In this document: piece by piece, positions 1 to 64,000 of the stretch
Layout of the letters: every line of letters starts with the position of its first letter
Numbering within the stretch: the stretch's first letter is position 1
Assembly (NCBI RefSeq): GCF_900129785.1
Contig: NZ_FSRC01000002.1
Location: forward strand, 806,001 to 870,000
Source: Algoriphagus halophilus
GTDB taxonomy: Bacteria > Bacteroidota > Bacteroidia > Cytophagales > Cyclobacteriaceae
Reading direction: 5' to 3'
Length of the DNA: 64,000 bases
The notes under the pieces: generated by a model
Seen by the model: the letters and a program-made list of their open reading frames with translations, nothing else
What the model was told of the DNA's origin: nothing
Database searches by the model: none
Translations under genes and position numbers: made by a program

Positions 1-110
1 TAGCTTATTGGCTAGCTCCAGGTACTCGTAGATTTATGCACCAGGATTCTGCAACTAACTCTATTGGTTTCAGATGTGCAATGATCTCAATCGGAGAAAA
101 AGGAAAATAA
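1..110 (+). CDS. gldJ: Gliding-motility lipoprotein GldJ, C-terminal end (partial)
   Basis: The last 35 codons of a gene that enters from the left edge, ending at TAA 108-110. The readable tail contains YWLAPGTRR and then GFRCAM, the C-terminal signature of the formylglycine-generating-enzyme-like (SUMF1/FGE-sulfatase) fold. The YWLAPGTRR wording is typical of GldJ, an outer-membrane lipoprotein of the Bacteroidota gliding and type IX secretion machinery. GldK and other SUMF1-fold proteins share the GFRC part, so the exact paralogue is inferred from a short stretch. It is followed at once by a strong terminator. Confidence 0.6.
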   Translation, partial: AYWLAPGTRRFMHQDSATNSIGFRCAMISIGEKGK

Positions 111-129
111 TTCTTAATGATAGTTGAAG

Positions 130-163
130 AGCCCCGAGCGAATTTTCGTGTCGGGGCTTTTTT
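130..163 (+). terminator. Rho-independent terminator after gldJ
   Basis: Perfect 8-bp stem AGCCCCGA (130-137) / TCGGGGCT (151-158), a 13-base loop and a T tract to 163. It ends the gldJ transcript. It also shows that the longer open frame of the next gene, which begins inside this hairpin at 124, is not the true start. Confidence 0.85.
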
Positions 164-192
164 ATTTCCAAAGAATCAGGAAATTTTACAGC

Positions 193-924
193 ATGGAAGA
201 GAATCAAGGAATCCGAATCAATAAATACCTGAGTGAAGTAGGTTTTTGTTCCCGAAGAGAAGGTGATAAGCTTCTCGAAGCAGGGAGGATTACTTTAAAT
301 GGTAAAATCCCGGAAGTGGGCACTAAAGTAATGCCCAATGATATTGTGAGGGTAGATGGCAAGCCAGTGGGTAAGCCGATTCAAAACCATGTGTATATCG
401 CATTCAATAAACCCGTAGGGATAGTTTCCACCACCGATACCAAAGGGGAGAAGAATAATATGATAGACTATATTGGGCACCCTCAAAGGATTTTTCCAAT
501 CGGTAGATTAGACAAGGACAGTGAAGGCTTAATTTTCCTGACCAGTGAAGGAGATATTGTCAATAAAATTCTGCGGTCCAAGAACAACCATGAAAAGGAA
601 TACATTGTCACTGTGGACAAGCCTATCAACGATCGCTTTATTCAACGCATGAGCTCTGGGATTCCCATTTTGGACACTGTCACTGATCCCTGTAAAGTGG
701 AACGGATTTCCCGATTCAAATTCAGAATTATCCTCACCCAAGGGCTGAATCGCCAAATCAGAAGAATGTGTGAATATTTGGGATACGAAGTAAAGCAATT
801 GAAACGCATCCGAATTATGAATGTACACCTGGATATCCCGGTAGGTAAGTGGAGAGACTTAACCGAAAAAGAACTGAAAGAGCTCAACTACCTGGTAGCA
901 GACAGTTCAAAAACCTTCGATTAA
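193..924 (+). CDS. rluF: 23S rRNA pseudouridine synthase RluF
   Basis: A 243-residue cytoplasmic enzyme that isomerises a uridine in 23S rRNA (U2604 in E. coli numbering). Residues about 7-60 form an S4 RNA-binding domain (INKYLSEVGFCSRRE). The RsuA/RluB/E/F/TruA-type catalytic core follows, with GRLDKDSEGL carrying the nucleophile Asp107. The segments NKILR, HEKEY, LNRQIRRMCEYLGYEVK and RIMNV match RluF closely. The ATG at 193 is chosen because the frame open from 124 starts inside the preceding terminator with TTG. The stop lies 3 bases from the end of the convergent GH16 gene. Confidence 0.9.
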   Translation: MEENQGIRINKYLSEVGFCSRREGDKLLEAGRITLNGKIPEVGTKVMPNDIVRVDGKPVGKPIQNHVYIAFNKPVGIVSTTDTKGEKNNMIDYIGHPQRIFPIGRLDKDSEGLIFLTSEGDIVNKILRSKNNHEKEYIVTVDKPINDRFIQRMSSGIPILDTVTDPCKVERISRFKFRIILTQGLNRQIRRMCEYLGYEVKQLKRIRIMNVHLDIPVGKWRDLTEKELKELNYLVADSSKTFD

Positions 925-927
925 CTC

Positions 928-1773
928 CTATTTTCTCTGATAAACCCGAACATAATCCACTTGATACTCCCTTGGAAAATCTGTAGGAGAAGGATCTCCT
1001 CCGTTAGAGCCAATAGCCAAATTCAGTAAAATATAGTGGGGTTGATGGAACGGGTTAAACCCATCAGGGTTTAAGGTTTTGCTTAGGTCAATTTCATTCA
1101 ATAGAACTTCATCCAGGTAGATTTTGATAGATTCTTCCGTCCAATCCATCTTCCAAATATGGAATTTTTCGGCCCATTGAGGGTCATTTTCTAAAAATTT
1201 AGAAAGTGGGATCTTAGCTTCGTCCCAATTGGCTCTTTTGGTTGCATCCGCCCAAGCAGCATTGGCTAAAATGGTCTGCTCTCCTTTTATCTGATAAAAT
1301 TCCATCACATCAATTTCTCCATTGGCAGGCCAAGGTTTAGTAACTCCAAGGGTCCAAATCGCAGGCCACATTCCTGAAGCTGTATCAATCTTAGCGCGGA
1401 CTTCCAAAATGCCAAATTGAAATTCATACTTGCCTCTCGTATTGATACTAGAAGAAGTATATTCAGCAAATTCCCGTGCTTTTTTCCAATTATCGCTTCC
1501 CGCTTCAAAACCAGGATTAGCTAGCTGTTCTCTTCTCCCTTGGATCAGGAGTATCCCATTTTTCTGGCTAACGTTGGCCTCCTGATACCATTGAAGTTCG
1601 TTATTTCTGACAAATCCCTTTTCAAAATTCCATGTGGAAAGATCAACGGAACCCTCTTCATTAAACTCTTCTTGCCAAACAAGTTGATATCCTGTCGGGA
1701 TTTCCTGAGCAAAGGAAGGTTGCATCATTACAACAACTAAAAAAAAGAAAAGAGATCTGAAAATGATGTTCAT
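928..1773 (-). CDS. Secreted glycoside hydrolase family 16 (glucanase-like)
   Basis: A 281-residue secreted endo-acting glycosidase of family GH16 (laminarinase, lichenase and agarase fold). A signal peptide of about 23 residues ends in PSFAQ. The active-site motif GEIDVMEF places the nucleophile near Glu153, the assisting Asp at 155 and the acid/base near Glu158. A C-terminal IGSNGGDPSPTDFP...VDYVRVYQ completes the jelly roll. The start at 1773 gives a textbook signal peptide; an ATG at 1806 would add 11 residues in front of it. No carbohydrate-binding module or sorting domain is visible. The substrate is most likely a beta-1,3 or mixed-link glucan, but the sequence does not settle this. It appears to be a single gene, without adjacent SusCD. 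Confidence 0.85.
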   Translation of the reverse strand: MNIIFRSLFFFLVVVMMQPSFAQEIPTGYQLVWQEEFNEEGSVDLSTWNFEKGFVRNNELQWYQEANVSQKNGILLIQGRREQLANPGFEAGSDNWKKAREFAEYTSSSINTRGKYEFQFGILEVRAKIDTASGMWPAIWTLGVTKPWPANGEIDVMEFYQIKGEQTILANAAWADATKRANWDEAKIPLSKFLENDPQWAEKFHIWKMDWTEESIKIYLDEVLLNEIDLSKTLNPDGFNPFHQPHYILLNLAIGSNGGDPSPTDFPREYQVDYVRVYQRK

Positions 1774-1963
1774 AAAAACAAGGTTTGAAAAAGGAAGGTA
1801 CAGCATTTTCGAATTTGTTAAGTCAGAAAATCCTTCAAGCAGTAAGAAATAGTGATTAAAGGCTTAGGGGAAAAACTCGGACAACTCAACATCCAACCAA
1901 TTGAATTTCAAATCATTAATTTAAAACCAACGTATAAAGAGTATAACCAAAACCCAAAATAAT

Positions 1964-2407
1964 ATGAATGCTGTACAAAAAATGGAACACTGGGCAGATG
2001 CCCATCATCCACAATGGATTGACTTTTTACGAGTGGTATTAGGCCTATTTATCTTTTACAAAGGGGTCTTATTTATATCAAATACAGACGCTCTCCTTGA
2101 AACCATGAAAAATGCGGATCTCCAATTCGTCAATTTAGGGTTGGCTCATTTTGTAGCTTTTGCCCATTTGGTAGGAGGAATTTTGATCGCCATGGGATTG
2201 GTCACCCGATTTGCCATAGCCTTCCAAATCCCAATTCTTTTAGGGGCCGTATTGTTCGTGAATATTAATCAAGGCTTTTTATCAGTCTCTAATAACCTGG
2301 AATTTGAAACATCTATTTTGGTATTGGTACTGCTGATTGTCTTTTTAATATTCGGATCAGGAAAATTTTCGGTAGATCATTGGATGAAAAAGCACCCAAA
2401 TGGCTAA
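1964..2407 (+). CDS. DoxX-family membrane protein
   Basis: A 147-residue inner-membrane protein with four hydrophobic segments (about residues 20-40, 60-85, 88-105 and 112-132). RVVLGLFIFYKGVLFI near the start and LAHFVAFAHLVGGILIAMGLVTRF in the middle match the DoxX/YphA family. Members have been linked to quinone or sulfur redox chemistry and oxidative stress, but this one has no assigned reaction. It is divergent from the GH16 gene and convergent with the lipoprotein gene 7 bases downstream. Confidence 0.75.
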   Translation: MNAVQKMEHWADAHHPQWIDFLRVVLGLFIFYKGVLFISNTDALLETMKNADLQFVNLGLAHFVAFAHLVGGILIAMGLVTRFAIAFQIPILLGAVLFVNINQGFLSVSNNLEFETSILVLVLLIVFLIFGSGKFSVDHWMKKHPNG

Positions 2408-2413
2408 TCCCTT

Positions 2414-2917
2414 TTAATCCACTCTTCTATAGGTCAGGGCTCCAACACAACTATTTACTCTTCCATTAGGAGTATCATTGCAAGGATACACCAAATCAAA
2501 AGATCTGTTATTTGGAGAAAAAATCATACTACCTGTAATGGGGTAGGTGCCTGTAACTTCCGCTTCCTGAAGATTTTCTTTTGGAACATATAAGAGGTAT
2601 GCATCCAATTTTAGCTCATACATCTTGGTAATATTCTCCGTGTAGGACTCTCCACGGAGTTCGTATGTTCCAATTGCATTACTATAATAACCAAGTATGG
2701 TAGTAGTCTCACTTTCTCTGATCAAAATACTTTTCTCCAAAGTACCATCTGTCTGAAAAATATATTGGAAGATAAAAAAGACTTTCTGATCGGAATTATA
2801 AACTGCACGCTGCCAAATTCCTTCAAGCGGACTGAGCGGTAGTATGTCTTTGTCTTCTTTACAGGAAAATAAACCTAAGAGAATTGTAAAAAGAAAAATT
2901 GCCCGAAAGATTTTCAT
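2414..2917 (-). CDS. Hypothetical lipoprotein, lipocalin-like
   Basis: A 167-residue lipoprotein with a clear lipobox (GLFSC, Cys19) after a hydrophobic leader. The mature part begins LEGIWQRAVYNSD and continues with alternating beta-type strands (FIFQYIFQTDGTLEKS, IGTYELRGE). This resembles the small lipocalin-like lipoproteins common in Bacteroidota. Two cysteines near the C-terminus (PCND, NSCVG) may form a disulfide. I recognise no catalytic motif. The family assignment rests on overall pattern only. Confidence 0.55.
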   Translation of the reverse strand: MKIFRAIFLFTILLGLFSCKEDKDILPLSPLEGIWQRAVYNSDQKVFFIFQYIFQTDGTLEKSILIRESETTTILGYYSNAIGTYELRGESYTENITKMYELKLDAYLLYVPKENLQEAEVTGTYPITGSMIFSPNNRSFDLVYPCNDTPNGRVNSCVGALTYRRVD

Positions 2918-2991
2918 AGAATACTAATTTTAGAAAGGAGGAAAACTTTTCCCAATAACGAAATGGTTGAAGCAATTGCAACGATCGGAGT

Positions 2992-3711
2992 TTAATCCTT
3001 CAAACCAGCTTTTCCTCTTCCGATTGGAAGGTTATAATAGATAGCAAGCTGAGAATGTTTATTACTTCCCTGGTTTTTCATCACATTCACTATTCCTCCT
3101 ACATATCTGATACCTACTGCATCTATCTTATACTTCCCGATGAAAGCTCCAATACCCACAATATAGGAAGCATCAATTTGATTGATTTGATTTTTTACAT
3201 CCACTTCCAGCGACAATTCTCCATCTGGGACTTCCTTCTCAAAATAGTCTTTTGCTTTCCTTGTCCTCCAAGAAAACTGTGCTCCTCCTTCAAGAAACAA
3301 CCCCATATCAGTTAAATATCGAATGGTGGGAGCCGCACTTAAGTAGCTTATTTTTCGATCGAACTTGGTTCCTGAATAAAGAGCATCCAGTTCTGGATCC
3401 ATTAGCGAGTAGGCTGGAACTCCTGCTGCTCCTCTGACATATTTACCTAATAATTCCAAATTCCAAGCCCAATGATCATCAAACTTTCGGCTGAAAAACA
3501 AGCCTAAATTCAAAGAGCCCAAACCCAATGCTTTAGAATCTTCAATGTTTGTAATCCCATTAAAGCTGTAATCTACATGCAATCCAAAGGCATTGTTCTC
3601 TGTATTTAATTTATCGCCAAAAATTAAGCTCATCAACACTTGAGCATTTGAATAACTTACTACTCCAAAAAATAATAAAAATGTAAAAACTAGGTTGGGA
3701 CGCAACTTCAT
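2992..3711 (-). CDS. Outer-membrane beta-barrel protein
   Basis: A 239-residue exported protein with a signal peptide ending SNAQ near residue 24. Amphipathic strands follow, rich in Gly, Tyr and Trp (FGLHVDYSFNG, LGLFFSRKFDDHWAWNLELLGKYVRG, YIVGIGAFIGKYKIDAVGIRYVGGI). It ends with YYNLPIGRGKAG rather than a terminal aromatic. The layout fits the PorT/OmpW-like barrels of Bacteroidota. It lies 24 bases downstream of the next barrel gene on the same strand, so the two are probably cotranscribed. Function unknown. Confidence 0.6.
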   Translation of the reverse strand: MKLRPNLVFTFLLFFGVVSYSNAQVLMSLIFGDKLNTENNAFGLHVDYSFNGITNIEDSKALGLGSLNLGLFFSRKFDDHWAWNLELLGKYVRGAAGVPAYSLMDPELDALYSGTKFDRKISYLSAAPTIRYLTDMGLFLEGGAQFSWRTRKAKDYFEKEVPDGELSLEVDVKNQINQIDASYIVGIGAFIGKYKIDAVGIRYVGGIVNVMKNQGSNKHSQLAIYYNLPIGRGKAGLKD

Positions 3712-3734
3712 ATCTGTTATAGATTTAACTCAAT

Positions 3735-4793
3735 CTATTGTTTTTTATGGATGCCTGCAAACCTATAATTCAAATTCAATAAAAACTGACTCCTTTTCCC
3801 AAAAACACCTACTTCTGTTCGTAGCATCCAGTTCTTATTGTGCTGATATTGTGTACCCAATATCATGTTAAACCTAGCCGATACTTCCTTATCTAACTTA
3901 TAATCAATACTTGTTTCTGATGGATCAATACCATTTGCAAAATCTTCCAATCTACCAATAATCTGTTTGGCTACCAGTCTTTGGGTTGGGGGTAAAGTAT
4001 CGGCCCATTCATTTAAAATGGAAATAAAGTTGCCGCCTCCGAAACCAGGGAAAATCTGCTCTATTAAGATGGACCCTTTTGTATCACTCTGAATAGTCTG
4101 GTAAAATACCCCAGCCCATACAGACATATTCCGCTGTGGATTTTTAAGTGAAGGTATGGTGTGACCAATTCTTAGACTTGAATTGTAAGCAGGGATTGGT
4201 TCCACTATCACATCTACATCCACAAAATTAAAATTATTGTCCCAGGCAGCCCATAAAGGGCCCCAAGCTCCGGTTAAGGTACCTCCAAAACCAAAACTCT
4301 TTGCATTAAAATGTTGTGATGTCTGAAAGCCTACAGGTTGAATCAGTGTGATGTCTGTTTGGGTAGTTCCTCCTCCAAACATTCCATAGATGTTTAAAAA
4401 TGGTAAGACCCATAAATCAGGCCTCACCGTGTAAGCATTGGTGGATGCGATTGTTGGCCCAAACTTGATCAGATTACTTACATCAATCATCTCGCCTCCA
4501 TTAAGTCCTACTAAGGTTTGATTGATCGTTATTTCCTGGCGCTGGGTAAAATATATTGCACTTGCCCCCCAAGCATAGGGTAAATCATACCCTGCTTTCG
4601 TGGCTTTTGCTCCCAAAATTGGGAAGGTATAGGAATAATCCATTTGCTTGAGGCTATCAAAATAGTCCTCATAGATTGGATTGAATATCTTTTGCGCGCC
4701 CTGAGCATTTATGTTTTCTATCAAACATAAATACCCAAAAGCAAAAGCCAGAATAAGAAAAAGGTACTTTTTAAAAGAGTAAAAAAAATTCAT
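3735..4793 (-). CDS. Hypothetical outer-membrane protein (352 aa)
   Basis: A 352-residue protein with an N-terminal signal peptide ending NINAQ near residue 31. Its soluble start is followed by glycine/aromatic beta strands (MFGGGTTQTDITLIQPVGF, SFGFGGTLTGAWGPLWAAWDNNFNFVDVDV, RMNMILGTQYQHNKNWMLRTEVGVFGKRSQFLLNLNYRF in part). The final LNYRFAGIHKKQ puts an aromatic strand near the C-terminus, as in integral barrels. I recognise no named family. It is the first gene of a two-gene minus-strand unit with the smaller barrel downstream. Confidence 0.55.
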   Translation of the reverse strand: MNFFYSFKKYLFLILAFAFGYLCLIENINAQGAQKIFNPIYEDYFDSLKQMDYSYTFPILGAKATKAGYDLPYAWGASAIYFTQRQEITINQTLVGLNGGEMIDVSNLIKFGPTIASTNAYTVRPDLWVLPFLNIYGMFGGGTTQTDITLIQPVGFQTSQHFNAKSFGFGGTLTGAWGPLWAAWDNNFNFVDVDVIVEPIPAYNSSLRIGHTIPSLKNPQRNMSVWAGVFYQTIQSDTKGSILIEQIFPGFGGGNFISILNEWADTLPPTQRLVAKQIIGRLEDFANGIDPSETSIDYKLDKEVSARFNMILGTQYQHNKNWMLRTEVGVFGKRSQFLLNLNYRFAGIHKKQ

Positions 4794-5100
4794 ATCTCTA
4801 TTTTCTACAATTAATTTGGTGAAATTCTAACTGAACTACAAAGAATATGAGAAGTTTGGTGGTATTCTATTTTTTGTACCTTGTTCAATGTCAAATGTTT
4901 ATGGGTATACGAAGTCTTTGTATGCATTCTGCCCAGAAATTACTGGACTACTGTCTATTTTCCAGAGATATATTTGTAATGAACACTTGGTATTGAAGGC
5001 ATTTCAAGGTCAAAGAATATTTCTCTCTTTACTGGAATCCAAGCCGAAATCAACATGACAAAAAGTTAAACTAAAAATGTTGTTGAATTTTTCTTATTTC
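4794..5100. other. Intergenic region, no gene seen
   Basis: About 300 bases between the outer-membrane gene and the cupin remnant. It is AT-rich with stops in all frames and should carry the promoter of the minus-strand barrel gene. A short imperfect repeat (TTGAA...TTTCAA near 5003-5016) is visible but not convincing as an operator. Confidence 0.5.
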
Positions 5101-5446
5101 TTAAAGAATTAAAACTTTTCGAATTACAATCCTCTCGGTCATCACATTTCCAGTATTCTTGGTGTTTTGAGGCTCAAAAAGCAAAAGATAAACTTCCTCA
5201 TCTGCTATTGGATAGTGCTCAACTCCTCTGGGAATAATTAACATCCCACCCTCACCCAAGGTTATGCTTCGATCTCGAAACTCAATCTTTAGAGTTACAA
5301 AAAAACTCATCTTCTCCCTTTTGATTATGCCATAAAAACTCACCTTTAGCTAATTTGACATCTTGCCCATTGAGTTCACCAATGATCTTGGGACTCCAGT
5401 GCTCCTTAATCAGATCAAATTTTTCGTTTATGTTGACTTTATTCAA
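5101..5446 (-). pseudogene. Frameshifted cupin-domain protein
   Basis: A decayed gene for a small single-domain cupin of about 115 residues. The N-terminal half is readable from a TTG at 5446 (NKVNINEKF, EHWSPKIIGELNGQDVKLAK, GEFLWHN) and runs into a stop around 5283. The C-terminal half (LKIEFRDRSITLGEG, MLIIPRGVEHYPIADEEV, LLFEPQNTKNTGNV) continues in another frame to 5101. The break falls near 5300 at a T-run, where a few codons expected between DEFF and LKIEFRD are missing. The usual start ATG also appears replaced by TTG. Intact homologues bind a metal through the His/Glu set that straddles the break. A sequencing error cannot explain both a missing segment and a missing start easily, but read-level confirmation is needed. 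Confidence 0.7.
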
Positions 5447-5610
5447 GATAGGATCAAGAAAATTTTAGAACTATAATTTATTAGGAATATTAAGGGATAA
5501 AACTTTTAAAATAGAGTTTGTTCTAAATCGGAGAGTTTGTTAATCTAAATGGATTTAAAATCTTTTGTTCTTAAATACCATTAAATTCATTTTCGTTTTC
5601 AGTTTTGAAA

Positions 5611-5647
5611 AAAAGGCAAACATAATCCGAAGAAAAGTTTGCCTTTT
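5611..5647. terminator. Hairpin terminator downstream of sulfatase 1
   Basis: An 11-bp inverted repeat AAAAGGCAAAC (5611-5621) / GTTTGCCTTTT (5637-5647) with A- and T-rich flanks. It lies 40 bases past the stop of the minus-strand sulfatase and can terminate in either direction. Confidence 0.7.
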
Positions 5648-5686
5648 AAATAAATCAAAACTTATTTTTCAAGATAGAAAACCCAA

Positions 5687-7309
5687 TTAATGCGTTCCTC
5701 CAGTTGGCTGTTCCATCATTTTCATCGCTTTTTCAATTGTGGCTTTCATATTCAATGATTCTCCTCCTTGACTTGGTGGGTAATCAACTAATGATTTCAA
5801 ATGTGCCTGTAGGAAAGGAACAGCAGCTGTAGGAGCCCAAAGTTTTTGAGCAACGAACTTTCTACCTACATATCCCCACTCTTCTGAATCAGGAGTCATT
5901 TTCTCCATCGGATCCATTAATAGATTAACAATATAAGGGACGCTTGGATAGGATTTTTCGTCGAACCAGTTTCCACCATGTTTTACACCAATATGCATTT
6001 TCCAGGCATCTACTCTGATTGCCATCAAATCTGATTCATCGTAATAAAACATTTCTCTTCGGGCAGATTTATCTGTTTTACCAGTCCACAGATCCAGGTT
6101 ATTATATCCATCCAAATGTGTTTTGAAGGTTTGGTCACCCATTTTCTTTCCAGCTAATAGTTCTTCTTTCAAATTTGGAAGACCTGCAGCAGCTGCGAGT
6201 GTCACATATAAATCTTCATGGCTTTGAATTCCATTGGAATAGGTTCCTGCCGGTATTTTACCTGGCCATTTTACAAGCATCGGTACGCGGAGGCCACCTT
6301 CCCAAGTAGTTCCTTTTTCACCTCTAAATGGTGCATATCCTCCATCAGGCCAATACATCAATTCATTTCCATTATCAGTAGAATAGATCACAATCGTGTT
6401 ATCTTCTTCCCCCATGTCTTTAATTTTCTGAAGGACTTTTCCGATAAGTTCGTCATGCTCGATCATCTTTGCACGAACTACATCTTCTTCTGCGCGACCC
6501 TCATTTACAGCCGCTTGGATGTATTTGTTTGTGCTATGAGACCAAATATGGGTAGCTGTTGTATTGTACCAGATAAAAAATGGTTTATCCTCTTTGCCCA
6601 CTTTATCCAGATATTTCAATGTTTCTTCTGTTACCTCCGCATCAAAAGTTTCCATTCGCTCCCGGGTAAGCGGGCCCGTATTCTCGATGCGTTGCTTCCC
6701 AACCTTACCGAATTTCGGGTCAACAGTAGGCTCGTCAACATCTGTAGCCCAAGCATGTAAAACTCCTCTTGGCCCAAATTTCTCTAGATATGCGGGGTTT
6801 TTCTGTCCAGGATAATCCAATTCCTCTGGCTCTTCTTCTGCATTGAGGTGATAGAGGTTTCCAAACCATTCATCAAATCCATGCATGGTCGGCAAAAACT
6901 CATTACGATCACCCAAGTGATTTTTTCCGAACTGCGCCGTGGCATAGCCTTGGGTTTTTAGCACTTGTGCCAAAGTAGGATCTACTGCCTGAATACCTTG
7001 CGTGGAACCAGGAATACCAATAGTAGTCATCCCTGTTCTTACTGGCAATTGTCCCATGATAAAGGCAGCTCTTCCAGCTGTACAACTTGGCTGTCCGTAG
7101 TGATCTGTAAACAACATTCCATCACGGGCTATGCCATCAATATTAGGAGTTCTACCCATCATTCCGTGGGTATAAGCACCAACATTCCAATATCCAATAT
7201 CATCGCCCCAAATGACTACAATATTTGGTTTATCCTGTGCATTTGCCAATAGAGGCAGAAATAACAGAGTAAGAATGGCTATTTTTAAAAACGATAATTT
7301 TTGTTTCAT
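5687..7309 (-). CDS. Secreted type I sulfatase (sulfatase 1)
   Basis: A 540-residue secreted sulfatase of the alkaline-phosphatase superfamily, with a signal peptide ending ANAQ at residue 25. Metal ligands Asp36-Asp37 sit in IWGDDIGYW. The modification motif is CTAGR with Cys76, which would be converted to formylglycine. GKNHLGD supplies the Lys/His pair, STDNG the Asp/Asn metal ligands, and FRGEKGTTWEGG the second lysine. The motif is of the CxAxR form, not the commoner CxPSR; CxAxR is accepted by known maturases. Substrate unknown: no polysaccharide-locus genes adjoin it. It lies 52 bases downstream of the HAD lipoprotein, suggesting one transcript. It is paralogous to the genes at 10900 and 12621. 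Confidence 0.88.
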   Translation of the reverse strand: MKQKLSFLKIAILTLLFLPLLANAQDKPNIVVIWGDDIGYWNVGAYTHGMMGRTPNIDGIARDGMLFTDHYGQPSCTAGRAAFIMGQLPVRTGMTTIGIPGSTQGIQAVDPTLAQVLKTQGYATAQFGKNHLGDRNEFLPTMHGFDEWFGNLYHLNAEEEPEELDYPGQKNPAYLEKFGPRGVLHAWATDVDEPTVDPKFGKVGKQRIENTGPLTRERMETFDAEVTEETLKYLDKVGKEDKPFFIWYNTTATHIWSHSTNKYIQAAVNEGRAEEDVVRAKMIEHDELIGKVLQKIKDMGEEDNTIVIYSTDNGNELMYWPDGGYAPFRGEKGTTWEGGLRVPMLVKWPGKIPAGTYSNGIQSHEDLYVTLAAAAGLPNLKEELLAGKKMGDQTFKTHLDGYNNLDLWTGKTDKSARREMFYYDESDLMAIRVDAWKMHIGVKHGGNWFDEKSYPSVPYIVNLLMDPMEKMTPDSEEWGYVGRKFVAQKLWAPTAAVPFLQAHLKSLVDYPPSQGGESLNMKATIEKAMKMMEQPTGGTH

Positions 7310-7361
7310 AATAAAAGTTTAAAATTGATTACATAATTAAGATTAAAGTTTACGTTAATTG

Positions 7362-8393
7362 TTATTTCATTTCAAAAGGGTAAATCACTTTCCAATCCTT
7401 CTTCATATCTACCACGGTCCACCCTTTATTAAGTGCTTCCTCCAAGCCTTTATCTAATCTCCCAATAGAAGAATTCTTATCATAGGCCCATTCACGCTCA
7501 GCATCAGTATGGTGCAAATACAATTGAAATGATTTATACTTATTGGAATCCGTCCACTGAAGCATTTGCAAATCTCCATCAGAGTTTCCAGAGGCGAATA
7601 CAGGTTTTTTGCCGATAAACCTGTTGATCCCAATAGGTTTACCTTCCTTATCATCTATAAAGTCAATTTTTGGAATTCGTTTGATAATTGGGTTTCCATT
7701 ATTGTAATCAAATTCGGTCGCGATACTACTTCCTACTACTTGATCAGAGGGGATTCCATATGCCTCATCTACCCAAGGTCTCATAAATTCAATTCCTCCA
7801 CCAGATACGATAAAGGTTTTAAATTCATTCGCTCTTAGGTAGTCCAGCAACTCTAACATGGGTTGATAGATCAATTCATTAAAAGGTCTATCAAAGCGAG
7901 GATGTCTGGAAGTTTCTAACCAGTCGATTACGATTTGCTCAAATTCTTCCGTGGACATTCCAGTATGGGAAGCCATTACCAATTCCAATAAACCATGCTC
8001 CCCAAATGTGCTTAGCGTTTTCATATCGTTTTCCAAAACAGACTTGAATGGTTGTTGGGTAGACCATTCAGGATGTTCTGATGCTAAGGCTTTCACTCGA
8101 TCAATGGCAAAAAATAATTGGAAATAAGCAGGCTGCTCCGACCACAAATTTCCGTCATTGTCGAAAGTTGCGATACGATCTTCTACAGGTATAAAGTTTG
8201 AACTGGATGGATTGGTTACATCCATTACATAATCAATAATTGCTTGTTTTGTGGGTCCTTCATTCCAAGAAACAAGTTCAGGATTTTGAACTTCCTCCAT
8301 TAAACCAACATTAGATTCTTCTTTAGGAGTGCAAAAAGTGAGTAGTAAAACTGATGCTAATAATAAAAGAAATGGGAGCGCTAAATTTCTCAT
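7362..8393 (-). CDS. HAD-superfamily phosphatase lipoprotein
   Basis: A 343-residue lipoprotein (LLTFC, Cys21) with a haloacid-dehalogenase phosphatase core. Motif I is FDNDGNLW, with nucleophile Asp78 and acid/base Asp80. Motif II is IVSGGG, and motif IV is ASGNSDGD. It resembles phosphoserine-phosphatase-like HAD proteins. The ATG at 8393 is preferred; a TTG at 8399 is the only upstream alternative. Because it is anchored outside the cytoplasm, it probably removes phosphate from an imported or surface substrate. The neighbouring sulfatase suggests a compound that is both sulfated and phosphorylated, or simple co-transfer. Substrate unknown. Confidence 0.78.
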   Translation of the reverse strand: MRNLALPFLLLLASVLLLTFCTPKEESNVGLMEEVQNPELVSWNEGPTKQAIIDYVMDVTNPSSSNFIPVEDRIATFDNDGNLWSEQPAYFQLFFAIDRVKALASEHPEWSTQQPFKSVLENDMKTLSTFGEHGLLELVMASHTGMSTEEFEQIVIDWLETSRHPRFDRPFNELIYQPMLELLDYLRANEFKTFIVSGGGIEFMRPWVDEAYGIPSDQVVGSSIATEFDYNNGNPIIKRIPKIDFIDDKEGKPIGINRFIGKKPVFASGNSDGDLQMLQWTDSNKYKSFQLYLHHTDAEREWAYDKNSSIGRLDKGLEEALNKGWTVVDMKKDWKVIYPFEMK

Positions 8394-8640
8394 AAACAAT
8401 ATCTTATAGGATAGTTTTTAATTGAATAAAAAGATTTTTAATTGAAAGGATCTGTAAACTTTTTATACAAATAGATAATGATAACCAAGTTAAAAATTTA
8501 CAAAATTATCATTGGATATTCTTATTTACCCATTAAGAAATCATTACTAAGGAAAAAAATAATCAGGATATTATATCTAATTCCGAAAAGACCTTGCTAA
8601 ATTCAATTGAATCTATGCAAAAAATCAAGAATCAGATTTT

Positions 8641-9816
8641 CTATTTTTTCTCAGACTTATCCTTTAAGTACTTGGAAGGGGATTTTCCCATAACTTTCTT
8701 GAAAGCAGCAGAAAATGAATTTCGATTACTAAATCCAGACAATTCTCCAATCGCTTCCAAGGTGTAATTTTCCGCCTGATCAGAATCCAATAATTGGCAA
8801 CAATAAAAAATCCGCTCTCTATTAATATAATCTGGAAATGAAATTCCTAGATGATGATTTATATATTGGCTCAATAAATAATGAGGAATCCCAGAATCTT
8901 TTGCTAAGTCATTTATAGAGTACCCTTTAATTAAAAAAACTTTCTCCTCTAGTTTCATTTTTAGGATTTGGTCCAAATCAGCTGCTTTTTCTTCGTCGAT
9001 AGAAGGACCTTTTGGCAGGTTTTTGGATCCATCCGGTTCTGGTTTTTCTAAGGTCATTTTTTCCCCTGAAAAATCAAATCCATATAAAATATTTGGAAAG
9101 TATAACAAAAACAGTCCTGTGGACAAGTCTTGCAATGCCGCTCCAAAGTGAACAGCTTTAAACAAAACATCTTTATCTAAACTTCCTAAAGTGAAATAAA
9201 AGGGTAAAAACATAACTAATTGGAAAAATAAATAAGTCTGAATCCAATGATAAACATCCTTTTTTTCTCCCAAAGCGGGATTCGCTTTTTTAAATTTCCA
9301 AACGAGAATCAAACTTAAAATCCAATAAAAATTGACTAAAATTGTTCGAAAAGGAGTATAAAATCCTGATGGAAAAAATCTGCTTTGAGTAAAGCTTACA
9401 ATCAAATAGGGATCATTTACTTCCGAAAGAATCAAATCTAATTTTTCGGAGGAATTCATCATTAATACAGGCCAATAATCAACAGTGTAGATAAGGGCTG
9501 GCAATAAATGAATCAAATGCCACCATTTAAATTGGGATTTAAATAGGGTAAATTGGATATATAAAAAAGGTAAAAAAGCATAAATCAAACCTGCTAAATT
9601 ACCTGTTCTATAGATAAAGGGAAAATGGATAATTAAGCCAGTATCTATCAAACCTGCCAAGAGAATTCCATGGGAAAGAAACAAAAAACTCAGTCCCATT
9701 AGGATGTTGGTAGATCTCTTTTTTATTCCATAAGTCAATAAAACTATACTCAAAAGATATCCTAAGGAGCAGGAAAATACATAAATGAAATTATAAAAAT
9801 TTAGTTCAAGCTTCAT
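8641..9816 (-). CDS. AraC-family regulator with N-terminal 7TM sensor
   Basis: A 391-residue membrane-bound transcription factor. Residues about 8-245 contain seven hydrophobic helices (YVFSCSLGYLLSIVLLTYGI, FLFLSHGILLAGLI and further segments). A cytoplasmic linker and a C-terminal AraC DNA-binding domain follow (DLAKDSGIPHYLLSQYINHHLG and then IGELSGFSNRNSFSAAFKKVMGKSPSKY). This 7TM-AraC architecture is a Bacteroidota speciality and couples a membrane or periplasmic signal to transcription. It lies between sulfatase and outer-membrane genes, so it plausibly controls them; its operators cannot be read by eye. Confidence 0.85.
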   Translation of the reverse strand: MKLELNFYNFIYVFSCSLGYLLSIVLLTYGIKKRSTNILMGLSFLFLSHGILLAGLIDTGLIIHFPFIYRTGNLAGLIYAFLPFLYIQFTLFKSQFKWWHLIHLLPALIYTVDYWPVLMMNSSEKLDLILSEVNDPYLIVSFTQSRFFPSGFYTPFRTILVNFYWILSLILVWKFKKANPALGEKKDVYHWIQTYLFFQLVMFLPFYFTLGSLDKDVLFKAVHFGAALQDLSTGLFLLYFPNILYGFDFSGEKMTLEKPEPDGSKNLPKGPSIDEEKAADLDQILKMKLEEKVFLIKGYSINDLAKDSGIPHYLLSQYINHHLGISFPDYINRERIFYCCQLLDSDQAENYTLEAIGELSGFSNRNSFSAAFKKVMGKSPSKYLKDKSEKK

Positions 9817-9902
9817 TTCGTGGCTTTGGTAAGTTTCATTCTGAGTAAACGAATACTTACAATGGATTAGATTAAAAGAAACTTAAGGAATTAGATTTAG
9901 AA

Positions 9903-10694
9903 TTATTTAGGAAATAAGAAAACAACAACTGCTCTCCAGCCCCAATCTGCTTTGCCTTTATCTGGTGCAGCTAAATTTAATCTAGGTCCGATGGCAAACT
10001 GAGTTTTCTGCTTTCCAATACTTGTCACTGCAGAAATGGTTGGGTTTAACCAAAGTGTGCTAGTGGAGGCTTTCCAATTCTGTGTCCATTCCATATTTGC
10101 TCCAATACCTGCTCCAGACTTCCAATTATAGACAATAAATGGCTGAACAAACATCTGGCTTACATCGGGTCTATCTTCATTTCCGACAACGGACCAAATT
10201 TGATTGACTAAGCCTCCCATGGTCCATCCATTTATCTGCTTCAGAGCCACTACTGTTGGACCCATTCCAAATTTCTTGGTTGTTAAAAAATCATTTGTTC
10301 CGATAGGCAAAAGCAAAGCCGGACCGACACCCCAGGTTAATTTCTCAGAGTTTTTGGGTGAAAAGAAAGCAGACATGACAGCATCCCCCAAACCGGATTG
10401 TTTTTCCCCAGGGGCAGTAATATTGTATTGCGTAATAACCGGTAGCACCACTCTTGTGATCATATTCAAATTTTTACTTACTGAAACTGGAATTACCGGT
10501 TGAATATTCAATGTATTCCGTGAACCATTAAACTCACCTATTCCATAATCGGTGTTGTTCTGCAAAGGGACAGATATCAATGACGCGATAGGATTGGCTA
10601 GCTTTTTAGCCAGCTCCGCGGCATCATCTTGTGCATTTGAATTGATGACAAAGGCAAAAATTAACAACGTAGTTAAGGTATAAATCTTGTTCAT
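9903..10694 (-). CDS. Outer-membrane protein of the family labelled neuromedin U
   Basis: A 263-residue exported protein (signal peptide ending SNAQ, residue 21). It begins AAELAKKLANPIASLISVPLQNN and continues with barrel strands ending in FLFPK. Databases carry such proteins under the misleading label neuromedin U. They resemble MetA-pathway/phenol-type outer-membrane channel proteins and often accompany sulfatase genes in marine bacteria (from memory). A passage role for an aromatic or sulfated small molecule is possible. It follows sulfatase 2 after a terminator, so it probably has its own promoter. Confidence 0.65.
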   Translation of the reverse strand: MNKIYTLTTLLIFAFVINSNAQDDAAELAKKLANPIASLISVPLQNNTDYGIGEFNGSRNTLNIQPVIPVSVSKNLNMITRVVLPVITQYNITAPGEKQSGLGDAVMSAFFSPKNSEKLTWGVGPALLLPIGTNDFLTTKKFGMGPTVVALKQINGWTMGGLVNQIWSVVGNEDRPDVSQMFVQPFIVYNWKSGAGIGANMEWTQNWKASTSTLWLNPTISAVTSIGKQKTQFAIGPRLNLAAPDKGKADWGWRAVVVFLFPK

Positions 10695-10858
10695 CTTGAA
10701 TTGGTTAATTACTTTAAAAATAAATTATTCCAAGAAGATTGGAATCAAAGAGGAATAAAAATCAGAATAAATTAACAATTTCTTCTAAACCAAAAATATA
10801 CTCCGATTAAACATTAGATGGGAAGAATCCTAAAAACAAGCAGGTCCAAAAAATAAAA

Positions 10859-10879
10859 ATGGGGACTAAACGTCCCCAT
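10859..10879 (-). terminator. Terminator after sulfatase 2
   Basis: Perfect 8-bp stem ATGGGGAC (10859-10866) / GTCCCCAT (10872-10879) with a 5-base loop. On the minus strand it is followed by a T-rich run. It separates the sulfatase unit from the outer-membrane gene at 10694. Confidence 0.8.
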
Positions 10880-10899
10880 CTTCAAATTTTCAAGAATTA

Positions 10900-12453
10900 T
10901 TAATTTCCTTCTTGCCCAGCTGTCAAAGATTGTAAAACTGCATCTAGGTTGAAGGAATCAGGTTTTTGCCTTGGAGGAAACTCTACAAAAGTCTTCACCA
11001 TCTCTCCGGCAATGCCTTGAGAAGCACCTCCAGCAAACTGAATTATCCCTTCCATCCATTCATAGTAGCTATTGGAATTGTGTTGTGCTCGCTCGAATGG
11101 ATCCATTTTAAGGTCAAATATCAAAGGGATCCTTAATTGAACAAATGGATACATCCAAACACCAAACTTATCAGCTTGTTGCTCCATAAATACCAATTTC
11201 CATCGGTCATATCTCATGGCAACCAATTGACCATCATCATTCCAATAATAGAATTCTCTTCTTGGAAAATTAGTTGCCCCATATTGATCCTTTGTCACGG
11301 TTTTTTCACCTGTCAGAAAAGGCAGAATATTATATCCATCCAAATGAACTTTATAAGTCATGTCTCCGACTTTATGACCATTTAATAGCTTCTCTTTTAT
11401 ATTAGGTTCACCAACTGCGGCCATCAAAGTTGGAAGCCAATCATTGCCTGCTACTACCTCATTTATTACTGTACCTGGTTTGATTTTACCAGGCCATTTA
11501 ATAATCATAGGCACACGATATCCACCTTCCCAGTTAGTGTTTTTCTCCCCTCTAAATGGAGTAATTCCTCCATCTGGCCACATATTAAAGTGTGGACCAT
11601 TGTCAGTAGTGTAAAGGATAATGGTATTGTCATCTACTCCCAAGGCTTCTAGCTTATTCAGCAATTGACCAATTTGATCATCGTGTTGAACCATGCCATC
11701 TGCATATTCACCTAGGCCGGTTTTTCCTGAATAACTTTCCGGTACGTGAGTCACATAGTGCATTCTGGTCGTATTAAACCAAACAAAAAATGGTTTATCA
11801 TCTTCAACTTGTCTTTCTATAAAGTCTTCGGTAGCATTCAAGACTTCTTGATCGATCGTTTCCATACGCTTTTTAGTCAATGGTCCCGTATCTTCAATTT
11901 TGCCATCTGCCGTACTTCTAATTACTCCCCTTGGTCCATATTTCTCTTTAAAAGTTGGGTTTTTTGGATAATATGGGTTCTCCGGAGTTTCTTCAGCATT
12001 TAGATGGTATAAGTTTCCAAAAAACTCATCAAACCCATGGTTGGTTGGCAAAAATTCATCTTTGTCTCCCAAGTGGTTTTTTCCAAATTGTCCAGTCGCA
12101 TAACCCATTGGCTTTAAAAGCTCTGCAAGCGTTGGGTCTTCTTTTTGGATCCCAACTGCAGCTCCTGGAATTCCTACTTTCGTTAAACCAGTTCTGACAG
12201 GCATTTGTCCTGTAATAAAAGCAGCTCTTCCAGCTGTACAAGATTGCTCTGCATAATAATCGGTAAATATAGCTCCTTCAGCAGCTATGCGGTCAATATT
12301 TGGCGTACGGTAGCCCATCATACCTCGGTTGTTATAACTGAGGTTCCAGTACCCAATATCATCCCCCATAATTACAAGAATATTGGGCTTTTCCTGAGCA
12401 ATGACCAGTGTACTGAAAAGCATACTGGCCATCAGTCCAATTGTTTTTTTCAT
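10900..12453 (-). CDS. Secreted type I sulfatase (sulfatase 2)
   Basis: A 517-residue secreted sulfatase, signal peptide ending VIAQ at residue 20. Metal-site Asp31-Asp32 (GDDIGYW), formylglycine motif CTAGR at Cys72, GKNHLGD, YTTDNG and FRGEKNTNWEGG are all present. It is the shortest of the three local paralogues and lacks an insertion present in the other two ahead of the [20 protein letters not shown] segment. It sits 167 bases downstream of sulfatase 3 on the same strand and ends at a terminator, so the two may form an operon. Substrate unknown. Confidence 0.87.
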   Translation of the reverse strand: MKKTIGLMASMLFSTLVIAQEKPNILVIMGDDIGYWNLSYNNRGMMGYRTPNIDRIAAEGAIFTDYYAEQSCTAGRAAFITGQMPVRTGLTKVGIPGAAVGIQKEDPTLAELLKPMGYATGQFGKNHLGDKDEFLPTNHGFDEFFGNLYHLNAEETPENPYYPKNPTFKEKYGPRGVIRSTADGKIEDTGPLTKKRMETIDQEVLNATEDFIERQVEDDKPFFVWFNTTRMHYVTHVPESYSGKTGLGEYADGMVQHDDQIGQLLNKLEALGVDDNTIILYTTDNGPHFNMWPDGGITPFRGEKNTNWEGGYRVPMIIKWPGKIKPGTVINEVVAGNDWLPTLMAAVGEPNIKEKLLNGHKVGDMTYKVHLDGYNILPFLTGEKTVTKDQYGATNFPRREFYYWNDDGQLVAMRYDRWKLVFMEQQADKFGVWMYPFVQLRIPLIFDLKMDPFERAQHNSNSYYEWMEGIIQFAGGASQGIAGEMVKTFVEFPPRQKPDSFNLDAVLQSLTAGQEGN

Positions 12454-12620
12454 ATTAATGCTATTAAAAATTATATACAGTTAAAATTATAGTAATTAAT
12501 TCTAATATCAAACCTTACTAGTCAAGTTGAAAGTGTTTCATCCTCGACATAATAATCCAAAAAAGTTAATTACTTCTCTGGGGGCATTTCAAATTCAAAT
12601 CTTTTATGCTATTAAAACGA

Positions 12621-14204
12621 CTACTGTTTACTTTTTTTGATAAACTCTTCTACAACATTAGACATATCAAAACTTTTTCCTCCCTGAACAGGTGGATATT
12701 CAGCAAGGGATTGTAGGTGCTCCTGCATAAGTACACCCATGGGTTGAAGTAGCCATGATACCTTCTGTAAAAGATGTCCATACGAATCCTTATTATCATA
12801 AGATTCAAAGGGGTCCATTCTAATGTTAAAAACTAAAGGTACTGTCCTAGGAATCACATTTGCATAATAATCTTCTTTGGTTGAAAAATGGAATTTCCAG
12901 GGTCCCATCCTGACAGCAGTGAGCTTCGATTCATAATAATAGAAAATTGAATTTCTCGCCGATTTATCTGATTCACCTTTCCAATACGCTAAATTGTTTA
13001 CACCGTCAATAACTTGCTTTTTTTCACTCATAACTTTATCCGCAATATTATCTATCCCGGCAGCCGCGGCAAGTGTGGTAAACATATCCATGTGACTTTG
13101 GATGCCATTAAGTTTTTGTCCTGGTTTGATTACTCCTGGCCATCTTAACATTGATAGTACGCGCACTCCACCTTCATAAGTGGTCATTTTCTCTCCGCGG
13201 AATGGGGTTGTTGCCCCATGGGGCCAAGAAGCATGCTCAGGCCCATTATCTGTTGAATACCAGATAATTGTGTTTTCAGCCAAGCCTTGTTCTTCCAACC
13301 ATTGAAGCACCATTCCTATATCATGATCATGTTGTAACATCCCTGAACCATGAATATCAGCCTCACTGGTATATTCCTCCGCAGCATATTTCCATTTTTC
13401 ATCCAGACGAGTATACAAATGCATTCTACTGGTATTCAACCAAACGAAGAATGGTTTATCTTCATCCTTGGCTTTTTTCATAAAATTTTCAGCCATTGGA
13501 ATTACTTCTTCGGAATCAAAGTTTTTCATTCTTTCCTGAGTAAGCGGTCCAGTATCCTCAATTCGCTGCATTCCTACTTTTCCAAATCTTGGATCTTCCG
13601 AGTTATCCATTTGATCAGTTGCCCAAGAATGTATAACTCCTCTTGTACCAAATCTTTTTTCATATGATTCTAAATCACCGGAAAAAGCCTTTCCAAATCG
13701 TTGATAATCTCGTTGCTCAGATTCTTCCTGAGTATTTAAATGGTACAAATTCCCATAAAACTCATCGAAACCGTGGGCAGTTGGAAGATGCTCATTTCGA
13801 TCACCCAAGTGATTTTTACCAAAATGGCCAGTTGCATAACCTGCTTCTTTCATATAAGCAGCAAGACTTGGAGACGCAGCTTGTAAACCCAAGGCATCAC
13901 CAGGCTGACCTACTGTAGTCATTCCTGATCTTATCGGATATTGTCCCGTAATAAATGAAGCTCTTCCTGCTGTACAACTTGGTTGAGCATAGTGATCTGT
14001 AAATCGAATACCTTCCATACCAATTCGATCAATGTTTGGTGTGGTATAGCCCATAGTACCCATTCCATAAGCACTTACATTTTGCCAGCCTATGTCATCC
14101 CCCCAAATCACCAAAATATTGGGTTTCTCTTGAGCCAAAGCCATGCATGGCCCCAATAATAAGAGGCTCATCGTCCATCGAAAAATCAATTTTACTTTCT
14201 TCAT
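12621..14204 (-). CDS. Secreted type I sulfatase (sulfatase 3)
   Basis: A 527-residue secreted sulfatase, signal peptide ending ALAQ at residue 25. Asp36-Asp37, CTAGR with Cys77, GKNHLGD, YSTDNG and [12 protein letters not shown] are conserved. It is closer to sulfatase 1 than to sulfatase 2 in the middle segment (shared HSWATD and RFGKVG blocks), pointing to local duplication. It is the first gene of a minus-strand pair with sulfatase 2. The start ATG at 14204 gives a regular signal peptide. Confidence 0.87.
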
Positions 14205-14659
14205 TTATTAAATGTTTAAGGTAAGATATCGGGTCAAATAATAATTTATGCCTTCTTTAAAATTACGCTAAATGTTGACAATTTTTTCTTCTCAAAATTC
14301 AGCTTTTATGCTTTAAAATAATATCTAGCTCCATTTGTTTAAAACACAGCTTCACCGGTTACTACTAAATTTTAAAAGGTTTTAATCAAAAGGTCAAAAG
14401 ACTGGCAAATCAATATCCCACATATGTAGCATCTTCCAAGCGATTGATTATTGCCTAGATAACAATCTTCTTATACAAAAGTTATTACCTCAGAATTTTT
14501 GAATCAACTGGTTCTCCAAGCTTGCACTTTTGGAGAAAAACCCCATCTACTTCAATAAAATCATTCAATCAACACAGAAACCAACCATTGATCTCATTTT
14601 TCAAGTCAAAATCGATCAAAAGGGGTTATTTTAGTTAGCGAAAATTAAACCTTACCCTT
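14205..14659. other. Divergent promoter region between sulfatase 3 and the S9 peptidase
   Basis: 455 AT-rich bases with no convincing gene. One 8-bp inverted repeat (TTCTCCAA 14512-14519 / TTGGAGAA 14530-14537) with a 10-base loop is the only clear structure and could be a regulatory hairpin or operator. Promoters for both flanking genes must lie here; I cannot place them with confidence. Confidence 0.5.
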
Positions 14660-17098
14660 ATGAACAAAAAATTTACAACCTGTATACTACTTGCGTTTGT
14701 GGTCTGGTTTGGAATCCCTGATTCTCAAGCACAAACAGGCTATCAGAAGCCACCGAAGTCAATAACTGACTTAGTAAATGCACCTAGTACTCCCTCGGTA
14801 AATTTTAGTAAAAATGGAGATTGGATGCTGTTATTGGAAAGTGCCGATAACCCAAGCATCGAAGCACTTTCCCAACCGGAATTAAAGATTGCAGGGCTCC
14901 GAATTAATCCTGCGACGTCAGGTCCCAGTAGAGGAAGAGGCATTGAAAATATAAAAATAAAGATGACCCAAGGAGGGGAGGAAAAGCAAATTGCTGGGCT
15001 TCCTACCAATCCAAGTATGGGTGATTTTAGGATGTCTCATGATGAAAAATACTTGGCATTTACCCAAACTGATGCTAACGGGATTAGCCTTTGGGTAGTG
15101 GATTTAGGCAGTTTTGAAGCAAAAAAATTAACGGATCCTATTATTAATGATGTAATGGGGAATTCTGTGATTTGGACGCCAGAAAATAAACTATTGATCA
15201 AGGCAGCCAATCCAAGTAGAGGTGTGATGCCTCAAAGACCTGCTGCTCCAGCAGGCCCAATTATCCAAGAAACTACTGGAGATGCTGCGCCAAGCAGAAC
15301 CTATCAAGACTTGTTATCAGATCCCTATGATGAGGCTTTATTTGCTTATTTCATGGATTCTCAATTGATGTTGGTAGATTTGGATGGTACAAAAAAAGCA
15401 ATCGGAAGCCCTGGAATGATCAAATCCTTGGATCTTTCCCCTGACGGATCCTATATTTTAGTTGACTTGATCAAAAAGCCTTTTTCCTATTTAGTTCCAG
15501 CTTATCGATTCCCCTATGATGTGGAAATCTGGTCAAAAGAGGGTAAAAAAGTGAAAACCCTTGCAGAAATTCCATTGGATGAAAATCGTCCTACAGGTTT
15601 TGATGCGACTGTTACTGGCCCAAGAAATATCAGCTGGAGAGCCGATAAACCTGCCACACTCTATTGGGTGGAAGCACAAGATGGTGGTGATGCCAGAGTT
15701 GAAATGGAGGAAAGAGAAATCATCTACACTTTGGAAGCACCATTTACTAGCAGTAAGAAAAAACTGGCCAGTAGCTCCTATAGATTTGCCGGAATCGCCT
15801 GGTCTGATGACAACTTTGCCATCATGAACGAACGATGGTCACAAGCTAGAAAAGAAGTTCGATCTGTAATCAATCCATCTGATCCTTCCCAAGGGAAAAG
15901 AGTGATCATTGACCGATCTTCCGATGATTTATACAACGACCCGGGAGATCCGCTTTTTACCGAGAATGAATTTGGAAGGAATGTACTTCTAAGAAAAGGC
16001 GATTTGGTTTTCATGACTAGCCCAGGAGGTTCTCCCGATGGCAATATGCCTTTCCTCTCCACATTTAATACCAAAACAAAAGAGCAGGAAATCTTATGGA
16101 GATCACAGGCACCTTATTATGAACGGGTTGTCAAGGTGCTAGATGAGAACGGAACAGAATTTATCACCCTGAAAGAAAGCACAGATATTCAGCCAAACTA
16201 TTGGTTGGTCAATACAAGAAAGAGAATTGCTCCGATGCAATTGACCAATTTTGAACATCCATATGAGTCATTAAAAGGAATTCAAAAACAATTGGTGACT
16301 TACAAGCGAAAGGACGGATTAAACCTTTCTGCTGTCATTTATACTCCGGCAGGATACGACCCCGCAAAAGATGGTCCCCTCCCTGTATTGATGTGGGCCT
16401 ATCCTAGAGAATATAAGTCCAAGGAGGTAGCTGCGCAGGTACGTGGTTCAAAATATGCTTTTACTAGATTGAGTTGGGGTTCTCCTCTGTATTGGGTGAC
16501 ACGCGGATATGCAATCATGGACCGTACCGAAATGCCGATTGTAGGTGAGGGTGACCAAGAACCTAATGATTATTTTGTGGAGCAATTAGTAGCTAATGCG
16601 GAGGCAGCAATTGACCATATTGTAGAATTAGGTATTGGTGATCGGGACCGGATTGCAGTGGGAGGACACTCTTATGGAGCATTTATGACTGCCAATTTGC
16701 TTTCTCACACCAATCTGTTTGCAGCAGGGATTGCCAGAAGTGGGGCATACAATCGAACCTTGACCCCATTTGGATTCCAATATGAACAAAGAACTTATTG
16801 GGAAGCACCTGAGGTGTATTTCAATATGTCTCCATTCTCTTTCGCTCACAAAGTAGAAACCCCAATTTTGTTGATTCACGGACAGGCGGATAATAATTCC
16901 GGTACTTTCCCCATCCAATCCGAACGCTATTACAATGCTTTAAAAGGCCATGGAGCGACTGCCAGATTGGTTTTCTTACCGAATGAAAGCCATGGTTATG
17001 CAGCAGAAGAATCCATTTTGCATACGCTTTGGGAGATGGACACCTGGCTGGAAAAGTATGTGAAAAACAAGAATGAAATCCAGAAAGGAACGGAATAA
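14660..17098 (+). CDS. Secreted S9-family peptidase (prolyl oligopeptidase type)
   Basis: An 812-residue exported serine peptidase. The signal peptide ends SQAQ at about residue 25. An N-terminal beta-propeller region (WMLLLESAD, MSHDEKYLAFTQTD, DLSPDGSYILVDL) precedes an alpha/beta-hydrolase domain from about residue 530. The catalytic Ser671 is in GGHSYGAF. The Asp is expected in IHGQADNNSGT and the His in NESHGYA. The length and the propeller-hydrolase order match the Bacteroidota S9 group that includes glutamyl or dipeptidyl peptidases. It probably acts in the periplasm on peptides. Single gene with its own terminator. Confidence 0.88.
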   Translation: MNKKFTTCILLAFVVWFGIPDSQAQTGYQKPPKSITDLVNAPSTPSVNFSKNGDWMLLLESADNPSIEALSQPELKIAGLRINPATSGPSRGRGIENIKIKMTQGGEEKQIAGLPTNPSMGDFRMSHDEKYLAFTQTDANGISLWVVDLGSFEAKKLTDPIINDVMGNSVIWTPENKLLIKAANPSRGVMPQRPAAPAGPIIQETTGDAAPSRTYQDLLSDPYDEALFAYFMDSQLMLVDLDGTKKAIGSPGMIKSLDLSPDGSYILVDLIKKPFSYLVPAYRFPYDVEIWSKEGKKVKTLAEIPLDENRPTGFDATVTGPRNISWRADKPATLYWVEAQDGGDARVEMEEREIIYTLEAPFTSSKKKLASSSYRFAGIAWSDDNFAIMNERWSQARKEVRSVINPSDPSQGKRVIIDRSSDDLYNDPGDPLFTENEFGRNVLLRKGDLVFMTSPGGSPDGNMPFLSTFNTKTKEQEILWRSQAPYYERVVKVLDENGTEFITLKESTDIQPNYWLVNTRKRIAPMQLTNFEHPYESLKGIQKQLVTYKRKDGLNLSAVIYTPAGYDPAKDGPLPVLMWAYPREYKSKEVAAQVRGSKYAFTRLSWGSPLYWVTRGYAIMDRTEMPIVGEGDQEPNDYFVEQLVANAEAAIDHIVELGIGDRDRIAVGGHSYGAFMTANLLSHTNLFAAGIARSGAYNRTLTPFGFQYEQRTYWEAPEVYFNMSPFSFAHKVETPILLIHGQADNNSGTFPIQSERYYNALKGHGATARLVFLPNESHGYAAEESILHTLWEMDTWLEKYVKNKNEIQKGTE

Positions 17099-17124
17099 AA
17101 ATTCCCTTTTCTTCGAAGACAAAA

Positions 17125-17158
17125 GAGGCTTTGGTTTTACCAAAGCCTTCTTTTTTTT
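17125..17158 (+). terminator. Terminator after the S9 peptidase
   Basis: 9-bp stem GGCTTTGGT (17127-17135) / ACCAAAGCC (17139-17147), 3-base loop, followed by a run of eight T after TTC. Confidence 0.9.
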
Positions 17159-17332
17159 AACCAAAAAAACAGCTGCATTTTAAACACAAATCAGTTCTCA
17201 AAAGAGTTCTTTTTTTTCCAAAAAAAACTGTCAAAAATTACCCTTAAAAAGTGAGGAAAAATCTAGGATTTGAAGCCAATTTTCATAGGTATTTACCTCT
17301 TAAATAAGGATTTACAAAAACAGCCGATATAG
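17159..17332. other. Intergenic stretch upstream of the BCCT gene
   Basis: AT-rich with long T and A runs around 17208-17227 and no gene. Just beyond it a GCCCGATA octamer occurs twice in direct orientation (17334-17341 and 17353-17360), with a related GCCGATA at 17323. I see no copy of the TTGAATG-type operator found elsewhere in the choline locus. Confidence 0.45.
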
Positions 17333-18928
17333 GGCCCGATATATTTCCCTAAGCCCGATAAATGGGTTAAATTAGTCAAAAAAACACCCATAGTTATCAA
17401 AGATTCTAAAAGTACCCAAGTCCCCTTTTTAAAGAGCATTCAACCCTGGGTTTTTTTTCCCTCCGCCGGCTTGATTGTTCTATTTGTAACACTCACCTTG
17501 ATCTTCCAAGAATCCGTAGGAGATTTATTTGAATCTGCACAGTCCTACATTTCTACAAGGTTTGGTTGGCTTTACGTCCTAGCTGTAAATGTTATTCTGA
17601 TTTTCTGTATTTACCTTGGATTTAGCCGATATAAAACCATCCGTCTTGGAGGGAAGGACGCCAAACCTGAATTCAGTACCTGGGCATGGTTAAGTATGCT
17701 TTTCAATGCAGGTATAGGATTGGTTTTGATGTTTTATGCAGTAGCTGAACCGGTCAGTCACTTTTCCAATCCTCCTTATGGGGAAGCGGGAACTTTGACT
17801 GCTGCTAAAAATGCCCTCAACTTATCCTATTTGCATTGGGGCCTCCACGGCTGGGGCGTATATGCTTTAATGGGATTAGCCATCGCTTTTTTCAAATACA
17901 ATAAAGGACTTCCTCTTGGAGTGCGTTGGATTTTATATCCATTATTAGGGGATCGGCTGAAAGGTCCAATCGGTCATTTCATTGATACCATGGCCGTAGT
18001 TGCTACCATGTTTGGTCTGGCCACCACCCTAGGATTAGGAATTCAACATATCAACTCTGGTATGGAATACCTATTCAATATCCCTATCAGTGCCAATGTT
18101 CAAGTAATCCTGATAGGAATCATCACTATTTGTGCCACCGCCTCCGTAGTTTCAGGTCTTCATAATGGAATTCAGGTTCTTAGTAAAATCGCATCAATAA
18201 TGGCGATTACCTTAATGGCGTTTATGGTCATCGTAGGACCCACCTTATTTATTCTTGGCTCTACGGTTCAGAGTACCGGGTCTTACATTCAAAGCCTAAT
18301 CGGTACTGCGACTTGGATGGAAGTTTATCGAGGAACCCATTGGATGGATAGTTGGACCTTCTTTTACTGGGCTTGGTGGTTTGCCTGGGCTCCTTTCGTG
18401 GGACTATTTATTGCAAGGATTTCAAGGGGTAGAACCATTCGCGAATTCATGATGGGAGTATTACTTGGCCCTACAGCTGCGAGTATTGTCTGGATTTCCA
18501 TTTTTGGAAATACTGCTTTTTATGTGGAGTTATTTGGTCCAGGTGGAATCAGCGAAGCGGTACAAGAAAACATCAACACAGGCCTGTATTCACTACTTGA
18601 ATTATATCCTCTTCCTTATTTAAGTATCTTCTTTGTGGTGCTTGCCGGAGTCATTTTCTTTGTCACCTCCTCAGATAGTGGTTCATTAGTAATTGACTTT
18701 ATCACCAGTGGAGGAAGAGATGATACTCCTGTCAAATTGAGAATTTTCTGGGCATTGATCGAAGGGGCAGTAGCTTCGGTATTAGTGTTGGGTGGAGGAT
18801 TGATTGCCCTTCAAACTGGTTCTCTAGTAACTGGATTACCAGTATGTGTACTGATGTTAGTAGTATGCTACTCCATTTTGAAAGCACTCAAAAAATACAA
18901 AGCAGAAAATAAAGAAAGCCACGAATAA
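17333..18928 (+). CDS. BCCT-family choline/betaine transporter
   Basis: An inner-membrane transporter of the betaine/carnitine/choline family, about 12 membrane helices. Hallmarks include AGIGLVLMFYAVAEPVSHF in TM3, LHWGLHGWGVYALMGL, and the signature WAWWFAWAPFVGLFIARISRGR. The first legal start is TTG at 17471 (485 residues), but that cuts into TM1. The same frame is open from 17333 and encodes a typical BCCT N-terminus (SIQPWVFFPSAGLIVLF) without any ATG, GTG or further TTG. The true start is therefore uncertain, perhaps a rare codon such as ATA 17390 or ATT 17438. It converges on choline dehydrogenase, so choline or betaine is the likely substrate. The C-terminal regulatory tail is short. 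Confidence 0.8.
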   Translation, partial: GPIYFPKPDKWVKLVKKTPIVIKDSKSTQVPFLKSIQPWVFFPSAGLIVLFVTLTLIFQESVGDLFESAQSYISTRFGWLYVLAVNVILIFCIYLGFSRYKTIRLGGKDAKPEFSTWAWLSMLFNAGIGLVLMFYAVAEPVSHFSNPPYGEAGTLTAAKNALNLSYLHWGLHGWGVYALMGLAIAFFKYNKGLPLGVRWILYPLLGDRLKGPIGHFIDTMAVVATMFGLATTLGLGIQHINSGMEYLFNIPISANVQVILIGIITICATASVVSGLHNGIQVLSKIASIMAITLMAFMVIVGPTLFILGSTVQSTGSYIQSLIGTATWMEVYRGTHWMDSWTFFYWAWWFAWAPFVGLFIARISRGRTIREFMMGVLLGPTAASIVWISIFGNTAFYVELFGPGGISEAVQENINTGLYSLLELYPLPYLSIFFVVLAGVIFFVTSSDSGSLVIDFITSGGRDDTPVKLRIFWALIEGAVASVLVLGGGLIALQTGSLVTGLPVCVLMLVVCYSILKALKKYKAENKESHE

Positions 18929-18949
18929 AATCATATTCGTGGCTTTTAT
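18915..18949. terminator. Bidirectional terminator between BCCT and betA
   Basis: Perfect 12-bp inverted repeat AAAGCCACGAAT (18915-18926) / ATTCGTGGCTTT (18935-18946), overlapping the BCCT stop codon. A- and T-rich flanks let it end both the plus-strand transporter transcript and the minus-strand betA operon. Confidence 0.85.
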
Positions 18950-18972
18950 AAAAAGGGTTGTTCCCCAAAATT

Positions 18973-20643
18973 TTACACTTTGGAAACAGCCTCTTTTTTT
19001 GAATCAGGCGTTTCTATTTTAAAATAAGGCACTTCTTCTGCCGGCAATGGTGTGTTTCCCAGAATCATATCGGCAGCTTTTTCTGCTACCATCATCACGG
19101 GAGAATAAATATTTCCATTGGTAACGTATGGGAATACGGAGGCATCCACCACTCTGAGATTTTCCACCCCATGTACTTTCATGGTTTTAGGATCAGTTAC
19201 ATCCATTGGTCCCACTCCCATTCTACAAGTCGAACATGGATGATAGGCGCTTTCACCTTCTTTGGCTACGAAGTCCAAAATTTCTTCATCCGTCTGGACA
19301 TCCTTACCAGGGGAAAGTTCCTCCCCTCTCAATTCACCCATGGCATTTGTCTCAATAATTTTTCTGGACAATCGAATGGCTTCCACCCACTCTTTACGCT
19401 CTTTTTCTGTGGACAAATAATTGAAAAGAATACTAGGGTAGTCTTTTGGATCCGCTGATTTAATTTTCACTCTTCCTCTTACATCCGTATTCATCGGACC
19501 CACGTGAAGCTGAAACCCATGTCCTTCTTTTGGAGCAGAACCATCGTAACGGATTGCCAAAGGCAAAAAGTGGAATTGTAAATTTGGATATTCTACAGTG
19601 TCATTGCTTCGGATAAATCCTCCCGCCTCAAAATGATTGGAAGCTCCTAGTCCTTTTCTCCTGAATAGCCAGTCGAAGCCGATTTTTGGTGCTCTCCAGG
19701 GGCTCAAAGCAGGAAATAAACTAACCGGTTTTTTACAGGCCCACTGAACATATACTTCCAAATGATCCTGAAGATCTTCTCCTACTCCTGGCAAATCATG
19801 GACAACTGGGATTCCCAAACTTTTCAAATGTGCTGCATTACCTACTCCTGAAAGCTGAAGTAATTGAGGAGTATTGATCGCCCCTCCACAACAAATGATT
19901 TCCTTGGCATAGACTTGCTTGACGTTTCCTCCTTTTTGATATTCTACCCCAACCGCTTTTTTCCCTTCAAAAAGAATCCTCATCACCATGGCTGAGGTTT
20001 CTACATGAAGATTCTTTCGGTGTTTTATTGGATGAATATAGGCACGGGCAGCATTCAATCTTCTAGACTTGTATATGGTCTGATCAAACTTCCCGAAACC
20101 CTCTTGTTGGTATCCATTCACGTCATCCGTTAAAGGGTATCCTGCTTCTTGAACTGAATTAAAAAAGGCATCAAACAACGGATTATCACACTTGGGAGTC
20201 GTCAGTTTCAAGTTTCCTTTGTCTCCCCGGTAGTCATCCCCTCCAATCAATCGTTCCTCCACTTTTTTGAAATAAGGAAGGCAATGTGCATAATCCCAAT
20301 CTTCCAGCCCTTTATCCTGAGACCATTTATTGAAATCCATTGCATTGCCTCGAATCCAAATCATCCCGTTGATACAGGAAGATCCTCCCAATACTTTCCC
20401 ACGTGGCTGGGCAATTCTGCGGTTATTCATATATGGCTCGGGGTCTGAAGAATAGCCCCAATTGTAATGGGTTCCAGTCAAAAGATAGGTCAGTGCCGCA
20501 GGCATATGAATTCTAAAATCCAGTGTATAATCTGGTTTTCCAGCTTCTAATACCAACACTTCTTTTGAAGGATCTTCACTAAGTCTGTTGGTAAGAACAG
20601 CACCAGCAGAACCGCCTCCAACAATTATATAATCGTACTTCAT
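18973..20643 (-). CDS. betA: Choline dehydrogenase (GMC oxidoreductase)
   Basis: A 556-residue FAD-dependent GMC oxidoreductase that oxidises choline to betaine aldehyde and can carry it on to glycine betaine. The Rossmann motif YIIVGGGSAGAVLTNRL is followed by EAGKPDY. PEPYMNNRR, GGSSCINGMIWIRGNAMDF, NGYQQEGFG, GVGEDLQDHLEVY, GASNHFEAGGFIRS and HPCSTCRMG follow in order. These blocks track E. coli BetA along the whole length, closer than to other GMC enzymes. ATG 20643 is chosen over 20652 because it abuts the FAD fold. It is the last gene of the susC-susD-phosphodiesterase-betA run, 65 bases after the phosphodiesterase. Confidence 0.88.
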   Translation of the reverse strand: MKYDYIIVGGGSAGAVLTNRLSEDPSKEVLVLEAGKPDYTLDFRIHMPAALTYLLTGTHYNWGYSSDPEPYMNNRRIAQPRGKVLGGSSCINGMIWIRGNAMDFNKWSQDKGLEDWDYAHCLPYFKKVEERLIGGDDYRGDKGNLKLTTPKCDNPLFDAFFNSVQEAGYPLTDDVNGYQQEGFGKFDQTIYKSRRLNAARAYIHPIKHRKNLHVETSAMVMRILFEGKKAVGVEYQKGGNVKQVYAKEIICCGGAINTPQLLQLSGVGNAAHLKSLGIPVVHDLPGVGEDLQDHLEVYVQWACKKPVSLFPALSPWRAPKIGFDWLFRRKGLGASNHFEAGGFIRSNDTVEYPNLQFHFLPLAIRYDGSAPKEGHGFQLHVGPMNTDVRGRVKIKSADPKDYPSILFNYLSTEKERKEWVEAIRLSRKIIETNAMGELRGEELSPGKDVQTDEEILDFVAKEGESAYHPCSTCRMGVGPMDVTDPKTMKVHGVENLRVVDASVFPYVTNGNIYSPVMMVAEKAADMILGNTPLPAEEVPYFKIETPDSKKEAVSKV

Positions 20644-20673
20644 AATAATCATATTTTTGAAGCATTAAAGCCC

Positions 20674-20697
20674 ACTAGGTTCCTTGCATCACCTAGT
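20674..20697 (-). other. Intercistronic hairpin between phosphodiesterase and betA
   Basis: 7-bp inverted repeat ACTAGGT (20674-20680) / ACCTAGT (20691-20697), loop of 10. No T tract follows, so it looks like an mRNA processing or stabilising element rather than a terminator. Confidence 0.4.
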
Positions 20698-20708
20698 TCA
20701 ACTCTAAT

Positions 20709-21950
20709 TTACTCCTCTGTAATCCAATAATTTAAATAGCCTGAAGGAGTTTCCAAGACTATTTTATAGTATTCTGAATCTGAATTTTCCGGAGAAAATG
20801 TGAATTTTTCATCTGAGAGATTAACCTCTCCTATAAATTGGTAATCATCAGTTCCACCCGTTTTAAATTGGTTGGTAGTACTGAACGACATTTTCCCTGT
20901 ACCTGTTTTCGAAAGCGATTTCCACGTCAACTGAATTTGGTCTCCATTTTCAACTGCTTTGAAATTACTCACATCCACAGGACCAATAAATGGAACACCA
21001 TCCAACTCCATCGCATGTTCCTTAGGGATTTCAAGATCCAAGAAGTTGACGATGGATGGGAAAATATCCACAGTAGCACCTACTTCATTAAAATGAGCAT
21101 TGGTTTCTGGGTAATTTGTAGCAATCCAAACACTTCTTTCACGGTCGCTTTGACCACCATGTCCAAAGCCACTATCCTCTCTACCATGGTCTGTGGTAAT
21201 GACAATCAGCCAATCTTCATTAAATTTGGATTCGCGTTCTTTGATTGCATCCCAGACTCTTCCAACTTGGATATCCGCTTTTCCAATGGCGTCAACAAAC
21301 TGCGGACTATTACCGAACTTATGAGACATATCATCAGTAAACTCCAAGTACATCCAAGTAAGATCAGGTGATTTTTCTAATATTTCCTCAGCAGCTTTTT
21401 TAGATACCTCTTCATCGATCAAATGAATATAAGTTCGTTCCTCATCATGTGGGTAACTGACAGTATCTATTTCCAAACCATCAAAATGATAATCAATGGT
21501 CAAATTTCCAGTTTGAGGAAGACCATCGCCTGCCAGCTTGGTTCTGTTGTCCAACCAGGTAGAGTAAATAGCGGTCTTTTTCTCAGGACTAGTATTCTTG
21601 AGTACTCTAAATAGTGTCGGGTAATGGTAATTCGGGTTTTTAATAGAATTCCCCCAAACATTATGTTTGTTTGCCCAAACTCCAGTAAGCACGGTATTGT
21701 ATCCTACAGCTGAAATGGTAGGTGTTTGGCTGTAACCATCCTTTTCACCTCCCATCGTTGCCTTGGTAATTCCGCCTTCAGCTATGATTTTATCCAAATT
21801 TGGGGTGGGAACCGTATCCAGGACATCTTCAGGAATCCCATCTAAGATTACAAATATTGCTTTTTTAGCAGTTGGTTGATTTTTCTCTTCGGTAGTACAA
21901 GATTGTAATGCCACCAATACGAGGCATGCAGCTACAAATAGGTTTTTCAT
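20709..21950 (-). CDS. Type I phosphodiesterase/alkaline-phosphatase-family lipoprotein
   Basis: A 413-residue lipoprotein (ALQSC, Cys18) of the alkaline-phosphatase superfamily, NPP-like branch. Metal ligands: Asp37 in FVILDGIPEDV, Asp and His in TDHGREDSGFGHGGQ, and Asp/His in EFTDDMSHKFG. The nucleophile region is TPTISAVGYNTVLTG, with Ser80 at the usual Thr/Ser position. The C-terminal 80 residues look like a beta-sandwich (FN3-like) domain. Set between susD and betA, it is a good candidate to split choline from phosphocholine or glycerophosphocholine outside the inner membrane, as animal ENPP6 (same superfamily, serine nucleophile, from memory) does. That substrate is an inference from context. 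Confidence 0.8.
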   Translation of the reverse strand: MKNLFVAACLVLVALQSCTTEEKNQPTAKKAIFVILDGIPEDVLDTVPTPNLDKIIAEGGITKATMGGEKDGYSQTPTISAVGYNTVLTGVWANKHNVWGNSIKNPNYHYPTLFRVLKNTSPEKKTAIYSTWLDNRTKLAGDGLPQTGNLTIDYHFDGLEIDTVSYPHDEERTYIHLIDEEVSKKAAEEILEKSPDLTWMYLEFTDDMSHKFGNSPQFVDAIGKADIQVGRVWDAIKERESKFNEDWLIVITTDHGREDSGFGHGGQSDRERSVWIATNYPETNAHFNEVGATVDIFPSIVNFLDLEIPKEHAMELDGVPFIGPVDVSNFKAVENGDQIQLTWKSLSKTGTGKMSFSTTNQFKTGGTDDYQFIGEVNLSDEKFTFSPENSDSEYYKIVLETPSGYLNYWITEE

Positions 21951-21972
21951 TGTAGTAATTATAAATGGAAGA

Positions 21973-21994
21973 AGCCCGGTGCATTTACCGGGCT
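21973..21994 (-). other. GC-rich hairpin between susD and phosphodiesterase
   Basis: Perfect 8-bp stem AGCCCGGT (21973-21980) / ACCGGGCT (21987-21994) in the 65-base gap downstream of susD. Minus-strand sequence after it is only weakly T-rich (CTTCTTCC). It probably acts as a partial terminator or 3-prime stabiliser that keeps susCD expression above that of the two enzyme genes. Confidence 0.6.
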
Positions 21995-22015
21995 ATTTTA
22001 TCTTACTTGATTAGA

Positions 22016-23806
22016 TTATTCCCACCCAAAGATCTGAACTAGATTTGGATTTAAAGTTACTTGTTGGATTGGGATAGGTCGATAATAATATTTTGGCTCT
22101 ACGAAGTTTCTTTCCTTCGTTTCAGTAACCATATTACCTCCATTTTCACCATCTGTTAAGAATACATCTACGTTATCGTCAATGGTCCCAGCCTTGTAGT
22201 AAATCAAAGCTTCGCCCAGGCTGTTTTTTTCTTTATCATCTCCAACAGGAATAGTACTGTCCTTATCTACTAAAATTATATCTTCTATTCCATCTCCAGT
22301 CATATCGTATTTTCCAAGACCAGGGAAATACATTCCCTCTGGAATATTTTCCAGAAGTTTACCTGCATTCCATCTCATCAAATCATCATATCGATATCCT
22401 TCCAAGGCCAACTCTACTCGTCTCTCTCTTCTGATTTCAAGTAGCACACCTTGGTTAGCCCCTGAAACTGAAGGATATTTAGAGGTCAAGAATTGATCTG
22501 GGTTTCCATTGGCTGCAGCCATTTCCAAATTTGGCATCCCAGCTCTTTGTCTCAACACATTGACAGTCATATCCAAATCACCTTGGCTTAATTCATTCAA
22601 TTCAGCTTTTGCCTCTGCATGAATCAATAAAGTTTCCGCAAATCGATACACAGGGAAATCATCACTGGATACTTCCACATTATCAATACTATTTACATAG
22701 CCTTTCAATTGATGATATCCTGTAAAATTTTTATTTAGAGACTGAATGTATGGAGTAGCATCCGGCTGTCTTACCCAACCTGGATAAACCACAGTCTGGC
22801 TTAACCTAGGGTCTCTATCCTGAAACTCCTCTACAAAAACTTTTTCATTATAACCTTCCATATCAGTAAACCTGGATCCGTCTCTCATCAAGTAACTTAA
22901 AACCAGATCCTTGGAAGGAGATTGCTCATAATCACCAAAGATGACAGTATTGAAATTGGCTCCTCGGTCTTTATTGGAATCATAAATATTAGCTAAAATT
23001 ACTTCTGGGTGGCCAACCAAATCCTGTGAACCGAATAATGATCCATAATCACTTTCTGGATTTCCAGAGTTATAAATGGAAAACAGACCTGAATTCATGA
23101 TTTCTAGAGAAACGTTCTTGGCTTTTTCTAAAAATGCCGCTGCACTTCCTTCTAATCCCAATTCAGTATGGTATTTTCTATAAGTTCCCTCATATAGAGC
23201 TACTCTCGCAGTAAATGCTTTGACTGCCCAAACATCAGGTGTACCTGTAGGAACTGATTCTCTTACATTTGCCATAGCAAAGTCTAAATCTTCCATGACC
23301 TTGGTCATGACCATTTCTCGAGAATCTCTTGGCTTGTACAAATCTTCATCCCCAGGACTTAATGTCGTTTCATACCAAGGAACATCAGAATATCTTTTGA
23401 CCATGTTGAAATAAAACAACGCGCGATAGTACCTGGCCAATCCTACATAATGGGCGATCCCTTCCTCTGTACCCGTTGCTTTGGTATAGTTATCAAGGAA
23501 ATAATTGATATTTCTAAGCGTTCCCCAGTTCCAACCACCAGTAATAGTCTGTGAACTCGGAGAACCGGTCATGATATTTTTAATTTCAATGGCACCAGTG
23601 GTAGCACTATTGTCACTGCTTTGGTCAGCCAGATAACTTCCAGGTCCAGCCATGGTAAGCAACCCATTTACATACAATTCTAAATCTTCCTCTGTCTTGA
23701 AAAACTCTTCAGGAGCTACTGAAGTCTGAGGATATTTATCTAGAAAATCATCGTTACATGAAGCTAAAAGGAAAGCTGCACTTAAATAAAGGATATATTT
23801 TTTCAT
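22016..23806 (-). CDS. SusD/RagB-family outer-membrane lipoprotein
   Basis: A 596-residue surface lipoprotein (LLASC, Cys17) followed by NDDFLDKYPQTSVAPEEFF, the standard SusD start. It has TPR-like helices (GLARYYRALFYFNMVKRYSDVPW) and the C-terminal RagB/SusD domain (RRERRVELALEGYRYDDLMRW). SusD proteins are the ligand-binding lid over a SusC channel. Although most known ligands are glycans, the operon here contains no glycosidase; it contains phosphodiesterase and choline dehydrogenase genes, so a choline-headgroup compound is the contextual guess. It is 18 bases downstream of susC. Confidence 0.92.
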   Translation of the reverse strand: MKKYILYLSAAFLLASCNDDFLDKYPQTSVAPEEFFKTEEDLELYVNGLLTMAGPGSYLADQSSDNSATTGAIEIKNIMTGSPSSQTITGGWNWGTLRNINYFLDNYTKATGTEEGIAHYVGLARYYRALFYFNMVKRYSDVPWYETTLSPGDEDLYKPRDSREMVMTKVMEDLDFAMANVRESVPTGTPDVWAVKAFTARVALYEGTYRKYHTELGLEGSAAAFLEKAKNVSLEIMNSGLFSIYNSGNPESDYGSLFGSQDLVGHPEVILANIYDSNKDRGANFNTVIFGDYEQSPSKDLVLSYLMRDGSRFTDMEGYNEKVFVEEFQDRDPRLSQTVVYPGWVRQPDATPYIQSLNKNFTGYHQLKGYVNSIDNVEVSSDDFPVYRFAETLLIHAEAKAELNELSQGDLDMTVNVLRQRAGMPNLEMAAANGNPDQFLTSKYPSVSGANQGVLLEIRRERRVELALEGYRYDDLMRWNAGKLLENIPEGMYFPGLGKYDMTGDGIEDIILVDKDSTIPVGDDKEKNSLGEALIYYKAGTIDDNVDVFLTDGENGGNMVTETKERNFVEPKYYYRPIPIQQVTLNPNLVQIFGWE

Positions 23807-23824
23807 GATTTTTTCTATTCTTAA

Positions 23825-26800
23825 TTACAGATCTATGTTGATACCGAATGCAAATTTTCTCTGGAATGGATAGGAATTTGCATCTCCACTGGACGCGTTA
23901 ACCGATTCCGGATCTACATATTTCTTGATGGCAGAGATTTCATATAAGTTCTCTCCAGTCACATAAAATCTTACTTTGGTTACATTCAGCCTATCCGTTA
24001 ACACCTGAGGAAGGCTATAACCAAGAGTGATGTTTTTAAGTCTTAAGTAAGCACCGCTTAGTAAATAATTAGTTTGAGGAATATCCAACCCCGCTCCATA
24101 ATTGGCATCTGCCAACCAAGATTGAAGTACCGGATAGCTTGAATCCAAATTTTGCTCTGCTAAACCTGCTTCAATGTAAGATTGAGAGTGCTGAGCCAAT
24201 AAATCTGCTCCGTCTGCTTCGGCTCTATAGAAATCAAGGTTCCAAGGATATACATTCCCATAAGGCTGCTGGTAAGGTCCCCAAAAGAGGTAACGACTTG
24301 GGTAATAATCTCTTTTTGCTACACCTTGTAAGAAAATAGATAAGTCAAATCCACTCCAGCCTACATTAATGTTCGCTCCATATCGATACCTCGCAGTAGT
24401 ATTACCAATTAATCTCAAATCTTTTGGATCATCTTGAGATTGACCTCTTTCGATTTTACCATCATTGTCTTGGTCTACATATTTTGGCCAGCCTGGTACA
24501 ATATCCAATGCTCCCCACGGTACGATACTTGTTTGATCCAATTGAGCGATTTCATCCTCATTGGCAAATAACCCATCACTTTCAAGTCCCCACAATTCGC
24601 CCACTTCTTGGCCTACTCTCCAATTGGAGAATAAATTTTGTTCATTTTGGAATTTGGTAATGGTAGATCTAGAATCTGAAAGGATCATTTTCACACCAAA
24701 GGTTACTGGGTTGGAAGTACTTCCTACCTGATCTCTATATCCAATGGAAAGATCAAATCCTTTTGTTCTTAAATCAGCTGCATTTTGTTTCGGAGGTGCG
24801 GTTCCCAATACTCCTGGAAGTTCAACTGGGTCAGTTAGCATTCCTTTGGTATCTCGGATAAAATAATCAAAAGTACCACTGATTCGATCTCCTAAAAATC
24901 CAAAATCCAAACCAACGTTAGTAGAAATTACTTCTTCCCAAGTATAGAAGTTAGGATCTACAGCCAAAGAAGGAGCAGAGGTAATTATTGTTTTCTTACT
25001 ACCGTCTATTAGGTAGCTAGATAGATTGGTCGGCAAAGCCTGGATATATCCAAAATTGGCTACATTCTGGTTTCCTAAACTACCATAAGAAGCTCTTACT
25101 TTGAATGTAGAAATTACATTAGTCAATGGCTGGAAGAAACCTTCATCCATCATTAGCCAAGAAGCAGAAACGGAAGGGAAGAAACCCCAACGGTTGTCAC
25201 TTGGGAATCTTGATGATCCATCGTATCGTCCATTCACCTCAAGGATATACTTATCATTGAAGGTATAGTTAATTCTACCAAACAAACTTCTGACAGAATA
25301 GGCACTATAAGACGGCGTGATAAAGGATTCCCCTGTTGTTAAGCCAATGTATGGAAGGGAAGAAGAAATCAACACTCTTCTTTCTGCTTGAATTGTAGAG
25401 TAATCGTAATTCTCCTGATTGTATCCTGCTAAAATTCCGAAGTTATGCTTACCAAGAGTTTTGGAATATCGACCATAAAAATCCAAAATAGTAGTATTCA
25501 AGGTTCCATTTCTTTCGATTACAGATCCATCTCCACCTTCTGTTCTAATGTCTTCCGGACCAAAGCCAATATTGTATTTCTTTCTATCCCAATGGTATTT
25601 CCACTGCTCTCTTTTGAAACTGGCCGTTCCTTTGAAAATCAAATCTCCATTTAACATCGTACCTGTAGCTCCCAAGATATTTTGGAAACCGAACATGTTT
25701 TCTTGATTCTCTCCACCATCTACTAATCTGGCAGCCAATCTTCCAGTTTCCGTATTTGCCCAAGTACCATCTGGGTTGACCGCCACATCAATTGGTCTTA
25801 AGTTATAGACGCTAGTAATGTTATTTGTTGGATCTTCTCTCTTAGTCTGGTAGATGTTTAAGTTATTATCTACATCTAGCCATTTCAAAGGCTTAGCTGT
25901 CACTCTAGCTCTAAGAGAATATCTTTTCCAATAGTCATCAGCTAATTTATTTAACCCGTTTTCATTGGTATAGTCACCTGAGACGTAATAGCCCATTGGC
26001 ATTTTACCTCCACTATTTCCACTGATTGCTAAACTATGGTTAGTAGAGAAACTGGATTTATTGAAGAAGTAATCATACCAGTCATAATTACCCATGTATG
26101 CCCAACGGTTTGGGTTATTGGGATCTAATCTAGTGTCCTCGATAGAAGGATCTTCAGATCTCTCTTTTGCCCATTGGTAATGTGCATCAGAATAATTGAC
26201 ATAATCCCATGGGGTATTATTGGTAGATGTTTCTAATACTCTGGAATGGATATACGGATCTGTGACAGGTTCTGGTAGAACAGAAGGACGACCCCATGCA
26301 AAATAGTTATTGTAGGTAATTCGCTGATTACCGGATGTTCCTTTTTTGGTGGTAATCAAAATCACTCCAAATGCGGCTCTGGCACCATAAATGGCAGCTG
26401 AAGCAGCATCTCTAAGTACGGAGTAAGATTCAATATCAGAAGGATTCAACCTCAATAAATCGCTGTTGTTTCCTGCAATTCCGTCAATTATTATCAAAGG
26501 GTCTCCTCCATTGATAGAAGTAAAACCTCTAATATTGATATTAGGAACGGATCCAGGTCTACCTCCTTGATAGGTAATGTTCAATCCAGGACTCATCCCT
26601 TGAAGGCCTTGCATGACATTCGCGATAGGTCTATCGGCAATTTCTTCTCCAGCCAATTGATCCACGGCACCTGTTACATTTACCTTTTTCTGAGTTCCGT
26701 AGCCAACTACAACTACCTGCTCCAGCAACGTATCTTCTTCTTCGAAAGTAAGATCAATGATACTGTTTCCTCTCACAGGCTGCTCCATGGTCTTATATCC

Positions 26801-27064
26801 AATGAAAGAAAAAACCAATACAGCATCTTCATTGGAAACCTCAATGGTATAAGATCCATCCAAATCAGTGATTGTACCATTTTGAGTACCTTTTTCCAAT
26901 ACGGATACTCCAGGCATTCCTAATCCTGATTTATCAGTGATCGTTCCTTTGATTTGAGATTGTGCAAACGAACTAATCGCAAAAGTCACAACCAAAAAAA
27001 TCATAAGGCCTGCCCTCCTTATCAAGGAGTTTCGGTCTGGGATTCTTTGTAAAACTTGTTCCAT
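23825..27064 (-). CDS. SusC/RagA-family TonB-dependent receptor
   Basis: A 1079-residue outer-membrane channel. After the signal segment (ending SSFAQ, about residue 35) comes a carboxypeptidase-regulatory-like domain (GTITDKSGLGMPGVSVLEKG). Then the SusC signature LEQVVVVGYGTQKK, the plug domain (VMQGLQGMSPGLNI, DPLIIIDGI, ASAAIYGARAAFGVILITTKKG) and a 22-strand-type barrel ending in a short FAFGINIDL. It imports the ligand held by SusD using TonB energy. It heads the four-gene operon susC-susD-phosphodiesterase-betA. The promoter and a palindromic operator are readable 81-125 bases upstream of the ATG. Confidence 0.93.
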   Translation of the reverse strand: MEQVLQRIPDRNSLIRRAGLMIFLVVTFAISSFAQSQIKGTITDKSGLGMPGVSVLEKGTQNGTITDLDGSYTIEVSNEDAVLVFSFIGYKTMEQPVRGNSIIDLTFEEEDTLLEQVVVVGYGTQKKVNVTGAVDQLAGEEIADRPIANVMQGLQGMSPGLNITYQGGRPGSVPNINIRGFTSINGGDPLIIIDGIAGNNSDLLRLNPSDIESYSVLRDAASAAIYGARAAFGVILITTKKGTSGNQRITYNNYFAWGRPSVLPEPVTDPYIHSRVLETSTNNTPWDYVNYSDAHYQWAKERSEDPSIEDTRLDPNNPNRWAYMGNYDWYDYFFNKSSFSTNHSLAISGNSGGKMPMGYYVSGDYTNENGLNKLADDYWKRYSLRARVTAKPLKWLDVDNNLNIYQTKREDPTNNITSVYNLRPIDVAVNPDGTWANTETGRLAARLVDGGENQENMFGFQNILGATGTMLNGDLIFKGTASFKREQWKYHWDRKKYNIGFGPEDIRTEGGDGSVIERNGTLNTTILDFYGRYSKTLGKHNFGILAGYNQENYDYSTIQAERRVLISSSLPYIGLTTGESFITPSYSAYSVRSLFGRINYTFNDKYILEVNGRYDGSSRFPSDNRWGFFPSVSASWLMMDEGFFQPLTNVISTFKVRASYGSLGNQNVANFGYIQALPTNLSSYLIDGSKKTIITSAPSLAVDPNFYTWEEVISTNVGLDFGFLGDRISGTFDYFIRDTKGMLTDPVELPGVLGTAPPKQNAADLRTKGFDLSIGYRDQVGSTSNPVTFGVKMILSDSRSTITKFQNEQNLFSNWRVGQEVGELWGLESDGLFANEDEIAQLDQTSIVPWGALDIVPGWPKYVDQDNDGKIERGQSQDDPKDLRLIGNTTARYRYGANINVGWSGFDLSIFLQGVAKRDYYPSRYLFWGPYQQPYGNVYPWNLDFYRAEADGADLLAQHSQSYIEAGLAEQNLDSSYPVLQSWLADANYGAGLDIPQTNYLLSGAYLRLKNITLGYSLPQVLTDRLNVTKVRFYVTGENLYEISAIKKYVDPESVNASSGDANSYPFQRKFAFGINIDL

Positions 27065-27144
27065 ATAGTATTGAATTGAATTGTTTCTATTTCAAATTTT
27101 CTATTCCAAAACGGTTAAAAAATCGCCAATTTAACCTAGAATTT

Positions 27145-27162
27145 ATTGAACATTCATTCAAT
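27145..27162 (-). promoter_or_regulatory. Palindromic operator overlapping the susC -7 box
   Basis: ATTGAACATTCATTCAAT on the plus strand, with 6-bp arms ATTGAA/TTCAAT. It shares ATTGAA and CATTCAAT with the near-perfect site at 28438-28455. On the minus strand the operator begins exactly 4 bases after the first base of the -7 element, the same register as at the metallophosphoesterase and betB promoters. Likely target of the TetR protein encoded at 28536; a repressor here would block polymerase. Confidence 0.78.
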
Positions 27163-27189
27163 ATTAAATATTGCAATTTAAAAATCAAA
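27159..27189 (-). promoter_or_regulatory. Bacteroidota-type promoter of the susC operon
   Basis: On the minus strand: -33 element TTTG (27189-27186), a 19-base spacer, and -7 element TAATATTG (27166-27159; one mismatch to TAnnTTTG). The last three bases of the -7 box are part of the operator. This places the transcript start about 85 bases upstream of the susC ATG. Confidence 0.7.
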
Positions 27190-27371
27190 GCAATTAAATT
27201 TCATTTTTAATTAGTTAATGATAATTTAATACTAGGTCGTAGAAATTAATCCTGAAGAAATGGATCAATAATAAAAAGCTAGAAATTGAAGTTTTTCCAC
27301 AAAAAATTGACCCATTGATTATTTAAATCTGCTTATTTGCAGTTTTTGAATCATTGAATGGAATTATATAG

Positions 27372-27404
27372 AAAAACATAAGCCACCCTTAAATGATGGC
27401 TTAT
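27372..27404 (-). terminator. Terminator after the metallophosphoesterase
   Basis: 8-bp stem ATAAGCCA (27378-27385) / TGGCTTAT (27397-27404), followed on the minus strand by GTTTTTC. It separates this gene from the susC operon, consistent with two promoters sharing one operator type. Confidence 0.75.
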
Positions 27405-27437
27405 TAGATAATTGTCAATCCAGAAAAATATGGTTTT

Positions 27438-28334
27438 TTATCTCAGAGGAAAATATTCATTTTCCACCTGACCATCTTCATATAATTTCAAGATGGCATA
27501 TCCAGGAGGAGTCTCTAAGTAATACTGTTTTCCTGCAGATTCTTTGTCTCCATCCCCCCACCAAAAACCACTCAGAGATCCATTGCAAAAATAGTGTACA
27601 TCATTGTACCAGGTTCTGTCCAACAAATGTTGATGACCACTTAAGCACACTCGAACTTTATCTTTATGTTGATAGAATAATTTTTTTAATTCTTTATGAT
27701 CCTTATGCTGTCCCCCAACCAAAGCATTGGTAATAGAAGTAATTGGAAAGTGAGACATGATCAAAGTCGGAGTATTTGCAGCAAGCTGACTTAGGTCACT
27801 TTCTAACCAGTTCATCTGCACTTCACCTAGGCTGATTCCCTCGTGATTTCCATCCAAAATGATAAAATGCCAACCGTTTTTATCAAAGCTGTAATAAAGG
27901 GATGGCATTCCTAAACGCTCCACTACATAGGGTTTCCCATACATAGGCTCCTGATCCTTATCAGCGACGTCCCACCAAGGATCATGGTTACCAATGCAAC
28001 TGTAGACCTCACTTTCTTTGATTTCATCCCGAAATTGATCCCAAACTTCCCATTGTGCAATAACTCGATCCTTTGTTACTCCTTCATACGAAGCATCATG
28101 AATGCTATCTCCTCCATTTAAGTAAAAATCTGGTTGATGCTTTTTTACAATTTTCAACCAGTCAATGGCTCTAGAAGGGACATCCTCTTCAGGCCGAATA
28201 TGCACATCTGTGATATGGGCTACTGTTAAAACAGGTTTCTTACCCATTTTTTTCTCTTCAGCAGATGAAACCGCCGGTAATCCGATCCCTGCCGATACCA
28301 GTCCAGCATTGGTTAAAAACTTTCTTCTATTCAT
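27438..28334 (-). CDS. Exported calcineurin-type metallophosphoesterase
   Basis: A 298-residue metallophosphoesterase. The leader MNRRKFLTNAG...PAVSSA looks like a Tat-type signal (RRKFL). Metal ligands appear in order: HITDVHI (Asp43, His45), NGGDSIHD (Asp76), GNHD (Asn116-His117), SHFP and GHQH. The family includes glycerophosphodiesterases and phosphatases such as GpdQ/CpdA. Its promoter carries the same operator as susC and betB, so a role in freeing choline or glycerol phosphate from phosphodiesters is likely. Substrate not proven. It is divergent from the tetR gene, with 201 bases between them. Confidence 0.82.
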   Translation of the reverse strand: MNRRKFLTNAGLVSAGIGLPAVSSAEEKKMGKKPVLTVAHITDVHIRPEEDVPSRAIDWLKIVKKHQPDFYLNGGDSIHDASYEGVTKDRVIAQWEVWDQFRDEIKESEVYSCIGNHDPWWDVADKDQEPMYGKPYVVERLGMPSLYYSFDKNGWHFIILDGNHEGISLGEVQMNWLESDLSQLAANTPTLIMSHFPITSITNALVGGQHKDHKELKKLFYQHKDKVRVCLSGHQHLLDRTWYNDVHYFCNGSLSGFWWGDGDKESAGKQYYLETPPGYAILKLYEDGQVENEYFPLR

Positions 28335-28437
28335 ATTCTACTTAAATCAATATTTTCATGTCCATAACAAAACCTCACCGAAAGCCATGAAAATCAGCAT
28401 TTTTTGAATTATTTTTATTTTTAGATCAGCAATTTCT

Positions 28438-28455
28438 ATTGAATGACCATTCAAT
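28438..28455. promoter_or_regulatory. Perfect palindromic operator between metallophosphoesterase and tetR
   Basis: ATTGAATGACCATTCAAT: 8-bp arms with a 2-base centre. Its 16-base core TTGAATGACCATTCAA recurs exactly, in reverse orientation, at 52756-52771 upstream of betB. It sits 81 bases before the tetR ATG and overlaps the -7 box of the divergent metallophosphoesterase, so the TetR protein could repress both itself and the enzyme. Confidence 0.82.
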
Positions 28456-28482
28456 ATTATATATTGTAAAACTCAAAACAAA
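28452..28482 (-). promoter_or_regulatory. Promoter of the metallophosphoesterase
   Basis: Minus strand: TTTG (28482-28479), a 19-base spacer, TAATATTG (28459-28452). Spacing, -7 sequence and operator register are identical to the susC promoter. Confidence 0.7.
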
Positions 28483-28535
28483 AGAATTTACTCTAATTAA
28501 AGAGCACATTAACTTTATTTTAATAATTAATTTAC

Positions 28536-29120
28536 ATGGCAACAAAGGTTTCTGCTGATAGAAAAAGAGAAATAATTGAAGGATTTTATCAGCTTTCCAA
28601 AGAAAATGGAATTGAGAACACATCCATTGCCAAAATCGGAAAACACCTAGGAATGCCTCCTAGTTTGATTATGCATTATTTCCCCACTAGGGACATATTA
28701 ATATCCAATCTCATATCCTTTATCCTAAAGAGATTATTGCAAATTTATACACCTATTATCAAGGAATTGAGGGTTCAAAACTATACTGATCCTCATACAT
28801 TTGTGGAGCGAATGTTTTCTAGAGATTGGAACCTGTTAATTGATGATGGGGTATTTTATAGTTGCTTTAGTTTGATTTTCAGGAATGACACCATTAAGCG
28901 GGAATACCGAAACCTTCATCTCAAACTCAGAGAAAATTTGAAGGAGATTCTTGATCAAGATGAAAAATTGAATAAAAAAGATACTGCACTACTTTCTGAG
29001 CAAATCTTTGTAGTAGTAGAAGGGGCTTACTATTATTTATCCATGATTGATGATCAAGAACTTTATGAGCAAAAAGTGGAGATTTTTAAAAACCAGGTTT
29101 ACGATTTGCTAAGAGGATGA
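28536..29120 (+). CDS. TetR-family regulator, BetI-like candidate
   Basis: A 194-residue regulator. The N-terminal TetR DNA-binding domain covers about residues 8-55 (KREIIEGFYQLSKENG, TSIAKIGKHLGMPPSLIMHYFPTRDIL). The recognition-helix ending IMHYF resembles BetI, which has ISHYF, more than the usual YYHF of TetR proteins. The C-terminal ligand domain is not otherwise diagnostic. A perfect palindrome lies 81 bases upstream of the start, and matching sites lie at susC and betB, pointing to a choline-responsive repressor. Assignment to BetI function is inferred from targets and one motif, so no gene symbol is given. Confidence 0.72.
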   Translation: MATKVSADRKREIIEGFYQLSKENGIENTSIAKIGKHLGMPPSLIMHYFPTRDILISNLISFILKRLLQIYTPIIKELRVQNYTDPHTFVERMFSRDWNLLIDDGVFYSCFSLIFRNDTIKREYRNLHLKLRENLKEILDQDEKLNKKDTALLSEQIFVVVEGAYYYLSMIDDQELYEQKVEIFKNQVYDLLRG

Positions 29121-29141
29121 GTTCCTTCTCACACCCATTTT

Positions 29142-29687
29142 TTAAAACCGTTTCGCAATTCCCACAGCAAATACCGTCACATCATAAATATTTGACCTTA
29201 CATCTTGGGACAAAACAGCGACCATCTCCCAGCCATTTGAAATTTCTACTCCATATTCCAAACTTAAACGGGACACAAAATAATTTTCACCTTTGGCAAA
29301 TTCGCCACCAAAGCCAAGGGAAACATTCCAGTGTTTTCCAAACTTATAGGACCCTGTAATGGTGGGGGCGATAGGTCTTTCACGTTCTACCACTCCATCT
29401 TCTTCTCCAGTTTCTATAAAGTAATTCTCGTTGACAAAATCTGTCTGTATTCCCAAGGCAAACTTTTTTGAAAACCAATAACTGTAATCCAATGCAAAAG
29501 AGGGGACCATAGTAAATTGCTTTTTCCCTTCACTAGATCTACCCTGACCAATTCTGGAATGTCCCAATAATAAGGCAACAACGTGTTTTCCCTCCTCCGT
29601 TTCCTTTTCTATCTCTTCCTGTGCTTTCAATTCCGAAAAAGAACCTAGAATTAAAAGAATGATTGTAAAGTGAAAAATCCTATTCAT
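29142..29687 (-). CDS. Outer-membrane beta-barrel protein (181 aa)
   Basis: Exported barrel-like protein with a signal peptide MNRIFHFTIILLILGSFSELKAQ. Strands such as FALDYSYWFSKKFALGIQTDF and WNVSLGFGGEFAKGENYFVSRLSLEYGVEI alternate polar and aromatic residues, and it ends in GIAKRF with a terminal Phe typical of BAM substrates. The start at 29687 is chosen because the longer frame to 29834 overlaps the upstream gene and lacks a leader. It converges on tetR. Function unknown. Confidence 0.62.
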   Translation of the reverse strand: MNRIFHFTIILLILGSFSELKAQEEIEKETEEGKHVVALLLGHSRIGQGRSSEGKKQFTMVPSFALDYSYWFSKKFALGIQTDFVNENYFIETGEEDGVVERERPIAPTITGSYKFGKHWNVSLGFGGEFAKGENYFVSRLSLEYGVEISNGWEMVAVLSQDVRSNIYDVTVFAVGIAKRF

Positions 29688-29788
29688 GTGGTAATAGTTA
29701 AAAGCTCGCATTAAATTACAAATGAACTGGAAACGAAAAAAGCAGGACCATGATCCTGCTTTATTTTCCTGCGTAAAATAAAGGAATG

Positions 29789-30313
29789 TTAACGTGCATT
29801 TTTTGATAGAGTCATCTCGAAAAACTGATACCAATTCTCTCCTTGCTTGATTTCACCAATTTCAAACCAAGTTCCTTGCTCATCAACTTGAATGATGTAA
29901 CGCATGTTTTCCATAGGATACCAATAGAAATCGCCATTTATGGTTTCTGCTTTGAACTCTCCTTTTCGTCCGTTTTGTAAGTAAGATTGAAAGGAATAGT
30001 GATCTTGTTCTCCTCCAAAGGTGATAATTGCCATCGCATTGTGAATGATTTGATCTTGAGCTTTCCCCTGTCCTTCAATCAAAATTGCCGTTGAGTCCAA
30101 TTTAAACTGAATGTTTTCCGTTTGGGTAAACTCATGCCTTTGCCGATCAGCTCCCATCATCCATCCACTTCCTGACCATGAACCGATTAGGTGCTGAAGT
30201 GAAGTGATCGCTTGTTTTGAAACGAGATCTGTTTCTACGTCTTGAGAAAACGCTTGGTACTGAACTCCTGTAAGAATCCAGATTGCTAACATAATTTTAA
30301 ATAAATTTTTCAT
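29789..30313 (-). CDS. Secreted protein of unknown function, DUF1579-like
   Basis: A 174-residue secreted protein (signal peptide ending QAFSQ, residue 24). The mature part starts with LQHLIGSWSGSGWMMG and continues as a predicted beta barrel (GHMGADRQRHEF-type turn, ILIEGQGKAQ, YSFQSYLQNGRKGEF, MRYIIQVDEQGTWFEIGE). This resembles the heme-binding-like/DUF1579 fold. It is preceded by a palindrome (30324-30338) that matches one upstream of the winged-helix regulator operon, so it is probably part of that regulon. Confidence 0.55.
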   Translation of the reverse strand: MKNLFKIMLAIWILTGVQYQAFSQDVETDLVSKQAITSLQHLIGSWSGSGWMMGADRQRHEFTQTENIQFKLDSTAILIEGQGKAQDQIIHNAMAIITFGGEQDHYSFQSYLQNGRKGEFKAETINGDFYWYPMENMRYIIQVDEQGTWFEIGEIKQGENWYQFFEMTLSKNAR

Positions 30314-30323
30314 TTGTAAACTG

Positions 30324-30338
30324 GTTTATATTATAAAC
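30324..30338. promoter_or_regulatory. Operator-like palindrome upstream of the 29789 gene
   Basis: GTTTATATTATAAAC, 7-bp arms with a single-base centre. It matches 13 of 15 positions with GTTTACTTTATAAAC at 31250-31264, in front of the winged-helix regulator operon. It sits 11 bases before the ATG at 30313. Confidence 0.65.
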
Positions 30339-30355
30339 TAAAATGACAAAAAATT

Positions 30356-30643
30356 TTACTCGATGTAATTCTTTAAATTTTCTACATAGGCTTCAAAAGC
30401 CTTTACCCCTTTGGAAGTGATTTTACAGGTGGTCAAAGGTCTTTTTCCCTTAAATGACTTATGGATTTTGATATAACCCGCCTTTTCGAGTTTATCCAAT
30501 TGAACACTCAGGTTACCCGCAGTCGCTTCCGTTTTTTCCTTTAAGAAAGTAAACTCTGCTTCCTCCAATCCTATTAACAATGACATAACTGCCAGCCTTA
30601 ATTGAGAGTGAAGAAGAGGATCTAGTGGCTTAAACACGTTCAC
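30356..30643 (-). CDS. Winged-helix transcriptional regulator (HTH_34 type)
   Basis: A 95-residue one-domain regulator starting at GTG 30643. The sequence LDPLLHSQLRLAVMSLLI, then ATAGNLSVQLDKLEKAGYIKIHKSFKGKRPLTTCKITSKG in part, is the standard MarR-like winged helix of short regulators paired with membrane proteins. The preceding membrane-protein gene overlaps it by 14 bases, so they are translated from one transcript. Two matching palindromes flank this region and are its likely targets, implying autoregulation. Confidence 0.8.
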   Translation of the reverse strand: MNVFKPLDPLLHSQLRLAVMSLLIGLEEAEFTFLKEKTEATAGNLSVQLDKLEKAGYIKIHKSFKGKRPLTTCKITSKGVKAFEAYVENLKNYIE

Positions 30644-31205
30644 GGTAGTTTTTTTTCAAATAATATCCTGGCACAAGATATCCCAAAATGATGGCAATCC
30701 CTGCTACTAGATACTGATCCATGACCGGTAATGTAAAAGCAATGATGGCTCCCACTCCGAGGATTACTCCACCCAGTTTGACTAAGTTGACACGAATAAG
30801 TGTACCCGTAACAAACATTCCCAAAGCAGCCAAAATTAAAATCACAGGATTCTGATTGAATTCCAAAATATTCATAAATCCCAACACGATGATAATTCCA
30901 ACAAACACAGCTATCCACAATTGGCCAATCACGATGTCCAGATGAGTTTTGACTCTTGCCTTTTTCCCTTTTCGAATACCATATACCGTACTTACAATCG
31001 TCGTTGGAATCACCAATAGCCAAATCAAATAGGAGTTTGCTACCCCCGCCTTCATCAAAGCATAATGCCCTAAATTACAGATGGATATCGTCCACCCCCA
31101 TAGTAGAATCTGAAAACTTCCATCTCCAGCTACTTCCCTTTTCGCTTTTCTGATCATGTCAGTAATCAGCGCTAAAGAATCTTTACTGCTTAACTCTTTT
31201 TCCAT
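30630..31205 (-). CDS. Multi-pass membrane protein coupled to the winged-helix regulator
   Basis: A 191-residue inner-membrane protein with about five to six hydrophobic segments (residues about 29-45, 55-72, 92-112, 115-135, 142-180) and a basic C-terminus (YYLKKNYRERV). Its stop overlaps the regulator start, the usual arrangement for a membrane partner of this regulator class. No transport or enzyme motif is visible. Promoter and operator lie within 70 bases upstream. Confidence 0.65.
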   Translation of the reverse strand: MEKELSSKDSLALITDMIRKAKREVAGDGSFQILLWGWTISICNLGHYALMKAGVANSYLIWLLVIPTTIVSTVYGIRKGKKARVKTHLDIVIGQLWIAVFVGIIIVLGFMNILEFNQNPVILILAALGMFVTGTLIRVNLVKLGGVILGVGAIIAFTLPVMDQYLVAGIAIILGYLVPGYYLKKNYRERV

Positions 31206-31240
31206 AATAGTTTTTTGTTTTCTTGCTATAACGGGATAAA

Positions 31241-31273
31241 TATAAATAGGTTTACTTTATAAACCTATTTATA
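31241..31273. promoter_or_regulatory. Long perfect palindrome upstream of the regulator operon
   Basis: 14-bp arms TATAAATAGGTTTA (31241-31254) / TAAACCTATTTATA (31260-31273) with a 5-base centre. The inner 15 bases match the palindrome at 30324-30338. It lies 36 bases before the ATG at 31205 and is the probable autoregulatory operator. Confidence 0.75.
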
Positions 31274-31347
31274 TACAAATATTTATGAATCAATTGTTTG
31301 AAACGAAGAAAGATGCCTAATTTTAATAATAAAGGAATATACTATTT

Positions 31348-31800
31348 ATGAAAGATATCTTTGATCCAGCTGTCACTGCTGAATTAGTAAACAGGATCAA
31401 CCAATTGACACCTGAAACTCAAGGACTTTGGGGAAAAATGAGTGTAGACCAAATGCTTGCACATTGTAATGTGGCCTACGAAATGGCATTTACTGATAAA
31501 CATGCAAAACCTAATGCGTTTGTTCGGTTTCTCCTTAGGACTTTTGTGAAAAAAGGTGTTGTCAATGAAAAACCCTATCCAAAAAATATCAGAACCGCTC
31601 CTGCTTTTATCATTGCTGACTCTAGAAATTTCAATGAGGAAAAGGAACGTTTGATTGGTTACTTGAATCATACGCTAGAATTGGGAAAGGAACACTTTGA
31701 AGGAAAAGCATCTATTTCCTTTGGGCCAATGTCTGCTCAAGAATGGAATAATCAATTCTATAAACATTTGGATCATCATCTGAATCAATTTGGCGTATGA
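31348..31800 (+). CDS. DUF1569 (DinB-superfamily) protein
   Basis: A 150-residue cytoplasmic protein with the DinB-like metal-site histidines: MLAHCNVAYEM near the start and HLDHHLNQFG at the end. SVDQMLAHC and the closing QFYKHLDHHL are typical of DUF1569. DinB-fold proteins are often thiol-dependent transferases, but no substrate can be read. The downstream VOC gene overlaps it by 4 bases (ATGA), so the two are translationally coupled. Confidence 0.75.
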   Translation: MKDIFDPAVTAELVNRINQLTPETQGLWGKMSVDQMLAHCNVAYEMAFTDKHAKPNAFVRFLLRTFVKKGVVNEKPYPKNIRTAPAFIIADSRNFNEEKERLIGYLNHTLELGKEHFEGKASISFGPMSAQEWNNQFYKHLDHHLNQFGV

Positions 31801-32168
31801 ATCATCCAGCAAAATCAATTCGAACATTTATAGGAGCCAAAAATTTCGAAGAGAGTACGCGATTTTACCAAACCCTAGGTTTTACTGTAAAACCTCTAAG
31901 CAAAGGGTTCTCATTAGTGACTGTTAAGGAAAATATCTGCTTTTATCTACAGGACTATTATTTCAAAGAATGGTGTGAAAACTGCATGATTTTTTTGGAA
32001 GTGGAGCAGCTGGAATCTTATTGGGAAGCTATGAAAGTGCTTGGTCTTCCAGATAAGTTTAAAGGAGTCAAGTTGAGCACCATCAAACATGAAGAATGGG
32101 GAAGTGAGTTTTTTCTTCACGATCCAGCAGGAGTTCTATGGCACTTTGGAGTGTTTAAAAACAACTAA
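31797..32168 (+). CDS. Glyoxalase/bleomycin-resistance (VOC) family protein
   Basis: A 123-residue single VOC domain: IRTFIGAKNFEESTRFYQTLGFTV in the first beta-alpha-beta unit and EFFLHDPAGVLWHFG in the last. VOC proteins use paired metal-binding strands for isomerase, dioxygenase or drug-binding roles. The specific reaction is unknown. Coupling to the DinB-fold neighbour hints at a shared detoxification role. Confidence 0.75.
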   Translation: MNHPAKSIRTFIGAKNFEESTRFYQTLGFTVKPLSKGFSLVTVKENICFYLQDYYFKEWCENCMIFLEVEQLESYWEAMKVLGLPDKFKGVKLSTIKHEEWGSEFFLHDPAGVLWHFGVFKNN

Positions 32169-32233
32169 GGATTACTTTTTTATTTGCCTTAAAATCAGTA
32201 GTTTAGTTCAACTAACACTAAACCAAATTTCTT

Positions 32234-32842
32234 ATGAAAAAATTAACCTCACTATTTTTGATCTTATTTTTTGTAGGGGTTGGAGCAATGGCTCAAAACT
32301 CTAGTGGGCCAGCAGCCATGAATCAAATGTTGTCTAAAAATGTAAAATATCCAGCAGAGGTCAGGGCAGAGAATAAGTCTGGATTTGTCACTTTATCCAT
32401 ATCCATTGATGATTCTGGTTATCCCATGGGAGAGCCTACCGTTTATTCTTCTCATGAAAAATTATCTGAAGAAATACTAAGAACCTATGCACTGGTAAAA
32501 GAAAAATGGGATCCTAGTTTTTTAGATGGAAAAAAGACCGGTGAAGATTACTTGATGACTTTTGAGTTCCGCTTGAGCCAAGGTGGTGAGTTTATAAAAA
32601 ATCCATTGACAAAGTATAAAACTCCTGAAAAAGTGGATCATCTTGCTGCATTAAATAAAGCAATTGAGGAAAACCCCTATTCTTCCAAACTATATCATGA
32701 AAGAGGGGAGTATTACCAAATGATTGGAGAAAACTGGCTTTCAAAATTAGACTTCAATCAAAGTTCATTTCTAAAAAATCAAGAGATAACCCATGTAGTG
32801 ATTGTGGGATATGGAGCATCCAATCATCCAAAATCACTTTAA
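32234..32842 (+). CDS. Periplasmic TonB C-terminal-like protein
   Basis: A 202-residue exported protein, signal peptide ending GAMAQ near residue 21. Residues about 30-115 resemble the TonB C-terminal domain (KNVKYPAEVRAENKSGFVTLSISIDDSGYP). A helical tail follows with a TPR-like repeat (ALNKAIEENPYSSKLYHERGEYYQMIGENW). There is no membrane anchor of the TonB type, so it is probably a soluble relative, not the energy transducer. Followed by a strong terminator. Confidence 0.68.
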   Translation: MKKLTSLFLILFFVGVGAMAQNSSGPAAMNQMLSKNVKYPAEVRAENKSGFVTLSISIDDSGYPMGEPTVYSSHEKLSEEILRTYALVKEKWDPSFLDGKKTGEDYLMTFEFRLSQGGEFIKNPLTKYKTPEKVDHLAALNKAIEENPYSSKLYHERGEYYQMIGENWLSKLDFNQSSFLKNQEITHVVIVGYGASNHPKSL

Positions 32843-32864
32843 AAGATTAGCAATTGTTAAGCCT

Positions 32865-32896
32865 AAGGAGAACTGATTACAGTTCTCCTTTTTTAT
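32865..32896 (+). terminator. Terminator after the TonB-like gene
   Basis: 11-bp stem AAGGAGAACTG (32865-32875) / CAGTTCTCCTT (32880-32890), 4-base loop, T tract to about 32894. It also shows that the open frame starting at 32854 is not the true start of the next gene. Confidence 0.9.
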
Positions 32897-32955
32897 TATC
32901 CATTAGGTTTTGGTTTATGTACTTCAAGGCTACCTTTGTATCAAATTCTATTAAA

Positions 32956-33429
32956 ATGAAGTGCCTTTATTCAATTTTTACTCTCTTTTTTCTAGTCCTT
33001 CTAAGCTCTTGTTCCAATCAGGAAGTAACGAAAAAAGACGTGGTAGAAACAACTGATGATATACAGGAGCAATTACGCGAGGGGTTACCAATTGGAGACA
33101 ACTCCAGAACCTCCTTGGATTGGAATGGGACTTATTCAGGGATCGTACCCTGCGCTGACTGCGAAGGGATAGAAACCACCCTGACACTCAATCAGGATAT
33201 GACCTATTTCATAGTCACCAATTATTTAGGGAGGAATGATGCTTTGGAAGAAACCTTCAACGGAACCTTCAAATGGGATGAAACTGGTTCGAAAATATTC
33301 TTAGAAGGCGTAAAGTATGCTCCAAACCAATATAAAATCGGTGAAAATCAAATTTGGCAATTAGACAAATCAGGCAATATGATTACTGGAGACTTGGCCG
33401 ACCATTACATCCTTTACAAAAAACCTTGA
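32956..33429 (+). CDS. NlpE-like lipoprotein
   Basis: A 157-residue lipoprotein (LLSSC, Cys18) with the NlpE N-terminal signature WNGTYSGIVPCADCEGIETTLTL, including the CxxC pair. NlpE-type proteins sense envelope stress and copper in Proteobacteria; in Bacteroidota the role is not established. The ATG at 32956 is chosen because it begins the lipoprotein signal and lies beyond the preceding terminator. Its stop directly abuts that of the convergent oxyR. Confidence 0.8.
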   Translation: MKCLYSIFTLFFLVLLSSCSNQEVTKKDVVETTDDIQEQLREGLPIGDNSRTSLDWNGTYSGIVPCADCEGIETTLTLNQDMTYFIVTNYLGRNDALEETFNGTFKWDETGSKIFLEGVKYAPNQYKIGENQIWQLDKSGNMITGDLADHYILYKKP

Positions 33430-34362
33430 TTACTTAAACCGAACGATTTTGCCGTGGGATTTGGATGTCATTTTTGCAGGAATAGAATCAGTTATCTCAT
33501 TATATAAGAGCTCTACTAATTTTTGTTTCAAGTAACTCCGATTTAAAATAATACTTACTTCCCTTATTGGTGGTACCCCGGCAAATGGACGAATTCTTGA
33601 TTTTTCCTCTTCAGATAAGTCAAAGGTAGCTAACTCCGGAAGCAAGGTGACCCCTTGATACTTATTAACCATGTTTTTTAAGCCTTCCAAAGATCCACTT
33701 TCATAATGGAAGTTACTGGGCCCACTCAATCTTTGATCACATAGATTGATCACCTGGTCCCTGAAACAGTGACCTTGTTGTAAAATCCACAAGTCTTCTT
33801 GATTAATCATTTCCGGCCTGAATTCTTTTTCTTTCAGTAAAGGATGACCTTTGGATAAGTAAGCATAGAATTTTTCATAAAACATCGGCTTTTCGACCAC
33901 CCCAATTTCATGAAGTGGAGTCACTACAATCCCTAAATCCAACTCGTCATTTTTGAGTTTTCTGACAATTTCTTCTGTGACCATTTCCTGAACTTCCATT
34001 TTCACTTTTGGATACTTTTCAAGAAACTTTCTAATAAATAGGTGAAGTAAATAAGGAGCGAGTGTAGGGATAATTCCCAGCTTAATCACCCCAGAAATAT
34101 CTCCTTTCAATTGAGCTACCAACTCCAAAATCCCTTTGCTTTCAGATACTACTCTTTTGGCTTGGGCAATAATCTGAACTCCAATCTCAGTGGGAATTAC
34201 AGGCATTTTGCTTCTATCAAACAAAATCACCCCTAATTCTCTCTCCAGCTTACTCAACTGTGCACTCAAAGTGGGTTGGGTCACAAAGCAACTTTCAGCT
34301 GCATGCCCAAAATGCCGATGTTTATCCACGGCAATTAAATATTCTAGTTGTTGAATAGTCAT
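33430..34362 (-). CDS. oxyR: Hydrogen-peroxide regulator OxyR
   Basis: A 310-residue LysR-type regulator. Helix-turn-helix at residues about 17-38 (HFGHAAESCFVTQPTLSAQLSKLE). The redox pair is conserved at Cys199 and Cys208 (GHCFRDQVINLC), identical in number and spacing to E. coli OxyR. Oxidation by peroxide would form the disulfide and activate defence genes. It is transcribed away from the Gfo/Idh gene at 34543. The block to the right encodes thioredoxin-fold, OhrR and Ohr proteins, an oxidative-stress neighbourhood. Confidence 0.92.
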   Translation of the reverse strand: MTIQQLEYLIAVDKHRHFGHAAESCFVTQPTLSAQLSKLERELGVILFDRSKMPVIPTEIGVQIIAQAKRVVSESKGILELVAQLKGDISGVIKLGIIPTLAPYLLHLFIRKFLEKYPKVKMEVQEMVTEEIVRKLKNDELDLGIVVTPLHEIGVVEKPMFYEKFYAYLSKGHPLLKEKEFRPEMINQEDLWILQQGHCFRDQVINLCDQRLSGPSNFHYESGSLEGLKNMVNKYQGVTLLPELATFDLSEEEKSRIRPFAGVPPIREVSIILNRSYLKQKLVELLYNEITDSIPAKMTSKSHGKIVRFK

Positions 34363-34542
34363 GAAAGTAGGTTTAGGTTATTAAAAGTAAAGATTTTTCG
34401 AGAACCCTCTAGTAAGCCCAAACAAAGACCCCGGATACCTTTAGTCAAAATAAAGGCTGAAAATTTTACTAAACTTCAGAAAAACAGTAATTTATTTCCT
34501 CTAATTGTGAATAGACAATCAACAAACCCAAAATAAATACAA

Positions 34543-35850
34543 ATGAGTAAATCTTCTTTTTCAAGAAGGAAGTTTATTGGGACTTCCCTTCTTAGCTCTA
34601 TTGGTCTTAGTAGCATCCCTGCACTCTCTTTTGCCAATTCTAACCCTGCCTTTAAAAAAGACTCCGAAACCATCAAATTAGGCTTTATTGGGGTAGGCAG
34701 GCAGGCAATGGGACTGCTTAATAATATGATGAACAATCCTTCTGTGGATGTGATAGCAGGAGCAGATGTGTACGAAATAAAGCTACAGCGTTTCAAAGAA
34801 CGTGTGGCGAGGAATTATCAGGAGCATCAGCGAGAGGCCAAAGAAGTTCGACTTTACGCAGACTACAAGGAATTATTGGCAAACCCGGAAGTAGATGCGG
34901 TAGTCATTGCATCCCCTGATCACTGGCATGCCATGATGGCAATTGATGCTTGCCACGCTGGAAAAGATATTTACCTTGAAAAGCCGCTGACATTTACCAT
35001 TCATGAAGGACAGGAATTAATCAAAGCTGTAAGAGGAAATAATATTGTGTTGGCAGTAGGAAGTATGCAACGATCCGCAGCTAACTTCCAACATGCTGTA
35101 CGAATGGTACAAAAAGGAAACCTTGGTAAAATTACTGAAGTGCTAGTCAATGTTGGAACTCCTCCACACCCTAAGCCTTATGACCTACCTAAGCAGGAAA
35201 TTCCTACAGGATTAGACTGGAAAACTTGGACAGGTCCTCTTCCAGATATTCATTATAACGAAGAACTAAACCCTCCTATCAGTTTAAATCCTGAACAAAA
35301 TGAAAAAGTTTGGGGAGCTTGGAGATGGTACGAAGAAACCGGAGGTGGATTGATGACCGATTGGGGTGCACATATGATCGACATAGCACAATGGGGAATT
35401 GGAATGGATAGAAACGGACCAGTGGAGATTATACCTGCAACAGATTCCAGTCCACTCACCTATTTTTATCCAAATGATGTAAAAATACATATCACTCCAT
35501 TTGATGAGGGGCGCCAAGGAGTCAAGTTCTTTGGTGAAAAAGGCTGGATAAAAGTTTCACGTGGGCAATACGATACCAATGTTCCGGCATGTGAAAGAAA
35601 ATTCAGTAATGAAGAAACCAGATTCAATGCTCATCACGTCGACTTTATCGATTCAGTTAAAATGAGAAAAGATCCTATTGTCCCTGTGGAAATAGGCCAT
35701 AGTACTTGTACTTCCTGCACCCTGGGTAACATCGCTCATAAACTGGGAAGACCATTGAAATGGGATCCAACGAAACAAGTGTTTATCGATGATTTTGAAG
35801 CCAACACGCATTTGCATTACGTGTACCAGCATGGGTATACCTTAGGCTAA
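34543..35850 (+). CDS. Exported Gfo/Idh/MocA-family oxidoreductase
   Basis: A 435-residue oxidoreductase with a Tat signal (SRRKFIGTSLLSSIG). The Rossmann segment LGFIGVGRQAMGLLNNM binds NAD(P). VIASPDHWHAMMAIDACHAGKDIYLEKPLT is the family hallmark with the catalytic Lys of EKP. TDWGAHMIDIAQWG is the C-terminal domain motif. Exported members usually act on sugars or sugar acids, or on N-acetylgalactosamine of glycans. Substrate unknown. Its stop is 33 bases upstream of the next gene, so they may be cotranscribed. Confidence 0.83.
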   Translation: MSKSSFSRRKFIGTSLLSSIGLSSIPALSFANSNPAFKKDSETIKLGFIGVGRQAMGLLNNMMNNPSVDVIAGADVYEIKLQRFKERVARNYQEHQREAKEVRLYADYKELLANPEVDAVVIASPDHWHAMMAIDACHAGKDIYLEKPLTFTIHEGQELIKAVRGNNIVLAVGSMQRSAANFQHAVRMVQKGNLGKITEVLVNVGTPPHPKPYDLPKQEIPTGLDWKTWTGPLPDIHYNEELNPPISLNPEQNEKVWGAWRWYEETGGGLMTDWGAHMIDIAQWGIGMDRNGPVEIIPATDSSPLTYFYPNDVKIHITPFDEGRQGVKFFGEKGWIKVSRGQYDTNVPACERKFSNEETRFNAHHVDFIDSVKMRKDPIVPVEIGHSTCTSCTLGNIAHKLGRPLKWDPTKQVFIDDFEANTHLHYVYQHGYTLG

Positions 35851-35882
35851 TACTAGCATTCAAAACCTCCTTATCCTCTACT

Positions 35883-37106
35883 ATGAAATCAAAGTTGAAA
35901 ATTGTTCTCGTTGTTGAACTACTATTGCTTTTAACTTTTCTGCTGACAAAATGTAATAGCAAATCAGTTGATGAAATAGGAGGAGAACAGTCTGTTTCAG
36001 ATCAGGGGGAGTCAAGTTTTGTAGCAAATCCTCAAATGGTGGAGGAAAAGCCAATTGGAAAATTGGCAATAGGAGATAAGGCCCCAGATTTTAACTTACC
36101 TGGGGTCGATGGCGATTTCCATCAACTCTCAGACTATCGTGAAGCAGATGTATTGGTAGTGAACTTTACCTGTAATCACTGCCCAACTGCACAAGCTTAT
36201 GAAGATCGATTTATTCAAGCTGTGGAAGACTACAAAGGTAAAAACGTTGCTTTTGTAGCTATTTCCACTAATAGCCCCATCGCTATTCTTCCAGAGGAGT
36301 TGGGATATACCGACCTCAGTGATACCTATGAGGAAATGAAAATCAGGGCGAAGGACAAAGGCTATAATTTTCCTTATTTATATGACGGAGACCAACACGA
36401 ATTTTCTTTGGCATATGGGCCCACTGCCACACCACATGTATTTGTATTCGAAAAGGATAGAAAATTGACCTATTCCGGAAGAATCGATGCTTCTGAAAAA
36501 CCAGGCAGTGCGAATGCTGAGGATTTAAGAAATGCCATTGATTTGACTTTGCAGGGAGAAAGTCTTCCCCCTGATCAAGCTCAAACTCCATCTTTTGGCT
36601 GTTCTATGAAATGGGCCTGGAAAAATGAATACACCATTAAAACCAATAAAGCCTGGAAAGAAAAAGAAGTGAATTTGGAAAAATTATCGCCCTCTGAGTT
36701 AGTTGAACTTCTTAAAAATGATACAGATGAATTGCTACTTGTGAACTTCTGGGCTACTTGGTGTGGACCCTGTATTATTGAGTATCCTGAGTTTGTTACC
36801 CTTCAAAGAATGTATGGGGAACGTGATTTTCAATTCGTTTCCATAAGCATGGATAATCCAGATCAGGAAGCCAAAGCTTTGAAGTTTTTGAAAGGAAAAG
36901 CCTCTGCCTTACCCAATTACATCATGAACACCGATGACAAATATGAAGTGATCAAGGTGGTTGGAGAAAACTGGGACGGAAGTTTACCGATCACCTTGTT
37001 GGTGGAACCAGGAGGGGAAATAGCCTATTTCATTCCCGGAACCATTGATTTACTTGACCTCAAAAGACAAATTGTGGACCACCCATTAATCGGGAGATAT
37101 TATTGA
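35883..37106 (+). CDS. Double thioredoxin-fold protein (redoxin plus TlpA domain)
   Basis: A 407-residue envelope protein with an N-terminal membrane segment; Cys24 after LLTK may be a weak lipobox. Residues about 60-240 form a redoxin domain with NFTCNHCPTA (Cys97, Cys100) and a later GCSMKW cysteine (Cys240). Residues about 270-400 form a TlpA-like domain with WCGPC (Cys294, Cys297) and a cis-Pro in LPITLL. The first domain is normally a stand-alone protein in Bacteroidota; fusion to a TlpA domain suggests internal electron transfer, perhaps from DsbD (40651) to an oxidised partner. Next to oxyR and ohr. Confidence 0.82.
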   Translation: MKSKLKIVLVVELLLLLTFLLTKCNSKSVDEIGGEQSVSDQGESSFVANPQMVEEKPIGKLAIGDKAPDFNLPGVDGDFHQLSDYREADVLVVNFTCNHCPTAQAYEDRFIQAVEDYKGKNVAFVAISTNSPIAILPEELGYTDLSDTYEEMKIRAKDKGYNFPYLYDGDQHEFSLAYGPTATPHVFVFEKDRKLTYSGRIDASEKPGSANAEDLRNAIDLTLQGESLPPDQAQTPSFGCSMKWAWKNEYTIKTNKAWKEKEVNLEKLSPSELVELLKNDTDELLLVNFWATWCGPCIIEYPEFVTLQRMYGERDFQFVSISMDNPDQEAKALKFLKGKASALPNYIMNTDDKYEVIKVVGENWDGSLPITLLVEPGGEIAYFIPGTIDLLDLKRQIVDHPLIGRYY

Positions 37107-37126
37107 AAAACTTTGGATTAAGTTCT

Positions 37127-37145
37127 TATACAGTTAAATTGTATA
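37127..37145. promoter_or_regulatory. OhrR-type operator upstream of ohrR
   Basis: TATACAGTTAAATTGTATA, an interrupted palindrome 18 bases before the ohrR ATG. The core TACAGTTAAATTGTA differs by one base from the known OhrR box TACAATTAAATTGTA (B. subtilis, from memory), supporting autoregulation of the ohrR-ohr pair. Confidence 0.75.
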
Positions 37146-37163
37146 AAATTTAATTTGTAGAAA

Positions 37164-37604
37164 ATGGTCTCCCTTCATCAACTCTCACTTGGACTTTATA
37201 GTACGTCAAGGTTACTCATTCAACTTCTTCAAAACATCCTAAAAGAATATAATCTAACTTATCCTCAATATCTGACAATGACTGTGCTGTGGGAAGAGGA
37301 TAGCCTCTTGGTAAAAGAAATAGGAGAAAGACTTCATTTAGACTCTGGAACGCTGACTCCTTTGTTGAAAAAATTGGAAGCAATGAATTACGTCAAGCGA
37401 CAACGAGGAGAAGATGATGAACGAACTGTTCATATTGAGTTGACCTACCCTGGCAAATCACTTCAAACCAAAGTCGAGCAAGCCCTTCGGCCTTTAGAGG
37501 AAATTCTAAACGAAATCCCAGGATTGGAATTATCTGGTTTAAACTATTCCCTTCAAAACTTGTTAGAAAGCGTAGAAAAGCTAAAAAATTCTAAGAAGGA
37601 ATGA
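37164..37604 (+). CDS. ohrR: OhrR-like MarR regulator lacking the sensing cysteine
   Basis: A 146-residue MarR-family repressor of the organic hydroperoxide system. Diagnostic blocks: LYSTSRLL, YNLTYPQYLTMTVLWEED, VKEIGERLHLDSGTLTPLLKKLEAMNYVKRQR and DERTVHIELT. In known OhrR proteins the N-terminal block reads QLCFALY, with the reactive cysteine that senses hydroperoxide. Here it reads QLSLGLY, with Ser8 at that position, and the whole protein contains no cysteine. It overlaps ohr by 4 bases (ATGA) and has a canonical operator upstream. It may therefore sense by another route or act constitutively. Confidence 0.87.
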   Translation: MVSLHQLSLGLYSTSRLLIQLLQNILKEYNLTYPQYLTMTVLWEEDSLLVKEIGERLHLDSGTLTPLLKKLEAMNYVKRQRGEDDERTVHIELTYPGKSLQTKVEQALRPLEEILNEIPGLELSGLNYSLQNLLESVEKLKNSKKE

Positions 37605-38023
37605 AAAAATTAAAAGTTGATTATACTGCTATAGCTAGAAATACAGGAGGAAGAAAGGGTCATGTCAAATCAGATGATGGATTGTTGGATTTTGATGTAG
37701 CCATGCCCAAGGAAATTGGAGGCGAAGGTGGCAAAACGAATCCTGAACAATTATTAGCTGCGGCTTATTCTACATGTTTTGGAGGCGCGCTGGCTTCAGT
37801 CGCTCAAAAAGTAAGTTTGCGTGATTCTGAAATTACAGCCAAAGTACATTTAGGAAGTTTTGGTCCTGAAGATTATGGAATTGCGGTGGATATTTTTGTT
37901 AAAATCCCACATGCAAGTTCTTTAGAAGAGGCTCAGAAACTTGCCGATGCAGCGCATGAAATCTGTTTAATTTCCAAAGCCACCAGGGGAAATATTGAAG
38001 TTAATGTGACTGCTGTCAAATAA
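37601..38023 (+). CDS. ohr: Organic hydroperoxide reductase Ohr (OsmC family)
   Basis: A 140-residue thiol peroxidase that reduces organic and lipid hydroperoxides. The peroxidatic Cys59 is in YSTCFGGAL and the resolving Cys122 in HEICLISKATRGN, both conserved. NTGGRKGHV, LLDFDVAMPKEIGGEGG and TNPEQLLAAAY match Ohr and not OsmC. It is translationally coupled to ohrR. Downstream, 105 bases of unremarkable sequence separate it from the convergent quinone reductase gene. Confidence 0.92.
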   Translation: MKKLKVDYTAIARNTGGRKGHVKSDDGLLDFDVAMPKEIGGEGGKTNPEQLLAAAYSTCFGGALASVAQKVSLRDSEITAKVHLGSFGPEDYGIAVDIFVKIPHASSLEEAQKLADAAHEICLISKATRGNIEVNVTAVK

Positions 38024-38128
38024 GAATTTCGCTCAAAATTTGTAGAATCCTTCTTGGACGTTGTCTTCCTCAACAGTTCACTACATAAAATTGAGATCAA
38101 GTAATTAATCAACCCGTGAAGCAACATT

Positions 38129-39103
38129 TTATAAGATGACCACGCCTTTACGATAGTTGCTACGGTCTTGAAGTTTCAATAGTGCCTCTTTTGCTCGATC
38201 GATTGGAAACTCCGCCACTTCTGGTCCTTTCAGTTTATCCTCCAAAATCCAGTCAATCAACTGATTTAGATTTTTCAAATTCAGTTCTTTTTCCAATTTG
38301 GAAAACTGTCCCCAAAATACCCCTAGAATAGAACAGCCCTTCAGCAATGGTAGATTCATCGGTATTTTGGGAATTTCCCCATTGGAGAATCCCACTATTA
38401 AATACCTTCCCTTCCAAGCCATTCCCCGAATCGCAGAATCTGTATAGTTCCCTCCAACAGGATCAAACACCACATCCACTCCTTTTCCATTTGTCAATTC
38501 TTTGATTTGGCTTTTTAAATTCTCTTCTTCATAGTTAATTAAAAAATCCGCACCCCGATCTTTACAAAGTTGAAGTTTCTCTGGAGTAGAAGCTCCTGCT
38601 ATTACCTTGGCGCCCATCATTTTTGCAAGTTCCACAGCTGCTAACCCCACTCCACCAGCAGCTCCGAGCACAAGGACAGATTCTCCTGCTTTCAATTCAG
38701 CTCTATCTTTCAAGGCATGATAAGAAGTACTCATAGTATATAGCATGGTTGCCGCTGATTTAGCGTTTAATGAGTCAGGAAGTAAGAAAACCCGATCCGA
38801 ATCTACAGCTACCTTCTCTGCAAAACCTCCCCAACGGCATAGCGCTAACACTGAATCTCCAATCTGAAAATTCGTCACATTTTTCCCTAAAGCAAGGACT
38901 TTTCCAGCTACTTCACCTCCTGGAGAAAAGGGAAGATCTGGCTTAAACTGATACTTGTTCTGGATCATCAGCAGATCTGGAAAATTCACCCCACATGCAT
39001 TCACCTCTATTAAAACTTGGTTTTCCCCAACAATTGGGTCTGGCACTTCTCTTAATTCCAATAGATCAGGATCTCCAAATTGCTCACAAAGAATCGCTTT
39101 CAT
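38129..39103 (-). CDS. NADPH:quinone oxidoreductase-type zinc-free MDR protein
   Basis: A 324-residue medium-chain dehydrogenase/reductase. GroES-like N-terminus (LREVPDPIVGENQVLIEV, PFSPGGEVAGKVLALG). The cofactor motif VLGAAGGVGLAAVELAKMMGAKVIAGA binds NADPH. It lacks the structural and catalytic zinc cysteines of alcohol dehydrogenases, which fits quinone reductase or enoyl reductase members. Its exact substrate is unknown. Convergent with ohr and divergent from the dipeptidase. Confidence 0.82.
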   Translation of the reverse strand: MKAILCEQFGDPDLLELREVPDPIVGENQVLIEVNACGVNFPDLLMIQNKYQFKPDLPFSPGGEVAGKVLALGKNVTNFQIGDSVLALCRWGGFAEKVAVDSDRVFLLPDSLNAKSAATMLYTMSTSYHALKDRAELKAGESVLVLGAAGGVGLAAVELAKMMGAKVIAGASTPEKLQLCKDRGADFLINYEEENLKSQIKELTNGKGVDVVFDPVGGNYTDSAIRGMAWKGRYLIVGFSNGEIPKIPMNLPLLKGCSILGVFWGQFSKLEKELNLKNLNQLIDWILEDKLKGPEVAEFPIDRAKEALLKLQDRSNYRKGVVIL

Positions 39104-39207
39104 TCGTTTTTATAGAATTTCATAAAGAAGAAAAGTAGTATTTAAAGTAGGCAATTCCTCATTAAAAGGATAATTTTGAGCCTTGTATAACCCAATTATA
39201 AACTTCT

Positions 39208-40596
39208 ATGGCCGTTTCAGATTTTATCCAGAATAATAAAGACCGTTTTTTAAATGAACTATTAGACTTATTGAGAATTCCATCAGTCAGTGCAGATCCT
39301 AAATTCAAAAATGATGTTTTTGCTGCTGCTGACTTTGTGAAGGAAAGCTTAATCAAAGCCGGAGCTGATACTGCAGAAATATGTGAGACCAAAGGGTATC
39401 CTATTGTCTATGGAGAAAAGATCATTAACCCGGAATTACCTACCGTTTTGGTTTATGGGCATTATGATGTACAACCTGCAGACCCTTACGAATTATGGGA
39501 TTCTCCTCCATTTGAGCCGGTTATCAAAAAGACAGAAGAACATCCACAAGGAGCCATTTTCGCTAGAGGCTCAGCAGATGATAAAGGACAATTCTACATG
39601 CATATCAAAGCATTTGAAGCAATGATGGCCTCTGGAGATTTACCTTGCAATGTGAAGTTCATGATTGAAGGAGAAGAAGAAGTCGGCTCAGATAACCTGG
39701 ACAAATTTGTAATTGAAAACAAGGAAAAATTAAAAGCTGATGTCATATTGATTTCAGACACTCATATGATCAGCATGAAAGACCCTTCCATCACGGTTGG
39801 ACTTCGTGGCATGGCTTATATGGAAGTGGAAGTGACTGGAGCTAATAGAGACTTACATTCTGGAACCTATGGAGGGGCAGTAGCCAACCCTATCAATGTG
39901 CTCTGCGACATGATTTCTTCCATGAAGGATGAAAATGATCACATCACCATTCCAGGATTTTACGATAAAGTTGCAGAATTAACAGCAGAACAAAGAGCCA
40001 GGCTCAATGAAGCTCCTTTTGATCTGGATGAATACAAGAAGAAACTGAAAATAGCCGACGTTCAAGGTGAAAATGGATATACAACCATTGAACGAGTGGG
40101 TATCAGACCAACTTTAGATGTCAATGGTATTTGGGGAGGATATATTGGAGAAGGTGCAAAAACCGTGTTGCCATCCAAAGCCTCTGCTAAGATTTCCATG
40201 CGATTGGTCCCCAATCAGGATTGGCATGAAATCTCTGAGCTTTTCGAGAACTATTTCAGGTCTATGGCTCCGAAATCAGTAACTGTCAAGGTAATCGCGC
40301 ATCATGGTGGTTCTCCAGCAGTGGTTTCCGATAGCTCGATTGGATATCAGGCAGCAGAGAAAGCCATGGAGCAGACTTTTGGAAAAAGACCTATTCCTAC
40401 TAGAGAAGGCGGTTCTATCCCTATCGTTGCATTATTCCAAAAAGAACTGGAAACCGATCCTATTTTATTTGGTTTTGGTTTGGATACTGATGCATTACAC
40501 TCACCCAATGAACACTATGGAGTAGCCAATTATTTTATTGGAATTGAAACTATTGCGGCTTTCTTCAAACATTTCAAAACTTTAAGTAGTCAGTAA
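39208..40596 (+). CDS. M20-family dipeptidase
   Basis: A 462-residue cytoplasmic metallopeptidase. Zinc site motifs are in order: VYGHYDVQP, RGSADDKGQ, EGEEEVGS, ISDTHM and, near the C-terminus, LHSPNEH. LIPSVSADPKF-type start and the lid domain (GMAYMEVEVTGANRDLHSGTYGG) place it with CNDP/PepV-like dipeptidases, not with deacetylases. It hydrolyses small peptides for amino acid supply. The dsbD gene follows after 54 bases. Confidence 0.87.
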   Translation: MAVSDFIQNNKDRFLNELLDLLRIPSVSADPKFKNDVFAAADFVKESLIKAGADTAEICETKGYPIVYGEKIINPELPTVLVYGHYDVQPADPYELWDSPPFEPVIKKTEEHPQGAIFARGSADDKGQFYMHIKAFEAMMASGDLPCNVKFMIEGEEEVGSDNLDKFVIENKEKLKADVILISDTHMISMKDPSITVGLRGMAYMEVEVTGANRDLHSGTYGGAVANPINVLCDMISSMKDENDHITIPGFYDKVAELTAEQRARLNEAPFDLDEYKKKLKIADVQGENGYTTIERVGIRPTLDVNGIWGGYIGEGAKTVLPSKASAKISMRLVPNQDWHEISELFENYFRSMAPKSVTVKVIAHHGGSPAVVSDSSIGYQAAEKAMEQTFGKRPIPTREGGSIPIVALFQKELETDPILFGFGLDTDALHSPNEHYGVANYFIGIETIAAFFKHFKTLSSQ

Positions 40597-40650
40597 TTCA
40601 GGAACTTATTGCACTTCAATTTCCTTTCGAATACAATCATCCTTGAATAC

Positions 40651-42717
40651 ATGAAAATCAACAGATTTCTTCAGGTAGCTGTAGCATTTATCTTATTCCT
40701 GAGTCTAAACTCCCTTTCGGAGGCTCAGATTGTATCACCCCCAAGTTGGAACATTAGTTTGGAGCCTAATAAAACCGTTGTGGGTGAGGAATCTACACTA
40801 GTATTTGAAGCTCAGATACCCATAGGATGGTATGTTTACTCCAATGATTTTGATCCGGACTTAGGACCTAATTTGACTACCTTGGTTTTAGAGGAATCAG
40901 CAGATTATACGCTCTCAGGTTCTCTGACGCCTATTAATCCTAAAGAAAAGTTTGATCCTATCTGGGAAGGGGAAGTCACGTATTTTATGGGAAAAGGGAG
41001 GTTTGAGCAAAAGTTAATTGCGAATTCCGAATCTGGAACCATTAAAGGCTATTTGGAATACCAAATGTGCTCAGATGTCACCGGCCAATGTATCAACTAT
41101 GAAGAAGATTTTGAAATTTCCTTCAATGCAGTCTCAGGAAGTAGCAGTGTAAATTCCGATGCAGCAGGTGAAGAACAGGCCGAATTAGATAGCCCATTTG
41201 ATGTGGTAGAATCTGAATCTCCCTCTACAGATGCAGATGAGCAACAAGTTTCCACATTTACCACAGAAACTTCGGATTCAAGTGAATCCTTAATAGGTTT
41301 TATGGTCTTGGCATTCTTAGCAGGCTTAGCAGCATTGCTTACTCCTTGCGTGTTTCCCATGATCCCCATGACCGTCACCTTCTTTACTGGAAGGTCAAAA
41401 TCCAAGGCAGCGGGAATACGACAAGCCTTTATATATGGGATTTCCATTATCGCAATTTATACCGTAGCCGGAACGGCAGTGGCCGCAATCCAAGGACCGG
41501 AATTTGCAAATTGGTTGGCAACCCACTGGGTACCCAACCTCTTCTTTTTCGGGGTTTTCATCTTCTTTGCCTTGGCTTTCTTAGGATTATTTGAAATAAA
41601 TCTTCCATCCAGTTTTGTTAATAAAGTAGATGCCAAAGCTGAAAAAGGAGGCTTGGCTGGAGTATTCTTCATGGCCTTTACCTTAGTATTGGTTTCCTTT
41701 TCCTGCACAGGACCCATCGTCGGATCCATTTTGATTTCCTCCGCTGGTGGAGAACTCATCAAGCCGATTTTGGGAATGTTTGCATTCTCCATGGCATTTG
41801 CAATTCCATTTACCTTATTCGCCATATTTCCAGAGTGGATGAAATCCCTACCAAAATCCGGAGGTTGGCTGAATTCAGTGAAAGTAGTATTGGGATTTTT
41901 GGAGTTGGCCTTGGCCTTCAAATTCCTTTCCATTGCAGATCTGGTTTACCATTGGGGAATTTTGGATCGTGATATATTCTTGATCATCTGGATCGTCATC
42001 TTTGGAGCAATGGGACTTTACTTACTAGGAAAAATCCGATTGCCACATGATTCTCCATTGGAAACTATTGGGGTACCAAGACTAATTCTGGCGTTGGTAA
42101 CCTTTATGTTTGTAGTGTACATGATACCAGGATTGTTTGGAGCACAGCTCAAATTATTAAGCGGTTACCTTCCTCCAATGACTACTCAAAACTTCTCTAT
42201 AGCTTCAGGACTAGGATTAGAGTCGGACAGACCCATTTCTGACGAAACAGTCCTCTATTCTGATATTTTGGATATCCCTTATGGTATCCATGGCTACTTT
42301 GATTATGATCAAGCCATGGCAGCGGCCAAAAAAGCAGGGAAGCCCTTATTGATTGACTTTACTGGGCATGGCTGTGTCAACTGTCGTAAGATGGAAGAAA
42401 ATGTTTGGGTAGATCCATCTGTTCTAAACAGGTTGAAAAATGACTTTGTCATGGCCGCATTGTACATTGATGAGCGCCTGGAACTTCCGGAAAGTGAATG
42501 GTATACCTCTGAATACGATGGAAAGGTCAAAAAGACCTTAGGTAAACAAAATGCCGATTTTCAGATCACTGAATTTAACAATAATGCCCAACCTTATTAT
42601 GTGATTTTGGACCACAATGGAGCACTTTTAGCAAATCCTCATTCTTATGATACCGATATCTCCAACTTCGTGGAATTTCTGGATGGGGCTAAGAAGGAAT
42701 TCGAAAAGAGAAAGTAA
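40651..42717 (+). CDS. dsbD: Thiol:disulfide interchange protein DsbD
   Basis: A 688-residue inner-membrane electron conduit carrying reducing power from cytoplasmic thioredoxin to periplasmic thiol proteins. Signal peptide ending SEAQ. N-terminal alpha domain with CSDVTGQC (Cys140, Cys147). Eight-helix core from about residue 210 with TPCVFPMIP and SCTGPIVGS. C-terminal thioredoxin-like domain with GCVNC (Cys575, Cys578). The ATG at 40651 is preferred to an upstream non-ATG start because it directly precedes the signal peptide. A natural donor for TlpA-type proteins such as that at 35883. Confidence 0.92.
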   Translation: MKINRFLQVAVAFILFLSLNSLSEAQIVSPPSWNISLEPNKTVVGEESTLVFEAQIPIGWYVYSNDFDPDLGPNLTTLVLEESADYTLSGSLTPINPKEKFDPIWEGEVTYFMGKGRFEQKLIANSESGTIKGYLEYQMCSDVTGQCINYEEDFEISFNAVSGSSSVNSDAAGEEQAELDSPFDVVESESPSTDADEQQVSTFTTETSDSSESLIGFMVLAFLAGLAALLTPCVFPMIPMTVTFFTGRSKSKAAGIRQAFIYGISIIAIYTVAGTAVAAIQGPEFANWLATHWVPNLFFFGVFIFFALAFLGLFEINLPSSFVNKVDAKAEKGGLAGVFFMAFTLVLVSFSCTGPIVGSILISSAGGELIKPILGMFAFSMAFAIPFTLFAIFPEWMKSLPKSGGWLNSVKVVLGFLELALAFKFLSIADLVYHWGILDRDIFLIIWIVIFGAMGLYLLGKIRLPHDSPLETIGVPRLILALVTFMFVVYMIPGLFGAQLKLLSGYLPPMTTQNFSIASGLGLESDRPISDETVLYSDILDIPYGIHGYFDYDQAMAAAKKAGKPLLIDFTGHGCVNCRKMEENVWVDPSVLNRLKNDFVMAALYIDERLELPESEWYTSEYDGKVKKTLGKQNADFQITEFNNNAQPYYVILDHNGALLANPHSYDTDISNFVEFLDGAKKEFEKRK

Positions 42718-42725
42718 TTAAAATG

Positions 42726-42763
42726 AAAAAGCTTCTGGAAGTGATATTTTCCAGAAGCTTTTT
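42726..42763. terminator. Bidirectional terminator after dsbD
   Basis: 15-bp inverted repeat AAAAAGCTTCTGGAA (42726-42740) / TTCCAGAAGCTTTTT (42749-42763). Serves dsbD on the plus strand and the S1/P1 nuclease gene on the minus strand. Confidence 0.92.
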
Positions 42764-42786
42764 CGGCTAAATCTCTTTTTTAGTAC

Positions 42787-43557
42787 TTAATAAATCTCCT
42801 CTAATATCTGAGCTAATCGTACACTCGCTGCAATTAATCGTTCCTCCACAATATCCCTAGTTTCATATCCATATTCGTAGGATATCTTTTTATTTTCAGG
42901 AAGATTATAAACCATCGGTCTCAAGCTTACCGCTTCTTTCAACCAATCATCGATGGTAGCTTTTCTATATTGATTTTCCATCTCAGAAGTAATTCTTCTG
43001 CTCAACTCATCTCCTATTTCCGTGTAAGACATCGCCCACCGATCAATCATTCCAGAATCCCATACCGAATGCAAATTGGTCGGTTGGTAAAAATACTCCA
43101 ATTTAACATCGTTACCCCCCCGATCTTCACCAGTACCCACATGTAACGGTTGATGAATATCTTCAACAATATGAATTAGCATTTTTAACTTTTCTGCTTC
43201 TTCCTGAGGACTCAGGTTTCCAGCAATCAGTTCACCTTTCAATCTAAGGATTGCTTCATATGCATCGCCACCTTCTTCCTGAAGTTCAGGGTCATATTCT
43301 CCAGATTTACTGGTCAGGTAATGCCAAGAATACGCATAGTTGTAAGATCTGTCAGATTTGATTTCATCCATCCAAGTACCGCTTCTTCCCAAGCTCATGG
43401 GGCCTAGCACTTGCTCAACTTTCTTTCGAGTTGAGTTTTTCAACTGCATATTAGCCATATAGCCTATCAAATAATGGCCAAGTTGTCCCCAGGCGAAAAC
43501 CTGTGACCCCATCATTGACATGATCAGGGTCAAGATGATAGATTTGATGAATTTCAT
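42787..43557 (-). CDS. Secreted S1/P1-type nuclease
   Basis: A 256-residue zinc nuclease exported by a signal peptide ending QVFA, which leaves the obligatory N-terminal Trp (AWGQLGH). Zinc ligands appear in GHYLIGYMA, MDEIKSD, SWHYL, IVEDIHQPLHVG, GGNDVK and NLHSVWDSGM. The family hydrolyses single-stranded nucleic acid and 3-prime nucleotides, giving phosphate and nucleosides from extracellular DNA or RNA. Length and motif order are regular. Confidence 0.88.
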   Translation of the reverse strand: MKFIKSIILTLIMSMMGSQVFAWGQLGHYLIGYMANMQLKNSTRKKVEQVLGPMSLGRSGTWMDEIKSDRSYNYAYSWHYLTSKSGEYDPELQEEGGDAYEAILRLKGELIAGNLSPQEEAEKLKMLIHIVEDIHQPLHVGTGEDRGGNDVKLEYFYQPTNLHSVWDSGMIDRWAMSYTEIGDELSRRITSEMENQYRKATIDDWLKEAVSLRPMVYNLPENKKISYEYGYETRDIVEERLIAASVRLAQILEEIY

Positions 43558-43615
43558 ACCAATAAATTTAGTCCTAAATCTAAGGGGAAAATAAAAAGAA
43601 GAGGTAAACTGAATA

Positions 43616-44806
43616 TTAAGAATTTTGCAATTCTGAAACTGCCAACCAAGCCATCAAACCTGCACCAATTTCCAAGGCATCTTCTTCAATGTCAAAAGTT
43701 GGAGTGTGAACTCCAGAAGTGATCCCTTTTGCCTCATTTCTGGTTCCTAATCTATAAAAACAACCGTTGATCTCTTGAGAGTAATAGGCGAAATCCTCTG
43801 CAGCCATCCAGATATCCAAATCCAATACATTTTCCTTTCCTAAGTATTCAATGGCAGCTTGCTGTGACCTATCTGTTAATTCTGGATCATTTTTTAAAAA
43901 TGGATATCCCTTTCGGATTTCGAAATCCAGTTCTCCTCCCATCCCTTCTACAATCCCATGAGCGATCTGAAGCATTTTTCCATGTGCTTTCGCCCGCCAT
44001 TCTTCATTGAGCGTTCTGAACGTTCCCTGAATCTTTACTTCATTTGGAATCACATTCGTGGCTCCTAAGGCTTCAAATCGTCCAAAAGAAAGAACTGATG
44101 GGATTTTAGGACTAGCCGCTCTACTCACCACTTGTTGTAAAGCCACAATCATATGAGAAGCAATCAATACTGGGTCAATCAAGGTTTCAGGCATAGCTCC
44201 ATGCCCTCCTTTTCCTTTGACAGTGACATAGATTTCGTCGGCACTAGCCATGTAAATTCCTTTTCTGAAACCTACTTTACCGGCATCAATAAAAGGCATC
44301 ACATGCTGGCCAATAATTCCGGCAGGTCTTGGATCCTCTAGAACTTTATCTTTGATCATTAATGAAGCTCCACCAGGTACTACCTCTTCTCCTGGTTGAA
44401 AAATCAATTTGATGGATCCTTCAAAGTCGTCTTTAACTTCATTGAGGATTTTAGCTGCTCCCAATAAAGAAGCCGTATGTGCATCATGCCCACAGGCATG
44501 CATTACCCCAACATTTTTGGATTTATAAGGTACATCATTAGCTTCTATGATCGGCAAGGCATCCATATCTGCTCGAAGTGCCACTACTTTTTTGTTTGGA
44601 TTTTTACCTTCGATCAAAGCTGACCAGCCTGTGGTAGCTTTTTTATCAATCTTGGTAATCCCTAAACCCTTGAGCTTTTCTTCCACAAAAGCAGAGGTCT
44701 TAAACTCGGCATAGGATAGTTCTGGATTGGCATGCAGATGTCTGCGGTTCGCAATAACTTCTTCTTTATAGGCCTTGGCCAGTGACTTAATTTTGTCCTT
44801 CAGCAT
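43616..44806 (-). CDS. M20D amidohydrolase (N-acyl amino acid hydrolase type)
   Basis: A 396-residue metallohydrolase. NRRHLHANPELSYAEFKT, ALRADMDALPI, MHACGHDAHTASLLGAAKIL, FQPGEEVVPGGASLMIKDKV and TPTFDIEED are the M20D motifs found in hippurate, N-acetyl-amino acid and IAA-conjugate hydrolases. The cysteine of MHACGHD and the following histidines bind the metals. It overlaps the SPOR lipoprotein gene upstream by 20 bases on the same strand, so coexpression is likely. Exact substrate not determined. Confidence 0.87.
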   Translation of the reverse strand: MLKDKIKSLAKAYKEEVIANRRHLHANPELSYAEFKTSAFVEEKLKGLGITKIDKKATTGWSALIEGKNPNKKVVALRADMDALPIIEANDVPYKSKNVGVMHACGHDAHTASLLGAAKILNEVKDDFEGSIKLIFQPGEEVVPGGASLMIKDKVLEDPRPAGIIGQHVMPFIDAGKVGFRKGIYMASADEIYVTVKGKGGHGAMPETLIDPVLIASHMIVALQQVVSRAASPKIPSVLSFGRFEALGATNVIPNEVKIQGTFRTLNEEWRAKAHGKMLQIAHGIVEGMGGELDFEIRKGYPFLKNDPELTDRSQQAAIEYLGKENVLDLDIWMAAEDFAYYSQEINGCFYRLGTRNEAKGITSGVHTPTFDIEEDALEIGAGLMAWLAVSELQNS

Positions 44807-45329
44807 TCGAATCTAAGATTTCAGGGGCTTCATATTCTTTTCTCTGAAATCTATCCTGAATAATTCTTGCAGTAGGAAACTGAGATTTGATCAGTGAAAA
44901 GCTCTTATGAGCCTCTATTTTATAATTAAACTTACCCACCTTTACCAAATAGCGGGGTTCTTGGTATTGCATTTCAGCCTTTATATCAGGAAAATATTCC
45001 TTCAATTCATCTTGTGTCTCAAATGCTTTTGTTCGGTCAATTCCAGAGTAAACCAATACCGAATACCCATTAAAATAAGGCTCAGTAATATTTCTATCAT
45101 AGATTTCTTGAATCTTCTGGTCTAACTCTCCATCCACCGTTTTCACGGAAGTATTGGCATTGGCATTGGATTGAGCTGCCAATTCAGCTTCATAATTAGG
45201 GTATACAGGCAATGAACTCGTCAGATTTTCTTGGTAAGAAGCATAAGCAGAGGCACCACCAGAAGCGGACTTACTGGAATTACAACCTACTACAATGACT
45301 ACTAATCCGAGAACCCAAACTGCTTTCAT
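44787..45329 (-). CDS. SPOR-domain lipoprotein
   Basis: A 180-residue lipoprotein (VVGC, Cys16) with a Ser/Ala/Gly-rich linker and a C-terminal SPOR-like domain (YSVLVYSGIDRTKAFETQDELKEYFPDIKAEMQYQEPRYLVKVGKF in part). SPOR domains bind denuded septal peptidoglycan. The ATG at 45329 begins the lipoprotein signal; an upstream start at 45359 would precede it by 10 residues. It lies 11 bases downstream of secA and may be cotranscribed with it. Confidence 0.75.
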   Translation of the reverse strand: MKAVWVLGLVVIVVGCNSSKSASGGASAYASYQENLTSSLPVYPNYEAELAAQSNANANTSVKTVDGELDQKIQEIYDRNITEPYFNGYSVLVYSGIDRTKAFETQDELKEYFPDIKAEMQYQEPRYLVKVGKFNYKIEAHKSFSLIKSQFPTARIIQDRFQRKEYEAPEILDSNAEGQN

Positions 45330-45340
45330 AATCTGTTTCT

Positions 45341-48300
45341 TTAATCGATAATAATACACTTACCTTCCTGAATATCCTGCTCGACGCTTTTATATTTCAC
45401 ATCTGATTTGGTAGTTCCATTGGTATATTGAACATTCACCCGATCATTTCTTCCATAAGCTTTGTCAGACTTTCTTGGAGCAACTACTTGAGGAGCTGGT
45501 CTTCCTGCACTTGCCGCTGCAGCAGCAGCTCTATTTGCACCTGGATTCAAGGTACTGGAAACTTCTGCTTTGCTAGCTTGTCCCTGTGGCTCTGCCGCTC
45601 CAGGAGGCTGCGCCGCATTCACTTGACTAGGGTCTTGTTTTGGTAAATCCGCTCTTGAAATGAATGAAATCACATCTTCATTCAATTTACCGATGAACCG
45701 CTTGAACATTTCAAATGCTTCAAACTTATAAATCAATAACGGATCTTTTTGCTCATACACTGCATTCTGAACTGACTGCTTCAAGTCATCCATATCTCGC
45801 AGATGCTCTTTCCAGTTTTGATCAATGATCGCCAAGGTCACGTTCTTTTCAATGGATCGGATCAATTCACGACCTTCACTATTGATCATTCCTTCAAGAT
45901 TTACGACTACTCCAATCTGCTTGATGCCATCAGAAATCGGAACCATGATGTCTTTCACGGTAGCTCCTCTTTCTTCCTGAACCTTCTTGAAGATTGGGAG
46001 CGCAGTGCTCATGATCAACTCATTCTTTTTCTGGTAATTATCAAAGGCCGCTTCATACAACTCTTGAGTCAAAGTTGCGGAATCCTTAGATTTCAAATCA
46101 CTTTCAGAAATCTGATAATCCAAGCCTAAAGACGTAAAGACATTCAATCTCAAATCTTCAGGATCACCAGTAGATTTTCCCATTTCGATGTTGCTTTCGC
46201 ATACATCATACATGATATTCAATATATCTAACTCCAGACGGTCTCCTTTTAGTGCATTTCTTCTTCTTTTATACACTACTTCACGCTGTGAGTTCATCAC
46301 ATCATCATACTCTAGCAACCTCTTTCTGGTACCAAAGTTGTTTTCTTCAACTTTCGTTTGAGCACGCTCAATGGATTTGGTAATCATGCTATGTTGAATT
46401 ACCTCTCCTTCTTCAAGCCCCATTCGATCCATTAACTTGGCAATTCGATCCGAGCCAAATAGACGCATTAAGCTATCTTCCAGAGAAACAAAGAATTGAG
46501 AAGAACCCACATCACCTTGACGTCCAGCACGACCTCTCAACTGTCTATCGACCCGTCTGGATTCGTGTCTTTCGGTACCTATAATGGCTAAACCTCCTGC
46601 TTTTTTAGATTCATCCGAAAGTTTAATATCAGTACCACGACCTGCCATGTTGGTAGCAATGGTTACGGTTCCTGCTTGACCCGCAGCAGCAACTACATCT
46701 GCTTCCTTCGCGTGTTGCTTCGCATTCAATACCTGATGAGGTATTTTCTTCAGAGTAAGCATTCTACTTAGCACCTCTGAAATTTCCACTGAAGTTGTAC
46801 CCACCAACACAGGTCTTCCTGCTGCTACCAATTCATTGATTTCATCTACAACCGCATTGAATTTCTCACGGACGGTTTTATAAACTTTATCTTCTCTATC
46901 TGAACGTTGGATTACTCTGTTGGTAGGAATAACTACCACGTCCAATTTATAAATCTCCCAGAATTCCCCAGCTTCAGTTTCTGCTGTACCAGTCATACCA
47001 GCCAACTTATGGTACATTCTGAAATAGTTCTGTAAGGTAATCGTCGCGTAAGTTTGAGTGGCATCCTCCACCTTCACGTTTTCCTTCGCTTCTATCGCCT
47101 GGTGTAAGCCATCGGAATATCTTCTACCCTCCATGACACGACCTGTTTGCTCATCCACGATCTTCACTTTTCCATCCACAATGATGTACTCTGTGTCTCG
47201 TTCAAACATACAATAGGCCTTTAGCAATTGATTTACTGTATGAATACGTTGGGCTTTTACTCCATAGTCTTTGATGACTTCTTCTTTTCGAACCAACTTC
47301 TCTTTATCATCCAAGGAATCATCTTTTTCCAAGTCTGCGATTACTACACCGATATCCGGCAAAATGAAAAACTCTGCATTTTCATTCTTGGTAGTCATCG
47401 TATCTATCCCACGATCCGTCAAATCAACCACATTGGTTTTTTCATCAATCGTAAACAATAATGGCTCATCTGCCTCAGGCATGTTTCGCTTATTGTCCTG
47501 TAGGTAGTAGTTTTCTGTTTTTTGAAGAATTACCCGAATACCTGGCTCAGAAAGGTATTTGATCAATGGCTTGTATTTAGGCATCCCTCTGAAGGCTCTA
47601 AATAATGCCAATCCCCCTTCTTTTTCATTGCCTTCTGCCAATAATTTCTTAGCAGAGGTAAGGTACCCTTGAACTAATTTTCTTTGTTCGTCCACCAAAG
47701 TGGCCACACGAGGTTTCATGTCATCAAACTCATGCACATCGCCTTTTGGTACAGGACCGGAAATAATCAATGGAGTCCTTGCATCATCAATCAATACGGA
47801 ATCGACCTCATCGACCATGGCAAAATGATGCTTGCCTTGAACTAAGTCTCCGCCATCACGAGCCATGTTGTCACGTAAATAGTCAAATCCAAATTCGTTA
47901 TTGGTACCATACACGATATCACATGCATAGGCTTTCTTTCTTCCAGCTGAATTCGGTTGGTATTTATCAATGCAGTCTACAGACAACCCATGGAATTCAA
48001 AAAGTGGAGCATTCCATTCGGAGTCACGTTTCGCCAGATAATCATTGACTGTTACAATGTGAACTCCTCTTCCTGCCAAGGCATTAAGGTACGCAGGAAG
48101 TGTGGAAACCAAGGTTTTACCCTCTCCAGTAGCCATCTCTGCAATTTTACCACTATGTAAAACCATCCCACCGATTAGCTGAACATCGTAGTGGACCATA
48201 TCCCAAACTACTTCGTTACCTGCTGCCAACCAAGTGTTGTGCCAGATGGCATGATCTCCATCGATTTCTACATTTTGCTTGCGCGCAGCCAGTTCACGGT

Positions 48301-48718
48301 CATTTAAGTTGGCTGTAACTTTCAGCTGCTTATTTTCTTTGAATCTTCTTGCGGTCTCTTTCACTACCGCAAACGCCGTAGGCATTACCTCCAATAGCAC
48401 CTCTTCCAAAGATTCATCCCGCTGCTTTTCCAGTTGATCAATTTCGTTGAAAAGTTGATCCTTTTGATGAATTGCATTCGCAGGAAGTTCATTGATTTTA
48501 ATTCTTATCTCTCCAATGCTATCGTCGATTGTTTTGAGTTTAGCATCAATGATACCTTTGATTTCAGCAGTCTTTGCCCGCAACTCATCGTCACTGAGGG
48601 AAGCAAAGCTTTTAAAGATCTTATTGATCTCTTCTACTTTTGGGGTTAATTCTTTAATATCTCTATCGGACTTAGTACCGAATACTTTCGCGAGTCCTTT
48701 GGCAATTAATTCTAACAT
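45341..48718 (-). CDS. secA: Preprotein translocase ATPase SecA
   Basis: A 1125-residue motor of the Sec export pathway. Walker A in MATGEGKTLV, DEVDSVLIDDARTPLIISG, the preprotein cross-linking domain, TNMAGRGTDIKL, and QLRGRAGRQGD are all present. The long size is typical of Bacteroidota SecA. The tail contains a low-complexity Ala/Pro/Gln linker from about residue 1045 (AAAAAASAGRPAPQ) and ends without the Cys-rich zinc SecB-binding motif of E. coli SecA. Essential, housekeeping. Confidence 0.96.
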   Translation of the reverse strand: MLELIAKGLAKVFGTKSDRDIKELTPKVEEINKIFKSFASLSDDELRAKTAEIKGIIDAKLKTIDDSIGEIRIKINELPANAIHQKDQLFNEIDQLEKQRDESLEEVLLEVMPTAFAVVKETARRFKENKQLKVTANLNDRELAARKQNVEIDGDHAIWHNTWLAAGNEVVWDMVHYDVQLIGGMVLHSGKIAEMATGEGKTLVSTLPAYLNALAGRGVHIVTVNDYLAKRDSEWNAPLFEFHGLSVDCIDKYQPNSAGRKKAYACDIVYGTNNEFGFDYLRDNMARDGGDLVQGKHHFAMVDEVDSVLIDDARTPLIISGPVPKGDVHEFDDMKPRVATLVDEQRKLVQGYLTSAKKLLAEGNEKEGGLALFRAFRGMPKYKPLIKYLSEPGIRVILQKTENYYLQDNKRNMPEADEPLLFTIDEKTNVVDLTDRGIDTMTTKNENAEFFILPDIGVVIADLEKDDSLDDKEKLVRKEEVIKDYGVKAQRIHTVNQLLKAYCMFERDTEYIIVDGKVKIVDEQTGRVMEGRRYSDGLHQAIEAKENVKVEDATQTYATITLQNYFRMYHKLAGMTGTAETEAGEFWEIYKLDVVVIPTNRVIQRSDREDKVYKTVREKFNAVVDEINELVAAGRPVLVGTTSVEISEVLSRMLTLKKIPHQVLNAKQHAKEADVVAAAGQAGTVTIATNMAGRGTDIKLSDESKKAGGLAIIGTERHESRRVDRQLRGRAGRQGDVGSSQFFVSLEDSLMRLFGSDRIAKLMDRMGLEEGEVIQHSMITKSIERAQTKVEENNFGTRKRLLEYDDVMNSQREVVYKRRRNALKGDRLELDILNIMYDVCESNIEMGKSTGDPEDLRLNVFTSLGLDYQISESDLKSKDSATLTQELYEAAFDNYQKKNELIMSTALPIFKKVQEERGATVKDIMVPISDGIKQIGVVVNLEGMINSEGRELIRSIEKNVTLAIIDQNWKEHLRDMDDLKQSVQNAVYEQKDPLLIYKFEAFEMFKRFIGKLNEDVISFISRADLPKQDPSQVNAAQPPGAAEPQGQASKAEVSSTLNPGANRAAAAAASAGRPAPQVVAPRKSDKAYGRNDRVNVQYTNGTTKSDVKYKSVEQDIQEGKCIIID

Positions 48719-48816
48719 GTCGAGTGAATGTGATTCTCAAATCGGGCTCTAAAATTAAGCCCTTTTTATTACAATTGATAATGATATCCAGTTAGTACTG
48801 AATGATCCTTTTTCTC

Positions 48817-49590
48817 CTAAATTTTAATTGTTCCGCTAAACACTTGCTCTGCAGGACCGATTAACCAAATATCGGAAAATCCTCCTGATGGCTTTGAGGT
48901 AAATTTAACGGATAACTTCCCACCAAGGGTATTAATTTTTATTTCAGCGGCTGGAAGATCCTTTCCATAGACCAACGCAGCAGCAGTCACTCCAGTCCCG
49001 CAAGAAAGGGTTTCATTTTCTACACCCCGTTCATAGGTTCTTACGAATATCTCATCTTCGGAAATTGCCTCCACAAAGTTGACATTGGTACCTCCGGGAG
49101 CATAAGTGGAACTGTATCTCACTTCTTTACCTTCAGCAAAAACTGGATAATCAGAAACCGCTTTTACTAAACGAATATGATGAGGGGAACCGGTATTGAC
49201 GAAATAATCCTGCTCTTTGGATTCAATGCCGCTCACATCTCCCATTAATAATTGGACTAAACCGTCTTTGATTACCGCATCATGGGCACCATCAATCGCA
49301 AGAAAATGAGTCTTGGAGGTTACGATTCCCAAAAATGCAGAAAAAGCAACAGCACAACGTGCTCCATTCCCACACATACTCTGCGACCCATCGGCATTGA
49401 AATAAATCATTTCAAAATCATAATCTGGATGATTCCGAATCAAAATCAATCCATCGGCTCCTATTCCAAACTTACGGTCGCATAACTTTGAAACCAGCTC
49501 CAAATCAGAAACATCAAATGACTCAGAACGATCATCGATCATTACAAAATCATTTCCTGTTCCTTGATATTTATAAAAGGTAATTTCCAT
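48817..49590 (-). CDS. dapF: Diaminopimelate epimerase DapF
   Basis: A 257-residue epimerase converting LL- to meso-diaminopimelate for lysine and peptidoglycan. [13 protein letters not shown], the catalytic-cysteine blocks MCGNGARC and [11 protein letters not shown], and TYERGVE are conserved. It is followed by secA on the same strand, 98 bases away. Standard length. Confidence 0.95.
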
Positions 49591-49669
49591 GGAATTATAA
49601 TTCTAGCAACTTGGTTCAAAAATTCAACCAACTGCCATATAGATTGCAAACTTAATCAACTTGTCACAA

Positions 49670-49690
49670 AATCAGACTTATTGTCTGATT
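49670..49690. other. Short palindrome upstream of dapF
   Basis: 8-bp arms AATCAGAC (49670-49677) / GTCTGATT (49683-49690), 5-base centre, in the 261-base divergent region between dapF and the pyrophosphohydrolase gene. Could be an operator or a hairpin; no partner copy was noticed. Confidence 0.4.
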
Positions 49691-49851
49691 CTCAATTTCA
49701 AAAACGGCAGAAATAGCACTAGTACACAGCCCATTTCGAATATATAAGGGCTATTTCCATGCAGTTTATCTATTTGCAGGAATAAAAGCTTTTTCTAAGA
49801 CCGGTAATTCCAGTCTTTTTCATTTATTTCGAACAATCATTAAAATAAAAC

Positions 49852-50319
49852 ATGCAAGATCCAAAGTCACTTACCTCAGTCGCTTTATTTCACGAGACAT
49901 TCAAACATCCAGTTTTAGCTGAACCTACCATTCCTTCCGATACACGCTGTAATCTCCGTGTTTCCTTATTGGCAGAAGAGCTAAGAGAATTGGAAGAAGC
50001 GATTGAAAACAAAGACCTGGTTGAAATTGCCGATGCTCTTTGTGATTTACAATACGTATTATCCGGTGCCATCCTAGAGTTTGGGTTAGGTGAAAAATTC
50101 AAAACCCTATTTGATGAGGTTCAGCGCTCCAATATGAGTAAAGCTTGTAAATCAGAAGAAGAAGCGAAAGCTACCGTCGCACATTATGAAGCAAAGGGAA
50201 CTCCTTGCTTTTATGAAAAAGAAGGGGATTTGTATCTAGTGTTCAGAGAAGGGGATCATAAAACCCTCAAATCCGTCAACTATTCTCCTGCAGACTTAGC
50301 CGGTATCCTCAATAAATAA
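49852..50319 (+). CDS. Nucleotide pyrophosphohydrolase-like protein (MazG/PRA-PH superfamily)
   Basis: A 155-residue cytoplasmic protein of the all-alpha NTP pyrophosphatase superfamily. The metal-binding pattern is LAEELRELEEAIENKDLVEIADALCDLQYV. The helices around residues 35-80 are the core; the C-terminal 60 residues contain HYEAKGTPCFYEKEGD, a segment shared by related Bacteroidota proteins. It probably hydrolyses a non-canonical or modified nucleoside triphosphate. Its stop is one base from the convergent mscS-like gene. Confidence 0.8.
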   Translation: MQDPKSLTSVALFHETFKHPVLAEPTIPSDTRCNLRVSLLAEELRELEEAIENKDLVEIADALCDLQYVLSGAILEFGLGEKFKTLFDEVQRSNMSKACKSEEEAKATVAHYEAKGTPCFYEKEGDLYLVFREGDHKTLKSVNYSPADLAGILNK

Positions 50320-50320
50320 A

Positions 50321-51172
50321 TTAAGAAGTCTTCAGGCTTTTGCCCTGATGATTTTTCAACTCAATGATCTTGGCCGGCATATTATAGCCGGCCTTTTCTA
50401 ATACTGTCAATACCTTAATGATTGCATTACTTTTTACTACTGCATCAGAAATAGAACGCTCAAAGGTATCTACCCAAAATGTTACTTGGATATTTAAGGT
50501 ACTTTCTGCTAAATCAACCACCCAAACATTTGGGGATTTAACTCCCTGCAAGACACCTGGAACAAGGATAATGGAAGATTGAATCAATTCAACTGCCCCT
50601 TGATAATCGGATCCATAATCCAGACCAATGATAAAATCATATCGAAGGAATCCATCAATGGTAAAATTGGTCAATGGGTTTTTTAGAATGACTCCATTCG
50701 GAATAAATACATCTTTTCCATCTGCCGTTTTAATTTGAGTATCTCTCAGGTTAAGGGTAAGTACCTGTCCCCTCATCCCAATGATATCTACCAAATCGCC
50801 CACGCGAAAAGGTCTTTTGAAGGCGAGTATAATCCCAGCTAAAAAATTTTCCCCAATATCTTTCAAGGCAAAGCCAATGATAAAAGCGGAAATTCCTGCT
50901 CCTGCCAATAAGCCTGAGACCACTCCGGATAAACCGATGATTCTAAGGACGATCAACAGACCTGCCAAGATAACCAAAGCACTGGCAATCCCAGCAAGAA
51001 AATTTGCCAATAAATCATCGTCCATTCGCTTAATTAAACGAACCCTAAGAAAGGTTTTAGATTTTCTAGCGAAAAAAACAAATAATAAAAAGACGCCTAA
51101 AGCCACACCAGCAACGAGCAATCCGTTTTTGAGGGTAGGCCAATCAGTAGCAAAAAATTCCAATTCCTTCAT
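50321..51172 (-). CDS. Small-conductance mechanosensitive channel (MscS family)
   Basis: A 283-residue membrane channel. Three helices precede the pore-lining TM3 (SGVVSGLLAGAGISAFIIGFALKDIGENFLAGI). The cytoplasmic beta domain starts with RPFRVGDLVDIIGMRGQV and contains FIPNGVILKNPLTN. ATG 51172 is chosen; 51187 is a TTG. It releases osmolytes on hypo-osmotic shock. It lies just downstream of the glycine-betaine gene betB on the same strand, a plausible osmotic pairing, though an independent transcript is possible. Confidence 0.87.
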   Translation of the reverse strand: MKELEFFATDWPTLKNGLLVAGVALGVFLLFVFFARKSKTFLRVRLIKRMDDDLLANFLAGIASALVILAGLLIVLRIIGLSGVVSGLLAGAGISAFIIGFALKDIGENFLAGIILAFKRPFRVGDLVDIIGMRGQVLTLNLRDTQIKTADGKDVFIPNGVILKNPLTNFTIDGFLRYDFIIGLDYGSDYQGAVELIQSSIILVPGVLQGVKSPNVWVVDLAESTLNIQVTFWVDTFERSISDAVVKSNAIIKVLTVLEKAGYNMPAKIIELKNHQGKSLKTS

Positions 51173-51249
51173 TGCTGTAAAATACAAAAAGTCATTCAGA
51201 TTAGCGTTTTCTGCTCAATCAATGTAGAAATAAGGCGGCCTTTCTTGTA

Positions 51250-52701
51250 TTAAAAGGGATTACCAAGGTCTTTCATTGCCACATACACGGTTTTCAATTG
51301 GGAATAATGCTCGATGGCTGCCAAGCCATTTTCCCTTCCAATCCCAGATTGTTTATAGCCCCCAAATGGGATTTCAACAGGATTGATATTGTAAGTATTA
51401 ATCCAACACATCCCTGCTTGAAGTCCTGCTACCATACGGTGGGCTCTTCGCAAATCATTGGTATAGACGCCTGCAGCTAAACCAAACTCGGTATCATTGG
51501 CACGTTGTAAAACCTCTGACTCCTCTTTGAAAGTCAAGATAGTCATGACTGGACCAAAAATTTCCTCTTGAACGATCTCGCAATCATCCACTTTGCTTTC
51601 AAAAATGGTAGGTTCTATGAAATAACCTCCTTCACAACCTAGAACCTTGATTTGCTTTCCACCATAGATTAATTCCGCTCCTTGCTTTTTGCCCAAATCA
51701 ATGTAGCCCATGACTTTTTCAAAATGGGTTTTATTGATTAGTGCACCTATTTGGGTTTCTGGGTCTGATGGGTTCCCCACTTTGAGCTGTTTCGCCTTTT
51801 CGACAAGGGTCGCTATAAATTTTTCGCGGATAGTTTCATGCACAAAAACGCGAGTTCCATTGCTGCATATTTCTCCTTGAGTGTAAAAATTGCCAAGCAT
51901 GGCTCCGTTTACCGCTTCATCAATATCGGCATCTTCAAAAATAATTATGGGTGATTTACCTCCTAATTCCAAGGTAACATGCTTCAAGGTAGCAGCAGAA
52001 GCTGCCATGACCTTTTTACCCGTTCCTACTTCTCCGGTAATAGAAACCTTGGCAATTGCTGGATGGGCAGTCATCATTTGACCTACCTCTCCATCGCCTT
52101 GGATCACGTTGAAAACTCCATCTGGCATTCCTGCTTCTTTGAAAACATCTCCCAATAGATAAGCAGATAACGGAGTCAGTTCAGCAGGTTTAAAAATCAT
52201 AACGTTCCCACAAGCTAAAGCAGGTGCTGCTTTCCAGCAAGCGATTTGGATAGGATAGTTCCATGCTCCAATACCGGCACAAATCCCCAACGGTTCTCTT
52301 TTGGTGTAGGCAAAATCTCCTCCCAATTCAAAATGCTCTCCATGTAAAGTAGGCGCTAACCCTGCATAATATTCCAAACAATCTGCTCCGGAAATTACAT
52401 CTACCGCCACTGCTTCTTTAAGGGGTTTACCAGAATCCTGAGATTCCAACAGAGCTAATTCCTCATTTTTCTCACGTAACAAGGCAGAAGCTTTATGTAA
52501 AATTCTCCCTCTCTCAGTGGGAGACATGGCAGACCATACTTTGAAACCTCTTTTCGCGGACTCGATTGCTTTTTCAAAATCTTCCAAAGAAGCACTGGTG
52601 ACTTGATGGGTTTTTTGACCGGTGGCAGGATTGAAGTTATCAAAGCTCTTACCTGTTCCGTTGACTGACTTATTATCTATATATAATGGGATGGTTTGCA
52701 T
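51250..52701 (-). CDS. betB: Betaine-aldehyde dehydrogenase
   Basis: A 483-residue NAD(P)-dependent aldehyde dehydrogenase oxidising betaine aldehyde to glycine betaine. Catalytic Glu245 (ELGGKSP) and Cys279 (GEICSNGTRVFV). LEYYAGLAP, YTKREPLGICAGIGAWNYPIQI and CWINTYNINPVEIPFGGYKQSGIGRENG run parallel to E. coli BetB over the full length. ATG 52701 matches the family start; the longer frame from 52767 would begin inside the operator. A Bacteroidota promoter and a palindrome identical to that near tetR lie upstream. It is unlinked (about 31 kb) to betA. Confidence 0.88.
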   Translation of the reverse strand: MQTIPLYIDNKSVNGTGKSFDNFNPATGQKTHQVTSASLEDFEKAIESAKRGFKVWSAMSPTERGRILHKASALLREKNEELALLESQDSGKPLKEAVAVDVISGADCLEYYAGLAPTLHGEHFELGGDFAYTKREPLGICAGIGAWNYPIQIACWKAAPALACGNVMIFKPAELTPLSAYLLGDVFKEAGMPDGVFNVIQGDGEVGQMMTAHPAIAKVSITGEVGTGKKVMAASAATLKHVTLELGGKSPIIIFEDADIDEAVNGAMLGNFYTQGEICSNGTRVFVHETIREKFIATLVEKAKQLKVGNPSDPETQIGALINKTHFEKVMGYIDLGKKQGAELIYGGKQIKVLGCEGGYFIEPTIFESKVDDCEIVQEEIFGPVMTILTFKEESEVLQRANDTEFGLAAGVYTNDLRRAHRMVAGLQAGMCWINTYNINPVEIPFGGYKQSGIGRENGLAAIEHYSQLKTVYVAMKDLGNPF

Positions 52702-52755
52702 TTTTGGAGATTTAATGGCCTTTTGGGATCGTTTTTCGTGAAACAAAGGTAAAAG

Positions 52756-52771
52756 TTGAATGGTCATTCAA
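52756..52771. promoter_or_regulatory. Palindromic operator upstream of betB
   Basis: TTGAATGGTCATTCAA, 7-bp arms and a 2-base centre. It is the exact reverse complement of the core of the site at 28439-28454. It covers the end of the -7 box and the expected transcription start, a repressing position, 55 bases upstream of the ATG. Confidence 0.85.
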
Positions 52772-52800
52772 ATTTATAGGTCTTATCATCCTGACCCAAA
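52769..52800 (-). promoter_or_regulatory. Bacteroidota-type promoter of betB
   Basis: Minus strand: -33 TTTG (52800-52797), a 20-base spacer, -7 TAAATTTG (52776-52769), a full match to TAnnTTTG. The operator shares its first bases with the end of the -7 box, as at susC and the metallophosphoesterase. Confidence 0.78.
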
Positions 52801-52850
52801 AAAGTAGCGATTGAATTTTAAAAAATAAATCTCGAACCGAGTAAAATACA

Positions 52851-52878
52851 AAAAGCCCCACATTGCTGTGAGGCTTTT
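52851..52878 (-). terminator. Terminator after the tRNA pair
   Basis: Stem AAAAGCC/GGCTTTT extended by CACA/TGTG with a single bulge, at 52851-52862 and 52867-52878. On the minus strand it follows tRNA-Leu directly and leads into a T-rich stretch, closing the tRNA transcript upstream of the betB promoter. Confidence 0.8.
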
Positions 52879-52879
52879 G

Positions 52880-52963
52880 TACCAGGAGCGGGAATCGAAC
52901 CCGCACGGCCGTGAAGCCACAAGATTTTAAGTCTTGCGTGTCTACCTATTCCACCATCCCGGC
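52880..52963 (-). tRNA. tRNA-Leu (anticodon UAA)
   Basis: 84 bases folding as a long-variable-arm tRNA. Acceptor GCCGGGA pairs with TCCTGGT (one G-U wobble at each of two positions). The anticodon stem CAAGA/TCTTG encloses loop CTTAAAA, giving anticodon UAA. The T arm contains GGTTCGATTCC. Discriminator A; the 3-prime CCA is not encoded. Confidence 0.93.
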
Positions 52964-53004
52964 TTCACTCCAACGATTCGGAGCTACTTAAACTCTAAAC
53001 AAGA

Positions 53005-53025
53005 AAGCCCTTGAATCAAGGGCTT
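53005..53025 (-). other. Hairpin between the two tRNA genes
   Basis: 9-bp inverted repeat AAGCCCTTG / CAAGGGCTT with a 3-base loop, just downstream of tRNA-Gly on the minus strand. Weak T tail; could be a partial terminator or an RNA processing signal. Confidence 0.6.
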
Positions 53026-53030
53026 CTTAG

Positions 53031-53103
<73 letters not shown>

Positions 53104-53229
53104 TTTTTCAAAACTCAAACGATCTTTGAGCGAATTGTGGATGCAAAGGTAAGATCGTTAAATAAATTTACAAGTATTGTTCATGAATTTTTTTTCCTTT
53201 TTCTTTCGAGATTCTCTGATAAAGTTGAT

Positions 53230-54039
53230 TTACAGCACCATATCAAAGTCATAGGAAGCAATAATTTTTATCATTTCCCCCAAGTTTTTTGCTCCCAACT
53301 TCCTTAATATATTCTTTCGGTGGGTGGAAACCGTATTAAAGGAGATATTCAATTTTTCACTGATTTCTTTGGATCCTAGCCCATCCAAAATCAAGCTAAC
53401 AATTTCTTTCTCCTTTTTGGTCAAGGAAATCTCCCGGTTTGAAGGAGAATTTTTACTCACAAAAATCCTAGTTCCATCATCTTTTACATAGGAATAATTC
53501 CAGTCGTAATTTTTGGTCTTAGGCGGGGTATGCAGTTTCACAATGATATGTAAATCCATCGCAAAATTACCAGCCGAATCGATCAAATAAGGTTTCACCC
53601 TTCCCATCATCCAAAAAACTTCCTGGGTAGTTCTATGGACCCATCTGGTAGTATAAGAAAACTCAAATCGATGTCTCTCCGGAATGGAAAGCTGATGAAA
53701 AGCATCAAGCACAATCTTCTGGAAACGAAAAAGTTCTTCCCTATCGTCTGGATGAATCATAGTAAAAGAGGTTTCCATCCCTTTCGATTTAAACATCGAA
53801 GCAGGATAACCTGTCAACTCCTCTATATTTCCAGTAAAGAATCCTAAACTTAAATTTCGATAATCAAAACATGCGATGACTAAACCTTCTCTCATCCCGA
53901 TATTTTGACTGAGAACTTCAAGATCAGCAAGCATCTTTTCCTCATTAGGAGAATCTTTAAACTCCTGCTCTTTCCACGAGTGAAAAAATTTTGAATATTT
54001 ATCCTGCTTTTTCAGGTCCTTCAAAAGCACCTTATCCAT
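53230..54039 (-). CDS. PAS-domain LuxR-type regulator
   Basis: A 269-residue one-component regulator. Residues about 55-170 form a PAS fold (FFTGNIEELTGYPASMF, MIHPDDREELFRFQ, ARWVHRTTQEVFWMMGRVKP-like stretch). The C-terminal GerE/LuxR helix-turn-helix is LTKKEKEIVSLILDGLGSKEISEKLNISFNTVSTHRKNILRKLG. No receiver domain, so it senses a ligand or redox state directly. Single gene beside mutS; targets unknown. Confidence 0.85.
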   Translation of the reverse strand: MDKVLLKDLKKQDKYSKFFHSWKEQEFKDSPNEEKMLADLEVLSQNIGMREGLVIACFDYRNLSLGFFTGNIEELTGYPASMFKSKGMETSFTMIHPDDREELFRFQKIVLDAFHQLSIPERHRFEFSYTTRWVHRTTQEVFWMMGRVKPYLIDSAGNFAMDLHIIVKLHTPPKTKNYDWNYSYVKDDGTRIFVSKNSPSNREISLTKKEKEIVSLILDGLGSKEISEKLNISFNTVSTHRKNILRKLGAKNLGEMIKIIASYDFDMVL

Positions 54040-54092
54040 AAACTCTGCTTCCTTGGTTAAACTCCTTCCTAATATACATATTTACCAATCAA

Positions 54093-56699
54093 CTACCCTT
54101 CTAATTTTTTCTTAATCTCATGTAATTTCAATAGCGCCTCTATAGGAGAAATGGCATTGATATCTATTTGCTCTATTAACTCCTTGGCCTCTTGAATTTT
54201 AGGATCAATCTCAAATAAACTTAATTGATAATTGTTTTTAGGAATAGATTTAATGTTTTCGTTTTTCTCATTGACGGCTTTGTCTTTTTCCAAGTGACTC
54301 ATAATTTCTGAGGCCCTCAAGACAACCGGATTAGGCATGCCCGCCATTTGTGCCACATGAATACCAAAGCTATGTTCACTTCCCCCTTCCTTCAATTTTC
54401 TCATGAAAATGACCTTATTTCCCACTTCCTTTACTGAAACATTAAAGTTCTTTATTCTTGGAAAATCTTCTGTAAGTTGGTTTAACTCATGATAATGCGT
54501 TGCAAATAGTGTCTTCGCTTTAAAATTTGGATGATTATGTAGGTATTCCACGATGGACCAAGCAATGGAAATCCCATCGTACGTAGAAGTACCTCTGCCA
54601 ATTTCATCCATCAAGACCAAACTACGGTTAGATAGATTATTCAAAATACTAGCCGTTTCCGTCATTTCTACCATAAATGTAGACTCTCCCTTCGATAGAT
54701 TATCGGATGCCCCAACTCTTGTAAAAACCTTGTCAATAATTCCCACGCGTGCAAAAGAAGCTGGAACAAAACTTCCCATTTGGGCCATCAAAACAATCAA
54801 AGCTGTTTGTCTTAACAAGGCCGATTTACCTGCCATGTTAGGACCGGTTATAATCATGATTTGTTGGCTGTCATGGTCCAAATAAATGTCATTTGGAACA
54901 TAATTCTCTCCTAATGGTAGTTGCTTCTCAATCACGGGGTGACGACCATCTTTAAATTCCAAGGTTTCTGTATCTGAAACTTTTGGCCTGGTGTAAGAAT
55001 TAGTCAGCGCTACTTGAGCAAAGGATAATAACACATCCAGCGTACCTACCACTCGTGCATTTTGCTGAATTTGAGTAACATATTTAGCAGTTTCCTGGAC
55101 CAATTCTAAAAAATACTTTTGCTCTAAGCCCACTAATCTCTCTTCTGCATGGAGGATCTTCTCCTCATAATCCTTTAACTCTGGAGTAATATATCGCTCA
55201 GCATTGACCAAAGTTTGTTTTCTGATCCATTCTTGAGGAACCTTATCTTTATGTGCGTGTGTAACCTCCAGGTAATAGCCAAAGACTTTGTTAAAGGCGA
55301 TTTTTAATGAAGTAATTCCTGTATTCTGAACCTCACGTTGCTGAAGTTGAACCAAAAAGTCCTTTCCGGTATTGGCGAGATTTCTATACTCATCCAATTC
55401 ATCATCTACCCCATCTTTGATAATACCTCCTTGGTGCGTCAACATAGGAGCGTCTTCTTTGAGCTCTTTGACAATTTTTTCCAACAAAAATTCACAGAGA
55501 TTGAGTTGATCTGATAGTCTTTTTAGAGTTGGATTTTCCTGACTTTTTAAAAGCTCCTTGATAGGAATAAGCGCTTTTAAGGCTCTTTTGATCTGATTGA
55601 TCTCTCTTGGATTGGCTCTTCCTACCACTACTTTGGATATCAAGCGCTCCAAATCTCCAATATGTTTGAGCTCTTGTACGATATTTTCTATCAATACTGA
55701 GTTTTGATAGAAGAAGTCTACAACGTTCAGTCTTTCCTCGATGGCTCCTTTGTCTTTTAGAGGCAACACCATCCATTTTTTCATCATTCTGGAGCCCATG
55801 GGTGTGACCGTTTGATCCAATATCTGAATCAAAGGAACTCCTCCCTCATGCTGAGCATAGACCAACTCCAAATTCCGGATAGTAAACTTATCCAACCATA
55901 CATATTTCTCCTCGGCAATTCTGGAAATGGCTGAGATATGTTGAATTTCTTTATGTTCCGTCTCTTCCAGGTAATATAAAATCGCTCCCGCTGCGATTAT
56001 CCCTAATTCTTGATCTTCAATTCCAAAACCTTTTAAGTTCGCGGTCCCAAAATGCCCTTTTAGTTTCTCATAGGTAAAGTCATATTGGAATACCCAATCT
56101 TCACAATGAAATGTGATAAAATCATCCTTTAAGAGTTCTTGAGCAGCTTTTTTAGCAGCTTTGGAGTAAATAATTTCTGAAGGAGCAAAGCTTTGTATCA
56201 GCTTTTCCAAATAAGATGCGGAACCTTCAGCGCACATGAATTCACCTGTGGACAGGTCAAGAAATGAAATTCCATGCGTATCCTTTCCAAAATGGATGGA
56301 TGCCAAATAATTATTTCGTTTGGTATCTAGTACCTGATCATTAAAGGAAAGACCTGGAGTTACTAATTCGGTCACGCCTCTCTTCACGATTCCTTTGACG
56401 GACTTCGGATCTTCCAATTGGTCACAAATTGCAACCCTATTTCCCGCTCTTACCAATTTGGGTAAATAAGTATCAAGGGAATGGTGAGGAAAACCAGCCA
56501 ATTCAATATGAGAAGCAGAGCCATTTGCTCTTTTTGTCAAAACAATGTCCAGCACCTTACTCGCTTTGACTGCATCTTCACCAAAAGTTTCATAAAAATC
56601 CCCTACCCGAAACAGCAATAAGGCGCCTGGATGTTTGGCTTTAATGGCATTATACTGCTTCATTAAAGGGGTTTCTTTGCCATCTTTGGATTTGCTCAT
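54093..56699 (-). CDS. mutS: DNA mismatch repair protein MutS
   Basis: An 868-residue mismatch-recognition ATPase. The N-terminal mismatch-binding motif GDFYETFGEDA, Walker A GPNMAGKSALLRQ, Walker B LMDEIGRGTSTYDG and FATHYHEL identify MutS1 and not MutS2. Length normal. Divergent from the SpoU methyltransferase gene, 94 bases away. Confidence 0.96.
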   Translation of the reverse strand: MSKSKDGKETPLMKQYNAIKAKHPGALLLFRVGDFYETFGEDAVKASKVLDIVLTKRANGSASHIELAGFPHHSLDTYLPKLVRAGNRVAICDQLEDPKSVKGIVKRGVTELVTPGLSFNDQVLDTKRNNYLASIHFGKDTHGISFLDLSTGEFMCAEGSASYLEKLIQSFAPSEIIYSKAAKKAAQELLKDDFITFHCEDWVFQYDFTYEKLKGHFGTANLKGFGIEDQELGIIAAGAILYYLEETEHKEIQHISAISRIAEEKYVWLDKFTIRNLELVYAQHEGGVPLIQILDQTVTPMGSRMMKKWMVLPLKDKGAIEERLNVVDFFYQNSVLIENIVQELKHIGDLERLISKVVVGRANPREINQIKRALKALIPIKELLKSQENPTLKRLSDQLNLCEFLLEKIVKELKEDAPMLTHQGGIIKDGVDDELDEYRNLANTGKDFLVQLQQREVQNTGITSLKIAFNKVFGYYLEVTHAHKDKVPQEWIRKQTLVNAERYITPELKDYEEKILHAEERLVGLEQKYFLELVQETAKYVTQIQQNARVVGTLDVLLSFAQVALTNSYTRPKVSDTETLEFKDGRHPVIEKQLPLGENYVPNDIYLDHDSQQIMIITGPNMAGKSALLRQTALIVLMAQMGSFVPASFARVGIIDKVFTRVGASDNLSKGESTFMVEMTETASILNNLSNRSLVLMDEIGRGTSTYDGISIAWSIVEYLHNHPNFKAKTLFATHYHELNQLTEDFPRIKNFNVSVKEVGNKVIFMRKLKEGGSEHSFGIHVAQMAGMPNPVVLRASEIMSHLEKDKAVNEKNENIKSIPKNNYQLSLFEIDPKIQEAKELIEQIDINAISPIEALLKLHEIKKKLEG

Positions 56700-56793
56700 G
56701 GGAGGGTATGCTTACTTTATACTATTTTTGCTCGGGTTATTCATTTAGAATAAAACCTGAAAATAAGGCAATCCGCAAGCAGAACAAAAGGCG

Positions 56794-57327
56794 ATGAAAA
56801 AATTAAGTATGGAAGAGCTCAACAGGCTCTCAATTGAAGATTACAAAAAAGCAGGAAAAAGCCCGATAGTCCTTGTTTTGGATAATGTGAGAAGCCTGAA
56901 TAATGTGGGTTCAGCTTTTCGAACAGGGGATGCCTTTCGTGTTGAAAAAATTTTTCTTTGTGGAATCACTGGAACACCTCCGCATCGGGACATTCAAAAA
57001 ACTGCTTTAGGAGCCACAGAATCGGTGGAATGGAGTTATTCTGAAAGCACAGTTGAAGCTATTACCCAATTAAAAGCGGAGGGATATAAAATCTGTGCCT
57101 TGGAACAGGTAGATAATTCTATTTTTTTAAATGAATATCAACCAGAAAAAACAGATAAAATTGCACTGATTTTCGGAAATGAAGTGTTTGGAGTGGAAGA
57201 CGAGGTACTTGAAAAATGCGATCATATCCTCGAAATTCCTCAATTGGGGACTAAGCATTCCTTAAATATCTCTGTCACCTTAGGGATAGCCGTTTGGGAT
57301 ATGATGGTAAAGCTAAAGCAGTTTTAG
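56794..57327 (+). CDS. SpoU/TrmH-family RNA 2-prime-O-methyltransferase
   Basis: A 177-residue SPOUT-fold methyltransferase. VLDNVRSLNNVGSAFRTGDAF is motif 1; ALIFGNEVFGVEDEVLE motif 2; LEIPQLGTKHSLNISVTLGIAVWDM motif 3 with the knot that binds SAM. It lacks the N-terminal extension of TrmH and RlmB, so the target (tRNA or rRNA) cannot be set. Its stop overlaps that of the convergent barrel gene by two bases. Confidence 0.88.
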   Translation: MKKLSMEELNRLSIEDYKKAGKSPIVLVLDNVRSLNNVGSAFRTGDAFRVEKIFLCGITGTPPHRDIQKTALGATESVEWSYSESTVEAITQLKAEGYKICALEQVDNSIFLNEYQPEKTDKIALIFGNEVFGVEDEVLEKCDHILEIPQLGTKHSLNISVTLGIAVWDMMVKLKQF

Positions 57328-57731
57328 TTTTTGTTAAACCGATATCGGATGCCGGTAGAACCCCTAAGAATGCTCACCTCTCCAATTATTCCAGCGATTT
57401 CCATTTGAAAACCAAAATTTTTGTTCTCAAAGGGGTAAATATTTAAACCTGCCGGTATAACTAAGCCTGAAAAATAATTCACCCTTCCACCAAGACCTCC
57501 ATATAATTGAACTGTTTCATTTTGGAAAAAGGAATAATTGACAGCCAGTTCCAAGCCGGTAAATTCAAAACTATTATCTACATCTACCCTGAATTCCGGA
57601 AGCCAATTGTCCCCTAATTGACGATTCACCCCAATAAAAGGCCGATTACTTAAATGAAATGCGGTTGTCCACTGGGCCTGCGCTAAGGAAGCGGTGCCAA
57701 TAAAAATAAACATAAAAAATATTCGCTTCAT
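57324..57731 (-). CDS. Small exported beta-barrel-like protein
   Basis: A 135-residue protein with a signal peptide (SLAQAQW, about residue 20) and beta-rich repeats (LELAVNYSF, VQLYGGLGGRVNYFSG, FGFQMEIAGIIGEVSILRGSTGIRYRF). It is the last gene of a minus-strand run that includes a thioesterase and an SDR. No recognised family. Confidence 0.55.
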   Translation of the reverse strand: MKRIFFMFIFIGTASLAQAQWTTAFHLSNRPFIGVNRQLGDNWLPEFRVDVDNSFEFTGLELAVNYSFFQNETVQLYGGLGGRVNYFSGLVIPAGLNIYPFENKNFGFQMEIAGIIGEVSILRGSTGIRYRFNKN

Positions 57732-57774
57732 GTCTTAAGATTTAGTTGATCTAAAGCTTTACGGAACCTTCTCC

Positions 57775-58221
57775 TTAAAGTTTTAAATCACTCATCTTAA
57801 CATGGGTTTTGATCATATTCGAGCTCGCTTTGGCTACGATTTTACCGTTATTTTTTCTAATTACCGCTTCCCAATGGTTTATATTCGCCCCTGATCGTAC
57901 GAGGTCGGCTGTAAGATCCAAATCTTCTCCAATTTGAGCAGAGGAAAGAAAGTCTACACTTAGATTGATACTGGTCATTAAATATTCTGTACCAGTCACA
58001 AAATTTGCCATTCCTATTGCATCATCCAACATCAAAGATGCAACTCCTCCATGAAGAATTCTGGCCGGATTGCACATATCTGGCCTAACTTGATACCTCA
58101 CTTTAATGTGGGATTTTGAAACTTCTAAAAGTGTTCCTTCTAGCCAATTTCCTGCTGATGAAGGGGTATGATCCAATTTTTTCCCGATAAGGGAGGTAAA
58201 GAAGTCTAAAGGCGTGGGCAT
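57775..58221 (-). CDS. PaaI-family hot-dog thioesterase
   Basis: A 148-residue acyl-CoA thioesterase of the hot-dog fold. The helix region LHGGVASLMLDDAIGMA is the conserved active-site block, and LTADLVRSGANINHWEAVIRKNNGKIVAKASS the beta layer. It lies 8 bases downstream of the small membrane-anchored protein and in a run with SDR and acyltransferase genes, so it may tune an acyl-CoA pool used there. Confidence 0.83.
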   Translation of the reverse strand: MPTPLDFFTSLIGKKLDHTPSSAGNWLEGTLLEVSKSHIKVRYQVRPDMCNPARILHGGVASLMLDDAIGMANFVTGTEYLMTSINLSVDFLSSAQIGEDLDLTADLVRSGANINHWEAVIRKNNGKIVAKASSNMIKTHVKMSDLKL

Positions 58222-58229
58222 TATTACTT

Positions 58230-58820
58230 TTATTTATCCTCTAATAACTTAAAATAATCGTTCAATATTTCTTTTATGGCCTCTTGTTCTTCATTTTTTT
58301 GCCATAAAGGTTGCCAGCCATCTTTAGATTCTATTGAAAAATCAGCCTGAGCATCAACCCAGGGTTTAATGGAATTCACATAGGATAAAAAGGTCTGAGC
58401 ATTCCCATTTTCAAAAGAAAAGGAAGTAGAATCTGTTGGAGTAACTGCTGTAATGTTCAATGGCCAATCTAAATTTTTTGGCTCCAGATAAATATAGGCC
58501 TCATCTTTTAATGAGTTTTGGATAATCACTAAGTCTAACCCTCGCTTATTTTCTTCTTGATTTCTGTCCTTATGTCTAAATAAGAGCATTTTAGCATCGG
58601 ATCGTGCTTCTCGATCATAATGAATCGCCTTCAGATTTAAAAAAAACAGGCGATTAGAGTCATTCACTTTAAATGTTTGATCTTCACCCGTATTATTCGC
58701 TCTTTTCTCGTTGAAAAAAGAAAGTAACAAAACAATGAACACTGAGGCTATTCCAAATATTTTTAGAATTTTTAGTAACTCAGGCGTAAATATTGGATCA
58801 TTAGAAGTGCCTTTTCCCAT
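58230..58820 (-). CDS. Membrane-anchored hypothetical protein
   Basis: A 196-residue protein with one hydrophobic segment at residues about 16-36 (KIFGIASVFIVLLLSFF) and a soluble outer domain (VNDSNRLFFLNLKAIHYDRE, YIYLEPKNLDWPLNI, FSFENGNAQTFLSYVNSIKPW). No motif recognised. Position 35 bases after SDR and 8 before the thioesterase points to cotranscription. Confidence 0.55.
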   Translation of the reverse strand: MGKGTSNDPIFTPELLKILKIFGIASVFIVLLLSFFNEKRANNTGEDQTFKVNDSNRLFFLNLKAIHYDREARSDAKMLLFRHKDRNQEENKRGLDLVIIQNSLKDEAYIYLEPKNLDWPLNITAVTPTDSTSFSFENGNAQTFLSYVNSIKPWVDAQADFSIESKDGWQPLWQKNEEQEAIKEILNDYFKLLEDK

Positions 58821-58855
58821 TCTTTAATCAACTGTAAACCTATTTAAAGGTTAGA

Positions 58856-59614
58856 TTAATGTACGTAGGATCCCGCGTTAATATCTATGCTTGTTCCAGT
58901 AGCATGGTCAGCCAACCCAGAGCAAAGGAGAGTAATCATTGGGGCAATATCTTCCGGTTTAGTCAATTCAGTCAGAGCTATATCATTTAAGGCATACTCT
59001 TCCCCGTATTCGGATAAAATTTCATTGGCCATATCTGTTCGCGTAAAGCCTGGTGCCACCAAAAATGCTTTGATCCCTACTTTTCCATAATACCTGGCTA
59101 TAGACCTGGTCAAACTAATTAGTGCTCCTTTCGAAGCAGCGTAGGCCAAGTAATCTGTGGTATCTCCACGAAATGCTGCTCGGGATGAAATATTAATGAT
59201 TCTTCCATTTTCCAATCCTTTTGCCTGATCAATAAACTCTTTGCACAAAATACCCAAAGCAGTGGTATTGACCTGAAGAGTTTGGTCCCAAATCTTTGCC
59301 CATTCATTAGTGGGCAAGGTATCAGGAGCTGATTTTGCGATTCCTGCATTGTTTACAATTCCAGAAAGGGGACCATATTTTTTTACTAAATATGGAATGA
59401 AACCAATAACTTGAGAAGAATCACCAAGATCACATTTTTCAATAAAACCTGGGGTTTTTAGTTCTTTCTGTAGTTTGAGGGCTTCTGATTCATTCGCATT
59501 AAAGTGTACAATTACCTCAGCTCCTGATTCAGAGAGTTGCTTTGCAATGGCTCTTCCAATTCCTCGAGATGCCCCTGTAACCAGGATTCTCTGACCTGTT
59601 AATGAAATATTCAT
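58856..59614 (-). CDS. Short-chain dehydrogenase (FabG-like)
   Basis: A 252-residue SDR. NAD(P)-binding ILVTGASRGIGRAIA; NNAG at about residue 87; catalytic Ser in INISSRAAF and YxxxK in YAASKGALI. Overall close to 3-oxoacyl-ACP reductases, but the N-terminal and context genes do not prove a role in fatty-acid synthesis. It directly follows the SGNH-like gene (11 bases) in the acyltransferase run. Confidence 0.85.
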   Translation of the reverse strand: MNISLTGQRILVTGASRGIGRAIAKQLSESGAEVIVHFNANESEALKLQKELKTPGFIEKCDLGDSSQVIGFIPYLVKKYGPLSGIVNNAGIAKSAPDTLPTNEWAKIWDQTLQVNTTALGILCKEFIDQAKGLENGRIINISSRAAFRGDTTDYLAYAASKGALISLTRSIARYYGKVGIKAFLVAPGFTRTDMANEILSEYGEEYALNDIALTELTKPEDIAPMITLLCSGLADHATGTSIDINAGSYVH

Positions 59615-59625
59615 AATTGGAAATT

Positions 59626-60525
59626 TTAAAATGAACTTTTGAGCATATTGAAATCTTCAATAAATGCTTCTGTTGCTAATTTCTTACCTGAGTTTACTAC
59701 ATGAATGTAGTCAGAAAAATACTTTGGCTCATTAATTTTTCGGGAATGGTTAATCACACGAAAACTTGAATTATTAACCTGGATATCATCCCTTAAATAG
59801 GGAGCAATATAGATAATTAACTTACTTCCATTCTTTTGTGTCAACTCGCTTATTTTATCAAGGATTGGGTTTGGTAACTCTGTCTCAAAAAACCTTGGTT
59901 CAGGCATAACTTCTTGAGCCAAATAATCAGGGTATTGGTAATTTCCCAATTCATCAAATAGATATTTATAATTAGGTTTAAATAAGGCTAAGCCCGCTGG
60001 AGGTAATAATTCCATGTTATAATAAGCATAACCTAATACTGGGAAAAATTGCGAACTGAATAAAGGTTTTACCCAGCCTTCCTCATACTTTTTAAAATAC
60101 CTTTGAATATATTCTTCCGAAACATAGGGCAAGAACCTATGATCATTTTCAGAAATAATGGTTTTGGAAGTTTCAAAATCAGGTAAGTCCAAAGAAACTA
60201 CCACCCATTCAGAGGAATAACCTTGGGCATAAAAGTGCTCAAGCATCAATAAAGTGGAAGGCAAAGCAGTATAATCCATTGAAAAATTTACTGAAAGACC
60301 ATCGATTGCTTCGCCAATCAATTTGGTGTCTATAGCGGCCAAACTTCTACTTGATCCAAAAACAGTCAATTCAAATGCCTGATTTGGAGTAAAATGGTGA
60401 ACCAGGTAGGTTGTTTTAAAAAAATCACTCTTACCCAGTACTCTTAATCCTATGAATGCCAGTACATTAGCAATCAAAAGTGTCAGAGTCAAGTAAATTA
60501 TAGATTTAGTTACAAACTTTTTCAT
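59626..60525 (-). CDS. SGNH-like exported acyltransferase partner
   Basis: A 299-residue protein with an N-terminal membrane anchor (residues about 9-27). Block I is LTVFGSSRSLAAID, with the catalytic Ser expected in GSSRS. The C-terminal Asp/His block is FSDYIHVVNSGKKLA. This layout is like the DltD/AlgJ/AlgX-type partners that receive acyl groups from an MBOAT protein and pass them to an exported polymer. It is 6 bases downstream of the MBOAT gene, a strong functional link. ATG 60525 is preferred to TTG 60528. Confidence 0.75.
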   Translation of the reverse strand: MKKFVTKSIIYLTLTLLIANVLAFIGLRVLGKSDFFKTTYLVHHFTPNQAFELTVFGSSRSLAAIDTKLIGEAIDGLSVNFSMDYTALPSTLLMLEHFYAQGYSSEWVVVSLDLPDFETSKTIISENDHRFLPYVSEEYIQRYFKKYEEGWVKPLFSSQFFPVLGYAYYNMELLPPAGLALFKPNYKYLFDELGNYQYPDYLAQEVMPEPRFFETELPNPILDKISELTQKNGSKLIIYIAPYLRDDIQVNNSSFRVINHSRKINEPKYFSDYIHVVNSGKKLATEAFIEDFNMLKSSF

Positions 60526-60531
60526 CAAGCA

Positions 60532-61947
60532 TCAAAATTGAAAATAGATGAAACTTTCATGGTTTTTAAACCCTCCGAAATAAAATATAAATAGGACAAT
60601 TAATACCAGGCTCCAAGAAGGAAGCAATACTTCTTTTTTCTGTTTGCTTTCAAAGTAACCTTCTATGATCATCATCCCCATAATGCATAGCAAGACAATA
60701 CCTAAAATGATCTTTCTTTTATTCGCTTCAAAAATAAAATTGGAAGACCCTTCATTGGTAAACATTAAACCTATGTAATTAAATGCTTGGGAAACGCTGT
60801 CTGCCCTAAAAAAGATCCAGCCTAAACAGACTACAGTAAAGGTTAGAAATATTTTTGGCAGGTTTTTGAGGATGGAATGCTCATGTAAATCCTGATGGGG
60901 TTTCATAAAGAAAAATGGAACGTACAAGATTCCATGGATCAAACCCCAAATGATAAATGTCCAATTGGCCCCATGCCAAAAGCCACTCACCAAAAAAACA
61001 ATCAAAACATTTCTAAAGGAGGCCCAAGTGGAAACTCTACTTCCACCAAGAGGAATATAAACATAATCCCTAAACCAACTGGAAAGTGAAATATGCCATC
61101 TTTTCCAAAAATCATTGATGTTTTGAGCCAGATATGGAAATCTAAAATTTAGCATCAAATCAAATCCAAAAATTCGCGATAATCCGATTGCTATGTCTGA
61201 ATATCCACTAAAATCTCCATAGATCTGAAAAGCAAATAATACCACACCAAGCATTAAGGAAAGACTTGATTGATTGGTATAATCAAGAAATATCTCATCT
61301 ACCATAAATGCTGCATTATCAGCGATAACAATCTTTTTAAACATGCCCCATATAATTAACCTGAGACCCGAAACAGCAAATGAATAGTCAAAAATCCGAG
61401 GTTTTTGGAATTGTCCTAATAGATGAGAAGCTCTTTCAATTGGACCAGCAACCAATTGTGGGAAAAAACTAACGAAACCAAAAAATGCCAACCAATCATC
61501 TGTAGGCTCAAGTTTTCTTCTGTAAACATCAATGGTGTAGCTCAACGTTTGAAAAGTATAGAAACTTATCCCCACTGGTAATATAATGTCTAACCTTCCT
61601 GTAGGTATCTCTTTCCCAAAAAATGTAAAAGCTTCGCTAAGCGATTCGGAAAAAAAATTGTAGTATTTGAAAAAACCTAGAAGACCTAAGTTTGTCAATA
61701 GACTTAATCCAAGCAACATTTTCCTCTTCGATTCCACTGCTATGGTATCTAACCGTTTACCAATCAGAAAATCTATTCCGGAACTAAAAATAATTAAACT
61801 CAAAAATCTCCAATCCCACCAGCCGTAAAAGATGTAACTTGCTATCAATAAGACATATAGCTGGAATCGAAAGTGCTTTCTTAATGCCCAATAGAGTATA
61901 AAAACTATTGGAAGAAAGATGGCAAACTCAATGGAATTAAACAGCAT
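60532..61947 (-). CDS. MBOAT-family O-acyltransferase
   Basis: A 471-residue membrane acyltransferase with about ten to eleven helices. The invariant His lies in SGFWHGANWTFIIWG, and NFRFPYLAQNINDFWKRWHISLSSWFRDYVYIPLGG is the family core. Related AlgI and DltB transfer acetyl or alanyl groups across the membrane. Coupled with the adjacent SGNH-like protein, it probably O-acylates a cell-surface polymer or glycolipid. No polymer-synthesis gene is in view, so the target is unknown. Confidence 0.9.
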   Translation of the reverse strand: MLFNSIEFAIFLPIVFILYWALRKHFRFQLYVLLIASYIFYGWWDWRFLSLIIFSSGIDFLIGKRLDTIAVESKRKMLLGLSLLTNLGLLGFFKYYNFFSESLSEAFTFFGKEIPTGRLDIILPVGISFYTFQTLSYTIDVYRRKLEPTDDWLAFFGFVSFFPQLVAGPIERASHLLGQFQKPRIFDYSFAVSGLRLIIWGMFKKIVIADNAAFMVDEIFLDYTNQSSLSLMLGVVLFAFQIYGDFSGYSDIAIGLSRIFGFDLMLNFRFPYLAQNINDFWKRWHISLSSWFRDYVYIPLGGSRVSTWASFRNVLIVFLVSGFWHGANWTFIIWGLIHGILYVPFFFMKPHQDLHEHSILKNLPKIFLTFTVVCLGWIFFRADSVSQAFNYIGLMFTNEGSSNFIFEANKRKIILGIVLLCIMGMMIIEGYFESKQKKEVLLPSWSLVLIVLFIFYFGGFKNHESFIYFQF

Positions 61948-61970
61948 AGAAATTTAAGATTGCCGAGGAT

Positions 61971-62504
61971 TTACCAGTTTTCCCTAATCATCAGGGCTTG
62001 GATATGGGCTAAATGATGTTTGCCATGCCAACTATACATTAATGCTATTTCACTCAGAGGTGCAGAATGCTGTGATTCTGGGTGGAAATAGGTTTTTGAA
62101 AAATCAGCAGGAGACATATGATCAAGGATCACTCCCCATTTGAAGTGAATATTTTTAAGGATTCCGATAGATACTTCGATAGGCAATTTATTGTCGGCCA
62201 ATTCTGCCCAAGCTGCCTCGTCATAAGGTTTAATCGTAGGGTTTTCTTCAGTTAAAGCTAATTTAAACCTAATAAAGGCATTGATATGACTATCTGCGCA
62301 GTGGTGAACTACTTGCCTGACGGTCCATCCTCCTGGTCTATAGGGAGTATCCAATTGATCCTCCGACATACTTTTCACAGTGGATTCCAAGAATTTAGGT
62401 AAGGATTTTATTTCTTCAATGGCTTCTGCCAGATCGGATTCCGTAATTTGGTTTGGTATTTGAAATCTACCAATTGGATATTTCAATAATTCAATGTCTA
62501 TCAT
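61971..62504 (-). CDS. DinB/YfiT-type metal-dependent transferase
   Basis: A 177-residue DinB-fold protein. Three histidines of the metal site are in VVHHCADSHINAFIRFKLAL and SWHGKHHLAHIQALM. LKYPIGRF and GGWTVRQVVHHCADSH match YfiT/BstA-like putative bacillithiol S-transferases. ATG 62504 is the family start; the frame extends to a TTG at 62528 that overlaps comF. Likely a thiol-dependent detoxification enzyme. Confidence 0.83.
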   Translation of the reverse strand: MIDIELLKYPIGRFQIPNQITESDLAEAIEEIKSLPKFLESTVKSMSEDQLDTPYRPGGWTVRQVVHHCADSHINAFIRFKLALTEENPTIKPYDEAAWAELADNKLPIEVSIGILKNIHFKWGVILDHMSPADFSKTYFHPESQHSAPLSEIALMYSWHGKHHLAHIQALMIRENW

Positions 62505-62511
62505 ATGCTCT

Positions 62512-63198
62512 TTATTTTCCTGCCGCAATGGTGATCAAATCTACAGTTTTTGCACCATTAGCCAAAAGCACATTTGCACATGAGCAAAGTGTCGCCCCTG
62601 TAGTCATTACATCATCAACTAATAAAATTCTTCTGCCATCAGTAGGCCTAATTAGAGCAAATACTTCATCTACATTTTCCATCCTTTGAATTCTTGTCTT
62701 TTTAGTCTGAGTTTCAGTGAATTTCTTTCTTTCTAACATTTCTTCAATAGGCAATTGCAAGCCATGGGAAAGCCCCTTGGCAAATTCCTCACTTTGATTG
62801 TAGCCTCTTCGATATTTTTTTATGGGATGAAGTGGAACAGGAACAATAACATCCCAATTATTTGTCAAATCAACTTCATTTAATTGATTGGAATAGAGTT
62901 CACCTAATTGAATTCCTAGCTTTGGCTTATTTCGATACTTAAGACAATGAAGAATTTTTTGACTTTTCCCATTTTTTGTAAACCTTAAAAATGACATGGC
63001 CATACCCACATTTGCGATACCTTTTATTTTTTGAGTCAGGTCATTTTCGCTCGGCATGGCATGATAAAGTGTCCTGGGGAGCGTTCCAATGCATATTTTA
63101 CAAAGACAGGATTCAAAATCGAATAAATTTCTGCCACATAGATCACAGGTTCTGGGAAATATTAAATCGAAAAAATCTTTGAAAAAAAGTAAACGCAT
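62512..63198 (-). CDS. comF: ComF-family phosphoribosyltransferase-like protein
   Basis: A 228-residue protein. An N-terminal zinc-finger-like set (RTCDLCGRNLFDFESCLCKIC) is followed by a PRTase domain with the PRPP motif ILLVDDVMTTGATL and VIVPVPLHPIKKYRRGYNQSEEFA. ComF acts in DNA uptake in some bacteria; in others its role is unclear. ATG 63198 is preferred over TTG 63204. Confidence 0.85.
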   Translation of the reverse strand: MRLLFFKDFFDLIFPRTCDLCGRNLFDFESCLCKICIGTLPRTLYHAMPSENDLTQKIKGIANVGMAMSFLRFTKNGKSQKILHCLKYRNKPKLGIQLGELYSNQLNEVDLTNNWDVIVPVPLHPIKKYRRGYNQSEEFAKGLSHGLQLPIEEMLERKKFTETQTKKTRIQRMENVDEVFALIRPTDGRRILLVDDVMTTGATLCSCANVLLANGAKTVDLITIAAGK

Positions 63199-63281
63199 CA
63201 GCAAAAAGTTCTGTTAGTACAATCCAAGGCCGAATACCTGCTATATTTGCCTGTAAATGTGTATCCTAAACTGTTAATTTA

Positions 63282-63623
63282 ATGAATCTCATAGAGGAAT
63301 TCAATGATTATAGAGCGATGATGAATGAAAAGATCATGGCTGCTGACAATAAAGTATTAAAGAGGATTTTCAATTTGGATACGAATGCCTTTGCGGAAGG
63401 AGCTCTGGATGTTAAAACCAAGGAAATGTTAGGTCTTGCTTGTTCCATGGTCTTGAGGTGTGATGATTGCGTAAAATATCACTTAGGCAAATGCAAAGAA
63501 GTTGGATTAAACAAAACCGAAATTTTTGAGGTATTTTCGATTGCTACTTTAATTGGCGGATCTATTGTAATACCTCATTTAAGAAGAGCTTCAGAATATT
63601 GGGAGGAGCTTGAAAATCAATAG
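63282..63623 (+). CDS. Carboxymuconolactone decarboxylase/AhpD-family protein
   Basis: A 113-residue AhpD-fold protein. The CxxC motif RCDDCVKYHLGKC has the proximal His arranged as in AhpD peroxidases, so a thiol peroxidase or disulfide role is likely. LDVKTKEMLGLACSMVL and EIFEVFSIATLIGGSIVIPHLRRA complete the fold. The following gene begins 8 bases downstream. Confidence 0.83.
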   Translation: MNLIEEFNDYRAMMNEKIMAADNKVLKRIFNLDTNAFAEGALDVKTKEMLGLACSMVLRCDDCVKYHLGKCKEVGLNKTEIFEVFSIATLIGGSIVIPHLRRASEYWEELENQ

Positions 63624-63631
63624 TTTACAAT

Positions 63632-63994
63632 ATGTTTAAAAAGGATTTAGATCTAGAAAAAAGGTGGTCCAAACTATTAGAAGGTCTAAAAGAAACGATC
63701 GGAAAAAAACCATCAGATCTAAATGGCGTTTTGTTTCTAATAGGAGTACAAGAATTGGGTCAAGGAAACAAGACTTTTACAAAAGAGCAAAAGCAAGATT
63801 TGATGCATATTGCTATTTGTAAAGTGCTAAGCTACGATGGTTTCTATGAGTTAGATTTTGTTGACCAAGATGGTTGGCCACACTGGAAGTTGGTAAAAGA
63901 ACTTCCTTATTTCGATTTATTGGAACAAGAAAAATTATTAAAAATTCAGGTACTGGAATACTTTGAAAAAGAGTACGAAATAGAAATAAAGTAA
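63632..63994 (+). CDS. Hypothetical cytoplasmic protein
   Basis: A 120-residue soluble protein with no signal peptide, rich in Lys and Glu. Segments such as GVLFLIGVQELGQGNKTFTKEQKQDLMHIAICKVLSYDGFYELDFVDQDGWPHWKL suggest a small helical fold. I do not recognise a named family. Its close spacing to the AhpD-like gene suggests one operon. Confidence 0.6.
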   Translation: MFKKDLDLEKRWSKLLEGLKETIGKKPSDLNGVLFLIGVQELGQGNKTFTKEQKQDLMHIAICKVLSYDGFYELDFVDQDGWPHWKLVKELPYFDLLEQEKLLKIQVLEYFEKEYEIEIK

Positions 63995-64000
63995 GCATGA

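Follow-up and report, generated by a model that had tools for sequence, protein, structure and literature searches.

Does one palindrome, repeated at three promoters beside a TetR-family gene, mark a single regulon, and is choline its subject? The question arises from a 64,000-nt stretch of the Algoriphagus halophilus genome, hereafter the window, in which an initial annotation had proposed a choline regulon. We consider it likely that the TetR encoded at 28536–29120 has the three palindromes as its operators, and that ligand-triggered release would lead to phosphodiester uptake and then to oxidation of choline to glycine betaine.

Three palindromes in a common promoter register

Each palindrome is 18 bp long and overlaps Bacteroidota-type promoter boxes in a common register. 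A degenerate copy, ATTGAACATTCATTCAAT, precedes susC at 27145–27162; an exact one, ATTGAATGACCATTCAAT, lies between the divergent metallophosphoesterase and tetR genes at 28438–28455; and the third, at 52755–52772, precedes betB, on whose strand it reads TTTGAATGACCATTCAAC. The exact 16-base core that the annotation had reported, TTGAATGACCATTCAA, is present at 28439–28454 (plus strand) and 52756–52771 (minus strand), as is the degenerate third copy, and the downstream genes are, as named there, those for metallophosphoesterase, BetB and SusC. A long betB open reading frame starts at 52767, overlapping the operator; the start common to relatives is 52701.

The promoter elements also match their earlier description: a minus-strand TTTG, a spacer of 19–20 bp and a TAnnTTTG-like box occur at all three sites, and the operator always starts 4 bases past the first base of the −7 box. 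Read from the sequence, the minus-strand boxes span 27159–27189 at susC (TTTG 27189–27186, 19 bp, TAATATTG 27166–27159) and 52769–52800 at betB (TTTG 52800–52797, 20 bp, TAAATTTG 52776–52769). Those of the metallophosphoesterase gene (28452–28482, minus strand; TTTG 28482–28479, 19 bp, TAATATTG 28459–28452) are a consensus match only, and some relatives lack this TTTG. At the betB promoter, TAAATTTG or TAACTTTG occurs in all six operator-bearing genomes, that of A. halophilus included.

The register between operator and −7 box is kept in Algoriphagus and Echinicola. From 104 confirmed TetR loci, 80 were kept for comparison (with maps viewed for 31), and promoter register was scored in 73 of these. 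TTTG and TA occur together in register in 20 of the 73, compared with 0–1 at shifted registers. Only the pair is distinctive: TA alone is uninformative (30/73 in register versus 34/73 at shift −4), and TTTG alone reaches 20 at shift −1 as well. A scan for sigma-70-type promoters gave matches no more frequent than in shuffles. Operator overlap with the −7 box fits the geometry of a repressor, and we infer repression from it. The equal distances noted earlier, from palindrome to tetR and from degenerate copy to susC, do exist (80 bases each, measured from the 18-mer), but their equality is a coincidence, because in relatives the tetR gap is mostly fixed (exactly 80 in 14 of 20 loci) and the susC gap varies (about 68–85 in most).

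The genome-wide search proposed with the annotation, for the 18-bp pattern with up to two mismatches in 4.98 Mb, returned two perfect places, both inside the window. The sole one-mismatch place belongs to a different tetR, accompanied by an RND efflux operon; the betB operator falls among the two-mismatch places. For the core class TTGAAYGNNCRTTCAA, 28439–28454 and 52756–52771 are the only perfect places in the genome. When sites from the two-mismatch list were scored by a matrix, the three window operators ranked highest and the efflux-pump tetR site fourth (top four scores 27.2, 23.1, 20.7 and 20.2; remaining listed sites 18.0 or less). Nor is the motif scattered over unrelated promoters: genomic context was looked at for 25 places, and 19 of the 21 others so checked sit within genes. 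A site at 18062 (matrix score 16.9) falls in the coding region of a BCCT-family transporter.

A conserved SusCD–phosphoesterase core and the choline genes

The susC promoter heads a minus-strand series of four genes, presumably co-transcribed; a hairpin lies at the junction of susD and the phosphodiesterase gene. A SusC/RagA TonB-dependent transporter (23825–27064; TIGR04056, 817 bits) adjoins a SusD-family lipoprotein (22016–23806; PF07980), making up a SusCD uptake system. They are followed by an alkaline-phosphatase-superfamily phosphodiesterase of the nucleotide pyrophosphatase/ENPP type (20709–21950; PF01663) and, as the last gene, choline dehydrogenase betA (18973–20652; TIGR01810, 825 bits, cut-off 732). 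The calcineurin-like metallophosphoesterase (27438–28334, minus strand; PF00149) has, by eye, a twin-arginine-type N terminus. Its transcript is probably separate from that of susC, to judge from a terminator-like hairpin 3′ of the gene (27378–27404, minus strand), a pattern match only, from a scan that overall gave no clear excess over shuffles.

Across the 80 loci, a phosphoesterase gene lies on the 5′ side of tetR within 10 kb in 73, its type (ENPP-like, calcineurin-like or endonuclease/exonuclease/phosphatase) differing by genus. Among 18 susC promoters of the genus, 16 of the 18 operator positions are invariant. TetR and a divergent SusC–SusD–phosphoesterase operon make up the conserved core, whose presumed role is phosphodiester scavenging. 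The phosphodiesterase profile matches ENPP7, ENPP5, bacterial NPP and ENPP6, and its AlphaFold2 model has a pLDDT of 89. Assigning specificity from the fold was tried and dropped: bacterial NPP and phosphatases match as well as ENPP proteins do, and ENPP6, although its sequence matched the profile, is not among the 50 fold matches listed. A profile comparison between phosphodiesterase and metallophosphoesterase found nothing.

The choline-to-glycine-betaine pathway is represented by betA and by the betaine-aldehyde dehydrogenase gene betB (51250–52701, minus strand), which passes NF009725 (761 bits, cut-off 593) and is slightly below the cut-off of TIGR01804 (651, cut-off 669). Convergent with betA, and linked by gene content, is the gene for the BCCT-family transporter (17471–18928, plus strand; PF02028), which passes the general model TIGR00842 (492, cut-off 408) and falls below both the BetT model NF007399 (496 bits, cut-off 695) and the glycine betaine BCCT model (555, cut-off 650). 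A candidate operator for it at 17427–17444 (score 8.9) was dropped for want of a counterpart in relatives, the 300 bp upstream of the gene in the five relatives that carry it holding no site above 2.5.

Conservation of the betB operator is sharply bounded. Of the 11 betB loci examined, six carry it in identical form; it is absent from the other five betB genomes, where the best scores are 5.1 or less, with no near-miss. Its flanks are 64–72% conserved while the operator is identical, in rows chosen for the exact site. In all six genomes it coincides with betA at the operon end, and in three of them betB lies 178–236 kb from tetR. We read betB as a case of regulon growth: across six genomes the operator stayed the same and the sequence around it changed. 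Of the 19 genomes in the genus whose TetR is a close orthologue, 6 have the full set of betA, adjoining BCCT gene and betB operator. One genome, G047, has betB without the operator and no tetR was found in it, in an assembly of about 510 contigs. Apart from betB, betA, which the annotation had not named, is the strongest link to choline; a relative of betA like that in the window occurs in the walked operon of only 5 of the 80 loci. On this comparative evidence, the choline genes are an add-on in one Algoriphagus lineage; for that lineage the proposed choline regulon stands, through betA and the betB operator, but what is conserved is the SusCD–phosphoesterase operon.

These distributions bear on a reading to which we give roughly one chance in three: that the same TetR regulon serves general phosphodiesters, such as glycerophosphoinositol or nucleic-acid fragments, in phosphorus or carbon scavenging, with the choline genes secondary and a ligand that is not choline-like. 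A core of TetR, SusCD and varied phosphoesterases, enzyme sets that differ among genera and the rarity of window-type betA all speak for it. That betA was recruited into the operon, and that betB, often far away, was recruited through an operator at its own promoter, argues against it, as does the phosphocholine-specific phospholipase C encoded third in the SusCD operon at two other loci, L124 and L134 (TIGR03396, 744 and 785 bits; cut-off 580), where it replaces the phosphodiesterase and so points to choline headgroups.

Assignment of the operator to the adjacent TetR

The presumed binder of all three operators (28536–29120, plus strand; TetR_C_37 and TetR_N) belongs to the TetR family by PF00440 (26.2 bits, cut-off 24) and PF18665 (139 bits, cut-off 27). 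In 78 of 80 Bacteroidota loci, with TetR identity down to 35%, the palindrome just 5′ of tetR, within about 400 bp, scores highest or second highest in the locus. Outside Algoriphagus, genera being taken from record titles, the upstream site is the very best of its locus in 53 of 59 cases; a downstream control window holds the best site in 0 of 59 (median scores 21.2 upstream and −3.1 in the control). Because the matrix was derived from Algoriphagus sites alone, this success outside the genus is not circular; inside the genus it is partly so. The upstream-site test fails in two loci, L123 and L132; in L132 the strong site instead precedes susC.

Co-occurrence within the genus gives the same assignment. 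Among 72 genomes, by zero-mismatch tallies taken by eye from match rows, the perfect 18-mer is present in 21 of 22 with the TetR and in 2 of 50 without it, seven weak partial matches (E 7e-6 to 1e-3) not being counted as TetR. The two TetR-less genomes with the 18-mer are a fragmented assembly carrying susC with the operator and one with the site at an efflux-pump tetR. Exact TTGAATGRYCATTCAA occurs in 7 of the 72, all seven with the TetR, and its reversed pattern in none. A site with up to two mismatches lies 5′ of tetR in 20 of 20 relatives' loci (21 were wanted; G045 was left out and read from the shorter locus L033). G015 and G020 have two-mismatch tetR sites, the distant TetR of G056 has a two-mismatch site only, and the perfect 18-mer of G029 lies inside a coding region. 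Comparative genomics attributes the operator to the TetR encoded next to it. Footprinting by sequence comparison, together with co-occurrence, strongly supports the initial annotation's central claim of one TetR operator common to three promoters. No tetR promoter was identified, and autoregulation is presumed.

Ownership of the sites by an unlinked TetR-type regulator, such as that encoded by the efflux-pump tetR after G000:C1:1069308, or sharing between the two, is improbable. It could draw on ATTGAACGTTCATTCAGT, one mismatch off the pattern and 2 bp before that gene; however, the look-alike site also occurs in genomes without the window's TetR (for example, G008 and G069), with no other site of one mismatch or fewer there, and perfect 18-mers track the window's TetR. 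We give still less credence to a true BetI orthologue over a classical bet operon. BetI models are the best NCBIfam matches of this TetR, and the half-sites resemble BetI sites, but its scores of 35.0 bits against NF001978 (cut-off 118) and 32.7 against TIGR03384 (cut-off 201) are under the NCBI cut-offs, on which we rejected the identification, and its conserved partners are SusCD and phosphoesterases. Chance or mobile repeats without a regulatory role, which have nothing in their favour beyond the AT-rich setting, can be set aside, as operator positions are conserved while flanks diverged and the operators top the genome-wide list.

Proposed mechanism and comparison with known systems

Under the TetR regulon that we favour, a ligand-free TetR dimer would block the promoters of susC, the metallophosphoesterase gene and betB by covering their −7 boxes and start regions, and would also sit 80 bp ahead of its own gene. 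Build-up of a substrate-derived compound would release it. SusCD would then import a phosphodiester, most likely a choline lipid headgroup, for example a phosphocholine ester or glycerophosphocholine. Once the phosphodiesterase and metallophosphoesterase had cleaved it, BetA and BetB would oxidise the freed choline to glycine betaine.

We suggest tentatively, at rather less than even confidence, that choline or a choline phosphodiester is the signal sensed by a Bacteroidota-wide TetR family governing SusCD systems for phospholipid headgroups, and that one Algoriphagus lineage rewired this arrangement to the full phospholipid-to-glycine-betaine route. If so, the same operator at a separate betB promoter would turn the membrane debris of other cells into an osmoprotectant; were the substrate a choline lipid headgroup, these bacteria would have osmoprotection linked to lipid turnover. 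Glycans are the substrates for which SusCD systems are chiefly known, and an operator-defined TetR family tied to SusCD and phosphoesterases offers a handle for predicting those that take phosphodiesters or phospholipids, and a direct way to probe what induces them. The betB promoter itself illustrates cleanly how a regulon grows, a separate gene having been brought in through its operator. Among the open-access literature matches listed, none described a Bacteroidota SusCD regulon for choline or phospholipid under TetR control.

ENPP6 and ENPP7 are choline phosphodiesterases of animals. The window's phosphodiesterase shares profile matches with ENPP7, ENPP5 and ENPP6 chains and the fold of ENPP7, but the sequence match spans about 70 residues, and bacterial NPP and phosphatases match equally. 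Like polysaccharide utilisation loci, the window's locus pairs SusC and SusD at the outer membrane with co-encoded degradative enzymes; these are phosphoesterases rather than glycoside hydrolases, and its regulator is a TetR with an operator, whereas SusCD loci are usually controlled by SusR-like, hybrid two-component or ECF/anti-sigma systems. With the BetI/bet regulon of Proteobacteria it has in common a TetR-family repressor, a similar-looking palindrome and presumed targets that include betA and betB. It differs in a TetR below the BetI cut-offs, a core of SusCD and phosphoesterases, a betB reached by an operator at a separate promoter and a BCCT gene without an operator.

Similar in gene content are the Flavobacterium phosphate utilisation systems (PUS loci, PusCD), in which SusCD is co-located with periplasmic phosphodiesterases or phosphatases and is predicted to recover phosphodiesters, among them lipid headgroups and nucleic acids (PMC8115612). 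The window's locus, which likewise pairs SusCD with phosphoesterases, qualifies as a PUS by gene content as described there. PUS are induced by phosphate depletion, and the tabulated clusters have ECF sigma or FecR-like regulators; the main text of that paper mentions neither 'tetr' nor 'choline' (PMC8115612). In the window's locus the regulator is instead a divergently encoded TetR whose operator is conserved, and choline oxidation is attached; such a TetR suggests that, unlike the depletion-induced PUS, this locus is induced by its substrate.

Gene layout and operator sites across the genome

On the minus strand, susC (27064-23825) opens a series that continues with susD and an alkaline-phosphatase-superfamily phosphodiesterase gene and closes with the choline dehydrogenase gene betA, which ends at 18973. 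Upstream of susC lies a metallophosphoesterase gene (28334-27438), divergent from tetR (28536-29120, plus strand). The gene convergent with betA encodes a BCCT transporter; betB (52701-51250) lies 24 kb away. The names of the two phosphoesterase genes are family matches only, and structure comparison finds the phosphodiesterase fold in phosphatases and ENPPs alike. By eye, the BCCT reading frame seems to extend 5′ of its listed TTG start (window 17350-17471), because the upstream DNA is alike among relatives. The interval separating susD from the phosphodiesterase gene contains a GC-rich hairpin (21973-21994), a possible attenuator inside the operon. Genes for tRNA-Leu (taa) and tRNA-Gly (gcc), at 52879-53103, immediately precede the betB operator.

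The palindromes at susC (27145-27162), tetR/metallophosphoesterase (28438-28455) and betB (52755-52772), together with the promoter boxes placed around them by the initial annotation, were borne out in the sequence. The assembly searched comprises 8 contigs totalling 4.98 Mb. Perfect matches to the 16-base core class occur in it at two places, both in the window; the 18-base search that the initial annotation had proposed, allowing up to two mismatches, returned two perfect places, one 1-mismatch place, which belongs to an AcrR-like tetR accompanied by an RND efflux operon, and further 2-mismatch places, including the betB operator. Scored with a matrix built from Algoriphagus sites only, the top four sites are tetR/metallophosphoesterase (27.2), susC (23.1), betB (20.7) and the efflux tetR (20.2), and the remaining scored sites reach at most 18.0; 19 of 21 lower-scoring places with context examined are inside genes. 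Because these other sites are lower and mostly intragenic, the motif is not scattered over many unrelated promoters of the genome, the outcome named at the outset as speaking against a three-promoter choline regulon.

The efflux site, ATTGAACGTTCATTCAGT (G000:C1:1069291-1069308, locus L167), lies 2 bp before the AcrR-like tetR; downstream of that tetR come genes that, judged by eye, resemble those for TolC, membrane-fusion and RND proteins. The site sequence recurs in many Algoriphagus genomes, so similar-looking operators may be shared by two TetR proteins.

Linkage of operator and TetR

The TetR is present at ≥67% identity in 19 of 72 genus genomes (own included) and at 41-42% in 3 more; the nearest named protein, from A. 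lutimaris, is 99% identical. All 7 of the 72 genomes with the exact core TTGAATGRYCATTCAA have the TetR: six carry exactly two copies, before tetR and before betB, and G042 carries one, before tetR. The perfect 18-mer occurs in 21 of 22 TetR genomes versus 2 of 50 others of the genus (Fisher P = 7e-15, ignoring relatedness). Among fetched relatives' loci, a site with ≤2 mismatches lies 5′ of tetR in 20 of 20, and the perfect 18-mer precedes susC in 17 of 17 having susC. A wider set of 80 named loci spans Bacteroidota genera such as Algoriphagus, Echinicola, Cyclobacterium, Dyadobacter, Parapedobacter, Sphingobacterium and Cellulophaga. In 78 of these loci the site 5′ of tetR ranks first (69) or second (9) within its locus; in the loci from other genera than Algoriphagus it ranks first in 53 of 59, and a control window does so in 0 of 59. 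These ranks indicate that TetR and operator are linked far beyond the genus.

Promoter overlap and predicted repression

The operator overlaps the -7 box, which implies repression: TetR bound there would repress, and a ligand would induce, as is known of TetR proteins. Before susC, TATTTAATATTGAATGAATGTTCAAT is nearly invariant in the genus (16 of 18 operator positions across 18 promoters, plus the preceding box), with flanks averaging 57-76% conservation, the upstream one including the promoter. Conservation is lower at the tetR/metallophosphoesterase operator, where 10 of 18 positions are invariant in 19 rows and the mean is 88%, versus 54-66% for its flanks. The TTTG/TA pair is in register in 20 of 73 loci, compared with 0 or 1 for shifted registers; because all 20 are Algoriphagus or Echinicola (printed rows, by eye), exact register appears to be a clade feature and no phylum rule. 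A terminator-like hairpin lies 3′ of the metallophosphoesterase gene, the terminator scan overall having no clear excess over shuffles; it fits separate metallophosphoesterase and susC transcripts, and hence separate operators.

Phosphoesterase core and choline genes

Across TetR loci the recurring content is SusC-SusD with phosphoesterases: a phosphoesterase gene, its cluster named from representative members, is present 5′ of tetR at a distance of up to 10 kb in 73 of 80 loci. Cyclobacterium has a single operator between tetR and susC; most Algoriphagus loci have the metallophosphoesterase gene between them and two operators. At L124 (Arachidicoccus; 1823-4342) and L134 (bacterium A37T11; 2713-5004), phosphocholine-specific phospholipase C genes, above the NCBI cut-off, form part of SusCD operons transcribed away from a tetR of this type. 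Upstream of tetR, four Algoriphagus and Echinicola loci (L100, L092, L093, L095) lack the metallophosphoesterase gene or have other genes separating susC from tetR, possibly a record of insertion or loss.

Only 6 genomes have the close betA orthologue and BCCT at the TetR locus, and precisely these 6 carry a betB operator; in G010, a seventh genome, betA is located elsewhere. In G048 and G071 the betA match runs across one TAA, which is probably, given the length of the match, the gene's own end. The betB operator is identical in all 6, although the distance of betB from the tetR operator is 24-28 kb in three of them and 178-236 kb in the other three, and five other betB genomes are without one (Fisher P = 0.002, but probably one evolutionary gain). 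We conclude that the ancestral unit would scavenge phosphodiesters, its choline product having been wired in within this lineage; the substrate is likely, but unproven, to be a choline-type headgroup.

No TetR-controlled SusCD phosphodiester or choline regulon was reported among the literature matches listed. In BetI regulons, a TetR-family regulator is joined with bet genes; the window TetR, by contrast, fails BetI models. The PUS loci of Flavobacterium, which are phosphate-controlled, resemble the TetR locus in combining SusCD with phosphodiesterases (PMC8115612).
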